Positions 1 to 64,000 of a DNA stretch of 64,000 nt are shown here, in pieces. How positions within the stretch are numbered: position 1 is the first letter of the stretch; each line of letters begins with the position of its first letter. The notes under the pieces are model-generated. The model was not told where the DNA came from, ran no database searches, and saw only the letters and a list, made by a program, of their open reading frames with translations. The translations under genes were made by a program, and so were the position numbers. The stretch is from Prorocentrum cordatum (lineage: Eukaryota; Sar; Dinophyceae; Prorocentrales; Prorocentraceae): the NCBI GenBank assembly GCA_963575745.1, contig CAUYUJ010018702.1, forward strand, positions 60,662-124,661, given 5' to 3'.

Positions 1-231
1 TGTTTAACAATTTTCCTAATATCCGTCTTGTAGAGGGACACGCCCGACTTAAGAATAGGCGCTTTGCGAGTACGGTAGGTTCGTGCGGCGCCGGCGCGCG
101 CCAAAGTTTGTGACACCACGTCGATCGCTCAAACCTTGAACCGATCGCGGCACCGCTCCTCCAAAGTTGAACTCCGTCGGGCCCACAGGCGTTGCTATGT
201 CCCTCCGTGCTTCCGCGTCGCAGAGCTCCAA

Positions 232-361
232 CCTGGCATCGCTCGGACGTCCATTCCCTGTGTTTGTTCGGATTCGTGCGTGGTTTTTTCGCTAAATGAT
301 CAAGGATGCTCCTCGATGGCCCTCGCCGAAGGAAAAATGCACACGTCCGAGCGATGCCAAG
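232..361. repeat. Short inverted-repeat element, family B, copy 1
   Basis: A 16-bp perfect inverted repeat, GGCATCGCTCGGACGT (235-250) and its complement (343-358), bounds about 90 bp. The same arrangement recurs at 3158-3286 with two mismatches in one arm, and a more diverged copy lies at about 61115-61246. No clear target duplication was found, so calling it a MITE is inference. Confidence 0.6.
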
Positions 362-479
362 CAAACTGGAATGCCTTCACCGGCGCCGCTGGCCCGCCAA
401 CGCCGCACGAACCTACCGTAAAAGAACGCGCTCGGTGACCTGTCGGCGGCCGCTCGGGCCCGGCACAAGGCCCGACGTG

Positions 480-712
480 TTGAGCGGGGACCGACCGTCC
501 CGGCATTCCTATAGTCCTAGCACGAAATGTTCTTACAACCCAAAGGTTTTCTAATAACAGAAACAATGTTCTTAGAACATAAACCCGATGCGATAAAACA
601 AGACAGACTCCGCCAGAAACGTTATGAGAACATTGCCTGGGAACCACAAAAGGTTCTTAGAACATTGTTTGCTAGGGCTGCAGGCGAGCCAGGACGCTTC
701 GCCACTGCTTGA
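480..712. repeat. Dispersed repeat family C, copy 1
   Basis: About 230 bp that reappear at 6113-6345. Both copies begin near TTGAGC(G/A)GGGACCGACC, contain a TGTTCTTAGAACA-type palindrome, and end near AGCCAGGACGCTTCGCCACT. They differ by scattered substitutions. No coding capacity is visible. Confidence 0.65.
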
Positions 713-860
713 ACGTGGGTCGGCCGCGGCGGGTGCCCGCGGGGCCAGGCGCGTTCGGCGTCGGGGCTCGGCCGGCAGCTGAGAGCGGGCCGGGCTCGTC
801 GTCGTCGTGTCGCGGCGTCGTGGTGTCGGGGCCTCCGCCTGGGCCTCTCTGGCCTTACAG

Positions 861-1019
861 TGAAGTCGGGCCTGTCCCTCTGCAGGGGGAATATTTAAAA
901 CTAGTCCAGAAATAGTCGGGGACGATCTCTTGACCATTGTATGAACATGTTGGACTATTTTTGGAATCTGTTTGATTTTTCGCCCAAGATCCCCCTGTAG
1001 GGGGACATGCCCGAGCTAA
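861..1019. mobile_element. hAT-like MITE (family A), with 8-bp target duplication
   Basis: A 159-bp non-coding element. The left end reads TGAAGTCGGGCCTGTCCC and the right end is its imperfect complement, GGGGACATGCCCGAGCTAA. It is flanked by the direct repeat CCTTACAG (853-860 and 1020-1027). The terminal sequence recurs in at least seven other places in the window. An 8-bp duplication is typical of hAT (also P) superfamily insertions; the assignment is inference because no autonomous partner is seen. Confidence 0.8.
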
Positions 1020-1197
1020 CCTTACAGTCGGGGCGTTGGCCTAAGGAACCCTAAATAAGGAACGAGGGCCCTTTTCCGCATGAATTAAACTTGGATTTCC
1101 CATGGGAAACCTTAGGAAAGCCCAAGGCAAACGGTAAAACAATCAAGGAACACCGAGCCCCCCCAACGAAAAGCGTTCCTTCTTCAGCGCCCCGACT

Positions 1198-1356
1198 GTA
1201 GGTCGGGCATGTCCTCCTACAGACGAACTTTGCAGAAAAGACGGAAACTATTCAAAACAATACGCAGAAACAGTCAGAACTAGTCGAACATCGTTCCCAA
1301 AATACGCCTAAGGTATGTTTGAATACTTCTCCTGTGGAGGGACACGTCCGACTTCA
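1198..1356. mobile_element. MITE family A, second copy
   Basis: Left end GTAGGTCGGGCATGTCCTCC, right end complementary (GAGGGACACGTCCGACTTCA), about 159 bp. Flanking octamers CCCCGACT and CCCTGGCC share only 5 of 8 bases, so the duplication is decayed or absent. It forms the left part of a larger duplicated block with the copies near 4.5-4.9 kb. Confidence 0.6.
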
Positions 1357-1590
1357 CCCTGGCCTGCGGCCTCCCAGTCCTGCGCGGTGGCCCAGGCCTC
1401 CAGTCTCCCTGGCCTCCCGGGCCTCCCAGGACCCCCCCCGCCCCATCCAGCAGGCGGACTTTCGAGGACAAGTAAACATAGCCAAAACGTGCTCAAAAAT
1501 TATGAGAAGTGGAACAAAACACCGTCCCCACACGATTGTTTGACTATTGTTGGCTTTTCCTCCTGTAGAGGGACACTCCCGACTGAATCC
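1311..1590. repeat. Duplicated block: MITE end, GC-rich spacer, MITE
   Basis: This stretch matches about 4630-4895. Both hold the right end of one family A MITE, an approximately 80-bp spacer rich in CTGGCCTCCC, then a second degraded MITE. The spacer is nearly identical in the two copies, so the arrangement was copied as one piece, not built twice. Confidence 0.6.
1440..1587. mobile_element. MITE family A, degraded copy
   Basis: The right end (TCCTGTAGAGGGACACTCCC) is clear. The left end keeps only the internal GCAGGCGGACTTT part of the terminus and has lost the outer TAGGTCGGGC. The interior has the family's AT-rich run (CAAAA...CGTCCCCA...TTGACTATT). Confidence 0.5.
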
Positions 1591-1722
1591 AACTTCGGAT
1601 TGCTGGGTGTTCGTCGTCGTCGTCGTGTCGTGTCGTCGTGGCCTTCCCTGGCCTCCGTGCACTCGGACTCTCTCATTCGTCATGGATCTCGGACCTCCAT
1701 GACTTCCATCAAGGGCTCCCAC

Positions 1723-1757
1723 CTTCGCGCTTCGCGCTGCGCGAAGCGCGAAGTGCG
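1723..1757. repeat. Near-perfect palindrome rich in CTTCGCG
   Basis: The sequence folds on itself around CGCTGCGCG: the arm CTTCGCGCTTCGCG is followed by its complement CGCGAAGCGCGAAG. Hairpin potential only; no function is assigned. Confidence 0.5.
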
Positions 1758-2332
1758 AGTAACTTCGCGCTCTCGCGCCGCCTCCCAGGGGAGAAAAGGA
1801 GGATTAGGAGGAAGCGGAGCCGAACCGCGAAGCGCAAACAACTTCGCGCCCTCGAGGGCGCCCTTGTCCATGCACCTGCCCCTCCCCCACGCTTCTCCTT
1901 TCCCTCGCCGCTCCTTCGCGCGAGAGCCTGGGCATGCGTGTCACTTGTTCTGGCGCCGCGCAAGACAGTACGTGGCTGGGAACGCGCCTCCTACGGAGGC
2001 ATGGGGCCTCTCGCAGGGACACGGAGGGGCGCCTCAGCGAACCGCCGAGGGCTTCAACGAGGCCCCCTGCAGTCTTCTCAGGAAGCAGCCCCCCCCCGAG
2101 CACCCCCCCTGCCCCGAAGTCTGTCTCGAGGCGTGCCCCTCCCTCCCCCGCCCCCCTGGACATCTCGATACACATTTCTCCCCGCGGGGCCGCTTTCCCA
2201 TCACGAGCCGTTCTTTTTGGAAAGCGCGCGGGGCCCAAAACGAGCTCCCAGAGGGCCGCCGGGTCTCACCAGCTGGACGCGACGACACGGGCGAATGAGC
2301 ACAGCCGCATGTTAAGGGGCCCCAGAACACAC

Positions 2333-2470
2333 AAATAAATACACACAAATAAAAAGATTCCCCATCTTTTCCTATATTTCCTGGGTTTCTGTCTTCCCCC
2401 CATTTCCCATATTTTCCCAGATCTTCCTGGGGATCAACGATTCATTGTGTCTGTGTGTGTGTTTTCCCCT
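2333..2470. repeat. Dispersed repeat family D, copy 1
   Basis: Begins with an ATAAATACACACAAATAAA-like run, then GATTCCCCAT and TTTCTGTCTTCCCCC, and ends near TCATTGTGTCTGTGTG. Related copies lie at 4147-4290 and 63580-63695. Non-coding. Confidence 0.6.
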
Positions 2471-2599
2471 CCTGAGGCATGGGGGAGCCGCGCGCGTCCA
2501 GGGACGCTCGTGGCCCACGCCCTCGGCGAGGCCCACGAACAAATGCGCGCAGGGGCTGACTCCGCCCGCCCGGCCCCTATTTGGCGGCGCGCAGGGGGG

Positions 2600-2735
2600 G
2601 GTAGGGGGAGGGGGGAAGGCTTCTTAGAAGCACCCCTGCTTCTTAGAAGGCCTGGGCCTTACGTCTATGGAGAGGGCCCGCGCCTGCTAAGAAGCAGGGG
2701 TGCTTCCAAGAAGCCTTCCCCCCTCCCCCTACCCC
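2600..2735. repeat. Foldback element, CTTCTTAGAAG type
   Basis: Long inverted repeat. The left arm (about 2606-2650, GGGGGAAGGCTTCTTAGAAG) pairs with the right arm (about 2682-2728, ending CCAAGAAGCCTTCCCCCC) around a loop of roughly 30 bases. Related foldback segments occur at 5958-6105, 6930-7000, 54340-54400, 54780-54905 and 57170-57355. Confidence 0.65.
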
Positions 2736-2799
2736 CCTCTGCGCGTTGCCGACCTATCCCAAACACCCCACACGCCATGTGATTTCAGGACCGGCTCTG

Positions 2800-3045
2800 C
2801 ATCCTGAGTTGCTATTCGAGGGCCCCCGGAGGTTATGCTGTTCCCATGCTGCTTAAGGACTGCATCCCAGAAATAAGTTCGAGCACCCCGAAAAGTGTCA
2901 AAAGAGGGTCGAAGCAGTGTCGAAACAGTGTCGGGCGAGTGTCTCCCAGGGCCCGACAGGTGAAAGCCCTTGAGTTTCGGTACCTTCCTGGTGATCAGGG
3001 CTATAGCAGGTTGGACCATCATGACCTGGAGGCCGAAGATGGCCG
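2800..3045. repeat. Dispersed repeat family E, copy 1
   Basis: Contains the ordered landmarks CATCCCAGAAATAA, GAGCACCC, AGTGTCGAAACAGTGTCG, CCCAGGGCCCGACA, TTTCGGTACCTTCC and AGGTTGGACCATCAT. The same landmarks occur in the same order at 4295-4470 and 62236-62425. Non-coding. Confidence 0.6.
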
Positions 3046-3157
3046 CAAGCCTGGGGTGCTGACCCCCGCGCGACTCTCCGCGGGGGGCTCTGGCACCGCC
3101 GCCTCCGATTTGGACGCCTGAACTGGGCACGGAAAGAATAAGTACAATGCCCAACAC

Positions 3158-3286
3158 TCGCCATCGATCGGACGTCCATTCTCCGTGCATTTTTCGATTT
3201 CGTGCGTGTATTTCCCGCTAAATGATCAAAGATACTCCTCGATGGTCCTCGCCAAGAAAAAATGCACACGTCCGAGCGATGCCAAG
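3158..3286. repeat. Short inverted-repeat element, family B, copy 2
   Basis: Matches 232-361. Arms GCCATCGATCGGACGT (3160-3175) and ACGTCCGAGCGATGCC (3268-3283) enclose a related centre (GCTAAATGATCAA, CTCCTCGATGG). Confidence 0.6.
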
Positions 3287-3647
3287 AAAAGCAAATGTTG
3301 CCCCAAACCAACAGCGGCCGCTGTTGGGCAGGCGGCCTTCTGTCTCGCATGGACGCAGGCCGCGGCGGCGCGGACAGCGAGTCCTCTTCCAAAGGAGCAG
3401 GAACTGCTGTGGGGCATTGTACCCACTCTTTCGGTGCCCACTTCGTTCGTGCAGATCCACGGGGGGCTCTGGTACCGCCGCCTCCGAGGACAGACGCGGC
3501 GCGCCTCGCTCCGCCGCCGCCGCCTCGGCGCCGCCGACCTCCAGCAAAAGCGCGCCCCCGGAACCCGGCGCCAGCGTCACCCGCAGCGACGGGTCCACTG
3601 GCCCCGACGCCGGCAGCCGCCAGCCTGGTGGGGAGGGCCGCCTCGGG

Positions 3648-3690
3648 AGGAGGAGGAGGAGGAGGAGGAGGAGGAGGAGGAGGAGGCCCC
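3648..3690. repeat. (GAG)n microsatellite
   Basis: Uninterrupted GAG/AGG tract inside GC-rich DNA. It produces long Glu, Arg or Gly reading frames that are not genes. Confidence 0.9.
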
Positions 3691-4146
3691 GCCCTGCATG
3701 AACGCGCCCAAAGGGGAGAGTCGCACGGGCAGGGCCGGCCGGTTAAACAGCGGGGAGACAGCGTGCAGTGTAGGACTCGGCATCGGGCCAGAGGCGTGCT
3801 AAGATCTCCGGTAACTGGTTAACAATATTTCAAGTTCACGCGCGCGGAGCGGCCCCTGGTTGCCCCCGGACGAAAAGTACCCCGGCAAGGTCCTGGGAGA
3901 AGCCACCAGAGCACTCCAGGGGAGGGCCATTTTTGTCGACACCCCTCACGAGGATCGTGGCCTCCGAAGGGGGAGCCGCAATCGACTACCCCCCCTCCCG
4001 CCCCAAGAGGCGCCAAAGAGCCCCCAAGGCCCTGGGGGCCCCCAAGACGCCGCCAAGGCGCCCCAAGAGACTCCCAAGAGGTCCCCAAGAGGCCCCCAAG
4101 AGGTCCTAAAGAGGGCTCCAGGGCCGGCGGCATGAGCGAAGCGATT

Positions 4147-4290
4147 CAATAAAAACCATACAAATAACTGGATTCCCCATATTTTCCAATATGTTCTGGG
4201 CTTCTATCTTCCCCCCCACTGCCCATATTTTCCCATATTTTCGGGGGAATCGGTGATGAATTGTGTCTGTCTGTTTTTGCCTCCTCCCGA
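4147..4290. repeat. Dispersed repeat family D, copy 2
   Basis: Same order of landmarks as 2333-2470: an AATAAAAACCATACAAATAA-like start, GATTCCCCAT, TCTTCCCCCCC, GGTGATGAATTGTGTCTG. Confidence 0.6.
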
Positions 4291-4294
4291 GTCG

Positions 4295-4470
4295 TCCCCA
4301 TCGTACTTCAGGACCGCATCCCAAAAATAATCCCGAGCACCCAGCAAAGTCTTTAAGCAGCGACTGCCCGACACGTGTAAGCCCTCCAGTTTCGGCACTC
4401 TCCTGGTGCTCGAAGTTCTCGCAGGTGATCAGGGCTGAAGTAGGTTGGAACCTCCTAAATCTGGAGGGTC
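4295..4470. repeat. Dispersed repeat family E, copy 2
   Basis: Same landmark order as 2800-3045, shorter because of internal deletions. It directly adjoins the MITE that starts at 4480. Confidence 0.55.
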
Positions 4471-4479
4471 GCCTTGGCT

Positions 4480-4675
4480 TTAGGTCGGGCATGTCCCCAC
4501 ATGTTGATTTGTGGCAACAAATAAGACATACCCCAAACATGCTAAAACATATGAAAACATTCTAGAAAAATCGCCCCCAGACTTCTACAATTGTATATGT
4601 ATATATATATATATGTATAAAGCAAAGAAGACGATGTTTGAATATTTCTCCTGTAAGGGGACACGCCCGACTTAA
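4480..4675. mobile_element. MITE family A, copy with AT insertion
   Basis: Left end TTAGGTCGGGCATGTCCCC, right end GGGGACACGCCCGACTTAA. At 196 bp it is longer than its relatives because of an (AT)n stretch near 4600-4618. Flanking octamers CCTTGGCT (4472-4479) and CCCTGGCC (4676-4683) agree at 6 of 8 positions, a decayed target duplication. Confidence 0.7.
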
Positions 4676-4754
4676 CCCTGGCCTGCGGCCTCCCAGTCCT
4701 GCGCGGTGGCCCAGGCCTCCAGTCTCCCTGGCCTCCCATGGCCCCCCCCTGCCC

Positions 4755-4895
4755 ATCCTACAGGCGGACTTTGGAGGACAAATGAAAATTACCAAACAAA
4801 AATATGCAACAATGGTCCAGGGTACTACAAAAAACCGTCCCCATAGTATGTTTTAAACTATTTTTGAATGTTCCTCCTGTAGAGGGACACCCCCC
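4755..4895. mobile_element. MITE family A, degraded copy
   Basis: Starts within the terminus at TACAGGCGGACTTTGGAGGAC and ends TCCTCCTGTAGAGGGACACC, where the outer end is lost in a C-run. Partner of the copy at 1440-1587 in the duplicated block. Confidence 0.55.
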
Positions 4896-5739
4896 CCATC
4901 GGCGGCCGCAGGGCGGCAGCGCGGCCCGCCACATTCACGGATTTGGCGCGCGGTCGCCAAATCCATGGATCTGGGGAGGTGCCCTCCTCAAAACTCCAGC
5001 CAAAAATGCCGCCTCGCTCGGCGGTGGAAATACGCGATTTCCCCTGGAACCGGGACCCGTCGCTAATCCGCGCCCCCTTGATTCATGTTTGCGATCGCCT
5101 GAATCTGGAGGTCGGTATCGTTTAACCGATCCCCATCCCCATCCCCAATCCCCTCGAGACCCCCACCACATTACCCCCGAGTTGGGGATACGCCCATCGA
5201 AATCCGAAGGGAACTGCCTACGTCCCCATCTAGGAAGGTAAATCGGCCAGTGGGGCCCAGGCCACGCCGCTGGGGATCGGGATCGGTCAAACGATACTCA
5301 GGAGGGTCGCCTTGGCTTTTGCCCCCCCCCCCCCCCCCCCCTCGGCAGCCCGAAGGCGGCGGCGCGGCCCGGTCCACGCTGCGGCCGAAGGCGAAGACCG
5401 TGTCGCCGCCGACCTCGAGGCCGACCCACCACCCGCACTGCGCGGGGCCGTCCCTGCTCGGCGGCGCGCCGCGGGGGGGGAAGGCGGCGCGGCACAGAGG
5501 GGAGATGGGGCGCGGGCCCCTCCTGGGCCCCGGGGCCGTCGAGAACGGCTCAGAGGATGAAGAGCTGGCTCATGGGGGGAAATGCCCTGAGGGGCTCCCC
5601 CCCAGGACCCCCTCCCCCATGCAGGATCCACAACCAGACCGCTCAAACCCGATCCAACGGGTCCGATCCCCTCCAGAGTACGGGGGCACGCCGCTGATTG
5701 GAGATGAGGAAGGATACTACGAGAGAGGATGGAGGGGGA

Positions 5740-5845
5740 TAAGGAAGAGGAGGAGGAGGAGGAGGAGGAGGAGGAGGAGGAGGAGGAGGAGGAGGGGGAG
5801 GGGAAGGGAGGAGGAGGAGGAGGGGGAGGAGGAGGATCCAGATCT
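5740..5845. repeat. (GAG)n microsatellite
   Basis: About 100 bp of GAG/GGA repeats. Confidence 0.9.
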
Positions 5846-5957
5846 TCCAGGGAGGCTCGAAGATATCACCTGGACCTGGATGCCCAAATCCTGGTCGAGG
5901 TTCTGAGCAATCCAGATAGGTCGATGGGTCTCTGGAGTGCTATATCTCAGCACTCTG

Positions 5958-6105
5958 GAAGGCCAGGGGAGAAGGCCCTCTCAAAGGCGGCGGGGCTTCT
6001 CAGCAGCCCCTGGGCCTCCTGAGAAGTGTTCTGTGCCTTCGGGGAAGGCTTGGGGCACTTCTCGGGAGGCCCGGGAACTGCCGAGCCTTCTGAAGAGGCC
6101 CGCCC
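5958..6105. repeat. Foldback element, CTTCTnAGAAG type
   Basis: Complementary short blocks (GAAGGCCCTC, GGGGCTTCTCAG, CCTCCTGAGAAG, GAGCCTTCTGAAGAGGCCC) give several nested hairpins. Abuts repeat family C at 6113. Confidence 0.45.
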
Positions 6106-6112
6106 CCCCAGT

Positions 6113-6345
6113 TGAGCAGGGACCGACCATCCCGGCACTCGTATAGTCCTACCACGAGATGTTCTGAGAACTCACAAATGTTCTAATAACAAAAACAAGA
6201 TTCTTGGAGCATCAACCCGATGTGATAAAACAAGACAGCCCCAGCCTGAAATGTTCTGAGAACATCTCGTGGAAACCACAAACGGTTCTCAGAGCATTGC
6301 TTGGTGGGGCTATGTGGGGAGCCAGGACGCTTCGCCACTGCTCGA
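6113..6345. repeat. Dispersed repeat family C, copy 2
   Basis: Matches 480-712 over its length. Confidence 0.65.
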
Positions 6346-7077
6346 CTCTGACTTCCCCCCTGGGCTCGCCGCCGACCTGTGGCCCACCAACGAGGTCACT
6401 GCTTGTGTTGTGGTCGGGGCAAGGGCTCCCTTGGTGTTACTCGTGTTGCAGGCCCACGCGAGTGCACGTTTCCCCAATCAGCGCTTGCACGGAAGGGGTC
6501 CCAGCGGAAATCGAAAACTTTGGCAACATTTTCTTGCCGATCTTGGGTCACCCGCTGGGTTTCCGGGCTCCCGGCTCCGGGTTCCCAAATTCCTGGTGTT
6601 TAGTTCGGGGCCGATGTCGGCGGGTTCCGGGTTCCCGGGTTCCCGGTCGATCTCCTCATCGATCTCTTTATCGACCCCATTTCAAACCATCCACTGAATG
6701 GGGTTTTTCTCTGCTGTAATCCCACCAGCCCTCTGGGCGTCGGTGGTTTAGAGCGTTTCCTCTTCCACCCCTCTTTCTTCCCCTTTGGGGGTACACCCCT
6801 CCCCCCTAATTATACCCCCTCCCATGGACCTTGACAGGGGGTTTCGCGAGTCGTCGGGGCGTCCAAAACCATCCACTGATTGGGTTGTTTCTCTGCTGTA
6901 ATTCCTTACTCTAGCCATTCTGTCCGCAAGGATTCCCACGCCTCTCCTCAGAAGGCCCAGGAACTTCCGAGCCTTCCGAAAAGGCCCGCCTCCTCGCCCT
7001 TGCCTCCGAAGAGAGGGGCGCGAGGAGGGAGGGAGGGAGGCAAGCTGCGAGGTTTCCCCCGGGACCGTATGCGCCCC

Positions 7078-7145
7078 GAAGAGGAGGAGGAGGAGGAGGA
7101 GGAGGAGGAGGAGGAGGAGGAGGAGGAGGAGGAGGAGGAGGAGGA
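7078..7145. repeat. (GAG)n tract at the 3' edge of the LINE
   Basis: Uninterrupted GAG repeats directly downstream of the last recognisable LINE coding sequence (minus strand). A GGA tract also lies immediately upstream of the LINE 5' end (50456 on), so the element sits between two tracts of the same repeat. Confidence 0.85.
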
Positions 7146-7214
7146 TTGCACGCCCATAGGGGGGAAGAGGAGAGAGAGGGGTCCAAAAACACCCAAGGGG
7201 GCCCATCGGAGAGG

Positions 7215-7660
7215 ACCTTTTTGTCACCACGGTGCGGCTCGGACAGGCAGCGCACCGTGGGCCAGCGTCAGGGCCCCCTTCGGTAAAATCATCGTCGAGC
7301 TCGACCACAGCAGGTCGGACACGCAACTCCCTTCCAAGCTCGCGGGCCTCCGCCTCATTGAGCCCGAAGGCCTGGAGACAGTCAGCCATGCAGAGAGAGG
7401 CGGCTCCCGAAAACTGCTGGGCCCTCGAAGCCCTGCTCGTCGGCTGGGGCCCCCAACCTCCGACCAGGAAACGAGAATCGAAAAGCTCACGAGCCAGGGC
7501 CCCAGGAGATCTCGGGGGTCCCAGCCGCCGCGCCCGATTCGGGTGCTTGAACTTAACAAAACTCGACGTGTTCTTTTTGCCAGGGCCGACCAGCGAGTGA
7601 GCCGAGCCCTGGCATCCAGCGTGCAAGCCCCTGGAACCTGTGGCCACAGTTGCATAGCTG
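7215..7660 (-). pseudogene. LINE polyprotein C-terminus, frameshifted
   Basis: After the RNase H frame, a second minus-strand frame carries STCGSYATVATGSRGLHAGC, a Cys pattern (CxxCG then a distant C) that commonly closes dinoflagellate LINE proteins. It continues with an ordinary mixed-composition sequence (ELFDSRFLVGGW, ADCLQAFGLNEAEARELG, AVVELDDDFTEGG) to about 7215. The frame differs from that of the RNase H upstream, so at least one frameshift lies near 7.65-7.8 kb. Confidence 0.55.
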
Positions 7661-8790
7661 CCACAGGTGGAGCAAAAGAGGAGGGGGGGTGGTCCTCTCC
7701 CTCCTCCGCTGGCTCCACAGGAAACTCAAGCAGGCAGTGGCCCCCCTCCTTCCACGGCTGCGTGCTTCGGGCGCCCTGTCCAGGAATCTCTCCAGCGAGG
7801 CGGCAGCCGCAGGGTCGGGGGCCATCGGGACCTCACCGCAAGGGGGGGGCGCAGCTGCCTCGCCCTCGGCCCGAGCCCACTCGAGCCGAGCGTCGTGATC
7901 CGAGGGGAGATCCAGGGAGACCAAAGAGAGGCCCTGGGCACCTACATTGTCGTAGACCCCGAGCTCACTGCAGTGGACTTCCGCACGCGTTATGAACTGC
8001 AACACCTCTCGGGCCAGCAAAAGGCAACCCTTAGCTAAGAGGGTGTCCCGTTCATCATGCTGGGCAAGCGAGCCCCCCAACTTGGCCAGCCTATCAGCAC
8101 CGTGGTTGCCAGTGCGTTCGAAACCTGACAAAAGGCCGTCTCTGACATCCTGAGCCGAGGCGTGAGCAGGAACCTTCTTAAACCTGGCCCCCTCAAGGCC
8201 TCCCGAAGCCCAAGACTGGGACCAGAGGTGGGCCCTGGGGTTAGCCGAGGAGACCGAGCGCGCTGTGTTTTTGCAACAGTCAAGCGTGCCCTTGCAATCA
8301 GAGTACAGAGTGACATCGCCAGCACACAGCTTTGAGACGATGAAAACACTATAGTCCTCGCCGTCGCGCGCCACCTGATCAGGCAAGGTGGCTGGGGGCA
8401 CAGAACCATGCCACTCCGCTATGCACCTGCGTGACTCATCGAAGACGGTAACTCCCCATCCAACAACACGCAAGGACGGGAACAGTCCGTCTCGGCCTGA
8501 CGCATCGCAGAAAACATGTCCCTCGGAAAGCATGAGCGGCCCTGCAAGGCCGCCCTCAACGCGAAACTCCGTGGACGGGTCCCAGGGTTTCCTGGCCAGA
8601 AGCTGGCACGGGTCAGGACAGATACCTCGGGAAAAACGTTCTTGCAACTCGACACTGCAGGTTGACACTCTGCTGGCTGCACGCTGCACGCACACGGGGA
8701 GGTTGTCACGGCGCCAGGCCGCCCTGGCCTGGCACTGAAAATGGCGATGAAACAAGGTGCCTCGCTCTCCACAAATCAGGCATTCTGGCG
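7553..8790 (-). pseudogene. LINE RNase H domain with upstream zinc-binding motif
   Basis: RNase H cleaves the RNA strand of the RNA/DNA hybrid made during retrotransposition. A zinc-binding type motif (ECLICGERGTLFHRHFQC) lies at about 8738-8790. The RNase H fold follows in the same frame: VFCDASGRDG holds the first catalytic Asp, GEDYSVF the likely Glu, LYSDCKGTLDCC the second Asp, and GNHGADRLAKLG the final Asp motif. These four motifs in order are diagnostic. The frame runs to a stop at 7553, but the natural C-terminus continues in another frame, so the copy is broken. It sits directly 3' of the reverse transcriptase. Confidence 0.75.
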
Positions 8791-8940
8791 CCAGCTCAGG
8801 ATCATGCTCACTGAGTCTGTGCTGGCAACAGTGAGAACCCAGAAGGAGTCCTCTGAGCGTGCGCTGCTCTCTGACCCCCCACGAACCACCCGTCCCAACC
8901 GCCTCGTCCTCCCCGTCAATTCTTCGATGCAGCCGCTCAT

Positions 8941-10505
8941 TCAGCGGTCGCCAAACAAAGTTCTGCGCGCCAGGCCTTGCCTGGCCCTATTTTGCCCAAG
9001 GCCGCAATGTCCGAAAACCTTCGCGCCGAAAAGCGCGCTCGCCTGGCCAAGAAAGCGGACGAGACCTGAGTCAGGTCCCACACCTGTCCCTGGGCCTCCT
9101 GCACCAAAAAAGGTCACTGGAAGACAAACCCGATCCTCAGGCAGGTTAAGACCAGTGCGGACACGGGGTCCTTGACCAGGGTCCAGGGTTTCGGCCCCTG
9201 GGCGACCTCCTGGGCTTTCGCAAACAAAAATGAAAAGGGCGCGCTCAGACAGCCTGCCATGTTTTAGAACCTGAACATACGTCTTGATCGCGTCAGCAGA
9301 GACTTGCACCAAAGGATCTCGCGACCAACCCCCACGCGTACACATCGAAGCCAATCCGAGCGAGCATCCTTTGGGCAGCCTCCCCTCGGCTTTGACAGCC
9401 GCAACTCTTAAACTCTTCAGCTTTCCATCAGGCAGCCCCTGGATGTTGGCCCCCCAGAGAGCCTTGGCGGTGATCCCAGCCCGAAAAATTCCCCCCGTCG
9501 GGGCACCAGCCTCGCGGAGGCTGAGGACCCTGGCCACCTTGGCCTGGGCCTCTAGGAAAAGGGCCTGGTGGGTCGACACTCGCCGCCTTGCCCCGTCCGT
9601 CGCGTCCCCTCCAAGGTCGCGGTGGACAGATGCCCTGGCCTCTGTAGGGAGCTGGCAGCACGATGCAAGCTGGTTGGCCAGGGGGGCTGACGACGCCAGG
9701 AGCCCAAGCTTGTTCCAGGCAATCGGGAGGCCCCTAGCCTGGAAATCTTGGGTGACCAGGTTGAAAGCCGACGAAAGCTCAGTGCACACCGTGGCCTGGC
9801 CTCCGATGGGCTGAAACGAAACATCATCAATGACACTTTTCAAGGTGACCGTTGGGCACGTCGAAACCACTCTGCGCAAAACCGACACGAACATGCGGCG
9901 AGCAAGCGAGGTGGCCCCCGAACAGCCAGCAATGACGGAGCCATTCGGCGAGGCGATCCTGGAGATCGCCCCCTGCCAAGATACCCGCCTCGGGGAACGG
10001 TGCACCGTGCAATGAGCCCTCAAAAGGGCCTTCGGAAAGGCCACCTGCGCAGCTGCCGCTAGCAGCTCGGCGTGGCTGATATGTACCCGAAACTAAACCT
10101 CTAGTTTCCCGAGCAAAAGCGGCCATGGCATTGTGTACCCAAGCGCTCTTGTCACAGGCAGTGGACGTGCTCATCCCCCAGAAAAAAAGGGGCGTCCAGC
10201 TCCCTTTCCCACGCCGCGCATCTAGCATGCCGAATCCTGCTCCACACTCGGGCCCAGAGGGGGAGGAGGCCAATAGGCCTGACCCCCCCCCCCGACGGTT
10301 TCGGAAGAAACACGATCACGACGAGCCACAACGGGCCCACCGAAGGGTCCCGTTCCCAGGCCGTGAGGAGATCGGCGAAGGCCTCGACGAGCGCGGGGGA
10401 GACCTGCAGGAGGAGCTGGGGGCGAACAGAATCCCACCCCAGGCCCGTGTCTGGGGGAAACGACTTGGCTGCCGCCAGGACCTCCTCCGAGGTAATCGGC
10501 GGCAA
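8941..10505 (-). pseudogene. LINE reverse transcriptase, frameshifted
   Basis: Two frames cover one RT. The N-terminal part (10152-10505) has ITSEEVLAAAKSFPPDTGLG and the fingers/palm signature VFLPKPSGGGVRPIGLLP. The C-terminal part (8941-10044) has the strand-switch block GSVIAGCSGATSLARRMF and the active-site pair in VIDDVSF (about 9823-9828, equivalent of YxDD), followed by thumb sequence. Between them (10044-10152) the frame changes through LVSGTYQ, so at least one indel has disabled it. Downstream the same frame reads on to 8941, next to the RNase H. Family assignment is firm; the clade is not. Confidence 0.75.
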
Positions 10506-10580
10506 GCTATCTTCGCACCTCCAGTCCCAAGGCGGAGGCTCGCCAGCTCGATTATCTTTGCACCAGATCGGCAGCCACTC

Positions 10581-11287
10581 CTACTGCAGTGCTGCATCGC
10601 CTACTAGGGGGACACAGTCCCCTTCCTGCTCTTCAGCAAACACGGGCTGGGGAGGCGCCGAGGGGCCCTTCGAATACCTGTGAGCAACCCGCCCCCCTCC
10701 AACGACAGACGACTGCGCCCGCGACCTCCATTTTTGGCGCCCCTCAGCCGCCTCTTGGGACACGCGCTTAGAAACTTCGGCTTGCAGCCAATTCACAACA
10801 TCAGCCTTTTGATCACAGGCTAGCAGGTTTCTAAACAGAGAGTCTACAGTGAACCCTCTGAGCTGCTCTACCTCGGCACTTTGCAGCAGGTGGCCAAAGG
10901 CGCCAGCCTTGGACAGCAAGCGCTCACGGTCCTTCTCCCTACGCATGCAGAGCATCGCCAGCCTCCTGACAGCAAGCCAGTTCTGCGTGTGGACCGAGCA
11001 GCGCTGGTTGAGGTCCTGCCCCCAGGCCGCCTGCAGGGGGACCTTCTGGATCTGGCAGCCCGACGACCTGCCTGCGAATCCCCTTGCTTGTCAAAGACCA
11101 TGCAGCTTGACCAGCTCCGCCTCGGCCGCATCGAACCACTGGGCAGCGGCCTCCATAGGCCTGTCCAGGTCGAAGCCGCATGTCTGGCCTCCCTCAGGCG
11201 TGACGAAGATCCGCTTCTCCTCGTCCGTCCGTGCCAAGGGAAAGGCCTTCGGGACAATCCGCTTCCACACCTTCGCTGCTCCAGCAA
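10581..11287 (-). pseudogene. LINE linker between endonuclease and RT
   Basis: Continues the LINE polyprotein between endonuclease and RT. Recognisable pieces are RREKDRERLLSKAGAFGHLL and VDSLFRNLLACDQKADVVNW, rich in Lys/Arg and amphipathic Leu. This basic helical linker is common in dinoflagellate LINEs. More than one frame is used, consistent with decay. Confidence 0.5.
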
Positions 11288-11984
11288 GGTCCTTCAGGCG
11301 GAGGTGCACCGACGTGTGGGGTCCTGTGGGCGTGTCGGGCCACTCTCGAACCTCATCGACATGGTACTCCAGGCATCTGCTGATCACAAAGAAATCGTAG
11401 CATTTGTCGTGGCATGTTGGCCCAGGCGGCCGAACTATTGACACTCCCAAATGTTCGCACCACCTGGGCTCTCGCAGAACTTCCGCATCGATATTCCAGT
11501 CCCCAGCGATGAGCACGGGTAGGGGTGTCGACGAGGCCAGCTCGCTGAGCTGAGCCAAAAAGGTAAGGTTCTCCCCCGAGAAGCCAATCTGCGTGTGGCC
11601 GTAGACCGAGATCGCCATGAGCTGCACCCGATCCGAGAGACCCAATCTCCTGGCGCACATCCTTTCCGGCGCGAGCTCGTGCACCACATCCGACGCTCCA
11701 AACCTGGCCGAGGTCAGCACTGCAACTCCTCCCGAAGTCGCGCTGTCGGCCAAGCCCGTCGAGGCAGCACGCGAAAAGGTCGAAGTGAAACCAGCCTGGT
11801 ACGCCCATGCACGTGGCCCCACCTGCTGGGCCTGCGTCAGCCTCGTCTCCTGGAACAGCCCAATGTCGAACGTGGTAGCCCGAGGCCCCTCGTTGGCCCA
11901 TTCCAAGAACTTGCGGGCCGTTGCCCAGGCGATGCTGTGGTAGGTGACAACGTTGAGAAACGGGTCTGCCTCGTGCCCCGCCAT
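11091..11984 (-). CDS. LINE apurinic/apyrimidinic-type endonuclease domain
   Basis: The domain nicks target DNA to prime reverse transcription. In order: NVVTYHSIAW (N-terminal strand), GLFQETRLTQ (catalytic Glu), ISVYGHTQ (Tyr/His strand), LIAGDWNID (GDxN motif), CYDFFVISR (Asp of the DxxxxS strand) and TGPHTSVHL (PHxxV, the position of the usual SDH). These are the ordered motifs of the endonuclease/exonuclease/phosphatase fold. The Met at 11984 is the likely domain start; the frame is also open upstream to 12101. The reading frame is intact over this domain, unlike the RT. Confidence 0.8.
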   Translation of the reverse strand: MAGHEADPFLNVVTYHSIAWATARKFLEWANEGPRATTFDIGLFQETRLTQAQQVGPRAWAYQAGFTSTFSRAASTGLADSATSGGVAVLTSARFGASDVVHELAPERMCARRLGLSDRVQLMAISVYGHTQIGFSGENLTFLAQLSELASSTPLPVLIAGDWNIDAEVLREPRWCEHLGVSIVRPPGPTCHDKCYDFFVISRCLEYHVDEVREWPDTPTGPHTSVHLRLKDLAGAAKVWKRIVPKAFPLARTDEEKRIFVTPEGGQTCGFDLDRPMEAAAQWFDAAEAELVKLHGL

Positions 11985-12518
11985 CGCGTTCCCCAGTGTC
12001 GAGGCTCTTCCCCGATGGTCGGTGCTGCCCCCCCCCCCCCAGCGGCCGCAGGCCGCGGAGGGCAATGCGTGCCATCGGGGCCGGCTGCGTGGCGACGACA
12101 CTGCCCACTAGGGGCGCCTCTGGGTCGATCATGTGGCTGGTCCCCTCTTGGGCACAGCGGCGAGGCGGCGGCAGGTCCCCGGGATGCTGGGGCCTCTGCG
12201 GCGGCGGCGCTCAGGCTGGCCAATAGAGGGGCCCGTGCCGATCTGGGTCCCTCATGTGGCTGGGCCCCCTCTGGCACCAGCGGCGCGGCGGCGGCGGGCC
12301 CCCAGGGTGCTGGAGCCTCCGCGGCGGCGGCGTCACGGCTGGCACCTGAGGGGGCCTGTGCCCCAGCCGAAGACGCCCTTCTCGCGGCCGTTGCCCCAGC
12401 GGGAGATGCCGAAGCCATAGGACATGTAGGCTCCGAGCCTGGGCCTGGCCCAAGCGGGCCGCTACGCGCCGCTGGGCCCAGCTGAACAACGGCGCTCTTG
12501 ATCAGGGAGCTGGCCCCC

Positions 12519-13152
12519 TCAGGCCGAACTCGTGGCCTGAGGGGGCGGCGGGCGACGGATTCTGGCTGCTCGCTGCTTGAGCCCGTCGCCAGCGCCCGCT
12601 CCTGCAGCTGGCGCCGCGGGCGCAGGCGGAGGGGCCTCCGCGGAGGCAGCTGCCCCATCGCCTTCGGAAGGCGGTCCAGCAGCAGCAGCAGGCGCCGCCT
12701 CAGGGCCAGGAGCCGCGACATCAGAGTCCTGCCGCCTGCGCTTGCCCGCCAGGCGGGCCGCCATCTTCTCCTGCTCGATATTGAAGGCCTTGGCCTTCTC
12801 CGCCGCCTGGCCGAACACCGCCTTGACGGCCGCCGCCAGCTCGGTCTGCAGGCGAGCGGTTCGTTCTTCCAACTCCCTCTTGTCCGCATCTTCCATATCA
12901 TACTCCGCATCGTCGAAGCCCAGGCCAGCGAAGGACAGCGGGGTCGACTCGATCGTGCCATCCAAGATGCCAGCCACGCTGAGTGCCTGAGGCGGGGCTT
13001 GCTGCGGCGGCACGTACGTCTCCTTGAGCTCCACCACCAGGCGGCAGTGCTCCTTCTCGCGCTCCTCGAGCTCGGTAGTGAGCTGCTGCACCCATCTGCG
13101 CTGCTGCTCGAGACCCTCCTGCAGCCGCTCGAAGTGAGCCACCGCCTTCTCG
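12519..13152 (-). CDS. LINE ORF1 protein, C-terminal part (partial, 5' end displaced)
   Basis: Begins with no start codon: the frame reads EKAVAHFERLQEGLEQQ from the target duplication and is stopped within the transposon TIR just upstream. It forms a coiled coil (QQLTTELEEREKEHCRLVVE), a middle segment and a second coil (ERTARLQTELAAAVKAVF), then a basic patch KRRRQD and an Ala/Pro/Gly-rich tail to TGA at 12519. The missing N-terminal half is at 49647-50257; joining the two at the duplicated GCCTTCTCG restores the frame (KLEKA to AVAHF). Likely an RNA-binding, Gag-like ORF1 product, by position only. Confidence 0.75.
13144..13152. other. Left target-site duplication of the giant element
   Basis: GCCTTCTCG, identical to 49647-49655. 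Nine bases is the usual duplication of Mutator-like (MULE) transposons. Confidence 0.85.
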
Positions 13153-13207
13153 TGGGGAGGTCATGCTGGGCTCCTGGGCATGATCAAAAGTCCTTCCAAC
13201 AACCACC
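13153..13207 (+). repeat. Left terminal inverted repeat
   Basis: Starts TGGGGAGGTCATGCTGGGC. The inner 31 bp (13177-13207, GGCATGATCAAAAGTCCTTC...) are identical to the complement of 49591-49621. The outer 12 bp match the other end at 11 positions. Weaker similarity continues about 20 bp further in. Confidence 0.85.
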
Positions 13208-14890
13208 ACAGACAGCTAGTTTTAATATGTTTTGCATATCACAGCTTCATATGATTTTTATTTCCAGGCCCGCCAGATTCAGTAACATATGTTTTTGTTG
13301 CTGCAAATTGGGCGTTCTTGCTTTAGCAGCGCCCCGCTGATTGCAAATCCTCGCCGTTTTAGGGCAAGGAAATCCGAAGTCCGCCAGACAGGACGAACCA
13401 TAGTTAATAAATGGTGTTCTTGCATTGCACTGCGTTGCAACGCCGCAGAGTGCGAATTAATAACAGAGGGTGAGACGTTAAAGCTGAAGGGCAGCTCGCC
13501 AGGGCCTAACGGATTTATAAGTATGGTTCATTGTTTTCTGTAAGGTGGGTCACGGTTGTCTTATTTTTGTAGCAGTGTTTGGTGCTCGCAGATTTTTGCA
13601 TCTATTGTTCTTGTTCGTTGGGGTTGTAATGTTTCGCCCTTGTGTTTGATTTGGCGATTGTTGGGGTGGCAGGGTGTTAAGCTGAACAAATGAGGGAGAA
13701 CGTGAGGAACGACAGTTGAGAGAACAAATGCGATTTAAAAAGCAAGCTACCCATCGAAAACAACACAGTCGCCAATCAAGCCGTCATCACATATCAAAGG
13801 CATTATTCTCAGATATTCGCTGTTTATCGGGATTGTGTTTGGACTTTGCGTAGCAGCGTGATTGCTATGAGTATTGTTAATGTGGTCTGGTGGAGGGTGG
13901 GAGGGTGGGATGGAGGGACTCGAAACCGCTGCCAGTGTACACCCTGTCTCACATTTAGTTTCACACGGGCAAGCAGTGGCGCCGAAACATCCCACGGACC
14001 TGTGTAATATTGTAAATAACTGGTGTGTGTCATTGCGTGTTGTAAAATTTGCCCTTGCATCGTTTACGTATGCGACCGTACACTTGCCTCACCATGCGCG
14101 TCCAGAAATTTACTCGAGGAGGGGGGGATGAAGAGTTGGCCTCAGGTGCGAGCGGCGTAGACATCTGGGCGACCGTGGATCCAAGAGAGGGGGGCAATGA
14201 GGAGAATGAGCAACAACATGGGGAAGCTGAGGAGGAGGCTGATAGTAAGAGTGAGGATGCTGAGGAGAAAGACGACGACGAGGAGGACGCTTATGAGACG
14301 GAGAAGGAGGAGAAGTGGAAGGAGGAGGGGGCGACGGAGGAGGAGGCGAAGGAGGGGGAGGCGGAGGAGGGAGAGGAGAGGCAGGAAGAGGAGAATGATA
14401 CCGAAGACGAGAGGAGAAGGAGAGGTAGGAAGGGAGGGAAACGAAGAGGATGATGAGGAGGAGGAGGATGAGGAGGAGGAGGAGAAGTAGAGGCAGGAAG
14501 GAGGGGGAGGATAAGGGGGACGAAGAGGAGGAGGAGGAGGACGAGGAGGAGGAGGAGGAGGAGGAGGAGGTGGAGGAGGACGAGGAGGAGGAGGAGGAGG
14601 AGGAGGAGGAGGTGGAGAAGCAAGAAGAAAAGAAGAGGGACGATTCGCCGCTTGCCGCGCGGGCTCGGATCCCGCGGGCGGCCCCCCCGCCGGCACCGCC
14701 CATGCGCGGGCTTAGGCCTCCCCCCGCCTTGCCCGCGCGCGCGTGCCGTCCTCTCTCCACTCCTTTGTCCTTCCGTCTGCTCGCCGCTCGCTCTTCTCGC
14801 CTCGCTCTCTTTTGCTCGTCTCCTCCTGTTCTCCTGTTACCTCTCCTTCACTCGCCCCCAATGCCGCTCAGTTCTCGAAGATGCGCGCCT
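13208..14890. other. Left subterminal region, no gene recognised
   Basis: The first 800 bp are more AT-rich than the rest of the window, with short T runs, and hold no convincing reading frame. From about 14110 the plus strand becomes GAG/GAC-rich, and from 14455 to 14630 it is an almost pure GAG microsatellite. The long acidic or Ser/Pro-rich frames here are low-complexity artefacts. Confidence 0.5.
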
Positions 14891-14892
14891 CG

Positions 14893-15066
14893 GGGGGCGG
14901 GGGCGGGCTTCGTCGACGACGACGTCTGACGACAACGACGACGACGCCAACGACGACGTTGACGACGACGACGGCGTCGACGACGACGAGGTCGTCGGTG
15001 TGAGCGGCGTTCTTGAGAACACGGATAGGGAAGTACAAGAGAGGCAGAACAGTCTGGCAGAGAAGG
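14893..15066 (+). CDS. Possible acidic exon (weak)
   Basis: One plus-strand frame reads an Asp-rich run and then an ordinary sequence, SGVLENTDREVQERQNSLAE, followed by AAG|GTCACG, a possible GT donor. The Asp-rich part comes from a GAC repeat, so coding status is uncertain. It could be an early exon of the methyltransferase-like gene downstream. Confidence 0.25.
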
Positions 15067-15193
15067 TCACGTAAGGAAGACATACTCAGGAGCTGGAGGG
15101 CAATGGTAGACTCCTAACTTAGGTCAACACGTTTCTCCTTGTTTGCCTTCTCGCCCTTCAACCTCTTCCCACGTCGGACAGTGACAGTGCGCC

Positions 15194-15415
15194 TTAATTA
15201 TTATCTTCATGGTCTTCAGCTTGTGGCATCTCCGCGTCGCTCTCGGACGGGTCTGATGGCCACGTGAAAGTCGAGGGCGGCGAGGGCAGCGGCTGCGGCG
15301 GGAACAACGGGATCACGTAATTGCGAAACCCTTCGTGCGGGCCAACTGCTTCAAGCGCAACCCATTGCCATTTAGAGTAATCAAAAACCGCGGCCATGGC
15401 CGCGCTGAGCCCCAA
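15194..15415 (-). CDS. Possible terminal exon of a minus-strand gene
   Basis: On the minus strand an acceptor-like TGACCATTTACAG is followed by an open frame of mixed composition: LSAAMAAVFDYSKWQWVALE, then VGPHEGFRNYVIPLFPPQPL, then a Pro/Ser stretch and an acidic tail ending EDHEDNN and a TAA stop. The composition and the clean acceptor make it a plausible last exon. Upstream exons (15.6-15.8 kb) could not be fixed. It is the only good minus-strand candidate inside the giant element and lies about 2 kb from the left terminus. Function unknown. Confidence 0.4.
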   Translation of the reverse strand: MGLSAAMAAVFDYSKWQWVALEAVGPHEGFRNYVIPLFPPQPLPSPPSTFTWPSDPSESDAEMPQAEDHEDNN

Positions 15416-16319
15416 CTGTAAATGGTCAACTGCACCTCGAGCCTAACACTCATATGCGCAAAGCAAGGGAAGGGGAGGATGAGGATGAGGAGGATGAGGG
15501 GGAGGAGAAGGAGGAGGATACGGAGGAGGACAAGGATGGGAACGTGGGACAGGTAGATGGCTGGACCCAGGAATGGCAGGGGCTGGGACGGCAAAGGACG
15601 CAGCCATCGGCAGCCATTTTGGCTTTTCGGCCTCTGTAGGAGGCCGTGGCACCGTCGCCTGAAGTGGCGGTCGATGCCCACCAATGTGTCATTCCCCCCC
15701 TCCAACTTCCCTCCAACTTCCCTCCAACACTTCCTCCAATGCCCCCTCCAGCCCTCCAGCCTCCCTCCAACGCTCCACCGGCCCGTCCTCCAAACTGCCC
15801 CCAACCTCGAATACCCCCATCCCATCCTACCCATCGGTCGCCTTCGACCGCCAGACGGGTTGTGGGCTTGCCGCGATGCAGACCGCGGGAGTGGAGCAGC
15901 GCGCGGAGCAGGCGCGGGGCAGGGTAATGTAGTAATGTAGAGGGCCAGGAGATGGAGAAGGAGAAGGTGGAGGAGGAGGAGGAGGAACCTGGGGGGGGCG
16001 ATGATAACGAGGAGGAGGGACCTAGGGGGTCGGACTGGAGGAAGAGGAATCTAGGGGAAGAAACTTAAAGGGGGGAACGGAACCTTGGAGGAAGGCGCCT
16101 AGGGGGAGGAACGACCCTAGTTTGGAGGACCTCGGAATCGTAAGAACGGATGGCAAGGATGGAAGCTTCCTAACTCTCTTCTCCGCAACTTTCGTCTTCC
16201 CGAGCCCCTTTCTTATCTCGCGTTTCCTCCATTGTCCATCGTCCATCCTCCCAGCCCAGGCATCGCGCCCCGTGGCGCCGGCGCCTGACGACAGAGCTGT
16301 CGGGGCAGCTGCCAGGCGG

Positions 16320-16520
16320 TCGTCGTTGTCGGAGCGTCGAGTAGTCGAGTACGAGTCGTCGCGTCGTCGTGTCGTAGAGTACGGGTCGTCGATCGTCGAA
16401 TCGTCGTTGTCGTATCGTCGTCGGGTCTTCGTCAAGTCGCGTCGGCGTCGTCGTGCCGTCGTCGAGTCGTCGAGTCGCGTCGTCGAATCGTCGAATCGTC
16501 GAGGCGTCGATCGAGCCGTC
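16320..16520. repeat. Degenerate GTCG repeat
   Basis: Irregular GTCGTCGT/GAGTCGTCG repeats just before the first exon of the methyltransferase-like gene. Non-coding, perhaps upstream region or intron. Confidence 0.6.
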
Positions 16521-16571
16521 GTCTGCCTCTCTTCTTCCCCCTGCCGCCCCTTCGCAAGGCGCTCGCAGAAC

Positions 16572-16640
16572 ATGATGATGCCGCCGTTGCCCGTGCCGCC
16601 TGGCAAGAGGACAGCTCCGCGGGTTGTTTGCCCAGTGCAG
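16572..16640 (+). CDS. Gene X, putative first exon
   Basis: Starts at three consecutive ATGs, reads MMMPPLPVPPGKRTAPRVV and ends PVQ before GTGAGG, a canonical donor. Calling it the first exon of gene X is inference from order and strand. Confidence 0.4.
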
Positions 16641-16743
16641 GTGAGGAGGGAACGAAATGGGTGAATGGGCGGAAGTGTGGTGAGAAGGCGGAAGGAGGGA
16701 GGATTCAGGGAGGATACTCAGCACTATGCTTCATCCTTTGCGC

Positions 16744-16789
<46 letters not shown>

Positions 16790-19700
16790 CTCTCCGCTTC
16801 AGCAGTGCCCTCCGTCTCTGATATAGTTCTGTCACTGCTGTTAGTACTTTCGCTTCATACTTCACGTCAAGATATGCTCTGCCGCCCCTGCTGAAGAGAA
16901 CGAGCAAAATGAGGAGAAGGAGGAAGGGGAGGATGGGGGGGGAGAAGAAGGAATGAAGGGGGAGAGGAAGCGCACAAGAGTTCTTGCGGCCAGCAGGAGC
17001 CGCGGTCAGCCGACTCTGCGGGACTTGTGGCCGCGCCCGCCGCCACCGGTGCGTCGTCCTCCGACGCCGGCGCGAGCGGGCCAGAGGATGACGTCGCGCC
17101 AGGTGCAGCAGGACGGCGTAACCTTCCCGCGGCTGTGCGAGTTCGCCCACGCGATCCCGTCTCCAGTTCCCCCTGGAGGGACCCCTGTGATCGGGTGCGT
17201 TCTCACGGGGCCGAGGGACCCAGAGGTCCGTAGGAAGTGGACGTTCGAGCGGCTCAAGGGCTTGCACTCGGAAATGTGTGGGCCTTTCAGCCTCAGCGTG
17301 AATTGGTCCAAGGTTCCTCCCGATTGGACCCACGTGGTCAAGGCTGCCGTGCATCCTTCAGTCTGTTTGGATTCGCCCTTGAGGTTCCTGTCGTAATCAC
17401 GAAGCGCGACAACCAGGTGTTGACGCGCAACGAACGCCTTGCCATCCGCTATGTGCAGCGACAGTTCGTTGATGCACATCGCGCATGGCGCCAGGAGATC
17501 AAAAGGGCGTTCCAAGCAGACAGGGAGGTCGAGCGGGATTGAAATCTCAGGAATGAGGGCCTCACCTCCCCCCCGACCGACCCCCTCGCAGTCGCGTCCT
17601 CCCCGTCAATTTCTCCTTCCTCCCCGATCTCTTCGCTCTCTTCCTTCCGAGTCCGACTTCCCCCTCCGTTGCTCGTCTCGTCTTTTCACCCCTTCCCCTT
17701 GGCCGCCTCGTACCCTCCACTCTCTCCGCTCTCTCCTGCCCCACTGCTGCTCTGCTTCCGTTTGCGTTTGCGCTCCGCCCCGAGGCTGCCCTCTTGGAGA
17801 CCAGGGCGCTCGAGCGGCTTGACGCGGTGGACCTCTTCTCTGGCCAGGCCAACTTCACGAAAGAATGCCAGTCGCTAGGATTATCTTGCGCTTCTTTCGA
17901 CGAGCAGGATGACGCCTGCAACGACGTCTTGACGGAGCAGGGCGTGTTTAGGCGCGCATGGGGAGGGAGTTGACGCGAGACTAGTTTGCGGGATGATGGC
18001 GGCGACGACGATTACGGAAAGTACGAGAGGGCGAGGGGGGAGGGGAGAAGTTTTGAGGGTGAGGAGGAAGAGGAGAGTCTTGAGGAGAAGCAGGAGGACG
18101 ATGAGGATTATGATAATGCAGAGGTGAAGTCACGGAGAAGGAGGAGGACGTGAAGTGAAGGGGGGGATGGTGATAAGGAGAAGGATGAGAAGGACGAGGG
18201 TGAGAAGGAGGAGGCGAGGGAGGAGGGGGAAGCAGAGGGTGGGGGCTGGCCGCCAGGGTGATCTGCTTGATGGTGCGGCTGGTCCCGAACGGCATCGTCC
18301 TCGCGGGCCCCCCGTGCAAGTACTGGATCTTCCTCACCAGCGGGTCGACGAAACGGAGCACCGTTGTCAAGAGAGGAGGCATGTTCAGCATGAACACAGG
18401 GCAAGGTCGGAAGAGAGGGGAGGTGGGAGGAACTGGGGGGAAGAGAGGATTTCAGAAGCATCATCAACATGAGGAGGGTACTTTGGTTGATGAGTTGCAT
18501 TGTTGCTCGCGTGCAGTTTGGGCTCAAAAAGATGGGGGCTAACGCGAGCGACCTTGCCAGCAGGCCGCTTTGGCACGTCCCCCCGCCATGGGCCATGGCC
18601 CCCCGCTTCCCTTGTTACTTGGTCTGCTGGCCAATTGCCATATTTGCGGCAGTGCCCTGCCACGCGCTTCGCACCAGAGTTCCAGATTATTCCAGTATGC
18701 GCTCCCCGCACAGAGCGCAACGAGGTGATGCTCGATTGTGCGATCTTGTTGTGGGCGGAAGGGTGGCCTTTTTGTTTGGGCGCTCAATTGCACTCGGTTA
18801 CCCCTTGCCCTCGCCATCGCCTCTTGATGGCGGGGCCTTTGTCACAGTGCAGTGTTTCTGCATCGTCGCCAGGTACTTGGTGTACCAAGTCACCCTTGTC
18901 GACGAGGAGCCCTGGGATCCCTTGCGCGTGGAGGCAATTGGAGCGCTGGTGATCCCTGCGTCACCGGCGCGCCCTACCTTCGTTGGAGGCGGGCGTTTTC
19001 TAAATGTGTAAAAAGTAAAAAGAGGAGCGATGATGAAGGAGGAAGAACAGGCCAACGACAATGTCAGAGGGAGGGTATAGAGGAGGAAAGAGGACAAGGG
19101 CGATCAGTCGGGAAATAGAGCAAAAAAGGGGGAGTGTAGGATGCCTGCCTTGACCCTCACCTTGAACGTCCCTCGTACTTTCGTGGGCCCAGTGTTTTGG
19201 ATAGTTTCGTCGTTGCTTTCTCGCGCCCGCGGCCAGCGGAGGACTAACCAGAATCCTGCTGGAGATCCAGGCTCGCCCTTTGCTGTGCTCGGCAACAAGT
19301 TCGCATACTTCATGAAGGATTTGGCGCTGCTGCTCGATGCGCCCGACGGGGGGGGGGGGTGCGGAGGGCAGAGGTTCGTGCGCGCATGCGGCTGATCAAA
19401 CAACGTGTGATTGATTTTTCAACGTGACAGTGCGAACGCTCTTCTGTGCAGCTCCGCATGTTTCATCATGTTTCTCCTCTCCCTCTCTTGAACCCCCATT
19501 GCCTTTCTCAGCCCGTCTTCTGCCTCCTTACTTGTGCCCTGAGTCCTCTTCGTTGTGCCGCGCTCGCAATCCAGCGCCGCGGCCTCGTCGTTCTCATAGG
19601 GTCTGGGGAGGCTCTCTCGTCCAACGTCCACTTAGCGGTGGAGCAGCCAGCGAACAGCATGATGTTCAAGTTTCGGCCGCTAGCAGACGTGCTGGATCTG

Positions 19701-21078
19701 TTGAAGTTCCAGAAGCACTTCATGCGCATGGGGTCCTTTGGCCATGAGAGCCCGAAGCCCAGCCACATCGTGACCAACGGGCAGTGGGGCAAGTGGCTCG
19801 AGGCGTGGGCGAAGCACTTACCTTGCCAGCAGGACTGCCTTTTGCTTCTCAAGGGATGCGGCAGGGAGGAGGGAGGGAGTGACGGGTCGGGGATAGAGAG
19901 AGAGAGGGAGAGGGATATTGAGAGAGAGAGAGCTGAGTTAGAAAGAGATGGCAAGATATACCTTGGGGCCGCGAGGTGTGGAAGAGAGAAAGATAGAGAG
20001 AGAGAGAGAGATCAGAGAGATTGAGAATGAGCAACGAGAACACGCCTTGTGCGCGCACCTGCCACGCAAATCGTGAGACTCACTCTGTGGGGTACGGGGG
20101 GGGGCATTGGCCGCTGCAGTCGCACGTTTATAAACGGGCGATCGCCTCCTCCAGTCGACCAAACGCTTGTCCTACGTGCAGCCATGCGGTTCGGTGACTG
20201 GCCAAAAGAATACCAGCGATATCTCGCTTGTCCGCCAAGCGGGAGAAAGGGGCGGAAACGGTTCGGAAAGGGCTCGGCACGTTTAGCGTGCACCGGTAGA
20301 GAGAAGGCGTAGGCCAGGTATACGAAGAGGAACATCAGGCGGAGCAAAGACGGAAGGAGGGGGAGGAAAGGAATGAATTGAGAGGGGGTGGAGGCCATAC
20401 AATGATCAAGGTAGGAGGGTGAGGAGGGAGTGAGGGGGGAGAAGATTGGTAGAGAGCAAGCTGGCGCAAAGTGGGAGTTCTTTGGAAGACCGCCGCGGCA
20501 TTCGGCACGAAAAGTGCCTGGTCGCGGCGCAGCGGACATCCACTCTTCGGCTGCCTACACGCGACAGTTCTGCGCAACGCTTCTCTTCCACTACCACTTC
20601 GAGATGGCGCAGGACGCGTTTCGGCTTCCATTTTTATGTTGCTTGATTTCTACCATGTGCTTCTCTGTTTGTGTATGCGAGTGTGCCACTACCTTGCAAA
20701 TGCAGTGCATGGCGCTCTCCGCATTGAATGTAAGTTCTTCTGGGTTCCAGCCTCGTGAGAGTTCCTTCGGTAGCTCTGCGTGTGTGTCTAGACCTTGACG
20801 TACCTTTAATGTTTCTGAGGGTGAACAGTGACCTCGTTTCGTTCTTCACTCATGTTTTCCACTACTACTCTCCCTTCACGCTCTCTGCGATCCAATCGTG
20901 CTGTCACTGCAGCCCTTTCCCGTGCCATTCTCTACCCTCTCGCCTCCGCTCTGGCGCCCGTCGGATTAAATGGCTTTCAGCGCATCATCGGCAACTCCCG
21001 CATCCTGAACCTGTGCTTGCTCAAGCTCACCGCGCTCAAGGGTTCCGAGCGCTTGTGCCGCCGTATCGTGTCCTTCTT
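16572..21078 (+). CDS. Cytosine-5 DNA methyltransferase-fold protein gene (gene X)
   Basis: Joined exons at 17800-17951, 18257-18362, 19252-19338 and 19611-about 19830 keep one frame and follow a known dinoflagellate family. DLFSGQANFTKEC is the S-adenosylmethionine-binding motif I. NGIVLAGPPCKYWIFLTSG holds the GPPC motif IV with the catalytic Cys. STKRST/NPAGD and GNKFAYF follow, then HLAVEQPANSMM (ENV/EQP-type motif) and MRMGSFGHESPKPSHI. Exons at 16572-16640, about 17360-17526, about 20471-20610 and 20981-21078 are assigned more loosely. Likely nuclear. The family is diverged from canonical DNMTs, so real methylation activity is not assured. Both gene ends are uncertain. Confidence 0.7.
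16999..17526 (+). CDS. Gene X, candidate upstream exons
   Basis: After CCAGCAG the frame reads an Ala/Ser-rich linker (PRSADSAGLVAAPAATGASS). From about 17360 the same frame reads VPVVITKRDNQVLTRNERLA, then IRYVQRQFVDAHRAWRQEIK and ends FQADRE before GTCGAG. A stop at 17234-17236 separates the two, so an intron must lie between them. The second piece has strong coding character (charged helix); the first is low complexity. Confidence 0.4.
17800..17951 (+). CDS. Gene X exon with SAM-binding motif I
   Basis: Reads ERLDAVDLFSGQANFTKECQ, then GLSCASFDEQDDACNDVLTE. DLFSG is the cofactor-binding loop of C5 methyltransferases, although the usual GxGG/S step is altered to GQANF. The acceptor follows CTTGGAG. 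The donor is GC (17952-17953), and the split codon AG|G reads correctly into the next exon at 18257. Confidence 0.75.
18257..18362 (+). CDS. Gene X exon with catalytic GPPC motif
   Basis: Reads VICLMVRLVPNGIVLAGPPC, then KYWIFLTSGSTKRST. The Cys in GPPC corresponds to the methyltransferase nucleophile. Acceptor GCCGCCAG, donor GT at 18363. The phase agrees with both neighbouring exons. Confidence 0.8.
19252..19338 (+). CDS. Gene X exon, NPAGD block
   Basis: Exactly 29 codons: NPAGDPGSPFAVLGNKFAYF, then MKDLALLLD. Acceptor TAACCAG, donor GC at 19339. The family pattern STKR..NP.GD......GN.LA continues across this junction. Confidence 0.75.
19611..19833 (+). CDS. Gene X exon, EQP block
   Basis: Reads ALSSNVHLAVEQPANSMMFK, then RPLADVLDLLKFQKHFMRMG and SFGHESPKPSHIVTNGQWGK. 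VEQPANS corresponds to the ENV/EQP motif of the family. The acceptor is GGGGAG. The exon end is uncertain because the frame stays open into a GAG-rich intron. Confidence 0.75.
20471..20610 (+). CDS. Gene X exon, C-terminal block
   Basis: Reads WEFFGRPPRHSARKVPGRGA, then HSSAAYTRQFCATLLFHYHF. Related dinoflagellate proteins carry a G.G....S..Y...FC..L block at this place. Boundaries are approximate (acceptor GCGCAAAG; end near GATGGCGCAG). Confidence 0.55.
20981..21078 (+). CDS. Candidate exon, possibly gene X 3' end
   Basis: After TGGCTTTCAG the frame reads RIIGNSRILNLCLLKLTALK, then GSERLCRRIVSF before GTAGGT. Good composition and consensus splice sites; membership of gene X is inferred only from position. 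Confidence 0.4.
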
Positions 21079-22734
21079 GTAGGTCACTGTAGGCTGATCC
21101 GTTCAGCAGCGCGGCCGAAGCGCAGGCGTCCCGTTTTAGGCTTAGGGTTCAGGAAGGGGAGGATACAAAGGGAGCGAGAGAAAATCGGATAGAGCCTGCT
21201 TCGTGGCGCTAGAACTACGCTTCGTCCACTTGAGCTTCTGGGTCACAACGACCACGGAGGCATCGCGCAGGCATGCGATTGCGATAGGTGTATCGGGAGT
21301 GCGCATGGCATGCGGCAGCCGCTGTAAGGGGTGCGGTGGCGAGTGCGACGTTTGCGAAATGTGCGCCTCTCTCGCTGCCACGCGTATCTCTCTTGCTGTC
21401 CGCCGAGCTTCTCTCCCAACCATCACTATCATCAACCAACGACGCAGATGCCCTTGCTCGCCTTCGATGCCATTATATGTTTGTCCTGCTCGCTAGCTCC
21501 GATCCTTGCGCGACCACTTGCGATTCGTCGTTCTCAAATATTGTTGCTAAGTCCGACCTCTTGCTTCACTTAGCCGCATTGTGATTGCGATGTCGGACGT
21601 GGCAGTTTGGACGCATGCAAATGTTGCATCGCGCCTTACCCCCCTCCGCCCGCGCCGCCTCTCTGGGCGCGCGTCGCGCCGCTGGTGTTTCTCTGTCGCG
21701 CCTTGCACGTCTCGCCCAATGTGTCTCTGGAGTTAACTCCGTCGGCCAACCTCGCCCTCCACAGCACATGCTCGTCCGCCCTTCGAAGACCCTTTCATTC
21801 CCGACATGAAAGTCCAAATGTGGTTGCCGTGATGTCGTGCCCCCGTGTCGTCTTCTACTTGTGGCTTCTGTCATCGATGGCAAGGCGGGGTGAGAGCGGG
21901 CGGAGAGCTGCGATGCGGTCTGTTGGGCGATAGCACGATAAAAGAGGGTGAACGGTGTAGGAAGGGGGAGATGAGAAGGTCAGGATTGCGCGACGACGCG
22001 AGAGACAGAGACAGAGAGAGAGAGGATCACGCACAGAGAGAGGCACAGATCGACGACGCAGAGATTCACAGCCTACGAGGACATGAAAGGTGGAGCGCAG
22101 AAGCGACAATGAGAAACATGCGCATTGGATGAAGGAGAATGATGAGAACCGCTTCCCCCCAGGGTCCCCGCGCTGCTTATTGATAGCAGCAGGCGCCGCG
22201 GCCGCCCCTCGGGCCGCCTCTGGCTTACCTTGGCGGGGCGTGGGAGGGGGCGGTCTGAGGTTTGAGGGCAGTCCACTAAGCCCAGTCGAGAAGACGAGTG
22301 CGCGATTGTCACGTCATCGCATGCGCGTGTAAGTCAGCTTACGGGCAGGGGCAGGGGTGAGGAGATGTCGGGCAAGATGGGATCAAGTGGCGGAGAAAGA
22401 GCGGGAATAGGACGAAGGAGAACTGCTTGATAGCATCAAGCCGTCATTGCTGGCCCTGGTCCACCTTTGGCGGGGGCGGAGGGGGCGGCAAGGAGCCGAG
22501 TAGTCTGAGGGTGTCTGCAGTGTCCGTCGGAGGGGGACGCATTGTTGTCATGACATCCCTGGCGAACGCATGCGTGATGCTCATGAGCACGGTAACGGAT
22601 ACGGTAGCCATGAAAGTTGCGAATGGGAGGCGCCGTTACTGCTTCACCTGCATCTTCCTCGTCCCCCAGCTGACTCAGCTGACCTACGTGCGCTGGACAA
22701 CCGCTCGCCTCTGCGTCATTTGATCACATCTCTC

Positions 22735-22765
<31 letters not shown>

Positions 22766-22860
22766 ATATGTCTCCCTTGCCAACGCTGCACGCTGTCTCC
22801 TCCTTCTCGTCCTCCCCTCCTCCTTTTTTTATTTTGCGCACGTGACAGGAGTGAACGCCA
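21079..22860. other. Intergenic region, no firm gene
   Basis: Mixed sequence with a CT microsatellite at about 22731-22767. Short frames with some coding character exist (near 21585-21810 and 22560-22720), but splice sites and frame continuity do not support any one of them. Just before gene Y a T-rich tract and an AG (near 22850) look like an acceptor for cis- or trans-splicing. Confidence 0.4.
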
Positions 22861-22866
22861 GTATCA

Positions 22867-25374
22867 ATGGCATCTGGGGCTGCAGTATCGTTGGACATTG
22901 CAACGTTCATCCAAGAGCGGAATGGGCTCTTAAACCACCTACTTAACGGCAAGATCACATACCGTGCAGCTGCAGACTTGGTACTACACTTGTTGGGAAC
23001 AGTGGACGCCGTCGGACCGCTATCCAGCAGGACGATGTCCAGGAAGGTCAAAGCCTTGATCTCTCGAACATTGGCGTCCCGACCAGATGGCAACTTGTTC
23101 GCCGATGACTTCTACATGGATCTCAGTATGTTGCCGATTGTCCTCAATGAAATGGCATCCACGGAAGTCACTGACGACGACATAAAAGCCATTGTGGAGA
23201 ACCTCACGCAAGCACCAGGTCAAGAGGCGCGCAGGCCCGCAAAGAAGAGGAGAACTTGGATTCCCAAAGAGTCTGCCGCCACGCGAGCGCCAGCATTGCT
23301 GCCTCTTTCAGATTCTGCACCGGCGGCGTCTGCAGACATGGCTGCATCTCCCGCGGGTGCCAGCATTGTCGTGCGGCCAGAGGACCACTACAGCCAGTTC
23401 GACGCCAGCGACATGAGATCCATGCTCGTAGACAGAGACAACACAATCAACGACTTGAAGAACGAGCTCAGGCTTGCGAACAGGATGAAATCCATATGGA
23501 GAGCCAAGGCAGAGCAAGCCAGGCAAGACACATCGGAGGTCAAATCACAGCTGGCCGAGACGTTGAAGAAAATCAACTTCAGACCGAACCGCGAGATTAC
23601 CACGTACGGTGGGTACTCCTTGGCTCGGGCAAGGAATGTCTCGCACACTTCGGCAGCTGCAACTGCGTGCATGGTTGCTGGCGATCGTCTCAAGGGGGGC
23701 TTGCACGACAAGGCCGTCGTCCTGAAATACGAGCACAGGCTGGCTGCGGCAAAGACCATCCGCTCCATGGACTTCTATGAGAACCTTGAACCCACGGACC
23801 TTTGCATGCACACGATTAAATGCGACGCCACAAACAGCAACGCAATCGAGAGGTCCAAGGTGCACGTGTCCATTGTGATGTCTGTCGCATGTTTCTACGA
23901 GCAGGGCCGCGAAGACTTGGAGCAGTCTGCGTCGCCCGAGGACATTGCCAAACATTGCGACCACATCAGAACTGTGGGGGACCTCCAGATCGTTGGCAAA
24001 GGCACAGGCACCGAGACCCACCGATTCTGCCAGCGCGAGTTGGCGTCCGTTGGGTGCCCAGTGTGGAGCGCGAGCGGGCCCGCTGTCCATGGACATGGAA
24101 ACCGATTGACGGTTTACGTGTGGGGAGTCGACGCTGGCGGTGAGAACAAAACGCTCATGCGCCATGTCAAGGCAGACTTGTTACACGCTCCTCACGTGGG
24201 GTTCCACGCATCGTTCTGCATTCTGCACCAGCAGCACATAATTGTGAAGAACCAGCTGGCCATGATAGACGCGTGGTCGTGGGGCGCCGATCACGACATG
24301 GACAGGCCATATTTCTCATGCACGGCAACGCTGGCAAATGTGTGGCGGAGTTGCGGGATGCCCGCTAAAGTGTTCCAGGCCGCGAAAGAGCTATCTGGCG
24401 TGGAGACAGCGACGCGCTTGTTCAGGAACTTGCCTGGCAGGTGTTTACGGGGTCGCTGGGGCTCGGTCGGCGGCGTCGAGGAAAAGATCTTGCAAGGGCG
24501 CGAGTTGATCGGCTCAGTCTTTCGCGCAGCTTGCGGCCTGACGGACGAAGTCCCGAGGAAACTCGGCGTTGCGAAGGCCAAAGCTAAGGCGAAGCCCGCA
24601 GCTGACCCGAAGGCGGCGCCCAATAGGAAAACTGGCCTCAAAGTGTCTGGCGAGGACGAGGAACAGGAGCACCGACAGAAGAACAAGCAGTACAGGTACA
24701 TCGCGGCCCAAGCGGCGTCAGATCCAGTCTACATCGCGACTGTACAGATCTCTTTCGTGGCGAAGGGACCTTTCTTGCATTTACTCCACTGGATTGAGAA
24801 GAGGAAGAAGGAGCACGCGAATGCCTCCGCCACACGTGCGCCCGAACCCTACTTGGGGGAGACGCCATACTCGCTGCTGGCGGGCGAGAAGGGCGAGCAA
24901 GTCACAATGGACATCGCGCGGCTGCTGACCGATGATGCGCGCAACGACGCCGCCGCGTGGGGTGCCGTCTGGGGCTTGCTCCCGAACCATTTGCACAGCA
25001 AGGCGCGTCTCCTCATTGTGTCGCTGGTATTGCGGGGCGCTGCAGAATGGCACTACAGAGTGTATGCGGGTCTGCGCAGCTATCCTTTGTGCTTGCTGAG
25101 GGTTCTCGACTACCCTAAGGACGCCCGATACGACGCACGGCAGAACCTTGCAAGGACCTTCCTGGACGAATCAGCGGTAAACCTTCATTCCAACACGTCC
25201 GACGTGAGTTTGAAGCTGCGCATGGCGTTCCGCCCCGAGTGGGAGGAGATGGCCGCGAGCGGTCAGTGCCCCACTGTGCTCTGGACGTGGTTGGTGTTGT
25301 TCCGCGCTGCCATCCCGATAGACACGCAGGATGTCGAAGGCTTCAATTCAATATTGCAATTGATGTCCGACAGG
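22867..25374 (+). CDS. Gene Y exon 1: DDE transposase-like protein
   Basis: The ATG at 22867 follows a polypyrimidine stretch and AG. The frame is open for over 830 codons with even amino acid composition. Order: helical N-terminus; basic segment (AKKRRTW, about 124-131); coiled coil (about 189-236); then a possible RNase H-like core: HTIKCDATNS (Asp 320), VYVWGVDAGGENKTL (Asp 422), FCILHQQH (CxxH, 451-454) and QDVEGFNSIL (Glu 824) near the exon end. Two Asp, a CxxH and a late Glu match hAT and MULE transposases; recognition is by motif layout, not by a family name. A stop follows at 25390, and a GC donor at 25375 would avoid it. Confidence 0.6.
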
Positions 25375-28300
25375 GCACCGCCGCTGCCTTAGTGTTCTCG
25401 GCTTGTTCTGATGATCGGTGGGGCAATCGTCGCTCAGATCCAGCCAGGTCGATCAATCGATCACGGTCGCCCGCGTGCGTGCGTGTAGTTGTGTGTGCGT
25501 GCCCGTGAGGGAGCGATTGCGTGTGTGTGCGTGTGTGCGCGTGCGTGTCTGCGTGCGTGCGTGCGTGCGCGCGTGCTAGCCCAGGGGGGGGGGGGGGGAT
25601 GTCGCTAGTGCGAATTCGAGGTAACGTTCGCACATCGGAGAAATAGTTGTTGCGTTTGCTGGTAGCGGAGATGGCGGGCGCGGGAACGGTGGCGGCCCTT
25701 GTGGCGAAGGGCGCCAATGGGCAAGGTGGCGGTGGGATGCGTGCCATCCATCCATGCCAGGGGGGGGGGGGGCTTGATGGCTTGGCGGTTACGTTCTCAA
25801 ATCGGAGAAATGGTTGTCGCGTTTGTTGGTAGTGACGATGGCGAGCGCGGCAATGGCGCGGTGGTGGCGGCTGTTGCGAAGGGTTCCAATGGGCGGGGTC
25901 TCGGCGGGATGCATTCCATGCGTGCCAGGGGGAGGGAGGGGGCTTAATGGCGGTTGAACGCATTGGCGGTAGAGGTTCGGCGGCGTTTGTTGGCGTTGGC
26001 GATGGCGGGCGCGGGAACGGTGGCGGTCCTTGTGGCAAAGGGCGCCGAGGGGCAAGGTGTCGGCGGGATGCGTGTCATGCGTGCCAGGGGGGGGGGGGGG
26101 GGATCATGGCAATGTGCGCATGACGACATTGGGATGATACCGAAGGAATTTGCACATTAGGTTTTCTTTACTGGGTTTGGCATCTCGCTCCGATGCTGCA
26201 GGCCTCGCCATTAAGTGTTATCAGCGGCGCGCGGCCGCCGCGTGCGCGCGCGCATGCGAAGAGATTTACGTCGCCCGCAATAGAAATGGCAACGTGCTAT
26301 CGTTTAAAACTAGAACGCTAATGGCGCGCGGGGGCGCGCGCGTCAAAAGCATGCCCGTTGACCTTTTCTATTGTCGACAATGGAAACACGGATGCGCGAG
26401 CGTTGGCGCGCGGACGCGCGCGCGCCCGTTTTCGCATCGTATGCGCGCATTGGGATGATCTCGTCTTCCGACCAGAGATTGATTGGGTTTCATGAGGTTT
26501 TAAAGAATTGTGCTTGGGACTTAAATCATCGCCCTCACGCGATGAACATTAGCGGTGCGCGGCCGCTGCGCGCGCGTGCGTGCGTTAGCGCGCGCGCGTG
26601 AAGTTGTTTGTTTTGTCCACAGTAGAAATTGGCCACTTGCAATTCCCAACGCAGAATTTCAAAATCTGGTACCTTTAAAGGAGGCCGACAGACACGTTGA
26701 CTTTTCTATTGTCGACAATGAACAACGCCGATGCGCGCGCGCGTTGGCGCGCGGACGATCGCGCGCGCGAAGCCGCCACGTGCGCGCGCGGACGCGCGCG
26801 CGTTGAAGAGCCGCGTAAGGTCCGCAATGACAACTGCGACAAGTAAGCCTAACATCTGAATCCAAAAATTCTGTGGCTTTGTAAGAAGGCCAATGGAACA
26901 ACCTACTTCTGTACTATGCGCATTATAAAACGCCGATGCGCGCGCGCGCTGGCGCGCGAACGCGCGCGCCATGGCACTTCGCATTGTGCCATGCGCGCAA
27001 GGATAAGACGACAGGGGGCCCAAGGTGGGGGGCGAGGTGCGTGTGTGTGCGTGTGTGTGTGCGTGTGTGTGTGTGTGTGTGCGCGTGTGTTTGTACGCGT
27101 GCGCGAGTGCGCCGCGCGCGCGTGCGTGCGTGCGCGTGTGCGCGTGAGCGAGAGGGATTTATACAGAGAGAGAGAGAGAGAACATAGTTTTGCATGGCGG
27201 TGGTGGTGGTGGTGGTGGTGGTGGTGGTGGTGGTGGTGGTGGTGGTTGTGTGTGTGTGTGTGTGTGGGTGTGGGGGGGGGCTGGTGGTGGGAGGGTGGTT
27301 GGTGTGGTGGGAATTGTGGGGTGGGCGTCGTGGGGCGTGGTGGTGGTGGCGGTGGGCGGTGGGTGGGTGGGCGGACGGTGCGCATGCGCGTGGTTGATGG
27401 GGGCGGGGGGAGTTTGGGCTAGGGGCGCGGTTGTAGGGCCGAGGGGTGCGCGCGCACGTTTGTGCGCCGCATTGGTTTGTCCGTGGTCATGAATGGCGGT
27501 GGGGTCTGGCGAGGGTGGGCTTATCGACGTCGCAGACGGATGGATAGGTTGGGCTCATCGACAGCGCAGACAGACGCGCGTTGTGGTGAAATCGCGCGTG
27601 GGAAGGGGTGCGGAGGGATGGGTTGGAGACGTGGTTGCATTGGCGGGGTTGGGGTTCGGGCGTCGGTGGGAGGTGGGCGGGGGGGGAGGGGTCAGCGCGC
27701 GGGTGGGGGGGCGACGGTGGCGCGGGGTGATGGGCGTGGGTGGGTGGTGGCGCGCGTTGGTGGGGTGGGGTAATGTGTTGTGCGTGGTGTGGTGTGAGCA
27801 GGGGGTGTGCTGGTCGTGGCGGTGGTGCGTGTGTTTGTTTGTGTGTGTGCGTGTGTGCTTGGGTGGGGTACGGTGGGTGGGGTGCGGGTAAGGCGTGGTA
27901 CGGCGGGTGGGGTACGGCGGTTGGCGGTGCTGGCGGCGGCGGTTTGTGGTGGCGGTGGTGGTGGGGTGGGGCGTGGGTGGGTGGTTAATTGGTAGTGCGT
28001 GCGTATGAATGCGTGTGTGGTGGTAGTGTGTGTTTGTGTGTGCGGTGTGTGTGCGTGTGTCTGTGAGTAGGTGGGTGGTGGGGGGTTAGGGTGGGTCATT
28101 TGTCTGTGCGTGTCTGCGTGGCGCCAATGGTGGCGCGTGCTGGCGGAGGGCTGGTGCCGGTGGATGGTCGGGGAGGGATCGCCGGCGGTGGTGGTGGGTG
28201 GGGGGTTGGCGCGCCGGCGCGTGGGCGCCGGTGGGCGATTGTATTGGCGTGCGTGCGTGATCATGAAGGGGGCGGTCGGTACGCTCGGCCGCCGATCTGG

Positions 28301-28418
28301 TCGAATCTCGGCCATCGTGCGGTCTATGCTTCACGTAGCGTAGAACTGGCCGCCCATGTCGGCCTTGGTTCGTTGATCGCGGTCGCGAGGCAAGCCGCAA
28401 CAACTAAGGGCCCTACAG
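25375..28418. other. 3.0-kb repeat-rich intron of gene Y (inferred)
   Basis: Holds GT-rich tracts, about three degenerate copies of a roughly 160-bp unit (25640-26110, each with CGGGAACGGTGGCGG-like and GGGATGCGT blocks), several units with GTTGAC(C)TTTTCTATTGTCGACAATG-type and GCGCGCG blocks (26340-26980), a TGG microsatellite (27195-27245) and long G/T-rich DNA to about 28300. No coding sequence is recognised. It starts with GC and ends CCCTACAG. Confidence 0.5.
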
Positions 28419-29917
28419 CTGCCGCTTGCTTCGGACAGGTTGCGTATTAAATTGGGTACACCAATCACAGTTGACGAATGCGTTGGTTTGCACCACAGGG
28501 TTATGGATTACCAGAAGGTAACAACGTATACTGATCGGTTTGTGCCCTTGGCGTTAACCGACGACGCGCCTGTTCGACCTCCACCAATGGCGCCGCTGGT
28601 GGTACCCCGTGTGACCGCGGAGTTGCTAGAGGCGTCTCGGTATATTGGCCCGCTCGGAGACTTGCAACAAACCCCATGGGTAGATACAGCGTGGACATTC
28701 AGCCGCCCTGGGGGTGCAATCAGGGATGCGTTCGTTATGTGCTGGTGGTATTCACACAGGGTATACGTATGCACTGGGAAGATTCATCGACTAGCCCCTG
28801 CCCTCCTACGTTTCGAGCTGGATTGGCCACCCAACCCAACCAGGTTGATTGACTTGGTCGTTGCGCACTTGCCTGGTGATGGTGCCAGGAAACAAGTGAA
28901 CATATGGGGTTATGATTTAGAGTGGGTGTCTCTCCTGGAAGCCAAGTGCGGCGAGGCCAAAGAGCACGCAACCAAACCCAGATCACGTACAAAACAGCTT
29001 GGGCAACAGGAAGAAGAGGCCGAGGACGTTGATCCATTTGTTCGCTTGTTGGAAGAGATGATGGAGGAAACGGGGGAGTACGACGACGGGCCTGATGACG
29101 GCAACGGCGATGATGTCACTGGACACCCCGAAGACGAAGAATTGAACGAGGACGGTGATCTCCCACCTGATGAGCCCATTGTGCCTCATGAGCCACCAAC
29201 GGATGATCCAGGGCCGCACGCGGCCCCCCACGGAGACGAACCACCAGACATTGATGAACCACCAATGGGTGGTCCAGATGACGCATCGGACGGTGGTGAC
29301 CCTGTTTATGGACCACCGACGCCAGATGGAGACATGTGTCCTGAGCGCCTCCTATTGCTGACCCGAAGGGGCGCAGCTGCGGTTGAAAATGCCCTTTCAA
29401 TGGCAGTGTCCCGTAGTGACAAATCAATTGCGAAGGGCACAGTCAGTCTGGTGGAGGATGCAGAAGGCAACATATTTCTTGTGATGTGGGTAGATCCTAT
29501 CACGCGCAAAGGGTTCCCTGTGACACTTGACCACAACAACCGCGTGAAGTTTATTGTCGGGCACTACGGCGATGGCCCAGCACCGCCGAATCGTGTGGCC
29601 ATGCGCGATTTCCACAATTGTCGAATCATCCTCGGTGACACGGGTGTCTTGGTGGAGAAAGCCAGAGGGAAAAATCGGTTTCAAGTGGAGGATTGGTTGC
29701 TCACGTTGATGGCATACCACAGAACCAGACACTATCAGGGGCCATTCGATCCATCGGACAGGTACATATGTTGTGCATGTGACGATGCCACGATCCCAGA
29801 TGTATTGCTGCGGTGCACCAGCTGTTTGTGTATGTGGCATTGTAGTTGTGCCCAGCGGATATTGCACATTTGCACAGAGCTGCCGTTTTTGTGTCCTGGG
29901 TGCCGACATGTTTGATC
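28419..29917 (+). CDS. Gene Y exon 2: acidic protein segment with C-terminal PHD finger
   Basis: The frame opens right after CCCTACAG and reads LPLASDRLRIKLGTPITVDE. This fits as the continuation of exon 1, where related proteins carry LPLLSxRLxIKKG after the late Glu; the fit is from memory of the family, so treat it as inference. Next come a globular part (TTYTDRFVPLALTDD), a long acidic Pro/Asp-rich middle and a second globular part. The C-terminus is a C4HC3 zinc finger: CxxC, 11 residues, CxxC, 4, H, xx, C, 14, CxxC, with Trp before the His and Phe two before the last pair, a classic PHD finger. PHD fingers bind histone tails, suggesting chromatin targeting. TGA at 29915-29917. Confidence 0.65.
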
Positions 29918-30803
29918 TGTGGTGATTGGTTACAACATGCATGGATAATTGGTGATGTCAAGTGATGGTAAAATCATCATATGACGGACCGACTGCTAAT
30001 GCAGCTAATGGATACATTGCCCTCTGTGCACACCGGCAGGCGCCACGGGCGCGCGAGAGAGCGAGGGGGTAGGGAGGTGAGCCTCAGATTGAGCCAATGG
30101 GTATTGTCTTGAGCCAATCGGGTCAGATGTGCGCGTGGCTACGGAATGTAAGCGATGAGGAAGGAGGCAGGCAACGCAGTAGCATGGAGAAGTAGGGAAG
30201 GAGGGGAGGAGAGTAGTGGAGGGAGGAGAGGGATGATGAGTTCTTGGGGGAAGGGGACCTTCAAAAACACTCAGCGCCCCGATTGCCGAACCCAGCCCCC
30301 CCCCCCCCCGCGGGGCCTCATTCAGCGGCCACGCGCACGGTGATAAAGGCGCCTCGAATCTCGGGAACAGCGGGGCTGACACACCTTGCGGGGACGACGC
30401 TGGCGTAGGCTGGAGAGTGCGAGGGGCAACCATGCCAGACAGGAGGATTTGGATTGGAGGCGCAAAAGGGGGCCCACAAACGCATTGAGACGAGCTCGCT
30501 CACGATCATGGGACTCCGCCATTTACCGACCTCCCCCGCCCCTCCTCCCCATCGAACGCCATCATTGCACTGCTTTGCTAGGCTATGTCCAGGGGGTGTG
30601 CTGAGATGCCCACGCCGCAGTTGTTCCATGTCCTCTCTGAACTATCTAGCTCTTACAAACGCAAAGAGGAAGTTCAAACCATCCAGGGCATACCGTAGCA
30701 ATGATCTCTAGGGTTCACTGGGCGTCTTTTTATGCGGATCTCACTCCCTTCTCCGTCGCATGTGCATGCAACCCTGCTCCCTCTTATTGATCCGCGCTTG
30801 CAG
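29918..30803. other. Intergenic region between genes Y and Z
   Basis: Mixed sequence with GAG-rich and poly-C patches and no supported reading frame. Likely 3' flank of gene Y and 5' flank of gene Z. Confidence 0.4.
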
Positions 30804-30916
30804 GTGCCTCTCGCGTGGTCATGGCGATCGCGCCGGCAAGCATCACGCCAGCGGACACCTTGGGGGACAACTTCGAGACTGTTCAGGACCGCCGCCCGAT
30901 GCACATGCCCACGAGG
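30804..30916 (+). CDS. Gene Z, putative first coding exon
   Basis: After GCTTGCAG, an ATG at 30821 opens MAIAPASITPADTLGDNFET, then VQDRRPMHMPTR before GTAGCT (GT donor). Confidence 0.45.
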
Positions 30917-33900
30917 GTAGCTATTCGGGGAAGTGCGCGCATGCCAGACGTGCAGATCGTAATCGAGTCGCCTCGGACGGTCGATTGCGCGCAGCTTGGA
31001 GGCTGAAGGTAAACATGTCATGCGACCACATGCGCGCACAAAAAAAGGATCTGCGTCAACATGCTTTCACGTGAACCCATGCCCGCTGGGCGCCCGCAAA
31101 ACGCAACACATCCAGGCGACGTTCATTTTGTTGGTACCCATGCGCGCCTCCCGACACTTGCGGTTCCAACCATGCACGCGAAAAAAAAAACAGAACCTCA
31201 GGGCGCGATAACAATGATATCATGTGAGGGGAGCGCCCGTGCATCATGACTCTGGCCATCCACGTTGTAGGATCCAAGAAAAATTTCCAACTGGTTGGAA
31301 GGTGATGTTAGGTTTGCTAGGACCTGCGCACGTTGCGTTTACTTTCTGCTCCACCGAAATCCTTCGAAACGAGGGTCTCCTTCCAACTGGTTGGAAGGAG
31401 AGCCTCTCCTTCCAACTGGTTGGAAGAATCAGCAGGTTTTGAACATTTCAGCGCTGTTTTTTTTTTTTTTTTTGGGCTCATGTGCGTTTGCGTGCTTCAA
31501 GTTTGGAATCGGCAGGTTTTTAATATATATAATTTTTGTTTTTGTAATTCGTGAACCGGTGACGATTTTGTTTTTTCAATTTGCAGCGCTGAGAGGTTTT
31601 GAAAAGGGCGCGCGGCGCGCGCGCACCACGACGCACGCGCATGTATTAGACATTGTTGGTTGTGAATTCTCTTGCGGTTATCAGTGCGATCTGCATTATA
31701 GCTTTCACCATCGCATGTTCAGTATCCACCGCCCGCGCCAGGCTCGCTACGGGGAGCACCTGTCAACGCTGGAGCTGTTGGCCGCCGTGGACGCTGAGTT
31801 TTTGATATTCTCCGACAAGGCGGTGTCCTTCATCACGCGTTCTGGAGACTTCTCCATTGTGGGGCGGGGGTGGGGCGCAGGTCGACGAGAGTTTGTTGCA
31901 TTGCGTGCGTCTGCGGGTCTCACGATTAGCAATGTCGGTTGATTACGTGCTAATCCATTCGACCGCGTGGTAGTGCGCGTCCATGTGTGCATGTTGTCAT
32001 GTCGTTGGCGTCTTGCGCGCGTTGTGCCACTCAGTCGCCGCCTTCGTTCGTTGCTGGCACATACGTATACGCCACTTGCGCTCAGCTTCACTTTCAACTA
32101 TGGTCGGCATGGTATCCGCGATCGTGCGTGTCTGTACCTGTTCGCATACAAGCGATCGTATGTTAGAGCACGTCAATCTCTATCGCACATGGCCAGTGGG
32201 GTCGCACACCTCTCGCAGCTAAATGTTGCATTGGCTCTTCATGGGCGCGCGGCGGGCAGACGCGGCACAAATGGAACGACAGAGGCGACCTCGCGAGCGT
32301 CCAGCGTCGCCAGACCAGCATCGAACAGATCGGCTTGGTGGCCGACTCGCGTGGAGGGGCGTGGCTGGTGCAGCACCCCGACGAGACGAAGGAGGATTGC
32401 AATTGTTTTTGCTTTGTTACATGAGTGCGTTGACATGTTAGCACCGTTGTTTGTTCTCCCTTCACGTTTAGACGTTCGTTGGACCATCATCGTCTGCGAT
32501 CCCCCAATGGGTCGCCCGCGTGTTGACTTCTCTCATGCCACCGCGCTTCATTGATTTGCGATCCACGTCGCCGACTCGTGTTCAGCATGCGCTGTCATCA
32601 TCACGCGTCACACATGCTGGTTACATTGCCATGCTACTGTGCATTGCGCGCGTCGGTGTGCGTTGCGCATGTCCACAAGGACCACTACGAGGCCATCCAC
32701 GGAGCAACGCTGGCAGAAGGGATGAAGGCCGCACACAACGCAGACCACGAGAAAAAGAATCGCAACGTACAGAGGATTATAGGGGCGCATCGCGATTGGC
32801 ATTGCGCGCGCGATGGCATTGATGTAGTTGATGTAGCACTTGTACTCATGCGTTAATGTGCTTTTGTGCGAACTGATTTAGGGGTTGTGATGGGGGGTGC
32901 ATTGCGTCCACGTCGGCAGATTACATGTAATGCATTGACAATGCGAACTTGTTCATGATCAGGCCTATGGCGTGTTTTGCCTAATACACATCACGGTCGC
33001 ATCTGTTGTTTGGTTGTCGTGGCTGGATTTGTACACCAACATGCATGCTGTGTAAGGGCCACGGGTTCGACATATACAATTTCAGCTGTGAATGTGTAGT
33101 TTGGGGTCATGCTTGCGACACGGCTGTGTATGTTGTGTCACGCGCGTATGTGTACGTCCAACATGTCTGCTACGTGAAGCTCAGTTCCATTCATGTTATC
33201 CCTCCTGCTGATCTTTATCCCTTGCCCCTACGCCCCTCTTGAGCATTCCACGCATCCTTTTTCCATTGCTGTATCAATTGGTGGGCTTGGGCAGGAGCAT
33301 CGAAAGAGGATGGCCGCATTGCAAAGTATACCGCAGGACAGTAACTCGTGGCGTGGTGAGGTTCATAAAGGGCTTGGGCAATATCTTCAACGGGGAGTCG
33401 ACCGAGACAACGATCATCGAAAAGATTCGGGACGTAGATGCGCTTGAGGCCGCCTGCACACATGTCTAGCACGCATACTCGCGTCGCGCATCCGTGTTGG
33501 CACGCGGCAGCAACACTACGACGACGAATGTAATGCCAATGACGACGATGTCGATGCCAGTGGATTAGATGGCGCGCGACGGTTGCAATGTCATGCGCTG
33601 CTGCTGTTTGAGAACACCACGCTGACCATTTGCGTGTTGTTGTAATCACTGGTTGCTGTGTTGTTGTTGCCATGCAACGATACCGACTTCATCTACTCCT
33701 CACGCGACATTGCCTCCACAATCCTGGTACTTGCCATATCATATCTTGCTGCCTGCCACCCCCCCGTCTGCTCACGCGGCCTTCTTCTTGATGAGGCGGG
33801 CTTCGCCACTCTTCGCCGAGCCAATGGGTGGACGTGGAGCAGCTTGGGGCAGAACCTGTACAACGAGAAACGGTACGAATACGTGCAGGCCACGCGGGTG

Positions 33901-34962
33901 AGGGACATGATATGACCATGATGAGATGATTGTTTGAGTACAACTCATGCGTGTTAACATTGGGAGGCCATTCAGCGTGGGCACCGGCACTGCTTCTCGA
34001 CATCCCACGTGTCCTCCCTCCTCTTTCTTCTGGTCACGATTGGGTCAAGCTAGCTATTAGTTGTTTCACTCACCGATCCTTTGTCTTGGCGCCATCCTCT
34101 TTCCATTCTCAATCCCTATAGCATAGCTTCCAAGTAAAACCGACATGAGCGTTTCGTCGGCGTTGTTGCGACGTCATTCAGAGGACGACGTTGATGTATG
34201 TAACGCGTGCATTTCATGAGTTCGATCGTTTCGACATCATCGATATTCGTACACGTCGCGTCATCTGTTGTGTCGTACGTGAGCATGTCTATTGTCCTGG
34301 GGACCCCACCCTCCCTTGCCGATGCCTTAGATCATGCAGCACGCGTTGCTCTCCACGCCCGCCTGCCCCAAGGCCATGCACCCAGATCGCTTTGCCTCGT
34401 ACCGCAAATACGAAATCACGGCGACGTTCAGGAAGGACGCTGTCAAGACCAAGTGCCAGGTTACGGGCCAGACTATCTGGGACCAGTTGGTCAGCAGGGC
34501 CAACAGGGAGGTCGATTTCCCGAACATGTCCCAGGAGTCCCACGACCGTCTCTACACCATCCTGGCGCATGTCACTCGGGCTCGCCCCCCGCCTGGGATA
34601 GGGGCTCTGGCTTGGAGCAGGGTAGTGTCTTTGACGGAAGGGGGTTTGGCGAGGATGCAGGCGAGGTTCTTAAAGCTCTGATTGGGGGGGCGGGCAGACG
34701 GGAACGGGGGATGCATGTTTCAGTTGATTCAATTGTTTTTGTTATTGATCTAGGGCTTGCAGGCGCGACCTTGGCGGCCTCCTCCTCCTCCTCCTCCTCC
34801 GCCTATCCATTAGCCAGCGTGTGCAACTATTATGCATCATGTGCCCGCATGCTTGAACATGTCATTTTCTACTTCTCTGGCTGCTATGCATTTCTATCAA
34901 GACTACGCTCTGTTGTTGCCCTGCTGCCTCATCCATTGCCGACTCAATGTCCACGTCGCGCG

Positions 34963-34997
<35 letters not shown>

Positions 34998-37530
34998 TCT
35001 CTCGCTATCGCCCTCTCGTTGCTTGCTTTGGCCCTCTGCCACGCCGTCCTTAGCATCCCTTGCAAAGGCGCTGAAGGCCTCTCGGCCCGACGTCATCGTG
35101 GACATCGTTCTTCTGGGCTTCCCGAGGGTGAACAAGCCCTGGGGCAAGTGCGAGGCTCTCCCGAATGGCCTCCCGCTCTTGCGATCGATCAACGACGACT
35201 GCTTGAAGACGCTGCTCACTGCTTACACCGAGGCTGATCGGGGAGAGTTGGGGTCAGGGGGCAGTCGGGATCGAGCATCAGTCTGAGTTGACATGGTGGA
35301 GCCGAGGTCATTTTGGATATCACGAGATCAGCCGTTGAATTGTCTTCGCTCCTTTTGGTCATCAGATCCGCCTGGGCATGCCATCCATATTGTTGCTTGC
35401 CATGTGCAAGTGCCCTCTCTAGTTTTAGGTCGCAGCGCCCTCTCACCGTTTGGATTGGCAGCATGAGCATGTCAAGATGTCGTCCTTTTGTTTGTGCCGT
35501 CTGCATAGCCCCTCGTCGTTGCCAGCCCTAACTTCAATGCGCTATTTTCACGTCATAGGCGAACGACCTGAAGGCAGAGCAGAAGCGGAAGAAGAAGGCA
35601 GAGGCCGCCACCAAGAAACTATGCGACAAGGCTGAGAAACACAAGCAGAAGGTCCATAAGCTCGACGAGAAGATGGCGAAGGCATGCCGGTGAGAGCGTG
35701 CGAGAAGTGGCATGGGGAGAGTAGTGGGAGATAGGGTTGAGGACGGGTTTCAAGTGGCAGGGGGTTTGGAGGTAGGAGGTAGGTGGGGAGTGGGAGGTAG
35801 GACGTCGGTAGGGGACTGGCACGGGGAGGAGTGGGAGGTCGGGGCCAGGGAACAGCGCCGCGCGTCGCGAGGCCGAAGCGGAAGGCAAGAAAGTCAATAA
35901 GAAGACAGTGCAGCTGAAGCACACCCCTCTCCCCCTGGAATTGATCGGCGACGACGCAGAGGGGGCGACGGCAGATTGGTTCACTCACTTAGACAACGCT
36001 GTGGCCTACTTGACAAAGATCGACAAGTCGCAAGCTGAACTCATCGAGGCTTTTCGCCACATCGCGTTGTTCATGGCTGTCGGGTGGGGGGAGGGTGGCA
36101 CGGGGCGCTTGTCAACTCTCATCAGTAGTCACGTGCCATGCTGCTCGCATTTGCTTCCAATTGGCGTTGTTGATCCCACTTGCATTTGTTGTTTCAATCG
36201 TCTTTGGGGTCGTCATCGTCGTCAGCGTTTCCCCCAGATTGCCTCGACAGCTCTTCTCAACTATGCGCGCTTGTCGCTTGGTGCGAACGTCGACGACCCA
36301 GCGAGGACAGCGACGGCGGCGGCAGCGACGACTCTTGCGACGACGATAATGCTGACAGAGACGGCGGTAGCGATCTGGCTTGCCTGGAGGGTTGGGCAGG
36401 GGCGCGACGTCGTTGAAGCTGCAGGCGCCTGGCGCCGAGAAGGAGATCAAAGGGTGGACAGTGCTCAAGGCCTTCATGAAGTCTCTGATCTACCGCAATG
36501 CCCGCCTCAAGCCAAGGCTCGCCAATCAATGATTGCTTTTCTGGTTTGTATCCATTGTGCGCGGCTGGCATCGAACCGCTCTGCGTCCCAACTCATCGCC
36601 GCTCAACCCCAGCTCCTTCCATCTTCAGTTTGCAATGTTATTAACTCTACATTCGTTTCCTTCGAGCTCTGCACCCCTCCCCCTCCTTTCGCGATCGCAT
36701 TGGCTCGACATGTTGCCGCGCCCCCCGAGGGATTCCGATCCCGACGCTCTGATGGTGCTGAACCTGGTCAGCGAATCCAGCACCGCGGGGAATCAGGAGG
36801 AGATCGAGGGCTTCTTGGCAGAGATGATCGTCAGCAACAACAACGCGCGCCCTCTTGCTCACTCATCTCTTTGCTTTGGTATTGACTTGCACACGCTGGT
36901 AACTCTCATCTATCTGGCACGTGCTGCTGCTTTGAGGGGCCGACTTTATTCTGTCTCAGTCATTGCCCGCCCGCGCCTCCCTCCTCCTCCTCCTCCTCCT
37001 CCTCCTTCTCCTTCTCCTCCTCCTCCTCCTCCTCCTCCTCCGACTCCTCCGACTCCCCCGACTGCTCCTCGTCCTCTTTCTCCTCCTCTTCCTCCTCCGA
37101 CGCCTCCGACCCCTCCGACTCCTCCTCCCCCTTCTCCTTCGCCTCCCTCCTCTGCCTCTTCCCACCTCCTCCCTCCTCCCTGCTCCCTCCTCCCTCCTCC
37201 TCCTCCTCATTCTTCCTCTTCCCTCCTGGCCCCTCAGCGCCGGCGCTCGCTGCCCCCCGTTGCCCGCCTTCAGGCCGCCGAGGATGTGCTGAACCTCGTC
37301 TGTGACACGATCGGCTTCTCGCTGCCTCTCATGGCCTGATGGGGCTGGTGGGATCTCTCTCGCCTATTGCCTGCGGAACTAATTGAGGGGCGCGCGGGCT
37401 GGGGGCGGACAACGAGAGGGAAAGAGAGACAGAGATACAGAGAGGGATAGATAGAGATGAGGGAGATATAGAAAGAGTGGCGCGGACAGAAAGGCAGACA
37501 GAGAGACAAAGAAACATTTGGACAGAGTGA

Positions 37531-37585
<55 letters not shown>

Positions 37586-38883
37586 AGAGAGAGAGACGTA
37601 GAACACCAGCGATGCCAACAAGCAGAGCTGAACATATGTCATGATAATTAATGCAGGTTCGGGGGTAGATCGACACGTGGCCAGCGGGGGAGCGGGGATC
37701 AAAGAGATGAAGGCAGGAGCTTGCACAGACATAGGGAAATGCGCATCATGCGTGTCTGGTGTCGCTTGGGGGAGGGGCCAGCGGATCTTAGCACGCAGGA
37801 CTAGGACAGACAGTAAGAGGGCGGAAAAAAGGAAACATGACGATGACGAATGACCATACGATTGATCCAAATCACAGTTCATTTGCAAGTATTACATCTG
37901 ATTCGTCTTTTAAACTCGAGCTTGCTTCTTCCGCTAGATTTCGCCTTGCCGCAGGCGCAGGGCCACGCCGCGAAGACGATGAATTCCGTGATGGCCGCCC
38001 TCACCATGCACGTGTCTTCGATGGGGGGGATGTGGGACAACATGGAGGATCCTCGGAACTATTTTCTGAGTACCGCTTTTGCTCACGTGGAAATGAACCT
38101 CCCATCGCACCTTATGGACGTTGCCAAAGTTATTGCGGACGTCAAGGCTGCAGAGAAGCACGACATGCTGATCAACACGCCCTTCCACGCGATGGCGGAT
38201 TTGGATCGGGCCTGGGGGTCGGTACTGGTACGGGGGGTGAGGAAGGGTGTTGTGTTTACCTATCTACCGAAGTGAAAAACTTTTGTCGCGGACCAGGGCC
38301 CAACGCGGGGTGAACGTTTCTCAATCGGCTGTTTATGTGCCACGTTGAACTAACCCTTTTTATTTATTCGGGTACAGTGGTTTCTGATTCGCACCCTGTG
38401 AGAGAAAACATTTTGGCGTCAGATGCTGCATCCATCTTACACCTTTGAGACAATTGTAGAAGTCGCGTGGCATGTCGATGTTCTTTGCGTGCCAAGCTCG
38501 CAAGACATCGCAAATATTGCTGTGTGACAGTTGTGAACAATGAGAATAGACGCGTGAAGCTTGCGAAAAGATATAACATGCAATGAAGGCTGCTTCGCAT
38601 GAGTGATGTTTGTTTCGGGGTAGGGCCAGGACCTCTGTCCTGCGAGAGTCTCTGGGGCGCAGATCCAATTGCTGGCGCATATTCTCGACAACCTGAAGCA
38701 GATGGTATTCGTGCTGCGCGCGCCGGCGGCCTTGAGCAACGACGAGGAGCACGCTTTGCTGCCCGCGGCCGCCACGAGCCATCCGTACGTTCCGCCGATT
38801 GTGGCGGGAAGGAGGGGGAGCGTCCCGGCGTCGGGCCAGCAGCGTCGGGGCGCGGCGTCGGGCTGCTCTCTGTGACATTCTGA

Positions 38884-38927
<44 letters not shown>

Positions 38928-38965
38928 GTCCCCCTTCTCTCCACGCGCCGCTTTTCTTCTCAGAC

Positions 38966-39055
<90 letters not shown>

Positions 39056-42000
39056 TGAGAGAGTCTCTCTCTCTCTCTCTTGCTACCTGTGGCTTTCTCG
39101 AATTGTATATTGGTCTTTGCCTGTGGCACGCGTTGCCCGCGTCTCAAGGGGTCGTGCATGCATGCCGTGAGTATTTCTGCACTGTGCTGTATTGCATGTC
39201 TTACTTGTTTTTTCTGGTGAAAATGCCTAGTGGGCCTCTAGTGGGCTACTTGTTGTGCGTAGGCGTGCTCGCGTGCGCGCTGCTTCGCTTCGCCGCCCCA
39301 TCGCGCGTGTTCTTCATGCACGCCTGCCGCAAACACCATGTGCTCTACGTTCCCTCTCTCTCTATGGTTATCTGTCTCCCTCTACGCCCCATGCGATGTT
39401 TCCAACAAAACGACCTCGCGTCGGGCTGGCACGGGAGGACGGGACGGCGAGGCACCAGAGTAGGAGAGAGGGGTGCATGGAAGACGAGTCAGCGGATGAG
39501 GGAGGAGCGGAGGGCGACAGGGAAAAGCAAACGGGGCGCCCTCTTTCGAGCAAGGATTGCTGATGCCGCGAGACCCCCGCGGGAGGTACTTGGCATTACG
39601 ACTTTGGCCACCAAGGTTGAAATCGAGAAGACGATGGTCTCCCTGCCAGAAGTAATTACTACTATGATGGCGGGCTGGGCTGGGATCGTGGGCATGCGCT
39701 GGCGCCCATAGGCTTCTCTTTTCGCTATATACCCTCCATCGCATTTTTGCTCTTCTTGAACGTGGCTGGCGCGTCCACTCTCATTGCTTTCCGATGTGCA
39801 GTTGAGATGCAAATGCCTCCAATTCTTGTATCTTCGCTCTCTTAGACGCTCGCGACCTCTTTGGGGGCATTCTGGGGGCATTGTTGCGCCTACATCCCCT
39901 CCTTGAGCGATCCGAGAGAGCCGACGCCGTTTTGGCTCGAGCAGGCAGGGCCTCGAGCTTGCTTGCATTCGGCGGCTCGCGGAAGTACGGGGTCGCATGG
40001 TTCCGATGCCACGGGCGACGCCCGCGGCGTCAGTGCATGCGATGGCTCTCGAGGACGACCCGCCAGCCACGCTGCCCATGAACTACCCCGACGATGATGA
40101 CGCCTGGGGTGAGTGGAGCGCGCCGCCGCCACCGGCGACCCCTCAGCCACAGCCGCAGCCAGCGCCTCCGCCTCCGCAGGAACAGCCAGAGCCAGTGCCA
40201 GAGCCACAACCAGAGCAAACGCCTCCGCAGAAACAACAACAGCCACCGCAATCACTGCACGGTCAGCCTGACGGTCAGCTTCAGCCAGCGCCACCGTATC
40301 CGCAGCCTCCGCCACCACAGCCAGCGCATCCGCGCGGTGAGCAGCAGCCACCGCCACCGCCGCCACCGCCTCCGCAGCATCCGCCACCACCATCACAGCC
40401 AGCACATCTGCCGCCGCGCGGTCAGCTGCGGCCAACGCCTCCGCCGCATCCGCCGCCGCAGCAGCTCGTTCAGCTGCAGCCGAAGCCGCAGCCTCAGCAG
40501 CATCCGCCAATGCGACCACCGCAGTCAGCGCCAGCGCCGACCTCAGCTTCGCTGCCCAGAGGGCTAGAGGAGGCGCCGTCATCAGCGCCAATGCCAGCGC
40601 CCGATCCGCCGCCACCGGTGCCAGTTGCCCCGCTGCGGAAGCGAGCGATTGGCCAAGGCGACGCGGTCATCATCGACGTCGACGGCCCAGCGGCAGCCTC
40701 AGCACGTGATGGAGCGAAGACCCACTGTGGTCAGCAGCCGAAGCCAAAGAAGCGTCCAAAAGTATGCAAGGAGGCGCAGGTTCAAGCCGCAGCCCCAGAG
40801 GCATCGGGCGCGGCAGCCTCAGCAGATGCAGCATCTGCAACGGGGGTGGCAGCCTCAGCATCTGCAGCAGGGGTGGCAGCCTCAGCAGATGCAATGGTGG
40901 TGGACACCTCAGCACATCCAGCAGCAGCGGGTGCAGCAACGGGCCTGGTGGCAAACCGCGCGTTGCCAGTGATGACCAGAATACTCACGGAGGCCGAATC
41001 GGCACTTTGGCAGACCGCCTACTCGCAGGGCTACAAGGCTGGCGTCAATGTTGGCTACGAGAACGGGAAGAAGAGGGGCGCTTTCGCTGCTTTCTGGAAG
41101 GATAGTTTTTTAACGATCTTGTTCCCATTCTCGTGCTCTCCATCTCTGCTATGTCAGCCGTGTCCTACTCGTCTGGGAGTGTTGATCTGCTCATTCGTTT
41201 CTGGAGTCCTTGTGTCATGATCGCCCCCCCCCCCCCCAGATACCTTTGGAGCTACTGCCGCTCGTGGCCGCCCTGATGGATATCGGTGAGGATGTCGACG
41301 ATGATGAGGATATCATTGTTCATCCACCGATATCTTGTCATCATTGCTAGCGTCCGATTTTAACCTATGCGATGCTGCTCCCTTTCTTCTTTGCCTGGAG
41401 GGGGAGGGGGAGGAGGAAGAGGAGGATGAGGAGGAGGAGTAGGAAGATGAGGAGGAGGTGGAGGACGAGGAGGAGGAGGAGGGCCAGGAGGAGGAGGAGG
41501 AGGAGGAGGAGGAGCCCCGCAACCCCGCGAGGAGCGGCAGAAGTGGGTGCAGTGGAAAGCCAATGCCCCTGGGTTGCCGCCCATGGGGATCGAGGCCATG
41601 TCGGACCAGATCTCCCAGGAGCTCGGCCCGCCGGGCGCCACCGGCGACGCCAGTGGCCAGCAGCCGAAGTGGGCGCAGGAGCTCGGTAGGACGATAGCAA
41701 CGAGGTGGAGGAAATTAGCAATGAGAAGGGAGGATGATATGGAAGGATGAGCAATGAGGAGGAATGAAAAAGGAAGGAAGGATGAGAACGAAAGGAAGGT
41801 TGAGTCAATGGACGAATCGCACGATAAGGAACGAAGGAGACATTGTTCTTCTGGGCGAGGATGAGTTTTTTACAAGCGCACAGAAGTATTGAGGCGAAAC
41901 ATTGGGCGCCTATGGGGTTGGTCATAATTGGATCTTCCTGTTTCTTCTGCTTGTCGCTCTTTGCATTCTGCCTTTCTGGGCTGCCTCCGAGAGGACAGCA

Positions 42001-42140
42001 AGACGAACGAGGGCAACCTGGACGGAACGGCGGCGGCGGCGTCCTCTTCTGGCAACGCGGCTTGGCAGCTGCCCCAGTCCAGTCCCAGCAGCGGTCGCGG
42101 TGACGCGGCGTCGGCCGCGGGCGTGGAGCCGTTCCTTTAG
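30804..42140 (+). CDS. Gene Z: unrecognised protein encoded by about 20 small exons
   Basis: A chain of short exons on one strand, most with matching phase across AG acceptors and GT or GC donors. Best-supported pieces: 30804-30916, 31742-31860, 32680-32774, 33337-33448, 33796-33897, 34331-34579, 35068-35241, 35559-35689, 35872-36078, 36425-36519, 36730-36844, 37275-37333, 37955-38209, 38663-38788, 40036-41076, 41241-41285, 41512-41685 and 41992-42140 (TAG). The protein is mostly helical and charged, with a Lys-rich coil, an acidic stretch and a long Pro/Gln-rich region near the end. I recognise no domain. It may be two genes. Start is probably the ATG at 30821. Confidence 0.5.
31285..31425. 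repeat. Three copies of TTCCAACTGGTTGGAA
   Basis: Identical 16-bp near-palindromes at 31285-31300, 31381-31396 and 31410-31425. The last two have CTCCTTCCAAC and the first two are followed by GG. CCTTCCAAC also occurs in both terminal inverted repeats, so this could be an internal protein-binding cluster. It lies in a presumed intron of gene Z. Confidence 0.6.
31742..31860 (+). CDS. Gene Z exon
   Basis: After CCGCGCCAG: ARYGEHLSTLELLAAVDAEF, then LIFSDKAVSFITRSGDFSI before GTGGGG. Confidence 0.45.
32680..32774 (+). CDS. Gene Z exon
   Basis: After GTCCACAAG: DHYEAIHGATLAEGMKAAHN, then ADHEKKNRNVQ and a split Arg codon. The codon completes across 33337, which implies a GA 5' splice site (AG|GATTAT). 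Confidence 0.45.
33337..33448 (+). CDS. Gene Z exon
   Basis: After TATACCGCAG: TVTRGVVRFIKGLGNIFNGE, then STETTIIEKIRDVDALE with a GC donor at 33449. Confidence 0.5.
33796..33897 (+). CDS. Gene Z exon
   Basis: Exactly 34 codons after TTGATGAG: AGFATLRRANGWTWSSLGQN, then LYNEKRYEYVQATR before GTGAGG. In phase with the exon before. Confidence 0.55.
34331..34579 (+). CDS. Gene Z exon
   Basis: After ATGCCTTAG: IMQHALLSTPACPKAMHPDR, with KYEITATFRKDAVKTKCQVT, then QTIWDQLVSRANREVDFPNM and ending ILAHVTR before a GC donor (34580). Strong coding character. Confidence 0.6.
34965..35004. repeat. (CT)n microsatellite
   Basis: One of many CT/GA tracts in the presumed introns of genes X, Z and W; others at 16748-16790, 37529-37583, 38888-38925, 38968-39080, 42990-43096, 48540-48565 and 48640-48682. 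Several lie a short way upstream of acceptor sites. Confidence 0.85.
35068..35241 (+). CDS. Gene Z exon
   Basis: After CTTGCAAAG: ALKASRPDVIVDIVLLGFPR, then VNKPWGKCEALPNGLPLLRS and INDDCLKTLLTAYTEADR. In phase with 34579. Confidence 0.55.
35559..35689 (+). CDS. Gene Z exon, Lys-rich coiled coil
   Basis: After GTCATAG: ANDLKAEQKRKKKAEAATKK, then LCDKAEKHKQKVHKLDEKMA and KAC before GTGAGAG. A basic helix, possibly nucleic acid-binding or a nuclear localisation signal. Confidence 0.6.
35872..36078 (+). CDS. Gene Z exon
   Basis: After GTCGCGAG: AEAEGKKVNKKTVQLKHTPL, then PLELIGDDAEGATADWFTHL and IDKSQAELIEAFRHIALFMA before GTCGGG. The phase match to the previous exon is not clean. Confidence 0.5.
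36296..36519 (+). CDS. Gene Z exon(s), acidic then helical
   Basis: An acidic piece (EDSDGGGSDDSCDDDNADRD) is followed, in another frame from about 36425, by APGAEKEIKGWTVLKAFMKS and LIYRNARLKPRL. An intron or misread junction must separate them. Confidence 0.4.
36730..36844 (+). CDS. Gene Z exon
   Basis: DSDPDALMVLNLVSESSTAG, then NQEEIEGFLAEMIVSNNN before a GC donor (36845). Reads in phase into 37275. Confidence 0.5.
36975..37215. repeat. (CTC)n-rich intron segment
   Basis: About 240 bp of CCT/CTC repeats directly before the acceptor at 37274. Confidence 0.85.
37275..37333 (+). CDS. Gene Z exon
   Basis: AAEDVLNLVCDTIGFSLPLM; the frame reaches a stop (37337) unless a GC donor at 37334 is used, in which case it joins in phase to 37955. 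Confidence 0.45.
37955..38209 (+). CDS. Gene Z exon
   Basis: After TTGCCGCAG: AQGHAAKTMNSVMAALTMHV, then WDNMEDPRNYFLSTAFAHVE, then DVAKVIADVKAAEKHDMLIN and FHAMADLDR before a GC donor (38210). One of the longest well-supported exons. Confidence 0.6.
38663..38788 (+). CDS. Gene Z exon
   Basis: After GGGGCGCAG: IQLLAHILDNLKQMVFVLRA, then PAALSNDEEHALLPAAATSH before GTTCCG. In phase with 38209. Confidence 0.55.
39559..39660 (+). CDS. Possible gene Z exon(s) (weak)
   Basis: Reads RIADAARPPREVLGITTLAT, then KVEIEKTMVSLPEVI. A GT donor may follow REV's first two residues and an acceptor may precede VEIEK, so this could be two tiny exons. Confidence 0.3.
40036..41076 (+). CDS. Gene Z exon, long Pro/Gln-rich region
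   Basis: Opens HAMALEDDPPATLPMNYPDD, continues for about 180 residues of Pro/Gln/His repeats, then RKRAIGQGDAVIIDVDGPAA, a basic patch KPKKRPKVCK, Ala-rich repeats, and the ordered helix LTEAESALWQTAYSQGYKAG. The frame is open throughout despite the biased composition, and the ends are ordinary sequence, which supports real coding. Confidence 0.55.
41241..41285 (+). CDS. Gene Z exon
   Basis: After a C-run and AG: IPLELLPLVAALMDI plus one base, before GTGAGG. Confidence 0.5.
41512..41685 (+). CDS. Gene Z exon
   Basis: Reads APQPREERQKWVQWKANAPG, then IEAMSDQISQELGPPGATGD, ending WAQEL plus one base before GTAGGA. The phase agrees with both neighbours. Confidence 0.55.
41992..42140 (+). CDS. 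Gene Z terminal exon
   Basis: After TGCCTCCGAG, completing a split Glu codon: DSKTNEGNLDGTAAAASSSG, then AWQLPQSSPSSGRGDAASAA, ending GVEPFL and TAG. Confidence 0.55.
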
Positions 42141-42643
42141 AGGAACTCTCGTTGTGGCTGGCCTTTTTTTCCAATGGCCCACAGGGCCGCGTTGCTTGCG
42201 TCTCGCTTGAAACCGTAGAGGAGAACGAGGAGGAGGGGAAGGGGATAGGATGGGGTGGAGGATGAGAAGGAAGGGCTTTCTGCAGTTTGGGGGAACTTCT
42301 GAGGACGGGAAGAAGAGTAAGAGTTCAACCTGGTGAACTTCACCAGCTTGGGGGAACGATCAGTGATTCGGGAAAGCGCCAACTCGTTGCCTGTTGGCCT
42401 CGATGCTGCCCTTCTGCTCTTCTCCCTCGGCACAGCGTGAAGCAATCTAGTAGTAGAAGTAGTAGTGGCTCGCGCGTGCCGACGCGCAGCAGAATGTAGA
42501 CTGCCGCGCCACGGTGAATTGTTGCACAGAGCTGGCAAAGCGAACTTTGATATCGCCACTGCCTCAAACAAGCGTTCTCTAGCTTTGCGTTTCATCTCAT
42601 TGTGAAGCATCGCTTCTGTTCGCTTCATCCTACGCGTCCGCCA

Positions 42644-42991
42644 ATGCCAGAGGTCAGGGGCCGCGTTATGATTCTACCATTGCCCAGCCCCCTGTCTGGT
42701 TGATAAGGGTGCCAGTGCAAAGTTCTTGTTCAATGCGACATTCGTTGCGTAACGCCCGCCTCTTGTCTTCGCCACGCTGTGCGTCATGGCTCGTTGTTGC
42801 GCGCGGGAGCGCAATGTGAGATGCGTGCTTGACTTTGCGCGATTGGCTGAAGTGGAGGTGATGGCTGAAGCGAAGGAGAAGGAGGAGAGGTAGGAGGGGG
42901 AGGAGGAGGAGTCGGGGGAGGAGGAGGAGGAGGGAGCGCTTGAAGTAGGAGAGGAGGACGGAACTTGGAGCGAGTCGAACGAGAGCGGCGT

Positions 42992-43037
<46 letters not shown>

Positions 43038-43041
43038 CTAA

Positions 43042-43072
<31 letters not shown>

Positions 43073-45385
43073 CGCGCGAGAGAGAGAGAGAGAGACGGAG
43101 AGACGATGCGGGGCTTGGGAGGCTGGCCCCCACAACCTGACGACTCGCAAAGTGTTGGATCTGGTCGTTACCAAGTTGTATGCGATCTCGGGCATGACGG
43201 AAGACGCTAGCTTCGCCCAGTTTTGCTTAGACCACGAGAACATTAAGAAAGAGTGCCTCTCTGCCAACGCTGTTGAGTCTCTGAGATCGGTGGGGGTTGG
43301 GCCGCTTATGTATTTTTATGCAATGTGTTTGCGCATGCGTTTGTCAATGTCCTGCGCGGCTGCTATTGCATGTGCAGGTTTTCTAGCTTCGCACCCCCCT
43401 AGCAGTGCAGGGGTCATAACGTTGACCCTTCCGCCGTCGCCGGCGTGCCCCCCTACCTGGGCCGTCTTCTTCTATCGCTCTTTCTCTCTTCTTTTGTCTC
43501 GCTCTCTGTCTTATTCATCTTTCATTCAGCCTCTCTCGGTTATGCTTGTGATTGTCATTGTTGCATTCGCGCGCACTTGCATTTGTTGATATTATTATTT
43601 TGCCGATGGGGTGGTGTGGTGGTTGGCGGGACATGCGCCATCTGACGTCCAAAGGGGGTTGGGAGGTTACCACCAAGTGGGGTTTGAAAACGAAGGTGGC
43701 GGATAATGCGGTTCTCTTCACGAAGGGCAGTGAGACCAAACAGAAGATCATGGCAGAGTGGGCTGCGCGGCACCAGAACCATTTGAACACCAAGATGAAG
43801 GCCGACGCACCCTTGGACGCTGTTTTCGCTGAGCTTGCGGACGAGTTCCCGAAGCCGGTGGCGGGTGGAAACTCACATGGTTGTTTCGAATTGTTACTGC
43901 GTGTTCAGTGTTCTATCGTTTCTCCTTCCTCCGATCGCACTTGCCTACGTTCCTTGAGTCTCGTTGCGGTCGCATCCGTTGTCACTCCCCCATCGCCATG
44001 CCCCCCCCAAATCTCCCTCGGTTTCGTTGCTTTCTTTTGCAATGCGCATGAGCCCAGGCATCCTCGAAGAGCATCGTGGCGTCGAACGGAAATGGCGTCA
44101 GCCAGGAGAATAAGTTCGAGCCCTTGCTTCTCTCCGAGTGGTGGCAGAAGAACGTGGAAGCCGAGCAGGCGACAAGCGAAGACAACGGCTCGCGACCCAG
44201 AATCGCCCAGTACATCAAGAACCAGCTCCAGGCGGCCCTGCAGAGCAAGATACAAGGACCTGTGCTTCTGAATTGTTGCTATGTTAGTTCATTCCTCTGC
44301 TCCCGCTCCTGCATCCCCCCCCTCCTTCTCATCACTCCTCTCCTCCCCCAGGAGGAGGAGGTGGGCAGGGGGGGGGCTGCAGCGGCAGCAGCAGGATAAA
44401 TGCAAGGGGGTGAGAGGGGGACAGAGGGTGGAGGGCAGACAGGAGGGAGCGGGGCCAGGCCGCCTGCGCGTCCGAACACGCGCCCTGGCACTCCTCGACC
44501 TCCACCAGCGCCGGCACCTGCGCCCGCAGGGAGGATCAGGGCGAGAGGGAGGACAATATTGATGTGGACATGGAGGACAAGACCCAGGAGGGGGAGGAAG
44601 GATGGCGAGGAAGGATGAGGATGAGGAGAACGAGGAGAATGATGAGGATGATGAGAAGGCGAAGAACGATCCAGAGAGCGAAATCGGAAAGGAATAATGA
44701 TGTGCCGAGCGTTTTTTCGCCCTTCCCCACCCTCCCCATCCCCAGAAACGTTCACGACGTCGATGGGGGCCATCTTGATTCAAAAATCCAACACGTTCGT
44801 CAAGATCGAGAAGACCGACAAGGGTGAGATCAAGAGCCAGAAGTTGGAGAGGCGTCGGATTCCACGGGGGCAGCATTGGGGATCTATCTTATCAATGCCT
44901 TGTACTTTTGATTGCAATCATTTCTTGTTCTTAAGCGTTCCGTTTCTTGTGCGTGCCATGTATGTTTGGTGTCATGCTATCGTCGTCGCCGCCCGACGTT
45001 GTCAGCGTCCCTTCAGTCAGCCTCGCCAGGTTTCGGCTAGGCCATCGTTCATCTGCACGTGCCGTTTAGTATTGTGTGTTTTCAAGTGATGGTTTGCCGA
45101 TGGTACGCATTCAACGTACGCCGTCTCTTTCGCATGTATTTGGGAATGAGTTGGCATGGAATGTGTGCAACATGCGAGGCATTGCGTGGACGGCGGAACG
45201 TGGCCGACCCTCCCGTTCAACGGGCGCGTCGTCGACGATGCGGTGGCCGCGCACATGAACAAGAGCTTGCTCCTGCCATTGTCGCCGGCGGAGGCTCGCG
45301 GAGCAGTGTAGTAGCAGTCGTAGTAGACAGACGCAGTAGCTGTAGTAGCAGTCGTTGCTGATGCACCAGTAGTAGTAGTATCAGC

Positions 45386-45461
<76 letters not shown>

Positions 45462-45519
45462 CAGTAGTACAGTAGTAGTAGTAGTAGTAATAATAGTAGT
45501 AGTAGTAGTAGTAGTAGTA

Positions 45520-45565
<46 letters not shown>

Positions 45566-48514
45566 GAGTAGGAGTAGGAGTAGGAATAGGAGGATGAGGA
45601 GGAGAAGGAGGAGGAGGAGAAGGAGGAGGAGGAGGAGGAGGAGGAAGGAGAGGCGGGGAGGAGGTGACGGGACGCACCATTGGTTCTCTCGAGAAGCCCG
45701 AGAGGCAAAATACCGTCATCCTTTCACGAATTGAATGAACTTGTTCTTGCACTGGACTCATTCTTGAATTCTCATGTTCTCGTTGCTCTCTTTATCCCGC
45801 TGCCTCCTCTCCGCTCCACTCTGCAAAATTCCGCACTATCAGGGTTCTACCGCTCAGGAGAAGGCCATTTCCGAGATGCTGCCGACGTTCTAGTCTGCGG
45901 CTTTGCCATTCCGCCAGCGCGATCGAGTCGATCGATCGGTCGCCGTAGTCGTCGTAGGTTTGATGTCGTGATGTGTCTCTGGAGGGCGCGGCTCCATCCG
46001 CGTCTCCATGGATCATTCCACCCGCCGCTTCTCACCGACGACGCTTCCTCTCTCTCTCTCTCTCCCGCCCATTCCTTCTCCTCCTCCCACCATCCTATCA
46101 TCCTCTCTTCATCTGTCCCTCCAGCCACCTCCCTCCTCCCTCCTCCCACGTCGCTCGTGCTGAGCGGGGCTCTCCGAGTAGGGGGGGCATCGTCGGATCT
46201 TGACGGGTCCCAGGTATCGAACGCAGGGCGCAGCAATTGCTGCTTGGCGTGGCTCATCGGCACCAAGAAAGTTTTCGAGAACCAGGACGAGGCGAGCGGG
46301 GGGGCGCGCGCGTTGTTCTCAGAGGAGCCCAGGAGGAAGAGGCGTGGAGAGGATGAGGGTGGGGGAAGGGAACCACAGGGTAGGTAGGGCAGGGCAGCGC
46401 AGTGCAGGGAAGGGCAAGGCAGGGTAGGTAGGTAGGAGGTAGGGAGAGGTAGGGTAGGACAGGGTAGGATAGGGTACGGTAGGGCGTGCTTTCGTTGGTA
46501 AGGTAGGGCATGACTTAGGATGGTGAGTCTGGTAAGTAAGTAGGCCAGTGTTGGGTTTGGGGCGGGCGGGCAGGTGGATGCGGTTGACGCCAGTGCGGGA
46601 GCACGTCGGGGGCATCGTCGATCGCCAATTGTCGCCGTTGCCGCGCCGCCCGCAGGCCGCCGACGACACGGAGAGCCACGTCAGCGGCCCGAGCGGCTGC
46701 GGGGGCCCGCCCTCCAAGAAGCGCAAGAAGAGCAATAAGCAGGAGGAGGTGGAGGCGCAGAAGGATTATGGGCACGTTTCCCCCACCACGAGTTACAAGC
46801 CGCTCCTCCTTCTCCTCCTCCTACTCCTCCTCCACCTCCTCCTCCTCCTCCTCCTCCCCTTCTCATCCACGGACTCCTCTGACCTTCTCATCCTGGTCCT
46901 CCTCCTCCTCCTCCTCCGACTCCTCCTCCTCCTCCTCCTCGCCTTCACATCCTACTCCTCCCTCTTCTCCCCCCCCCTCCCTCTCCCCCCTCTAGTGCCC
47001 ATCAAAAGGAGACGCACGAGATCATCTACACCGTGATCGAGGTCAACGCTGGCATCGGGAACGACTGCAAGACGTAAGGGGGGGGGGGGGGCGAGTATGG
47101 GGGTTGTTGCAATGATAATGGTGCCTTCCTTCTCATTGCCTCTGCCTTCTGCTGGTCCGATTTGCATGCCTGATTCCACCCGCGCACTGAGCTTCTACTG
47201 CGTTGCTCACATGGTCCTTACCTCCACCACTTCATACTTCCATATCTGACATATCTGATCTAGTGGCTTGCTCCATTTTTCACTGCCCGTTGCTACGGTC
47301 ATTTATTTGCTCAGTTACGTGCTAGCTTCATTGCTCGTAGCCCCTTCCCTTCTACTACTCCATTCGCTCACTCACTCTCCAATCCGTTGCGCTGCTCAAT
47401 GCACTCGGGCGGGAGGTGCCGTTACCAGGTGCCCAGCTTGACGGAGGTCGAGGAGCGCAAGTCGGTGTTCCACGCGGACCAGCCCGACTTGTGGCGCCGC
47501 AGGACGTGGTTCGACGATTGGAAGTTCGCGAAGGCGAAGAAGGAGAGGCCCGCCCGCCCGCGCGCCTCCTTCACTTCTGATCCTCTCCTCGTTCTCACTC
47601 ACCACCCTCCACCCCATAGGACTTGGAGCGAGGGGGAGGGGGAGGAGCAAGTCGGAGGAGGGGGAACTGAGTTGGAAAGTAAGGGAGGCCTGACAGCTGG
47701 AGGGGGCGAAGGGCGAAGGACCCAGGACGGGAAGAAGGTGGAGGAGGGACGAGGAGGCCCAGGCGGGATGAAGGCGGCACGGGTGACGGCCCGACGGCGG
47801 CGTCAACGACGTCGACGCCGGCGACGGTTGTCCTAGCTCATCCTTGGCTCATCTTCCTCGCGTCCTTACCCCCCCTCCTTCTTCATCCTCCTTTTCTTGC
47901 TCCGCCTCATCCTCCTGCTCGTTCTCCCTATCCTCCACCTTAGCTCCACCTTCTCCTCCTCCACCTTCACATTCTTGTTCTTATCCTTCTCCACGTATTC
48001 CTCCTCTTGACTTCCTCCTCTTCTCCTCCCTGTCCGCCTCCTCTTGACTTCATCCTATCCTCCGCCTCCTCCTCTTCCTCCTCCTCCCCCTCCTCCTCCT
48101 TGTCCTTCTCCTCCTCCTCCTCCTTGTCCTTCTCCTCCTCCCCCTCTTCTTCTCCTCCTCTCCCCCTCCCCCCCCACCTTCTCCTACTCCTGCCTCCTCT
48201 TGCCCCTCCTCCTCCTATCTTCTAACCGTCCACAGGACCCCTATCCACCTCCTGCTCCGATTCGTTCCTCCTCCTCCATTTCCGACTCCATGTCCTCCTC
48301 TCGTTCTCCGAGTCGTCATCGTTCTCATGCTGCCCACGCGCCGCCTCCTGCCCCTCCTCCGTGCCCCCCTTCTTCCTCCTCCGTCTCTTCCTCCTGCGTC
48401 GCGCCCCGCCCCCGCCAGGTCGCCGGCGGCGTCGTTCATTCACAAGTGAATGCCGCCAAGCGGCCACGGCGCGCGCGGACTCGCGGACTCCGCAAGGGAA
48501 GCGAGATGGAATGA
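42644..48514 (+). CDS. Gene W: second unrecognised multi-exon gene
   Basis: Possible start ATG CCA GAG|GTCAGG at 42644, then exons at 43122-43289, 43666-43857, 44070-44255, about 44530-44595, 44746-44851, about 45179-45293, 45843-45887, about 46214-46330, about 46574-46740, 46996-47073, 47416-47548 and 48419-48514 (TGA). Each reads as mixed-composition, mostly helical and charged protein; several junctions keep phase. Two basic patches (SKKRKKSN and KRPRRARTR) suggest a nuclear protein. I recognise no domain, and the chain could be more than one gene. Confidence 0.45.
43122..43289 (+). CDS. Gene W exon
   Basis: After GCTTGGGAG: AGPHNLTTRKVLDLVVTKLY, then SGMTEDASFAQFCLDHENIK and AVESLRS before GTGGGG. 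Confidence 0.55.
43666..43857 (+). CDS. Gene W exon
   Basis: After GGTTGGGAG: VTTKWGLKTKVADNAVLFTK, then SETKQKIMAEWAARHQNHLN and LDAVFAELADEFPKP before GTGGCG. In phase with 43289. Confidence 0.55.
44070..44255 (+). CDS. Gene W exon
   Basis: SIVASNGNGVSQENKFEPLL, then SEWWQKNVEAEQATSEDNGS and IAQYIKNQLQAALQSKIQ. Acceptor CTCGAAG. Confidence 0.55.
44530..44595 (+). CDS. Gene W exon, acidic (weak)
   Basis: After GCGCCCGCAG: EDQGEREDNIDVDMEDKTQE. The downstream edge runs into a GAG-rich stretch. Confidence 0.35.
44746..44851 (+). CDS. Gene W exon
   Basis: After CATCCCCAG: TFTTSMGAILIQKSNTFVKI, then EKTDKGEIKSQKLE before AG|GC. Confidence 0.5.
45179..45293 (+). CDS. Gene W exon
   Basis: DGGTWPTLPFNGRVVDDAVA, then AHMNKSLLLPLSPAE before a GC donor. 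A stop lies just downstream in frame. Confidence 0.45.
45366..45660. repeat. (GTA)n then (GGA)n microsatellite
   Basis: About 200 bp of GTA repeats interrupted by a few AAT and ACA units, running into GAG/GGA repeats. Presumed intron of gene W. Confidence 0.9.
46214..46330 (+). CDS. Gene W exon
   Basis: VSNAGRSNCCLAWLIGTKKV, then FENQDEASGGARALFSEE. Acceptor GGTCCCAG. Confidence 0.4.
46376..46530. repeat. Degenerate GGTAG/GGCAG pentamer repeat
   Basis: Irregular run of GGTAG, GGGCA and GGACA units in a presumed intron. Confidence 0.7.
46574..46740 (+). CDS. Gene W exon with basic patch
   Basis: WMRLTPVREHVGGIVDRQLS, then PRRPQAADDTESHVSGPSGC, ending PPSKKRKKSNKQ before a GAG-rich intron. 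Confidence 0.5.
46996..47073 (+). CDS. Gene W exon
   Basis: After CCCCTCTAG: AHQKETHEIIYTVIEVNAGI, then GNDCK and two bases before GTAAGG, the strongest donor in the window. The split Thr codon completes at 47416. Confidence 0.55.
47416..47548 (+). CDS. Gene W exon
   Basis: CRYQVPSLTEVEERKSVFHA, then DQPDLWRRRTWFDDWKFAKA, with a GC donor near 47549. Confidence 0.55.
48419..48514 (+). CDS. Gene W, possible terminal exon
   Basis: After CCCCGCCAG: VAGGVVHSQVNAAKRPRRAR, then TRGLRKGSEME and TGA. A basic C-terminus resembling a nuclear localisation signal. Confidence 0.4.
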   Translation, partial: VAGGVVHSQVNAAKRPRRARTRGLRKGSEME

Positions 48515-48539
48515 GAGAGGAGAGAGGGAGAGAGAGCGT

Positions 48540-48570
<31 letters not shown>

Positions 48571-48637
48571 CGCAGGAGTAGAAGAGGGACGCGTAGAAGC
48601 AGATGAGGGGAGGTGCGGGAGGATGACATGGGAAAAT

Positions 48638-48688
<51 letters not shown>

Positions 48689-49590
48689 TACGACGCGGTG
48701 GAGAGAGAAGGAGAGGAGGAGGTGGACATCAGGAAGATGATGAGGATGAAAATCAATAGGAGGAGGATCAGGTGGAGAGGGGATGGAACGAGGGGCGAAA
48801 CAATTCAGGAGCTGTGATCAGTGAGGAATGGATGAGGGTCGCAACACATGATATTCCTCCTCCTCTTCCTCTGTGCGCGTGCCGAGGCCTTCGAAGAAGG
48901 CGTTAGTTTACCTTTCGCCCAAATTTTGTCGCTGTGGGCGTGTGCGAGAGTCTCCCCCGCATCCATCCTGTTTGCACGCTCACCCATCTGTCTTGCCTTG
49001 ACGTTACTCCTTCGTCCTCCTCTTCTTCATCAGTGTGATCGCCAGTCCCCACCTAATCCTTATTATTTTGACGCCACCGGTGCATCTCTCTAGTCTGCCA
49101 TGCTGACTCACTGTGCAACGTTGCGTTCCCCTCCCCCACTGCAAGTCCCCCTCCCCCTCCCCCTTGCCATCGTCGTCGTCGTCATTGTCCTCCCTCACCC
49201 TTCCTCCTCTGAATGTTCCTACTCATGCGTTGTCTTCTCTTGCTCTGATGCCTTTGACAGTATGCCGCTTGTATTGCGTCAGTGAATGTATCTGTGGCGC
49301 GCGTCGCCTGCTTGAAAAATGGTTCTGCTTCGAGCCTGCCTTGCAATGGGGAAAGGAAGGGCAGAGAGGGAATAGAGAGGTGGAGGGGCAGGGGCGCGCC
49401 TAAGGAAAACTGGGCTGAAGGGCGCAAGCCGATTGCACCAGCACATGGGAGAGAAGATAAAACAGAGTATGGGTGTGCAGCAACGCAGAGTAACTATGTA
49501 ACTGAATTGTTTTCGATTATATTCTCAGATACGAGATCATTTTTTTTTGGGTTTCAAGGGCGTCAGAATCAAGTAAAACCATGTGTTCGA
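48515..49590. other. Right subterminal region, no gene recognised
   Basis: Two GA microsatellites (about 48540-48565 and 48640-48682), then ordinary sequence with a T9 run near 49540-49548. No supported coding sequence between the last exon of gene W and the right terminus. Confidence 0.5.
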
Positions 49591-49646
49591 GGTGGTTGTT
49601 GGAAGGACTTTTGATCATGCCGAACCATCTCAGTATGACCTACCCA
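49591..49646 (-). repeat. Right terminal inverted repeat
   Basis: Complement of the left terminus: the inner 31 bp (49591-49621) are identical and the outer end reads ATGACCTACCCA. One indel and several substitutions lie between these blocks. Confidence 0.85.
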
Positions 49647-49655
49647 GCCTTCTCG
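49647..49655. other. Right target-site duplication of the giant element
   Basis: GCCTTCTCG, identical to 13144-13152. Confidence 0.85.
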
Positions 49656-50257
49656 AGCTTCTGACTGACCTCAGCCGCCTGCTTGTGGGCCATGGTGACC
49701 CTCTGAGACAGCGGGGCCACGTGCGCCTTCTCAGCCTCCTTGCGGCGCCTCTCAGTGAGGGTGCTCTTGTGCTTCGCCGCGCTGGCCACGTCGCCCGCGC
49801 GCTCCAGCATCGCCACCAACCTCTCCAGGTCTCCGATGTCCATTTCGCTGTCTTCCGACTGGGCCACCATGAACTGGGCTCCTGGGGCACGGGGCAGGGC
49901 CTGACCGCCGACGGCAGCGTCTGGGCCCTTGCCCCCTTTGCCCTTGCGCCCCTTGCCTTTCTTGCCACCTTTGCCTCCGTCACCATGCATCGCGGCGTCA
50001 GCCCAAACTCCGCCAGGCTCAGGTGGTGCAGTCGGGGCAACGTCGGACAGCTTGTGGCCACAGGCTCTGCAGAACACGCTTCCACGAACGTTCTTCTTGC
50101 AACAGCACTTCGCGCAAGCAGGAGCTTTCCCGACCTCCTTCCAACCTTCAGAGTCTCCTTGGCCCATGTCGCGCCACTCCCTCCACTGCCCCACCCAGGG
50201 CGGGGGAGCAGACTTCCTCCATGGAGGCCTGACAGCAGCGGCCGCGGGAGGAACCAT
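49647..50257 (-). CDS. LINE ORF1 protein, N-terminal part (partial, 3' end displaced)
   Basis: Starts at ATG 50257 (MVPPAAAAVRPPWRKSAPPP), followed by a zinc-ribbon-like segment with CAKCCCKK and FCRACGHK pairs. Then come an extremely Gly/Lys-rich stretch (KGGKKGKGRKGKGGK) and a coiled coil (LERLVAMLERAGDVASAAKH, then TMAHKQAAEVSQKLEKA). It runs into the transposon terminus and stops there by accident (TAG at 49640-49642). The rest of the protein is at 12519-13152. The paired Cys and basic stretch fit a nucleic acid-binding ORF1 product. Confidence 0.7.
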
Positions 50258-50433
50258 GGGGCGAGCAACAGGAGGCAGATCCTGCGGGGACTCGAAAGGT
50301 ACGCCGTGTTAAGAAGAGTGCTCCACCAGGAGCTCACAAGGAATCAGAACCAGCAAAAACTGGTGCAGGATCACGGGCGGGGGCGCGCCTCCCCCACGCC
50401 AGTAGACTCCTGTCCAGAGCGAAACGCTACGGA

Positions 50434-50455
50434 CTTGAGCCAAAATGGCTACGGA
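50434..50455 (-). other. Dinoflagellate spliced-leader sequence (genomic relict)
   Basis: The complement of these 22 bases is the universal dinoflagellate spliced leader without mismatch (begins TCCGTAGCC, ends GGCTCAAG). Immediately after it (50426-50433) the minus strand repeats TCCGTAGC, followed by a weaker match (about 50411-50425) that may be an older, decayed leader. Confidence 0.9.
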
Positions 50456-50795
50456 GGGGAGGAGGAGGAGGAGGAGGAAAAGGAGGAGGAGAAGGAGGAG
50501 GAGGGGGGGAGGAGGAGGGGGAGGGGGAAGAGATGGAGGAGGAGGGGGAGGGGGAAGACGAGGACGAAGATGATGAGGGAGAGGAATGCGATGAGGAGAA
50601 GGGTGGAGGAGGAGGAGGAGGAGGAGGAGGAGGAGGCGGAGGAGGAGGAGGCGGAGGAGGAGGAGGAGGAGAGGAGGAGGAGGAAGACGAGGAGGAGGAG
50701 GAGGAGGAGGAGGAGGAAGAGTAGGGAGGAGGAGGCTGAGGAGGAGGAGGAGGAGGAGGAGAAGGAGGAGGAGGAGGAGGAGGAGGAGGAAGAGT
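50456..50795. repeat. (GGA)n tract at the 5' edge of the LINE
   Basis: About 340 bp of GGA/GAG repeats with a few interruptions, starting right at the spliced leader. Confidence 0.9.
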
Positions 50796-50976
50796 GGTCG
50801 CCTAAGCCCTGCGAGCGACGACCCATGGATCCACAGGAGGTCTGGGAAACACCAACAAGCTGGGAGAACTAGCTAATAAGAACGGCGACATGCCCGACCC
50901 ATCCGAATCAACTGCCAAGGAACCCAGAGCGCCCGATTTTCAGGTCCTGGCCACCGCCCCCTGAAACCGATGGTCA

Positions 50977-51057
50977 CGTCACGATTCGCGCCGGCGCAGT
51001 CTGGAAAGTAACCCGTCTGTTCGGCATTCCCAGGCGTCGCCGGCGCGAATCGTGACG
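50977..51057. repeat. Hairpin with 20-bp perfect arms
   Basis: CGTCACGATTCGCGCCGGCG (50977-50996) and its exact complement (51038-51057) around a 41-base loop. Probably the core of another foldback element. Confidence 0.7.
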
Positions 51058-51239
51058 TTACCGGCCCGGCCCCCTCCTCTCGTCTCCCCTCCCCCCCAAT
51101 GACGCCCCGGCATCGCCAGGAGATGGACAAAACTGCCTCCAGGAACAAAGGCCCAAACGAGGCAAGGGTCTATTTGAGGCGGCCTTGGGCTCTGAACTGG
51201 ATGGGCCCCGAAAACAAATACTTACTCCGGATTCCATAA

Positions 51240-51665
51240 TAAAGCCGGGGGGGTCACATTTGGGGGGGGGTCTGATTTGAGCTGTCTTGGAGGGTTCGGG
51301 GGGGTCTGGGCAAAGGGCCGCCCTTTCATGGATGGTCTGGGAGGGTCTAAAATTTCTCGTCTGGGAGGGTTGAGACCCCCTCCCTTTTATTATGAACTCT
51401 GGAGTACATCAGAAAGGGGGATCGGAAGAAATCCGAAGGTCCATCTGGTGCAATTCTTCACCCCAGATCAGTTTTTGTCCCGGGGTCACGCCTGTTAGGG
51501 CCAGGGGATAGAAAACACTCCCTGTTATCGCCAGGGGATCGCCAGGTCATGCCAGTTATCGCCAGTTATCGCTGAAATCACTCCCTGGACTTTTTCCGAA
51601 GTCCACGTGGTGCACTTCTTCACCCCAGGTCAGTTTCTGACCACGGGCCACGCCAGTTCTGGCCG
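51240..51665. repeat. GGGAGGGTCT-rich region and a duplicated 70-bp segment
   Basis: 51250-51380 has several CT(T/G)GGAGGGTT/GGGAGGGTCT units. Segments 51431-51502 and 51594-51663 are diverged copies (both with TCACCCCAG(A/G)TCAGTTT) about 163 bp apart. Non-coding. Confidence 0.5.
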
Positions 51666-51693
51666 GGGGGTATGTTAAAATATAAACCATAAG

Positions 51694-51696
<3 letters not shown>

Positions 51697-51737
<41 letters not shown>

Positions 51738-51835
51738 TGATCCACTGCCGCGTTACTGTGGAAAATTCCCCCCCTCTCGCCTCCCCCCCTAAGAAAATCC
51801 CCCCCACTGATGCACCCCTCCCTTCTGCCCCCCCG

Positions 51836-51874
<39 letters not shown>

Positions 51875-53473
51875 GCTCCCCCCCTCCGGAAAACCGGGGG
51901 GGGTCACTACCGGTTCGAACCCCCCCCCTTCCGGAAAACTGGGGCCACTACCAGTCCGAACCCCCCCTCCCCCCGCCCCCCTCCGGAAAACCAAGGGGGG
52001 GGTCACTATACCGGTTCGAACCCCCGCCCCCCCCCCTCCGGAAAGCCGGGAGGGGGTCACTATACCGGTTCGAACCCCTCCCCCGCAGATAACCGAGGGG
52101 GGGGTTCACTACCCCCCCTCCAGAAAACCCGGGGGGGTCACTACCAATTCGATGCCCCCCCCCACGCTCACCGCCGGCAAACGACTCCCAGGTCCCTACC
52201 ACCGTCCGCACCACATCCCCCACTGCTGTCCCCAGCACTACTGTGTCACGACCACTGTCCCCACTGTTCCCACCACTGTCCCCGCTGTCCCAACCAGTGC
52301 CCCCACCACTGTCGCACTGTCCCCACTGTCCCCACCTCTGTTCCCACCACGGTCCCACTCTCCCCACTTTCCCCACGGCCCCAACCACTGTCCCACTGTC
52401 CCCACTGTGCCGCTGTCCCACTATCCCCGCCGCTGTCCCACTGTCCCCACCACTGTCCCCACTGTCCCCACCACTGTCCCCACTGTACCTCTGTCCCATT
52501 GTCCCACCGCCGTCCTCGCCACCGCCCTCACCTCTGTCCCCACCACCACTGTCCCCACCACTGTCCCACTGTCCCCACCACATTCCCACTGTCCCCACAC
52601 AACTGTCCCCACCACCACCGTCCCCACCAGTCCCACAGTCCCCACCACTGTCCCACTGTTCTCACCATTGTCACCGCTGTCTCCACCAGTGCCCCCACCA
52701 GTGTCTCACTGTCCCCACTCTCCCCACCATTGTCCCACCACGGTCCCACTCTCCCCACTTTCCCCACGGTCCCCACGATGGCCCCACTGTCCGCACTGCA
52801 TCCAACACTGTCCTACTGTCCCCGCCGCTGTCCCACTGTGCTGTCCCACCGTCCCCACTGTCCCCACCACTGTCCCACATTCCCACCACTGTCCCCACCA
52901 CTCTCTCCGCTGTACTACTGTCCCACCACTGGCCTCACCACCGCCTTCACCACTGTCTCCACCACTACCGTCCTCACCACTATCCCACTGTCCCCACTAC
53001 TGTCCCGCTGTCCCCTCACCACTGTCCCCACCACCACCGTCCCCACCACTGTCCCACTGTTCCCGCACCACTGTCCCCACCACCACCGTCCCCACCACTG
53101 GCCGCACCACTGTCCCACTCTCTCCGCAACACTATCCCCACCACCACCGTTCCCACCACTTTCCCAGTATCCCCACCATTGTCCAACTGTCCCGAGGAGC
53201 GGGAATCGTTTGCCGGCGGCGAGAGGGGGAGGGTCGAACCGATAATGACCCCCCCCCGTGTTCGAGGGGGGGGGGGTAGAACCGGTAGTGACCCCCCCTT
53301 TTTATGATGGACTCGGGGGAGGGGGGAGGGGCTCGAACCGGTAGTGACCTCCCCCCCTGTTTTCGAGGGGGGGGACGGGTTGGGAACCCTCAGTGACCCC
53401 CCCCTGATTTTCCGCCAGCAGCGGTAGAACACGCTCCTTCACACATATACATATATATATATATATATATATA

Positions 53474-53507
<34 letters not shown>
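51697..53507. repeat. Inverted-repeat-bounded block with minisatellite core
   Basis: Both sides begin with (AT)n tracts (51697-51727 and 53447-53506). Inside these, the left sequence GTGATCCACTGCCGC...GGAAAATT resembles the complement of the right side. Next come tandem units with CCGGTTCGAACCCCC on the left and their inverted counterpart on the right (53215-53420). The centre (about 52190-53190) is a roughly 1-kb run of CCCACCACTGTCC-like units. Long open frames here are Pro/Ser/Thr repeat artefacts. Confidence 0.55.
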
Positions 53508-53693
53508 CAAAAGAACACTCTCGAGGGCAGAGGTGGGGGGGGGCGGCGGCCATCTCCGACGGCGCGGATTGTCAGAAGCCCCTCTCACCTTCCAAGGAAG
53601 ATTGCCGCCGACCTACCAGACCACCCAAACCCAGCCCGAATACCCACATTTCGGGTTGCGGTGGGTGCGGGTTCCGTGTGCATGCTTCTATGT

Positions 53694-53850
53694 TTAGGTC
53701 GGGCACGTCCCCTACAGGGGAATCTTAAACGAAAAACTAAAACATACGCAAAACGTATTCAAAAGTAGCCAAAAAGTCAAAAATTCGTCCCCAGACTATT
53801 TTTTGCCTATTTTGAAATATTCCCCCTGTAGAGGGACACGTCCGACTTAA
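53694..53850. mobile_element. hAT-like MITE (family A), with 8-bp target duplication
   Basis: 157 bp, TTAGGTCGGGCACGTCCCC to GAGGGACACGTCCGACTTAA, flanked by TTCTATGT at 53686-53693 and 53851-53858. Confidence 0.85.
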
Positions 53851-53977
53851 TTCTATGTTCTGGGATGCCCCCTCGCGGGGAATCGAGAGCAGTCTGTGGC
53901 TGTCGTGACGGGTTGGGGCGATTTGGTATAATTAGGTGGTGAACAATCTGGCCCCTTCCTCATGCCCGACGTCACGA

Positions 53978-54137
53978 TTAGGGCGGGCGTGTCCCCCTAC
54001 AGGTGGATTTTGGACGAAAGATACAACACAAACCCAAACATACTCAAACACATTCAAGAATAGTTAAAACATCGTCCCCATACTGTTGCTTGACTATTTC
54101 TGAATATTCCTTCTGTAGAGGCACACGCTCGACTTAA
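53978..54137. mobile_element. hAT-like MITE (family A), with 8-bp target duplication
   Basis: 160 bp, TTAGGGCGGGCGTGTCCCC to AGGCACACGCTCGACTTAA, flanked by CGTCACGA at 53970-53977 and 54138-54145. Confidence 0.85.
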
Positions 54138-54779
54138 CGTCACGAACACATGCAACATCGACGGCCCGAACCCTGGGCCCCACCTTTCTGCTCCACTTTT
54201 CGGGCCACACCGATCCGTGAGGAGGGCCACGGCACCCGAGACAAGGGCGACAAAGAGCCCTGTGCGAGACAGGGCGATAACTCCCAACACCTACTTATCC
54301 CGTCTTGACTTCTGTCACGAAACTCTGAGGGCTGCAAGGCAGGAGGGCCTCTGAGAAGCCCCGCCCTCCTTCCAAGACTGGCGGCCTCCCTGCCTCCCCT
54401 ACAGGACGGGGATGACGTTCTGGGAGCGGCCAAGAGGGGGGTGTCCAAGAGGGAGGGGTGCAAATCATGACCGGCGGCATGTGCGCGGCCCAGCGGGGTG
54501 CCCAAGGACGTAATGAAGTAAGAACAGGCGCCATGAAATCTGGGGAAATATCATGGCCCCCGCCATGATATCCACCCCCCCTAGTCATCACCCCCCTCTT
54601 TTCCGCTCCCGACTACAGGACGGGGATGACGTCATGACAGGATTGGACGGCACCGGGGCCTGGCGAGAGCCCTGCCCTGGCGGCCGAACACGGCCAACAC
54701 CTGCCATCGTGATTTTTTGCCGCGGCGCGGGCATGCCCGAGTCATCCTCGTGAACTCTTCTGACGGCGCGCACAGGGGA

Positions 54780-54905
54780 GGGGGATGGAGGGGGACGGCT
54801 TTTTTGGAGGAGGCTGCTTCTGAGAAGGCGCTGGCCTCACAACTAACTACAGACAAGGCCCGCGCCTTCTAGGAAGCAGGGATGCTCCTAAGAAGCCTTC
54901 CCTTT
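54780..54905. repeat. Foldback element, CTTCT(A/G)AGAAG type
   Basis: Complementary arms (GAGGCTGCTTCTGAGAAGGC and CGCGCCTTCTAGGAAGCAGG, among others). Related to 2600-2735, with which it shares GCAGGG(A/G)TGCT(C/T)C and AAGAAGCCTTCCC. Confidence 0.55.
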
Positions 54906-55189
54906 CCCCCTGCCCCCCTCTGCGCGAGGACTCTTGCTCCTCTGATCTAGATCGCCCCTCGGGTCGGGCGAAAGGGGGGGATAGCAAAGGGGGGGTTTGA
55001 GAATCAGCTCTCGTAGCTGATAAACCCGGCACCTCCTGGCGCCGGAGGCGGCTATGTATCGAGGAATGGGCCCCTCGGTGGGGCCGAAACCAGCTGCATG
55101 CAGCAAATTTCATAACCCACCCTTTCCCAATCCCCCCCTTTCGTCCGGCCCGAGCGCCCTCTCCTGCATGCCCCCCCCCCTGCGTGCGC

Positions 55190-55381
55190 CGCGGGCCTGT
55201 CGTCCCAGAAGTACACCGTGGTATCGACGTCGACGTCCCCGGCCTTGGCCTTGCGCCAGACGGGGGCGCCGTGGTTGGAGCCCCGGGCGGCGTAGCGGCC
55301 CTCGATGAGGCGCCGCACCTGGAGGAGCCAACGGCTGCACACAGGCAGAAGCTGTCTGAACTCCGCGCGGATGTCTTGGAT
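55190..55381 (-). CDS. Probable exon of an unidentified minus-strand host gene
   Basis: On the minus strand GGCAGCGCAG is followed by IQDIRAEFRQLLPVCSRWLL, then VRRLIEGRYAARGSNHGAPV and WRKAKAGDVDVDTTVYFWDD. This frame has clear protein character while the other five do not. The 3' end is uncertain. Further pieces with coding character lie upstream on the minus strand (about 55880-55970), but no chain could be built. Function unknown. Confidence 0.4.
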
Positions 55382-56159
55382 CTGCGCTGCCTCCCTCCGC
55401 CGCCACCATCCGCCGCATCCCTGCCCCTCACGCTCCATCCGCAGACCTCCCCCCTCCCTCCTCGTCCTCCTGGCTCCTCCTGGCTCCCCCTCCCCTCCTG
55501 CTCTCGAAGAAGAACACGCCATGAACATGAACTTTTGGCGCTCCGCGCGGGTTTCTCGGAACCGCGCTGGACCCCCCCAGCGGCGCCTCCGGCGCCGCCC
55601 CTGGCGTGCTCCGCGCGCCAGGGAGGGGGGCCTAGCGCCGATCCGAAAAGTCCGCGCGGACCTCCAGCAGTGCATGTCTGTGTCGTGCTCTCGTCTCCGA
55701 GGTGCCCGGGGTTGCCCGAGGTGCCCCTGGCAGAAGGGGCCCCCCAGCTTTTTGTTCGCTCCATCCTGGAGCTCCCGGGGCCCCCCCGCGCCTCGTGCGG
55801 GGTGCTCTGGAAGCCGTGGGGGCCCCGTTGAAAAAAGAATCCGGGGGGCACCCTGGGCCAGGTACGCACTTCTGGCCACACGGGAAGGCGCTGCGCCGCG
55901 CCAGGCCCATCTCGAACGGGTGGGAGCGCACGTCCTCCTGCGTCTGCCGCCGCTCCGACTGCCGCATGCGCGCCTGTCTCGGGCGTTGGCACAGCTGGGT
56001 TTCGTGGAACCTGGTTCAGTGCTTTGTACCGGGGGCGGCCCCCCCGTCCCATCTCCACGAATCGGAGCTGCCGTCGCCCGAAAAACACCAGCTACGGCAA
56101 ACCTGGTTTTTTCCCCACATGTTTCGTGGGGTTCTGGTTTTCTTCCCTGCCGCGCCGCA

Positions 56160-56370
56160 CCCGCGACACTCACACACTCACCCACACTCACTCACTCACT
56201 CACTCACTCACTCACACACACACACACATCACTCTTCGTACAGCACAGCTCAGCTCAGCTCAGCTCAGCACAGCTCAGCACACAGCTCAGCTCAGCTCAG
56301 CACACAACACAGCTCAGCACAGCTCAGCACAGCCCAGCACGGCTCAGCTCAGCACGACACAGCACAGCTC
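56160..56370. repeat. CACT, CA and CAGCT simple repeats
   Basis: A CACTCA run (56168-56228) is followed by irregular CAGCT/CAGCA pentamers (about 56241-56370), directly before the 89-bp array. Confidence 0.85.
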
Positions 56371-59300
56371 GTGGCACTTTCTCGACACCACAGGGGGTGC
56401 GCAGGGGTTGGTCTCTCAGCTCGGCCGCTATCCACGACACTGGCGCAAAGCCTGGCAAGCGTGGCACTCTCTCGACACCAAAGGGGGTGGGCAGGGGGTG
56501 GTCTCTCAGCTCGGCCGCTATCCACGACACTGGCGCAAAGCCTAGCAGGCGTGGCACTTTCTCGACACCACAGGGGGTGCGCAGGGGGTGGTCTCTCACC
56601 GCGGTCCCTATACGCCCCAGTCGCCCAGGCATAGCAGGCGTGGCACCTTCTCGACACCGCAGGGGTGCGCAGGGGGTGGTCTCTCTCCGCGGTCTCAACA
56701 CGCCCCAGTCGTCCAGGCATAGCAGGCGTGGCACTTTCTCGACACCACAGGGGGTGCGCAGGGGGTGGTCTCCCCCGCGGTCAGGCCCAGTCGTCAGGCA
56801 TAGCAGGCGTCACTTTCTCGACACCACAGGGGGTGCGCAGGGGGTGGTCTCTCACCGCGGTCTCTATACGCCCCAGTCGCCCAGGCATAGCAGGCGTGGC
56901 ACTTTCTCGACACCACAGGGGGTGCGCAGGGGGTGGTCTCTCACCGCGGTCTCTATACGCCCCAGTCGTCCAGGCATAGCAGGCGTGGCACTTTCTCGAC
57001 ACCACAGGGGGTGCGCAGGGGTGGTCTCTCACCGCGGTCTCTATACGCCCCAGTCGTCCAGGCATAGCAGGCGTGGCACCTTTCTCGACACCACAGGGGG
57101 TGCGCAGGGGGTGGTCTCTCACCGCGGTCTCTATACGCCCCAGCCGTCCAGGCATAGCACTCGCGGCGGGCGCGGGGGGGAAATGAGAAGGGGCGGGACT
57201 TCCGAGGCTTCTGAGAAGTTTCTGGACTTCTGAGAAGGCTTCTGAGAAGTTCTGTCTGTCTTCGAAACAGGCCAAGGAAACGTCTCAGAAGCCCCCCGGA
57301 CTTCTAAGAAGTCCCGCGGCCTTCTGAAAAGGCCTTCTCCTTCTCACTTCCCCCTCTGGGCTCGTCGCCTAATAGCAGGCGTGGCACTTTCTCGACACCA
57401 CAGGGGGTGCGCAGGGGGTGGTCTCTCACCGCGGTCTCTGTACGCCCCAGTCGCCCAGGCATAGCAGGCGTGGCACTTTCTCGACACCACAGGGGGTGCG
57501 CAGGGGGTGGTCTCTCACCGCGGTCTCTATACGCCCCAGTCGTCCAGGCATAGCAGGCGTGGCACTTTCTCGCCACCACAAGGGGGTGCGCAGGGGGTGG
57601 TCTCTCACCGCGGTCTCTATACGCCCCAGTCGTCCAAGCATAGCCGGTGTGGGCACTTTCTCGACACCACAGGGGGTGCGCAGGGGGTGGTCTCTCACCG
57701 CGGTCTCTATACGCCCCAGTCGCCCAGGCATAGCAGGCGTGGACTTTCTCGACACCACAGGGGGTGCGCAGGGGGTGGTCTCTCACTGCGGTCTCTATAC
57801 GCCCAGTCGCCCAGGCATAGCAGGCGTGGCACTTTCTCGACACCACAGGGGGTGCGCAGGGGGTGGTCTCTCACCGCGGTCTCTATACGCCCCAGTCGCC
57901 CAAGGCATAGCAGGCGTGGCACTTTCTCGACACCACAGGGGGTGCGCAGGGGGTGGTCTCTCACGCGGTCTCTATCGCCCCAGTCGCCCAGGCATAAGGC
58001 GTGGCATTTCTCGGCACCATAGGGGGTGCGACTTCACCGCGGTCTCTATACGCCCCAGTCGTCCAGGCACAGCAGGCGTGGCACTTTCTCAACACCATAT
58101 GGGGTGCGCAGGGGGTGGTCTCTCACCGCGGTCTCTATACGCCCCAGTCGTCCAGGCACAGCAGGCGTGGCACTTTCTCGACACCATAGGGGGTGCGCAG
58201 GGGGTGGTCTCTCACCGCGGTCTCTATACGCCCCAGTCGTCCAGGCATAGCAGGCGTGGCACTTTCTCGACACCACAGGGGGTGCGCAGGGGGTGGTCTC
58301 TCACCGCGGTCTCTATACGCCCCAGTCGTCCAGGCATAGCAGGCGTGGCACTTTCTCGACACCACAGGGGGTGCGCAGGGGGTGGTCTCTCACCGCGGTC
58401 TCTATACGCCCCAGTCGTCCAGGCATAGCAGGCGTGGCACTTTCTCGACACCACAGGGGGTGCGCAGGGGGTGGTCTTTCACAGCGGTATCTATACGCCC
58501 ATCGTCCAGGCAAGCAGGCGTGGCACTCCTCGACACCAAAGGGGTTTTTCGGGGGTGTCTCTCACCCCGGCCTCTATCAGTCGGGCCTAGCAGCGTGGCA
58601 CTTTCTCGACACCACAGAGGGTGCGCAGGGGTGGTCTCTCAGCTCGGCCGCTATCCACGACACTGTCGCAAAGCCTAGCAGGCGTGGCATTTCTCGACAC
58701 CACAGGGGGTGCGCAGGGGGTGGTCGCGGCCTATAACGCAGCGTCGTAGGCATAGCAGGCGTGGCACTTTCTCGCACCACAGGGGGCGCGCAGGGGGGTC
58801 CTTCACCGCGGTCTCTATACGCCCTCAGGCGCATGCGTGGCACACACCATAGGGGGTGCGCATAGCTCGGCCGCTAGCACGACGGTCGTCCAGGCACAGC
58901 AGGCGTGGCAATTCTCGACACCACAAGGGGGTGCGCTGGGTGGTCACCGCGGTCTTATGCGCCCCAGTCGTCCAGGCATAGCAGGCGTGGCACTTTCTCG
59001 ACACCACAGGGGGTGCGCAGGGGGTGGTCTCTCACCGCGGTCTCTATACGCCCCAGTCGTCCAGGCATAGCAGGCGTGGCACTTTCTCGACACCACAGGG
59101 GGTGCGCAGGGGGTGGTCTCTCACCGCGGTCTCTATACGCCCCAGTCGTCCAGGCATAGCAGGCGTGGCACTTTCTCGACACCACAGGGGGTGCGCAGGG
59201 GTGGTCTCTCACCGCGGTCTCTATACGCCCCAGTCGTCCAGGCATAGCAGGCGTGGCACTTTCTCGACACCACAGGGGGTGCGCAGGGGGTGGTCTCTCA

Positions 59301-59920
59301 CCGCGGTCTCTATACGCCACTCGTCCAGGCATAGCAGGCGTGGCACTTTCTCGACACCACAGGGGGTGCGCAGGGGGTGGTCTCCACCGCGGTCTCTATA
59401 CGCCCCAGGTCGTCCAGGCATAGCAGGCGTGGCACTTTCTCGACACCACAGGGGGTGCGCAGGGGGTGGTCTCTCACCGCGGTCTCTATACGCCCCAGTC
59501 GTCCAGGCATAGCAGGCGTGGCACTTTCTCGACACCACAGGGGGTGCGCAGGGGGTGGTCTCTCACCGCGGTCTCTATACGCCCCAGTCGTCCAGGCATA
59601 GCAGGCGTGGCACTTTCTCGACACCACAGGGGGTGCGCAGGGGGTGGTCTCTCACCGCGGTCTCTATACGCCCCAGTCGTCCAGGCATAGCAGGCGTGGC
59701 ACTTTCTCGACACCACAGGGGGTGCGCAGGGGGTGGTCTCTCACCGCGGTCTCAATACGCCCCAGTCGTCCAGGCATAGCAGGCGTGGCGCTTTCTCGAC
59801 ACCAAAGGGGGTGCGCAGGGGGTGGTCTCTCACCGCGGTCTCTATACGCCCCAGTCGTCCAGGCATAGCAGGCGTGTAGTTTCTCGACACCATGAGGGGT
59901 GCGCAGGGGGTGGAGTCTAC
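56371..59920. repeat. 89-bp tandem satellite array
   Basis: Roughly 37 head-to-tail copies of an 89-bp unit starting GTGGCACTTTCTCGACACCA and containing GGTGCGCAGGGGGTGGTC and CTATACGCCCCAGTCGTCCA. Because 89 is not a multiple of 3, the frame rotates from copy to copy. Units from 58.98 to 59.88 kb are almost identical; those at 58.5-58.95 kb are scrambled by indels. A variant with AGCTCGGCCGCTATCCACGA in the second half occurs in the first copies and again near 58.64 kb. Interrupted at about 57157-57370 by a foldback element. Confidence 0.95.
57157..57370. mobile_element. Foldback element inside the satellite array
   Basis: A segment rich in CTTCTGAGAAG-type palindromes interrupts the 89-bp units: array sequence ends ...CCAGGCATAGCA and resumes ATAGCAGGCGTGGC. 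ATAGCA is present on both sides, which may be a short target duplication or simply satellite sequence. Confidence 0.5.
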
Positions 59921-59976
59921 CAGGGCGTAGCGCGCGTCACTTGTTCTTGAGGCTACATGGGTACGCAATCAGGGGG

Positions 59977-60000
59977 GGGCGCCATCATCATCATCATCAA
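59977..60000. repeat. (CAT)n microsatellite
   Basis: ATC/CAT repeats just after the satellite array. Confidence 0.85.
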
Positions 60001-60120
60001 CATCATCAGCATTTTCATCATCAAGAATTGTAGTCACCCTGGCTCATGTTGGCTCAGACCGCGCGATATGTGATCGCGGGCGACTGCTAGTGACTTTCCG
60101 TCAAAGGTACGGCCCCCGTC

Positions 60121-60201
60121 ATGGCGCCCAAATGCGCCATGGTCGCGCTGCCACCGCCGTGCGAGCAGCTCAAGGAATCAATGCTCGAGATGGGCGCCGA
60201 G
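60121..60201 (+). CDS. Possible first exon of a host gene
   Basis: An ATG opens MAPKCAMVALPPPCEQLKES, then MLEMGAE directly before GTGAAT, a possible GT donor. The downstream 450 bp are GAG- and CGA-rich and offer no clear second exon. Confidence 0.35.
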
Positions 60202-60374
60202 GTGAATGAAACGAGTGTGGAGGAGTTGGGAGGAGGAGTTGAGAGGAGTGCGGAGGAGTGCAGCAAGATGAGTACAGAAGGAGGTGAGAGGATGAGTTGA
60301 GAGGGGTGCGGAGGAGTTGAGGGAAGTACGGAGGAATTGAGAGGAGTGCGGAGGAGTTGAGAGGATTGGGTGGG

Positions 60375-60635
60375 GCGAGGAGGAGGAGGACGACGACGAC
60401 GACGATGACCACGAGTGCGGCGACGAGTACGACGAGCACTACGAGCACAACGAGTACGACGACGAGGAGTGCGACGACGAGTGCGACGAGCACGACGACG
60501 AATGCGAAGACGAGTACGATGGCGAGGTACGACGACGAGTACGATGACGAGTAAGACGATAGTAGTACGACGAGTACGACGACGAGTACGACGAGTACGA
60601 CGACGAGTACGACAAGTACGACGACGATTCGCGAC
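60375..60635. repeat. (CGA)n-type degenerate microsatellite
   Basis: Repeats of CGACGA and GAGTACGACGA over about 260 bp. Confidence 0.85.
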
Positions 60636-61114
60636 GAGGGTTTAGAACGCAGGATTGCGCAAAGATGGTAATGACAAGCAAACACATAATATTAAAAATC
60701 AGTATGTGGGGTTCCTCGGTAGCGTAATTAGTGAATCTGGCCAAATGATAGGGAGCCCACAAAGGACGTACGCGCCCAGCTATGTACATGAACACGGCCC
60801 CTCGATCCGCGAGACCGGCCGCGTGATACGAACTTTCGGGCAATGCGTACTCTCGAAACCAGCGTGGATTCATGTACGTGTACGTCCTTCTTTCGCTCCT
60901 GAATTGGGGGGCCCCATGGTGCAGGGCCCTACCACCAACTGGGTCCCCTTACCTGGGGTCCTGGCTATACCCGACTGTCGGGCAACGGCAACGATGCGCC
61001 AGCGCCGGCCCGGGTCGGCCCCGGCCAGGGCCGGCCTGGGGCCCCGAAGGTGGTGCGGCGAAGGAGCTTCGCCTGGCGTGCCGCGGCGGAGGCCTCTGCG
61101 ACGTGCAGTTCGCT

Positions 61115-61246
61115 TCGGCGTCCAATTCCCCGTGGAGGTGTCGGCGTCGTGCGCTTCTCTCCCGCAGGATGAGCCAAGACACTCCGCGATGCTCCCTGCC
61201 GAGAAAGGGAAACACAACAGAGCACGGCCTGGCGATGCCAAGGTGA
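61115..61246. repeat. Short inverted-repeat element, family B, diverged copy
   Basis: Shares the order GTCCAATTCCC, CTCCGCGATGCTCC, GCCGAGAAAGG and GGCGATGCCAAG with 232-361. Confidence 0.4.
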
Positions 61247-61270
61247 CAGGACATGTTGTGCAAGCTGATG

Positions 61271-61354
61271 TTAGGTAAATGCTAAACATCGTCCCCCTCA
61301 TATGTTTTTATTATTTTGGGATCTTCCCCCTGTAGAGGGACAAGCCCGACTTAA
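61271..61354. mobile_element. Internally deleted MITE family A, with 8-bp target duplication
   Basis: Only 84 bp: the left end TTAGGT is followed almost at once by interior sequence (AAACATCGTCCCC), and the right end GAGGGACAAGCCCGACTTAA is complete. It is flanked by AGCTGATG at 61263-61270 and 61355-61362. Confidence 0.75.
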
Positions 61355-62129
61355 AGCTGATGGCGTGTCGCTCTGCGTCGTGGTGCGGGAGGCGGGAAAG
61401 AGGAGTTCAGAAGCGCCGAGCTTCACGAGTCGCGCCGAAGCGCGGTGGGGCAAAAACAGGCGGACACAGAGGCACAACTACCGCTACGCCCTCGACCTCT
61501 TACGTGTGCAATCTGACCAAATACTCTACGATGATTGCCTTGCGTTCCACCACCACCTCCACCGCAATAAGTTGGAGGGGGGGGAGGTGGAGGATGAGGA
61601 GGAGGAGGGGGAAGGGGAGGAGGAGGGGGAGGAGGACCCCATCCCCCTCCTACTTATGGTGGCGGTGGTGGAAAATGAACCCATCACATGAGACGAATCC
61701 AGCGGAAGCGACGCGGGCCTCCGACGAGGCCCAGAAAGCCGAAAACGAGAACGGGAGAGCGGCAGCGGTACAAAACAGCCGGCGGCGCGTCACGCCAGGC
61801 AAACGTCCCTGCCGGTACAACCTCCCTGCCCAACTCTGCGGGGGGGTCCCAAAAGGGCCCAGGATGCCCAAGGCGGCGGCGCGACATGCCAGGCAAACGT
61901 CCCTTCGCGTACAGCGCCCGCCAGGCAAACGTCCCTGGCACAAACCTGCGGAAAAATCCCACTCAGGGACCTCCAGACCCGGGTCAACCCAAACCGGGGT
62001 CAATCGGGCCTTGCAAGATCCTGCAGGATGCTGAGCCCAAGCCCGGGTCAATGCACCCCTAGCCCTGCAGGATCCTACAAGATCCAGCCCTCTGGCTGAC
62101 CCCCGTTTGCGAACCCCGACCCCGAAGTT

Positions 62130-62485
62130 AGTTTAGGTCGGGCATGTCCTCCTACATGCTCCAACATAGCCAGAAATACTCCAAAAACGTCACCAGACTA
62201 TTTTTTGACTGTTGAATGTTCCTCCTGTTGAATGTTGTTTCCATCGTACGACCATCTCCCAGAAATCATTTCGAGCACCCAGAAAAGTGTCGAAACAGTG
62301 TCGAACGAGTGTCGCCTCCCAGGGCCCGACACGTCCACCCTCAAGTTTCGGTACTTTCCGGGTGTTCGACATTTTTTCTGTGTGGTGATCTGGGTTAAAG
62401 TAGGTTGGAGCATCATAGCCCCAGACATTTGTTTTTACTATTTTGGCATACTCCTCCTGTAGAAGGGCAAGCCCGACTTGACCCC
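62130..62485. repeat. MITE family A ends around repeat family E
   Basis: A left MITE end (TTAGGTCGGGCATGTCC, 62130 on) runs for about 100 bp into family E sequence (62236-62425), which is followed by a right MITE end (CTCCTGTAGAAGGGCAAGCC to about 62482). Either family E inserted in a MITE or a longer MITE parent includes family E. Confidence 0.5.
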
Positions 62486-62874
62486 AATCGGGGATCTTCT
62501 GACCCGGGTCAATCCAGACCCAGGTCAGCAGGAAACCAAAAACCACAATGCAGGACAAACAACTGCAACGCAGGTCTTCGCAAACCCGGGTCAGCCAATA
62601 TGCGCGGCCGCCTCGCGGCCACGAGCGGCTCGCTCACCCGGGTCAGCCAGAGGGGATCTTCGCAGGATCCTGAAGGATCTGGTGCCCTGGCTGACCCCCG
62701 TCTGCATTGACCCCCGTCTCAAGGCTCCCGACCCAAAGAGCCCCTGGTGGCCCTCGCCAGGCGAGGCATCGGCGTGCCAACTACTGCTGCGCCGCAGGTG
62801 CGGGGGCCGCCCATGGGCGGGCGCCAGCCGACCGACAGCCGACCGCGACACCCCACCCGAGCGAGGCCGACAGG

Positions 62875-63042
62875 CCGCAGGAGGAGGGCGATGAGCGGGA
62901 GGCGGAGGAGGAGGGGGAGGAGAAGGAGGAGGAGGAGGAGGAGGAAGAGGAGGAGTGGGAGGAGGGGAAGGAGGACGACGAGTCGGAGGAGGAGAAGGAG
63001 GAGGAGGAGGAGGAGGGGGGGGAGGAGGAGGACGAGCCTTAG
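62875..63042. repeat. (GAG)n microsatellite
   Basis: GAG/GGA repeats with a few GAC interruptions. Confidence 0.9.
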
Positions 63043-63049
63043 GAAACCG

Positions 63050-63240
63050 GCGGGTAGCAATTAGGGGAACCAGCAATGACATTAACATACCAACTCGGAG
63101 GTCCGCGCGGATTTCTCGGATCGGCGCTGGGACCCCCTGGCGGCGCCTCTGGCGCCGAGGGTTGTCCAGCGCGGATCCAAGAAACCCGCGCGGACCTCTG
63201 AGTTTTGTGTATGTTATTTTTCGTTCCCCTACAATCTGGG
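63050..63240. mobile_element. Foldback MITE with about 90-bp arms
   Basis: The left arm TAGGGGAAC...TAACATAC...GAGGTCCGCGCGG pairs with the right arm CCGCGCGGACCTC...GTATGTTA...GTTCCCCTA. The central part is GGCGCCTCTGGCGCC. A related but shorter palindrome occurs at about 55535-55690, with the same CGCGCGG, TTTCTCGGA and GGCGCC blocks. Confidence 0.6.
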
Positions 63241-63579
63241 ATGGACAGACCCCCCTTTAGTAAAACGTGGTTTAGTGACAACGACCTCGGGCCCAAATCT
63301 GGCGGGCGCAAGCTTGGAAAATGACGGCCGCGGCGCCCTCTCGAGAACCGAAAACGAACACTTCACTAATCGACGTGTCAGGGTAGGAGGTCTGTCCACC
63401 CCCCGATACAATGGGACCTGAAGAAAAATGCCCCAAAGAAGTATTTTTCTTCATCCCCCATTTGGGTCAGCCCCCGAAAGCAGGGCGCGGCGACGCGGCA
63501 CTGGCAAGACCACCGACCGACCCGAGCCGACCGCACGCAGGCGACGTCGACGCTGACTAGCTGACCTGAAGGGGCCCTG

Positions 63580-63695
63580 GGACATACAAATAAATACACA
63601 CAAAAAAAAGGATTCCCCATCGTTTCCCATAGTTTCTGGGTTTCTGTCTTCCCACCCACTGCTCATATGTTCCCTTATTCCCTACCTGGGCTCTG
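63580..63695. repeat. Dispersed repeat family D, copy 3
   Basis: Same order of landmarks as 2333-2470, starting ATAAATAAATACACAC. Confidence 0.55.
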
Positions 63696-63794
63696 CCTGG
63701 GAGGGTTCTTACCCGGTTTGCTTAAAAGGGCCGGGCAATGTAAATGTCCCCGAGCGCTTCCCCCGGCATCCGCCCCGTGGTTACCCCAGTGACG

Positions 63795-63995
63795 TCCCCT
63801 TAGCTTAGCGTTGCTTATCTCATCTTAGCTTAACCTAGCTCAGCTTAGCTTAGCTTAGCTTACCTTACCTTAGCTTAGCTTAGCTTAGTTTAGATTACCC
63901 TAGCCTAGCCTAGGCTAGCTTAGCCTAGCTTAGCTTAGCTTAGCTTAGGTTAGCTTCGCTTAGCTTAACTTAGCTGAACTTAGCTTAGCGCAGCA
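63795..63995. repeat. (TTAGC)n pentanucleotide repeat
   Basis: About 200 bp of TTAGC/AGCTT units with frequent single-base changes, running to the end of the window. Confidence 0.9.
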
Positions 63996-64000
63996 TTCAC

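Follow-up and report, generated by a model that had tools for sequence, protein, structure and literature searches.

The window analysed here, a 64-kb stretch of DNA from a dinoflagellate (C17853:60662-124661), contains an element of 36,494 bp (13153-49646) that we read, with a probability of about 0.8, as a giant class II (TIR) transposon from a young multi-copy family, in which gene A would encode the transposase and gene B an accessory protein. To our knowledge, few eukaryotic TIR transposons reach this size and contain multi-exon genes, and the bloat of dinoflagellate genomes is poorly explained. If the reading is correct, the element would stand for a new superfamily among DNA transposons, with two genes, 36 kb, precise ends, a transposase domain that profile searches do not recognise and many relatives, and would offer a way for whole genes to move about in dinoflagellate genomes. 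It also raises the biochemical question of how ends 36 kb apart pair, and whether protein B is what pairs them. The element is bounded by four features:

13144-13152, no strand: left copy of the target duplication, GCCTTCTCG.
13153-13207, plus strand: left TIR, about 55 bp, with a 31-bp identical core at 13177-13207; also found at other loci.
49591-49646, minus strand: right TIR, an inverted copy of the left end.
49647-49655, no strand: right copy of the target duplication, GCCTTCTCG.

The outermost ends, TGGGGAGGTCAT and TGGGTAGGTCAT, match at 11 of 12 positions, and the identical core of 31 bp lies further in. The window holds 30 inverted 24-mer matches; 16 of the first 20 are the element's TIR pair and the other four are one local G-rich pair. 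The 9-mer GCCTTCTCG occurs three times in the window (at 13144, 15145 and 49647). Joining the flanks in silico with one 9-mer kept produces an open minus-strand host frame (...VSQKLEKAVAHFERL...). The original prediction had drawn the boundaries from these three signs, the 9-bp duplication, the inverted ends of about 55 bp and the restored frame, and both its coordinates and the signs are right. Its statement that the frame belongs to LINE ORF1 stands in part: the frame is open across the join, but Pfam did not confirm that the target is a LINE. That either junction of the window is misassembled is unlikely, because the same ends recur at other sites.

We searched the assembly (4.13 Gb, 21,875 contigs) with the left end, which returned 12 matches. 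Ten of them are ends from six loci (the window itself on C17853, and C15741, C4525, C10313, C14452 and C18117), and two are diverged ends (C2974 and C17796). A degenerate pattern of the TIR core, run over the whole assembly, found the same 12 places, and its reversed control found none. Paired termini elsewhere in the assembly, as expected from the original prediction, are present at C15741, C4525 and C10313, spaced 36.7-56.9 kb apart, the first two with 9-bp duplications. Long matches to the window across the family are 96.0-99.8% identical, a range that leaves out short matches in simple repeats. The entire element is covered, in order, by C15741, C10313 and C4525, the last with an extra internal repeat; C14452 covers it from 17384 to the right end, with an N gap in front of its own left end, and C18117 from 13158 to 25772, where that contig stops. 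All three copies with both outermost ends intact (3/3) are flanked by a perfect 9-bp duplication, different in each case: GCCTTCTCG in the window, TCCAAGAGG at C15741 and GTTCTAGTG at C4525. C10313 has both ends, lacks their outer 5 and 4 bp and carries no duplication; it has its left edge in common with C18117, so the pair may not count as independent.

The surplus of about 20 kb in C4525, which repeats internal sequence and abuts a 100-N gap, probably arose in scaffolding; we rejected a true 57-kb variant because the repeat adjoins the gap. The divergence of C15741 from the window, taken in 500-bp bins, ranges from 0 to 3.6% in a mosaic, which suggests exchange between copies. The diverged end at C2974 has no relative of A at E <= 1e-3 within the 40 kb inward of it and no partner end within 40 kb (core with up to 10 mismatches), 7.5 kb of that sequence being N. 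A TIR (class II) element is recognised by the inverted ends of a repeated unit and by a target-site duplication whose length stays the same from one independent site to another, and both are found here, the latter at 9 bp. Together the copies support a young, multi-copy family of independent insertions, in agreement with the original prediction of a very large TIR transposon that carries genes, makes 9-bp duplications and resides in a genome of dinoflagellate type.

Gene A lies in the left half of the element:

22867-25379, plus strand: gene A (putative transposase), exon 1.
25380-28408, plus strand: gene A intron, GC-AG, 3,029 bp, inferred by alignment to the continuous relatives P0003 and L043.
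28409-29915, plus strand: gene A exon 2, with a Cys-rich, PHD/RING-like pattern at its end.

The GC-AG intron joins the two exons in frame to give 1,339 aa. Their source frames (22855-25392 and 28377-29915) both align to P0003, a P. cordatum protein and the one relative returned by protein database searches, and to L043, an intronless 1,400-aa frame at C10114. A stand-alone gene at 28.4-29.9 kb was rejected because both relatives run uninterrupted across the break. Non-canonical splice sites in dinoflagellates are described in the accessible text of PMC10666404 and PMC11453091.

Relatives of A are abundant in the same genome. Out of 1,667 candidates we scored 54, every one at E <= 1e-104; the giant family accounts for seven, and 47 lie outside it. 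Among the latter, an open frame of 1,062-1,641 aa is present in 35 of 47, and 45 of 47 have no stop within the match. The nearest whole relative of exon 1, at C10391, is 70.4% identical over 828 residues, and its frame stops at the same place as exon 1, as if the two shared the intron. Comparison with C10391 gave dN/dS of 0.206/1.45, or about 0.14 (Nei-Gojobori, 832 codons), with dS near saturation, a sign that A is constrained between families. Among the giant copies, A shows 19 nonsynonymous and 7 synonymous substitutions and one stop (in C15741), with no visible constraint, the pattern that decay of copies after insertion would leave. When L043 was compared outward with another relative, L044, in search of ends, the similarity ended at an N gap.

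Four aligned sequences all share residues D320, D422, C451, H454, H457 and E824, which we interpret as a candidate D-D-E triad plus C-x-x-H pair. The C-terminus is Cys-rich and PHD/RING-like by eye, in a region where Pfam makes no call. Pfam, with its limited sensitivity, matched neither of the two A frames to any family at E <= 10 and assigned L043 to no transposase family; a PDB search with A gave no transposase match, and scans of IMG/VR found no relative. AlphaFold models of the exon-1 frame and of a 555-aa core had mean pLDDT of 38.7 and 37.2, from two-sequence alignments. Size, motifs, abundance, constraint and position together make a large DDE-type transposase the most likely product of gene A.

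Gene B lies downstream of A, and its pieces are as follows:

33320-46375, plus strand: gene B, many exons, with pieces supported by a relative.
33320-33460, 34397-34579, 35050-35235, 35848-36069, 45186-45302 and 46100-46375, plus strand: gene B pieces at E <= 0.1.
36437-36517 (E 1.4) and 37967-38206 (E 0.83), plus strand: weaker gene B pieces, added for collinearity.

The relative, on C1747, shows an open frame of 992 aa within the stretch examined, and gave no meaningful Pfam or PDB match. Its tblastn comparison with the window (E up to 10) yielded 25 rows, of which six were kept, two weaker ones added and 17 dropped. The six rows with E <= 0.1 all match the plus strand, extend from 33320 to 46375 and are collinear with the relative, except that 45186-45302 and 46100-46375 partly overlap in it. 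The piece at 37967-38206, weak against this relative, is strong in the genome search with chained exons. Exons guessed at 40-45 kb do not match the relative (blastp E 6.1). A division into two genes, at 34-39 and 40-45 kb, was rejected because matches to one relative protein flank the gap, and the region 33320-46375 is probably a single gene.

A query built from the exons at 34.3-38.8 kb, chained by hand, matched at least 96 places in the genome, those outside the giant family lying on at least 43 contigs. Among the matches listed (45 A contigs and 43 B contigs), 16 non-giant contigs carry both genes, against a chance expectation of 0.09 calculated at contig level with every contig weighted equally. 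In 16 of 16, B is on the same strand as A and 4.0-13.8 kb downstream. By spacing these contigs form roughly five groups, some of which consist of near-copies, and so do not represent 16 independent lineages. Also among the matches listed, the partner is missing from 29 of the 45 A contigs and from 27 of the 43 B contigs outside the giant family. From its linkage to A, we regard B as most likely an accessory protein of transposition.

The ends, the duplications and the collinear copies argue for movement as DNA with a 9-bp staggered cut in the target. In such a process, protein A would bind the ends of about 55 bp, pair them across some 36 kb, excise the element (presumably by cut-and-paste) and insert it into a target cut with a 9-bp stagger, from which repair would create the 9-bp duplication. 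Protein B might assist in end binding, long-range pairing or target choice.

A 9-bp duplication is a hallmark of Mutator, and MULE and hAT transposases are known for a C-x-x-H pair placed after the second D and before the E. The element could be a Mutator-like (MULE) element grown very large, with A a MULE transposase too diverged for Pfam: its duplications lie within the 9-11-bp criterion, and A has a candidate C-x-x-H pair in that position. Pfam, however, detects no MULE or other transposase domain in A, in L043 or in the 71 inner frames, and the ends are about 55 bp, and we consider this origin unlikely. Of the Mutator membership hinted at in the original prediction, only the duplication fits. 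As far as the accessible parts of PMC6431247 and PMC2774946 describe them, Mutator-like elements and Pack-MULEs resemble the element in their 9-bp duplications, TIRs and cargo of genes or gene fragments; it differs in its 36 kb, its ends of about 55 bp, its conserved gene B and the absence of a detectable MULE domain. A little more doubtful is a nested or composite unit, in which short transposon ends captured a host segment and A and B are passengers of an external enzyme. Relatives of A and B do occur on contigs without matches to these TIRs, and both genes contain introns, which are unusual in transposon genes. Against this, the order and strand of A and B are kept in diverged families, and A is abundant and repetitive, as a transposon gene would be; a passenger role is less likely because the two travel together in those families.

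We give very little credence to a segmental duplication or assembly artefact. The internal repeat at the 100-N gap in the 57 kb of C4525, the N gap that hides the left end of C14452 and the left edge shared by C10313 and C18117 would suit it, but three copies stop at the same base and each has a perfect 9-bp duplication of its own, and the empty-site join restores a reading frame. An integrated virus or Polinton-like element is just as improbable. It would account for the large size, the inverted ends and the several genes, and polinton-like viruses are reported from the dinoflagellate Oxyrrhis (PMC12721341); yet we found no PolB, integrase, capsid or packaging ATPase, Pfam assigned no family at E <= 0.01 to any of the 71 inner frames of at least 150 aa (71/71 searched; short exons would escape), the duplications are of 9 bp and A has no relative in IMG/VR.

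En/Spm elements make duplications of 2-3 bp. In the red alga Chondrus, enlarged En/Spm elements reach 16-20 kb with 4-5 ORFs (PMC6431247, in part accessible), and are likewise TIR transposons enlarged by extra genes in an alga; the element here differs in size and in its 9-bp duplications. The KDZ group (Kyakuja, Dileera, Zisupton) also has large transposases, and Zisupton duplications are 8 bp, unlike the 9 bp here, according to the accessible sections of PMC12730594; Pfam, within its limited sensitivity, found no KDZ transposase domain in A.

The best reading of the giant transposon is that it belongs to an undescribed superfamily with a two-gene (A+B) core. The suggestion in the original prediction of a possibly undescribed type agrees with the lack of significant Pfam matches in the element frames and core proteins and with the literature searched, where we met no such dinoflagellate element; novelty is provisional, because most subscription papers, preprints and Repbase fell outside that search. 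With much less assurance than for the transposon itself, we lean towards the element being one lineage of a previously unrecognised superfamily of very large transposons, characterised by a finger-ended transposase of ~1,340-1,400 aa and a partner of ~1,000 aa, that would occupy many loci, perhaps hundreds, of a single dinoflagellate genome and could move multi-exon genes from one to another.

A third set of exons lies to the left of gene A:

17803-19817, plus strand: possible methyltransferase-like exons at about 17803-17955, 18261-18401, 18463-18510 and 19568-19817, weak, from motifs read by eye.

Of the several multi-exon genes in the original prediction, two-exon A is well supported and many-exon B supported, while this set is weak. 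It contains DLFSG and AGPPC motifs. In the PDB, 9 of 11 rows are M.HhaI, at a weak E of 1.3-1.4, over residues 12-91 and across motifs I and IV; Pfam gave no match to the exon chain at E <= 5. A similar methyltransferase-like domain is common in dinoflagellates, and the assignment as a methyltransferase-like gene is weak. In the accessible sections of PMC12730594, fungal KDZ elements are associated with DNA-base-modifying genes, a loose parallel to these exons. Retrotransposons of Symbiodinium carry DNMTs (PMC5890265, in part accessible) and are likewise dinoflagellate mobile elements with cytosine methyltransferases; those genes are Pfam-positive and intronless, whereas the candidate here is weak, split into exons and borne by a DNA transposon. 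If real, the exons might encode cargo or an anti-silencing factor.

The giant TIR transposon (window 13153-49646) lies within a minus-strand reading frame, here called the host frame, which it interrupts. The host frame and an endonuclease-like frame downstream of it lie in these stretches:

11103-13152, minus strand, on one side of the element
49656-50059, minus strand, on the other side

Together the two frames look like a LINE, in agreement with the original prediction of a LINE host. The identification is by eye, since a Pfam scan of 11837-13180 gave no match. Also outside the element, large satellite-like arrays with an 89-bp unit occupy window 56370-59913.

Compared with the other copies of the family, the window copy lacks 38 bp at 20110-20111 that are present in all five, and about 96-105 bp at 42083-42085 that are present in those on contigs C10313, C4525 and C15741. 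Either a private deletion or a collapse of simple repeats during assembly would explain this. The loci C10313:166604 and C18117:177376 have the outer 30 bp of the left flank in common, and in both the TIR is short of its outermost 5 bp. They represent either one locus that appears twice in the assembly or a duplication of the region.

Two further contigs carry TIR ends from what may be a related family of greater age:

C2974:23262, diverged single TIR end, about 81-82%
C17796:104273, diverged single TIR end, about 81-82%

No partner for the C2974 end was found within 40 kb (core, up to 10 mismatches; 7.5 kb of this stretch is N).

The intron (25380-28408) of gene A, the putative transposase gene, has imperfect inverted copies at both ends, seen by eye at about 25390-25406 and 28392-28408. 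Introner elements likewise have inverted copies at intron ends, and P. cordatum introns are described as enriched in them in PMC10666404. The intron position seems to be common to C10391, the contig with the nearest whole exon-1 relative.
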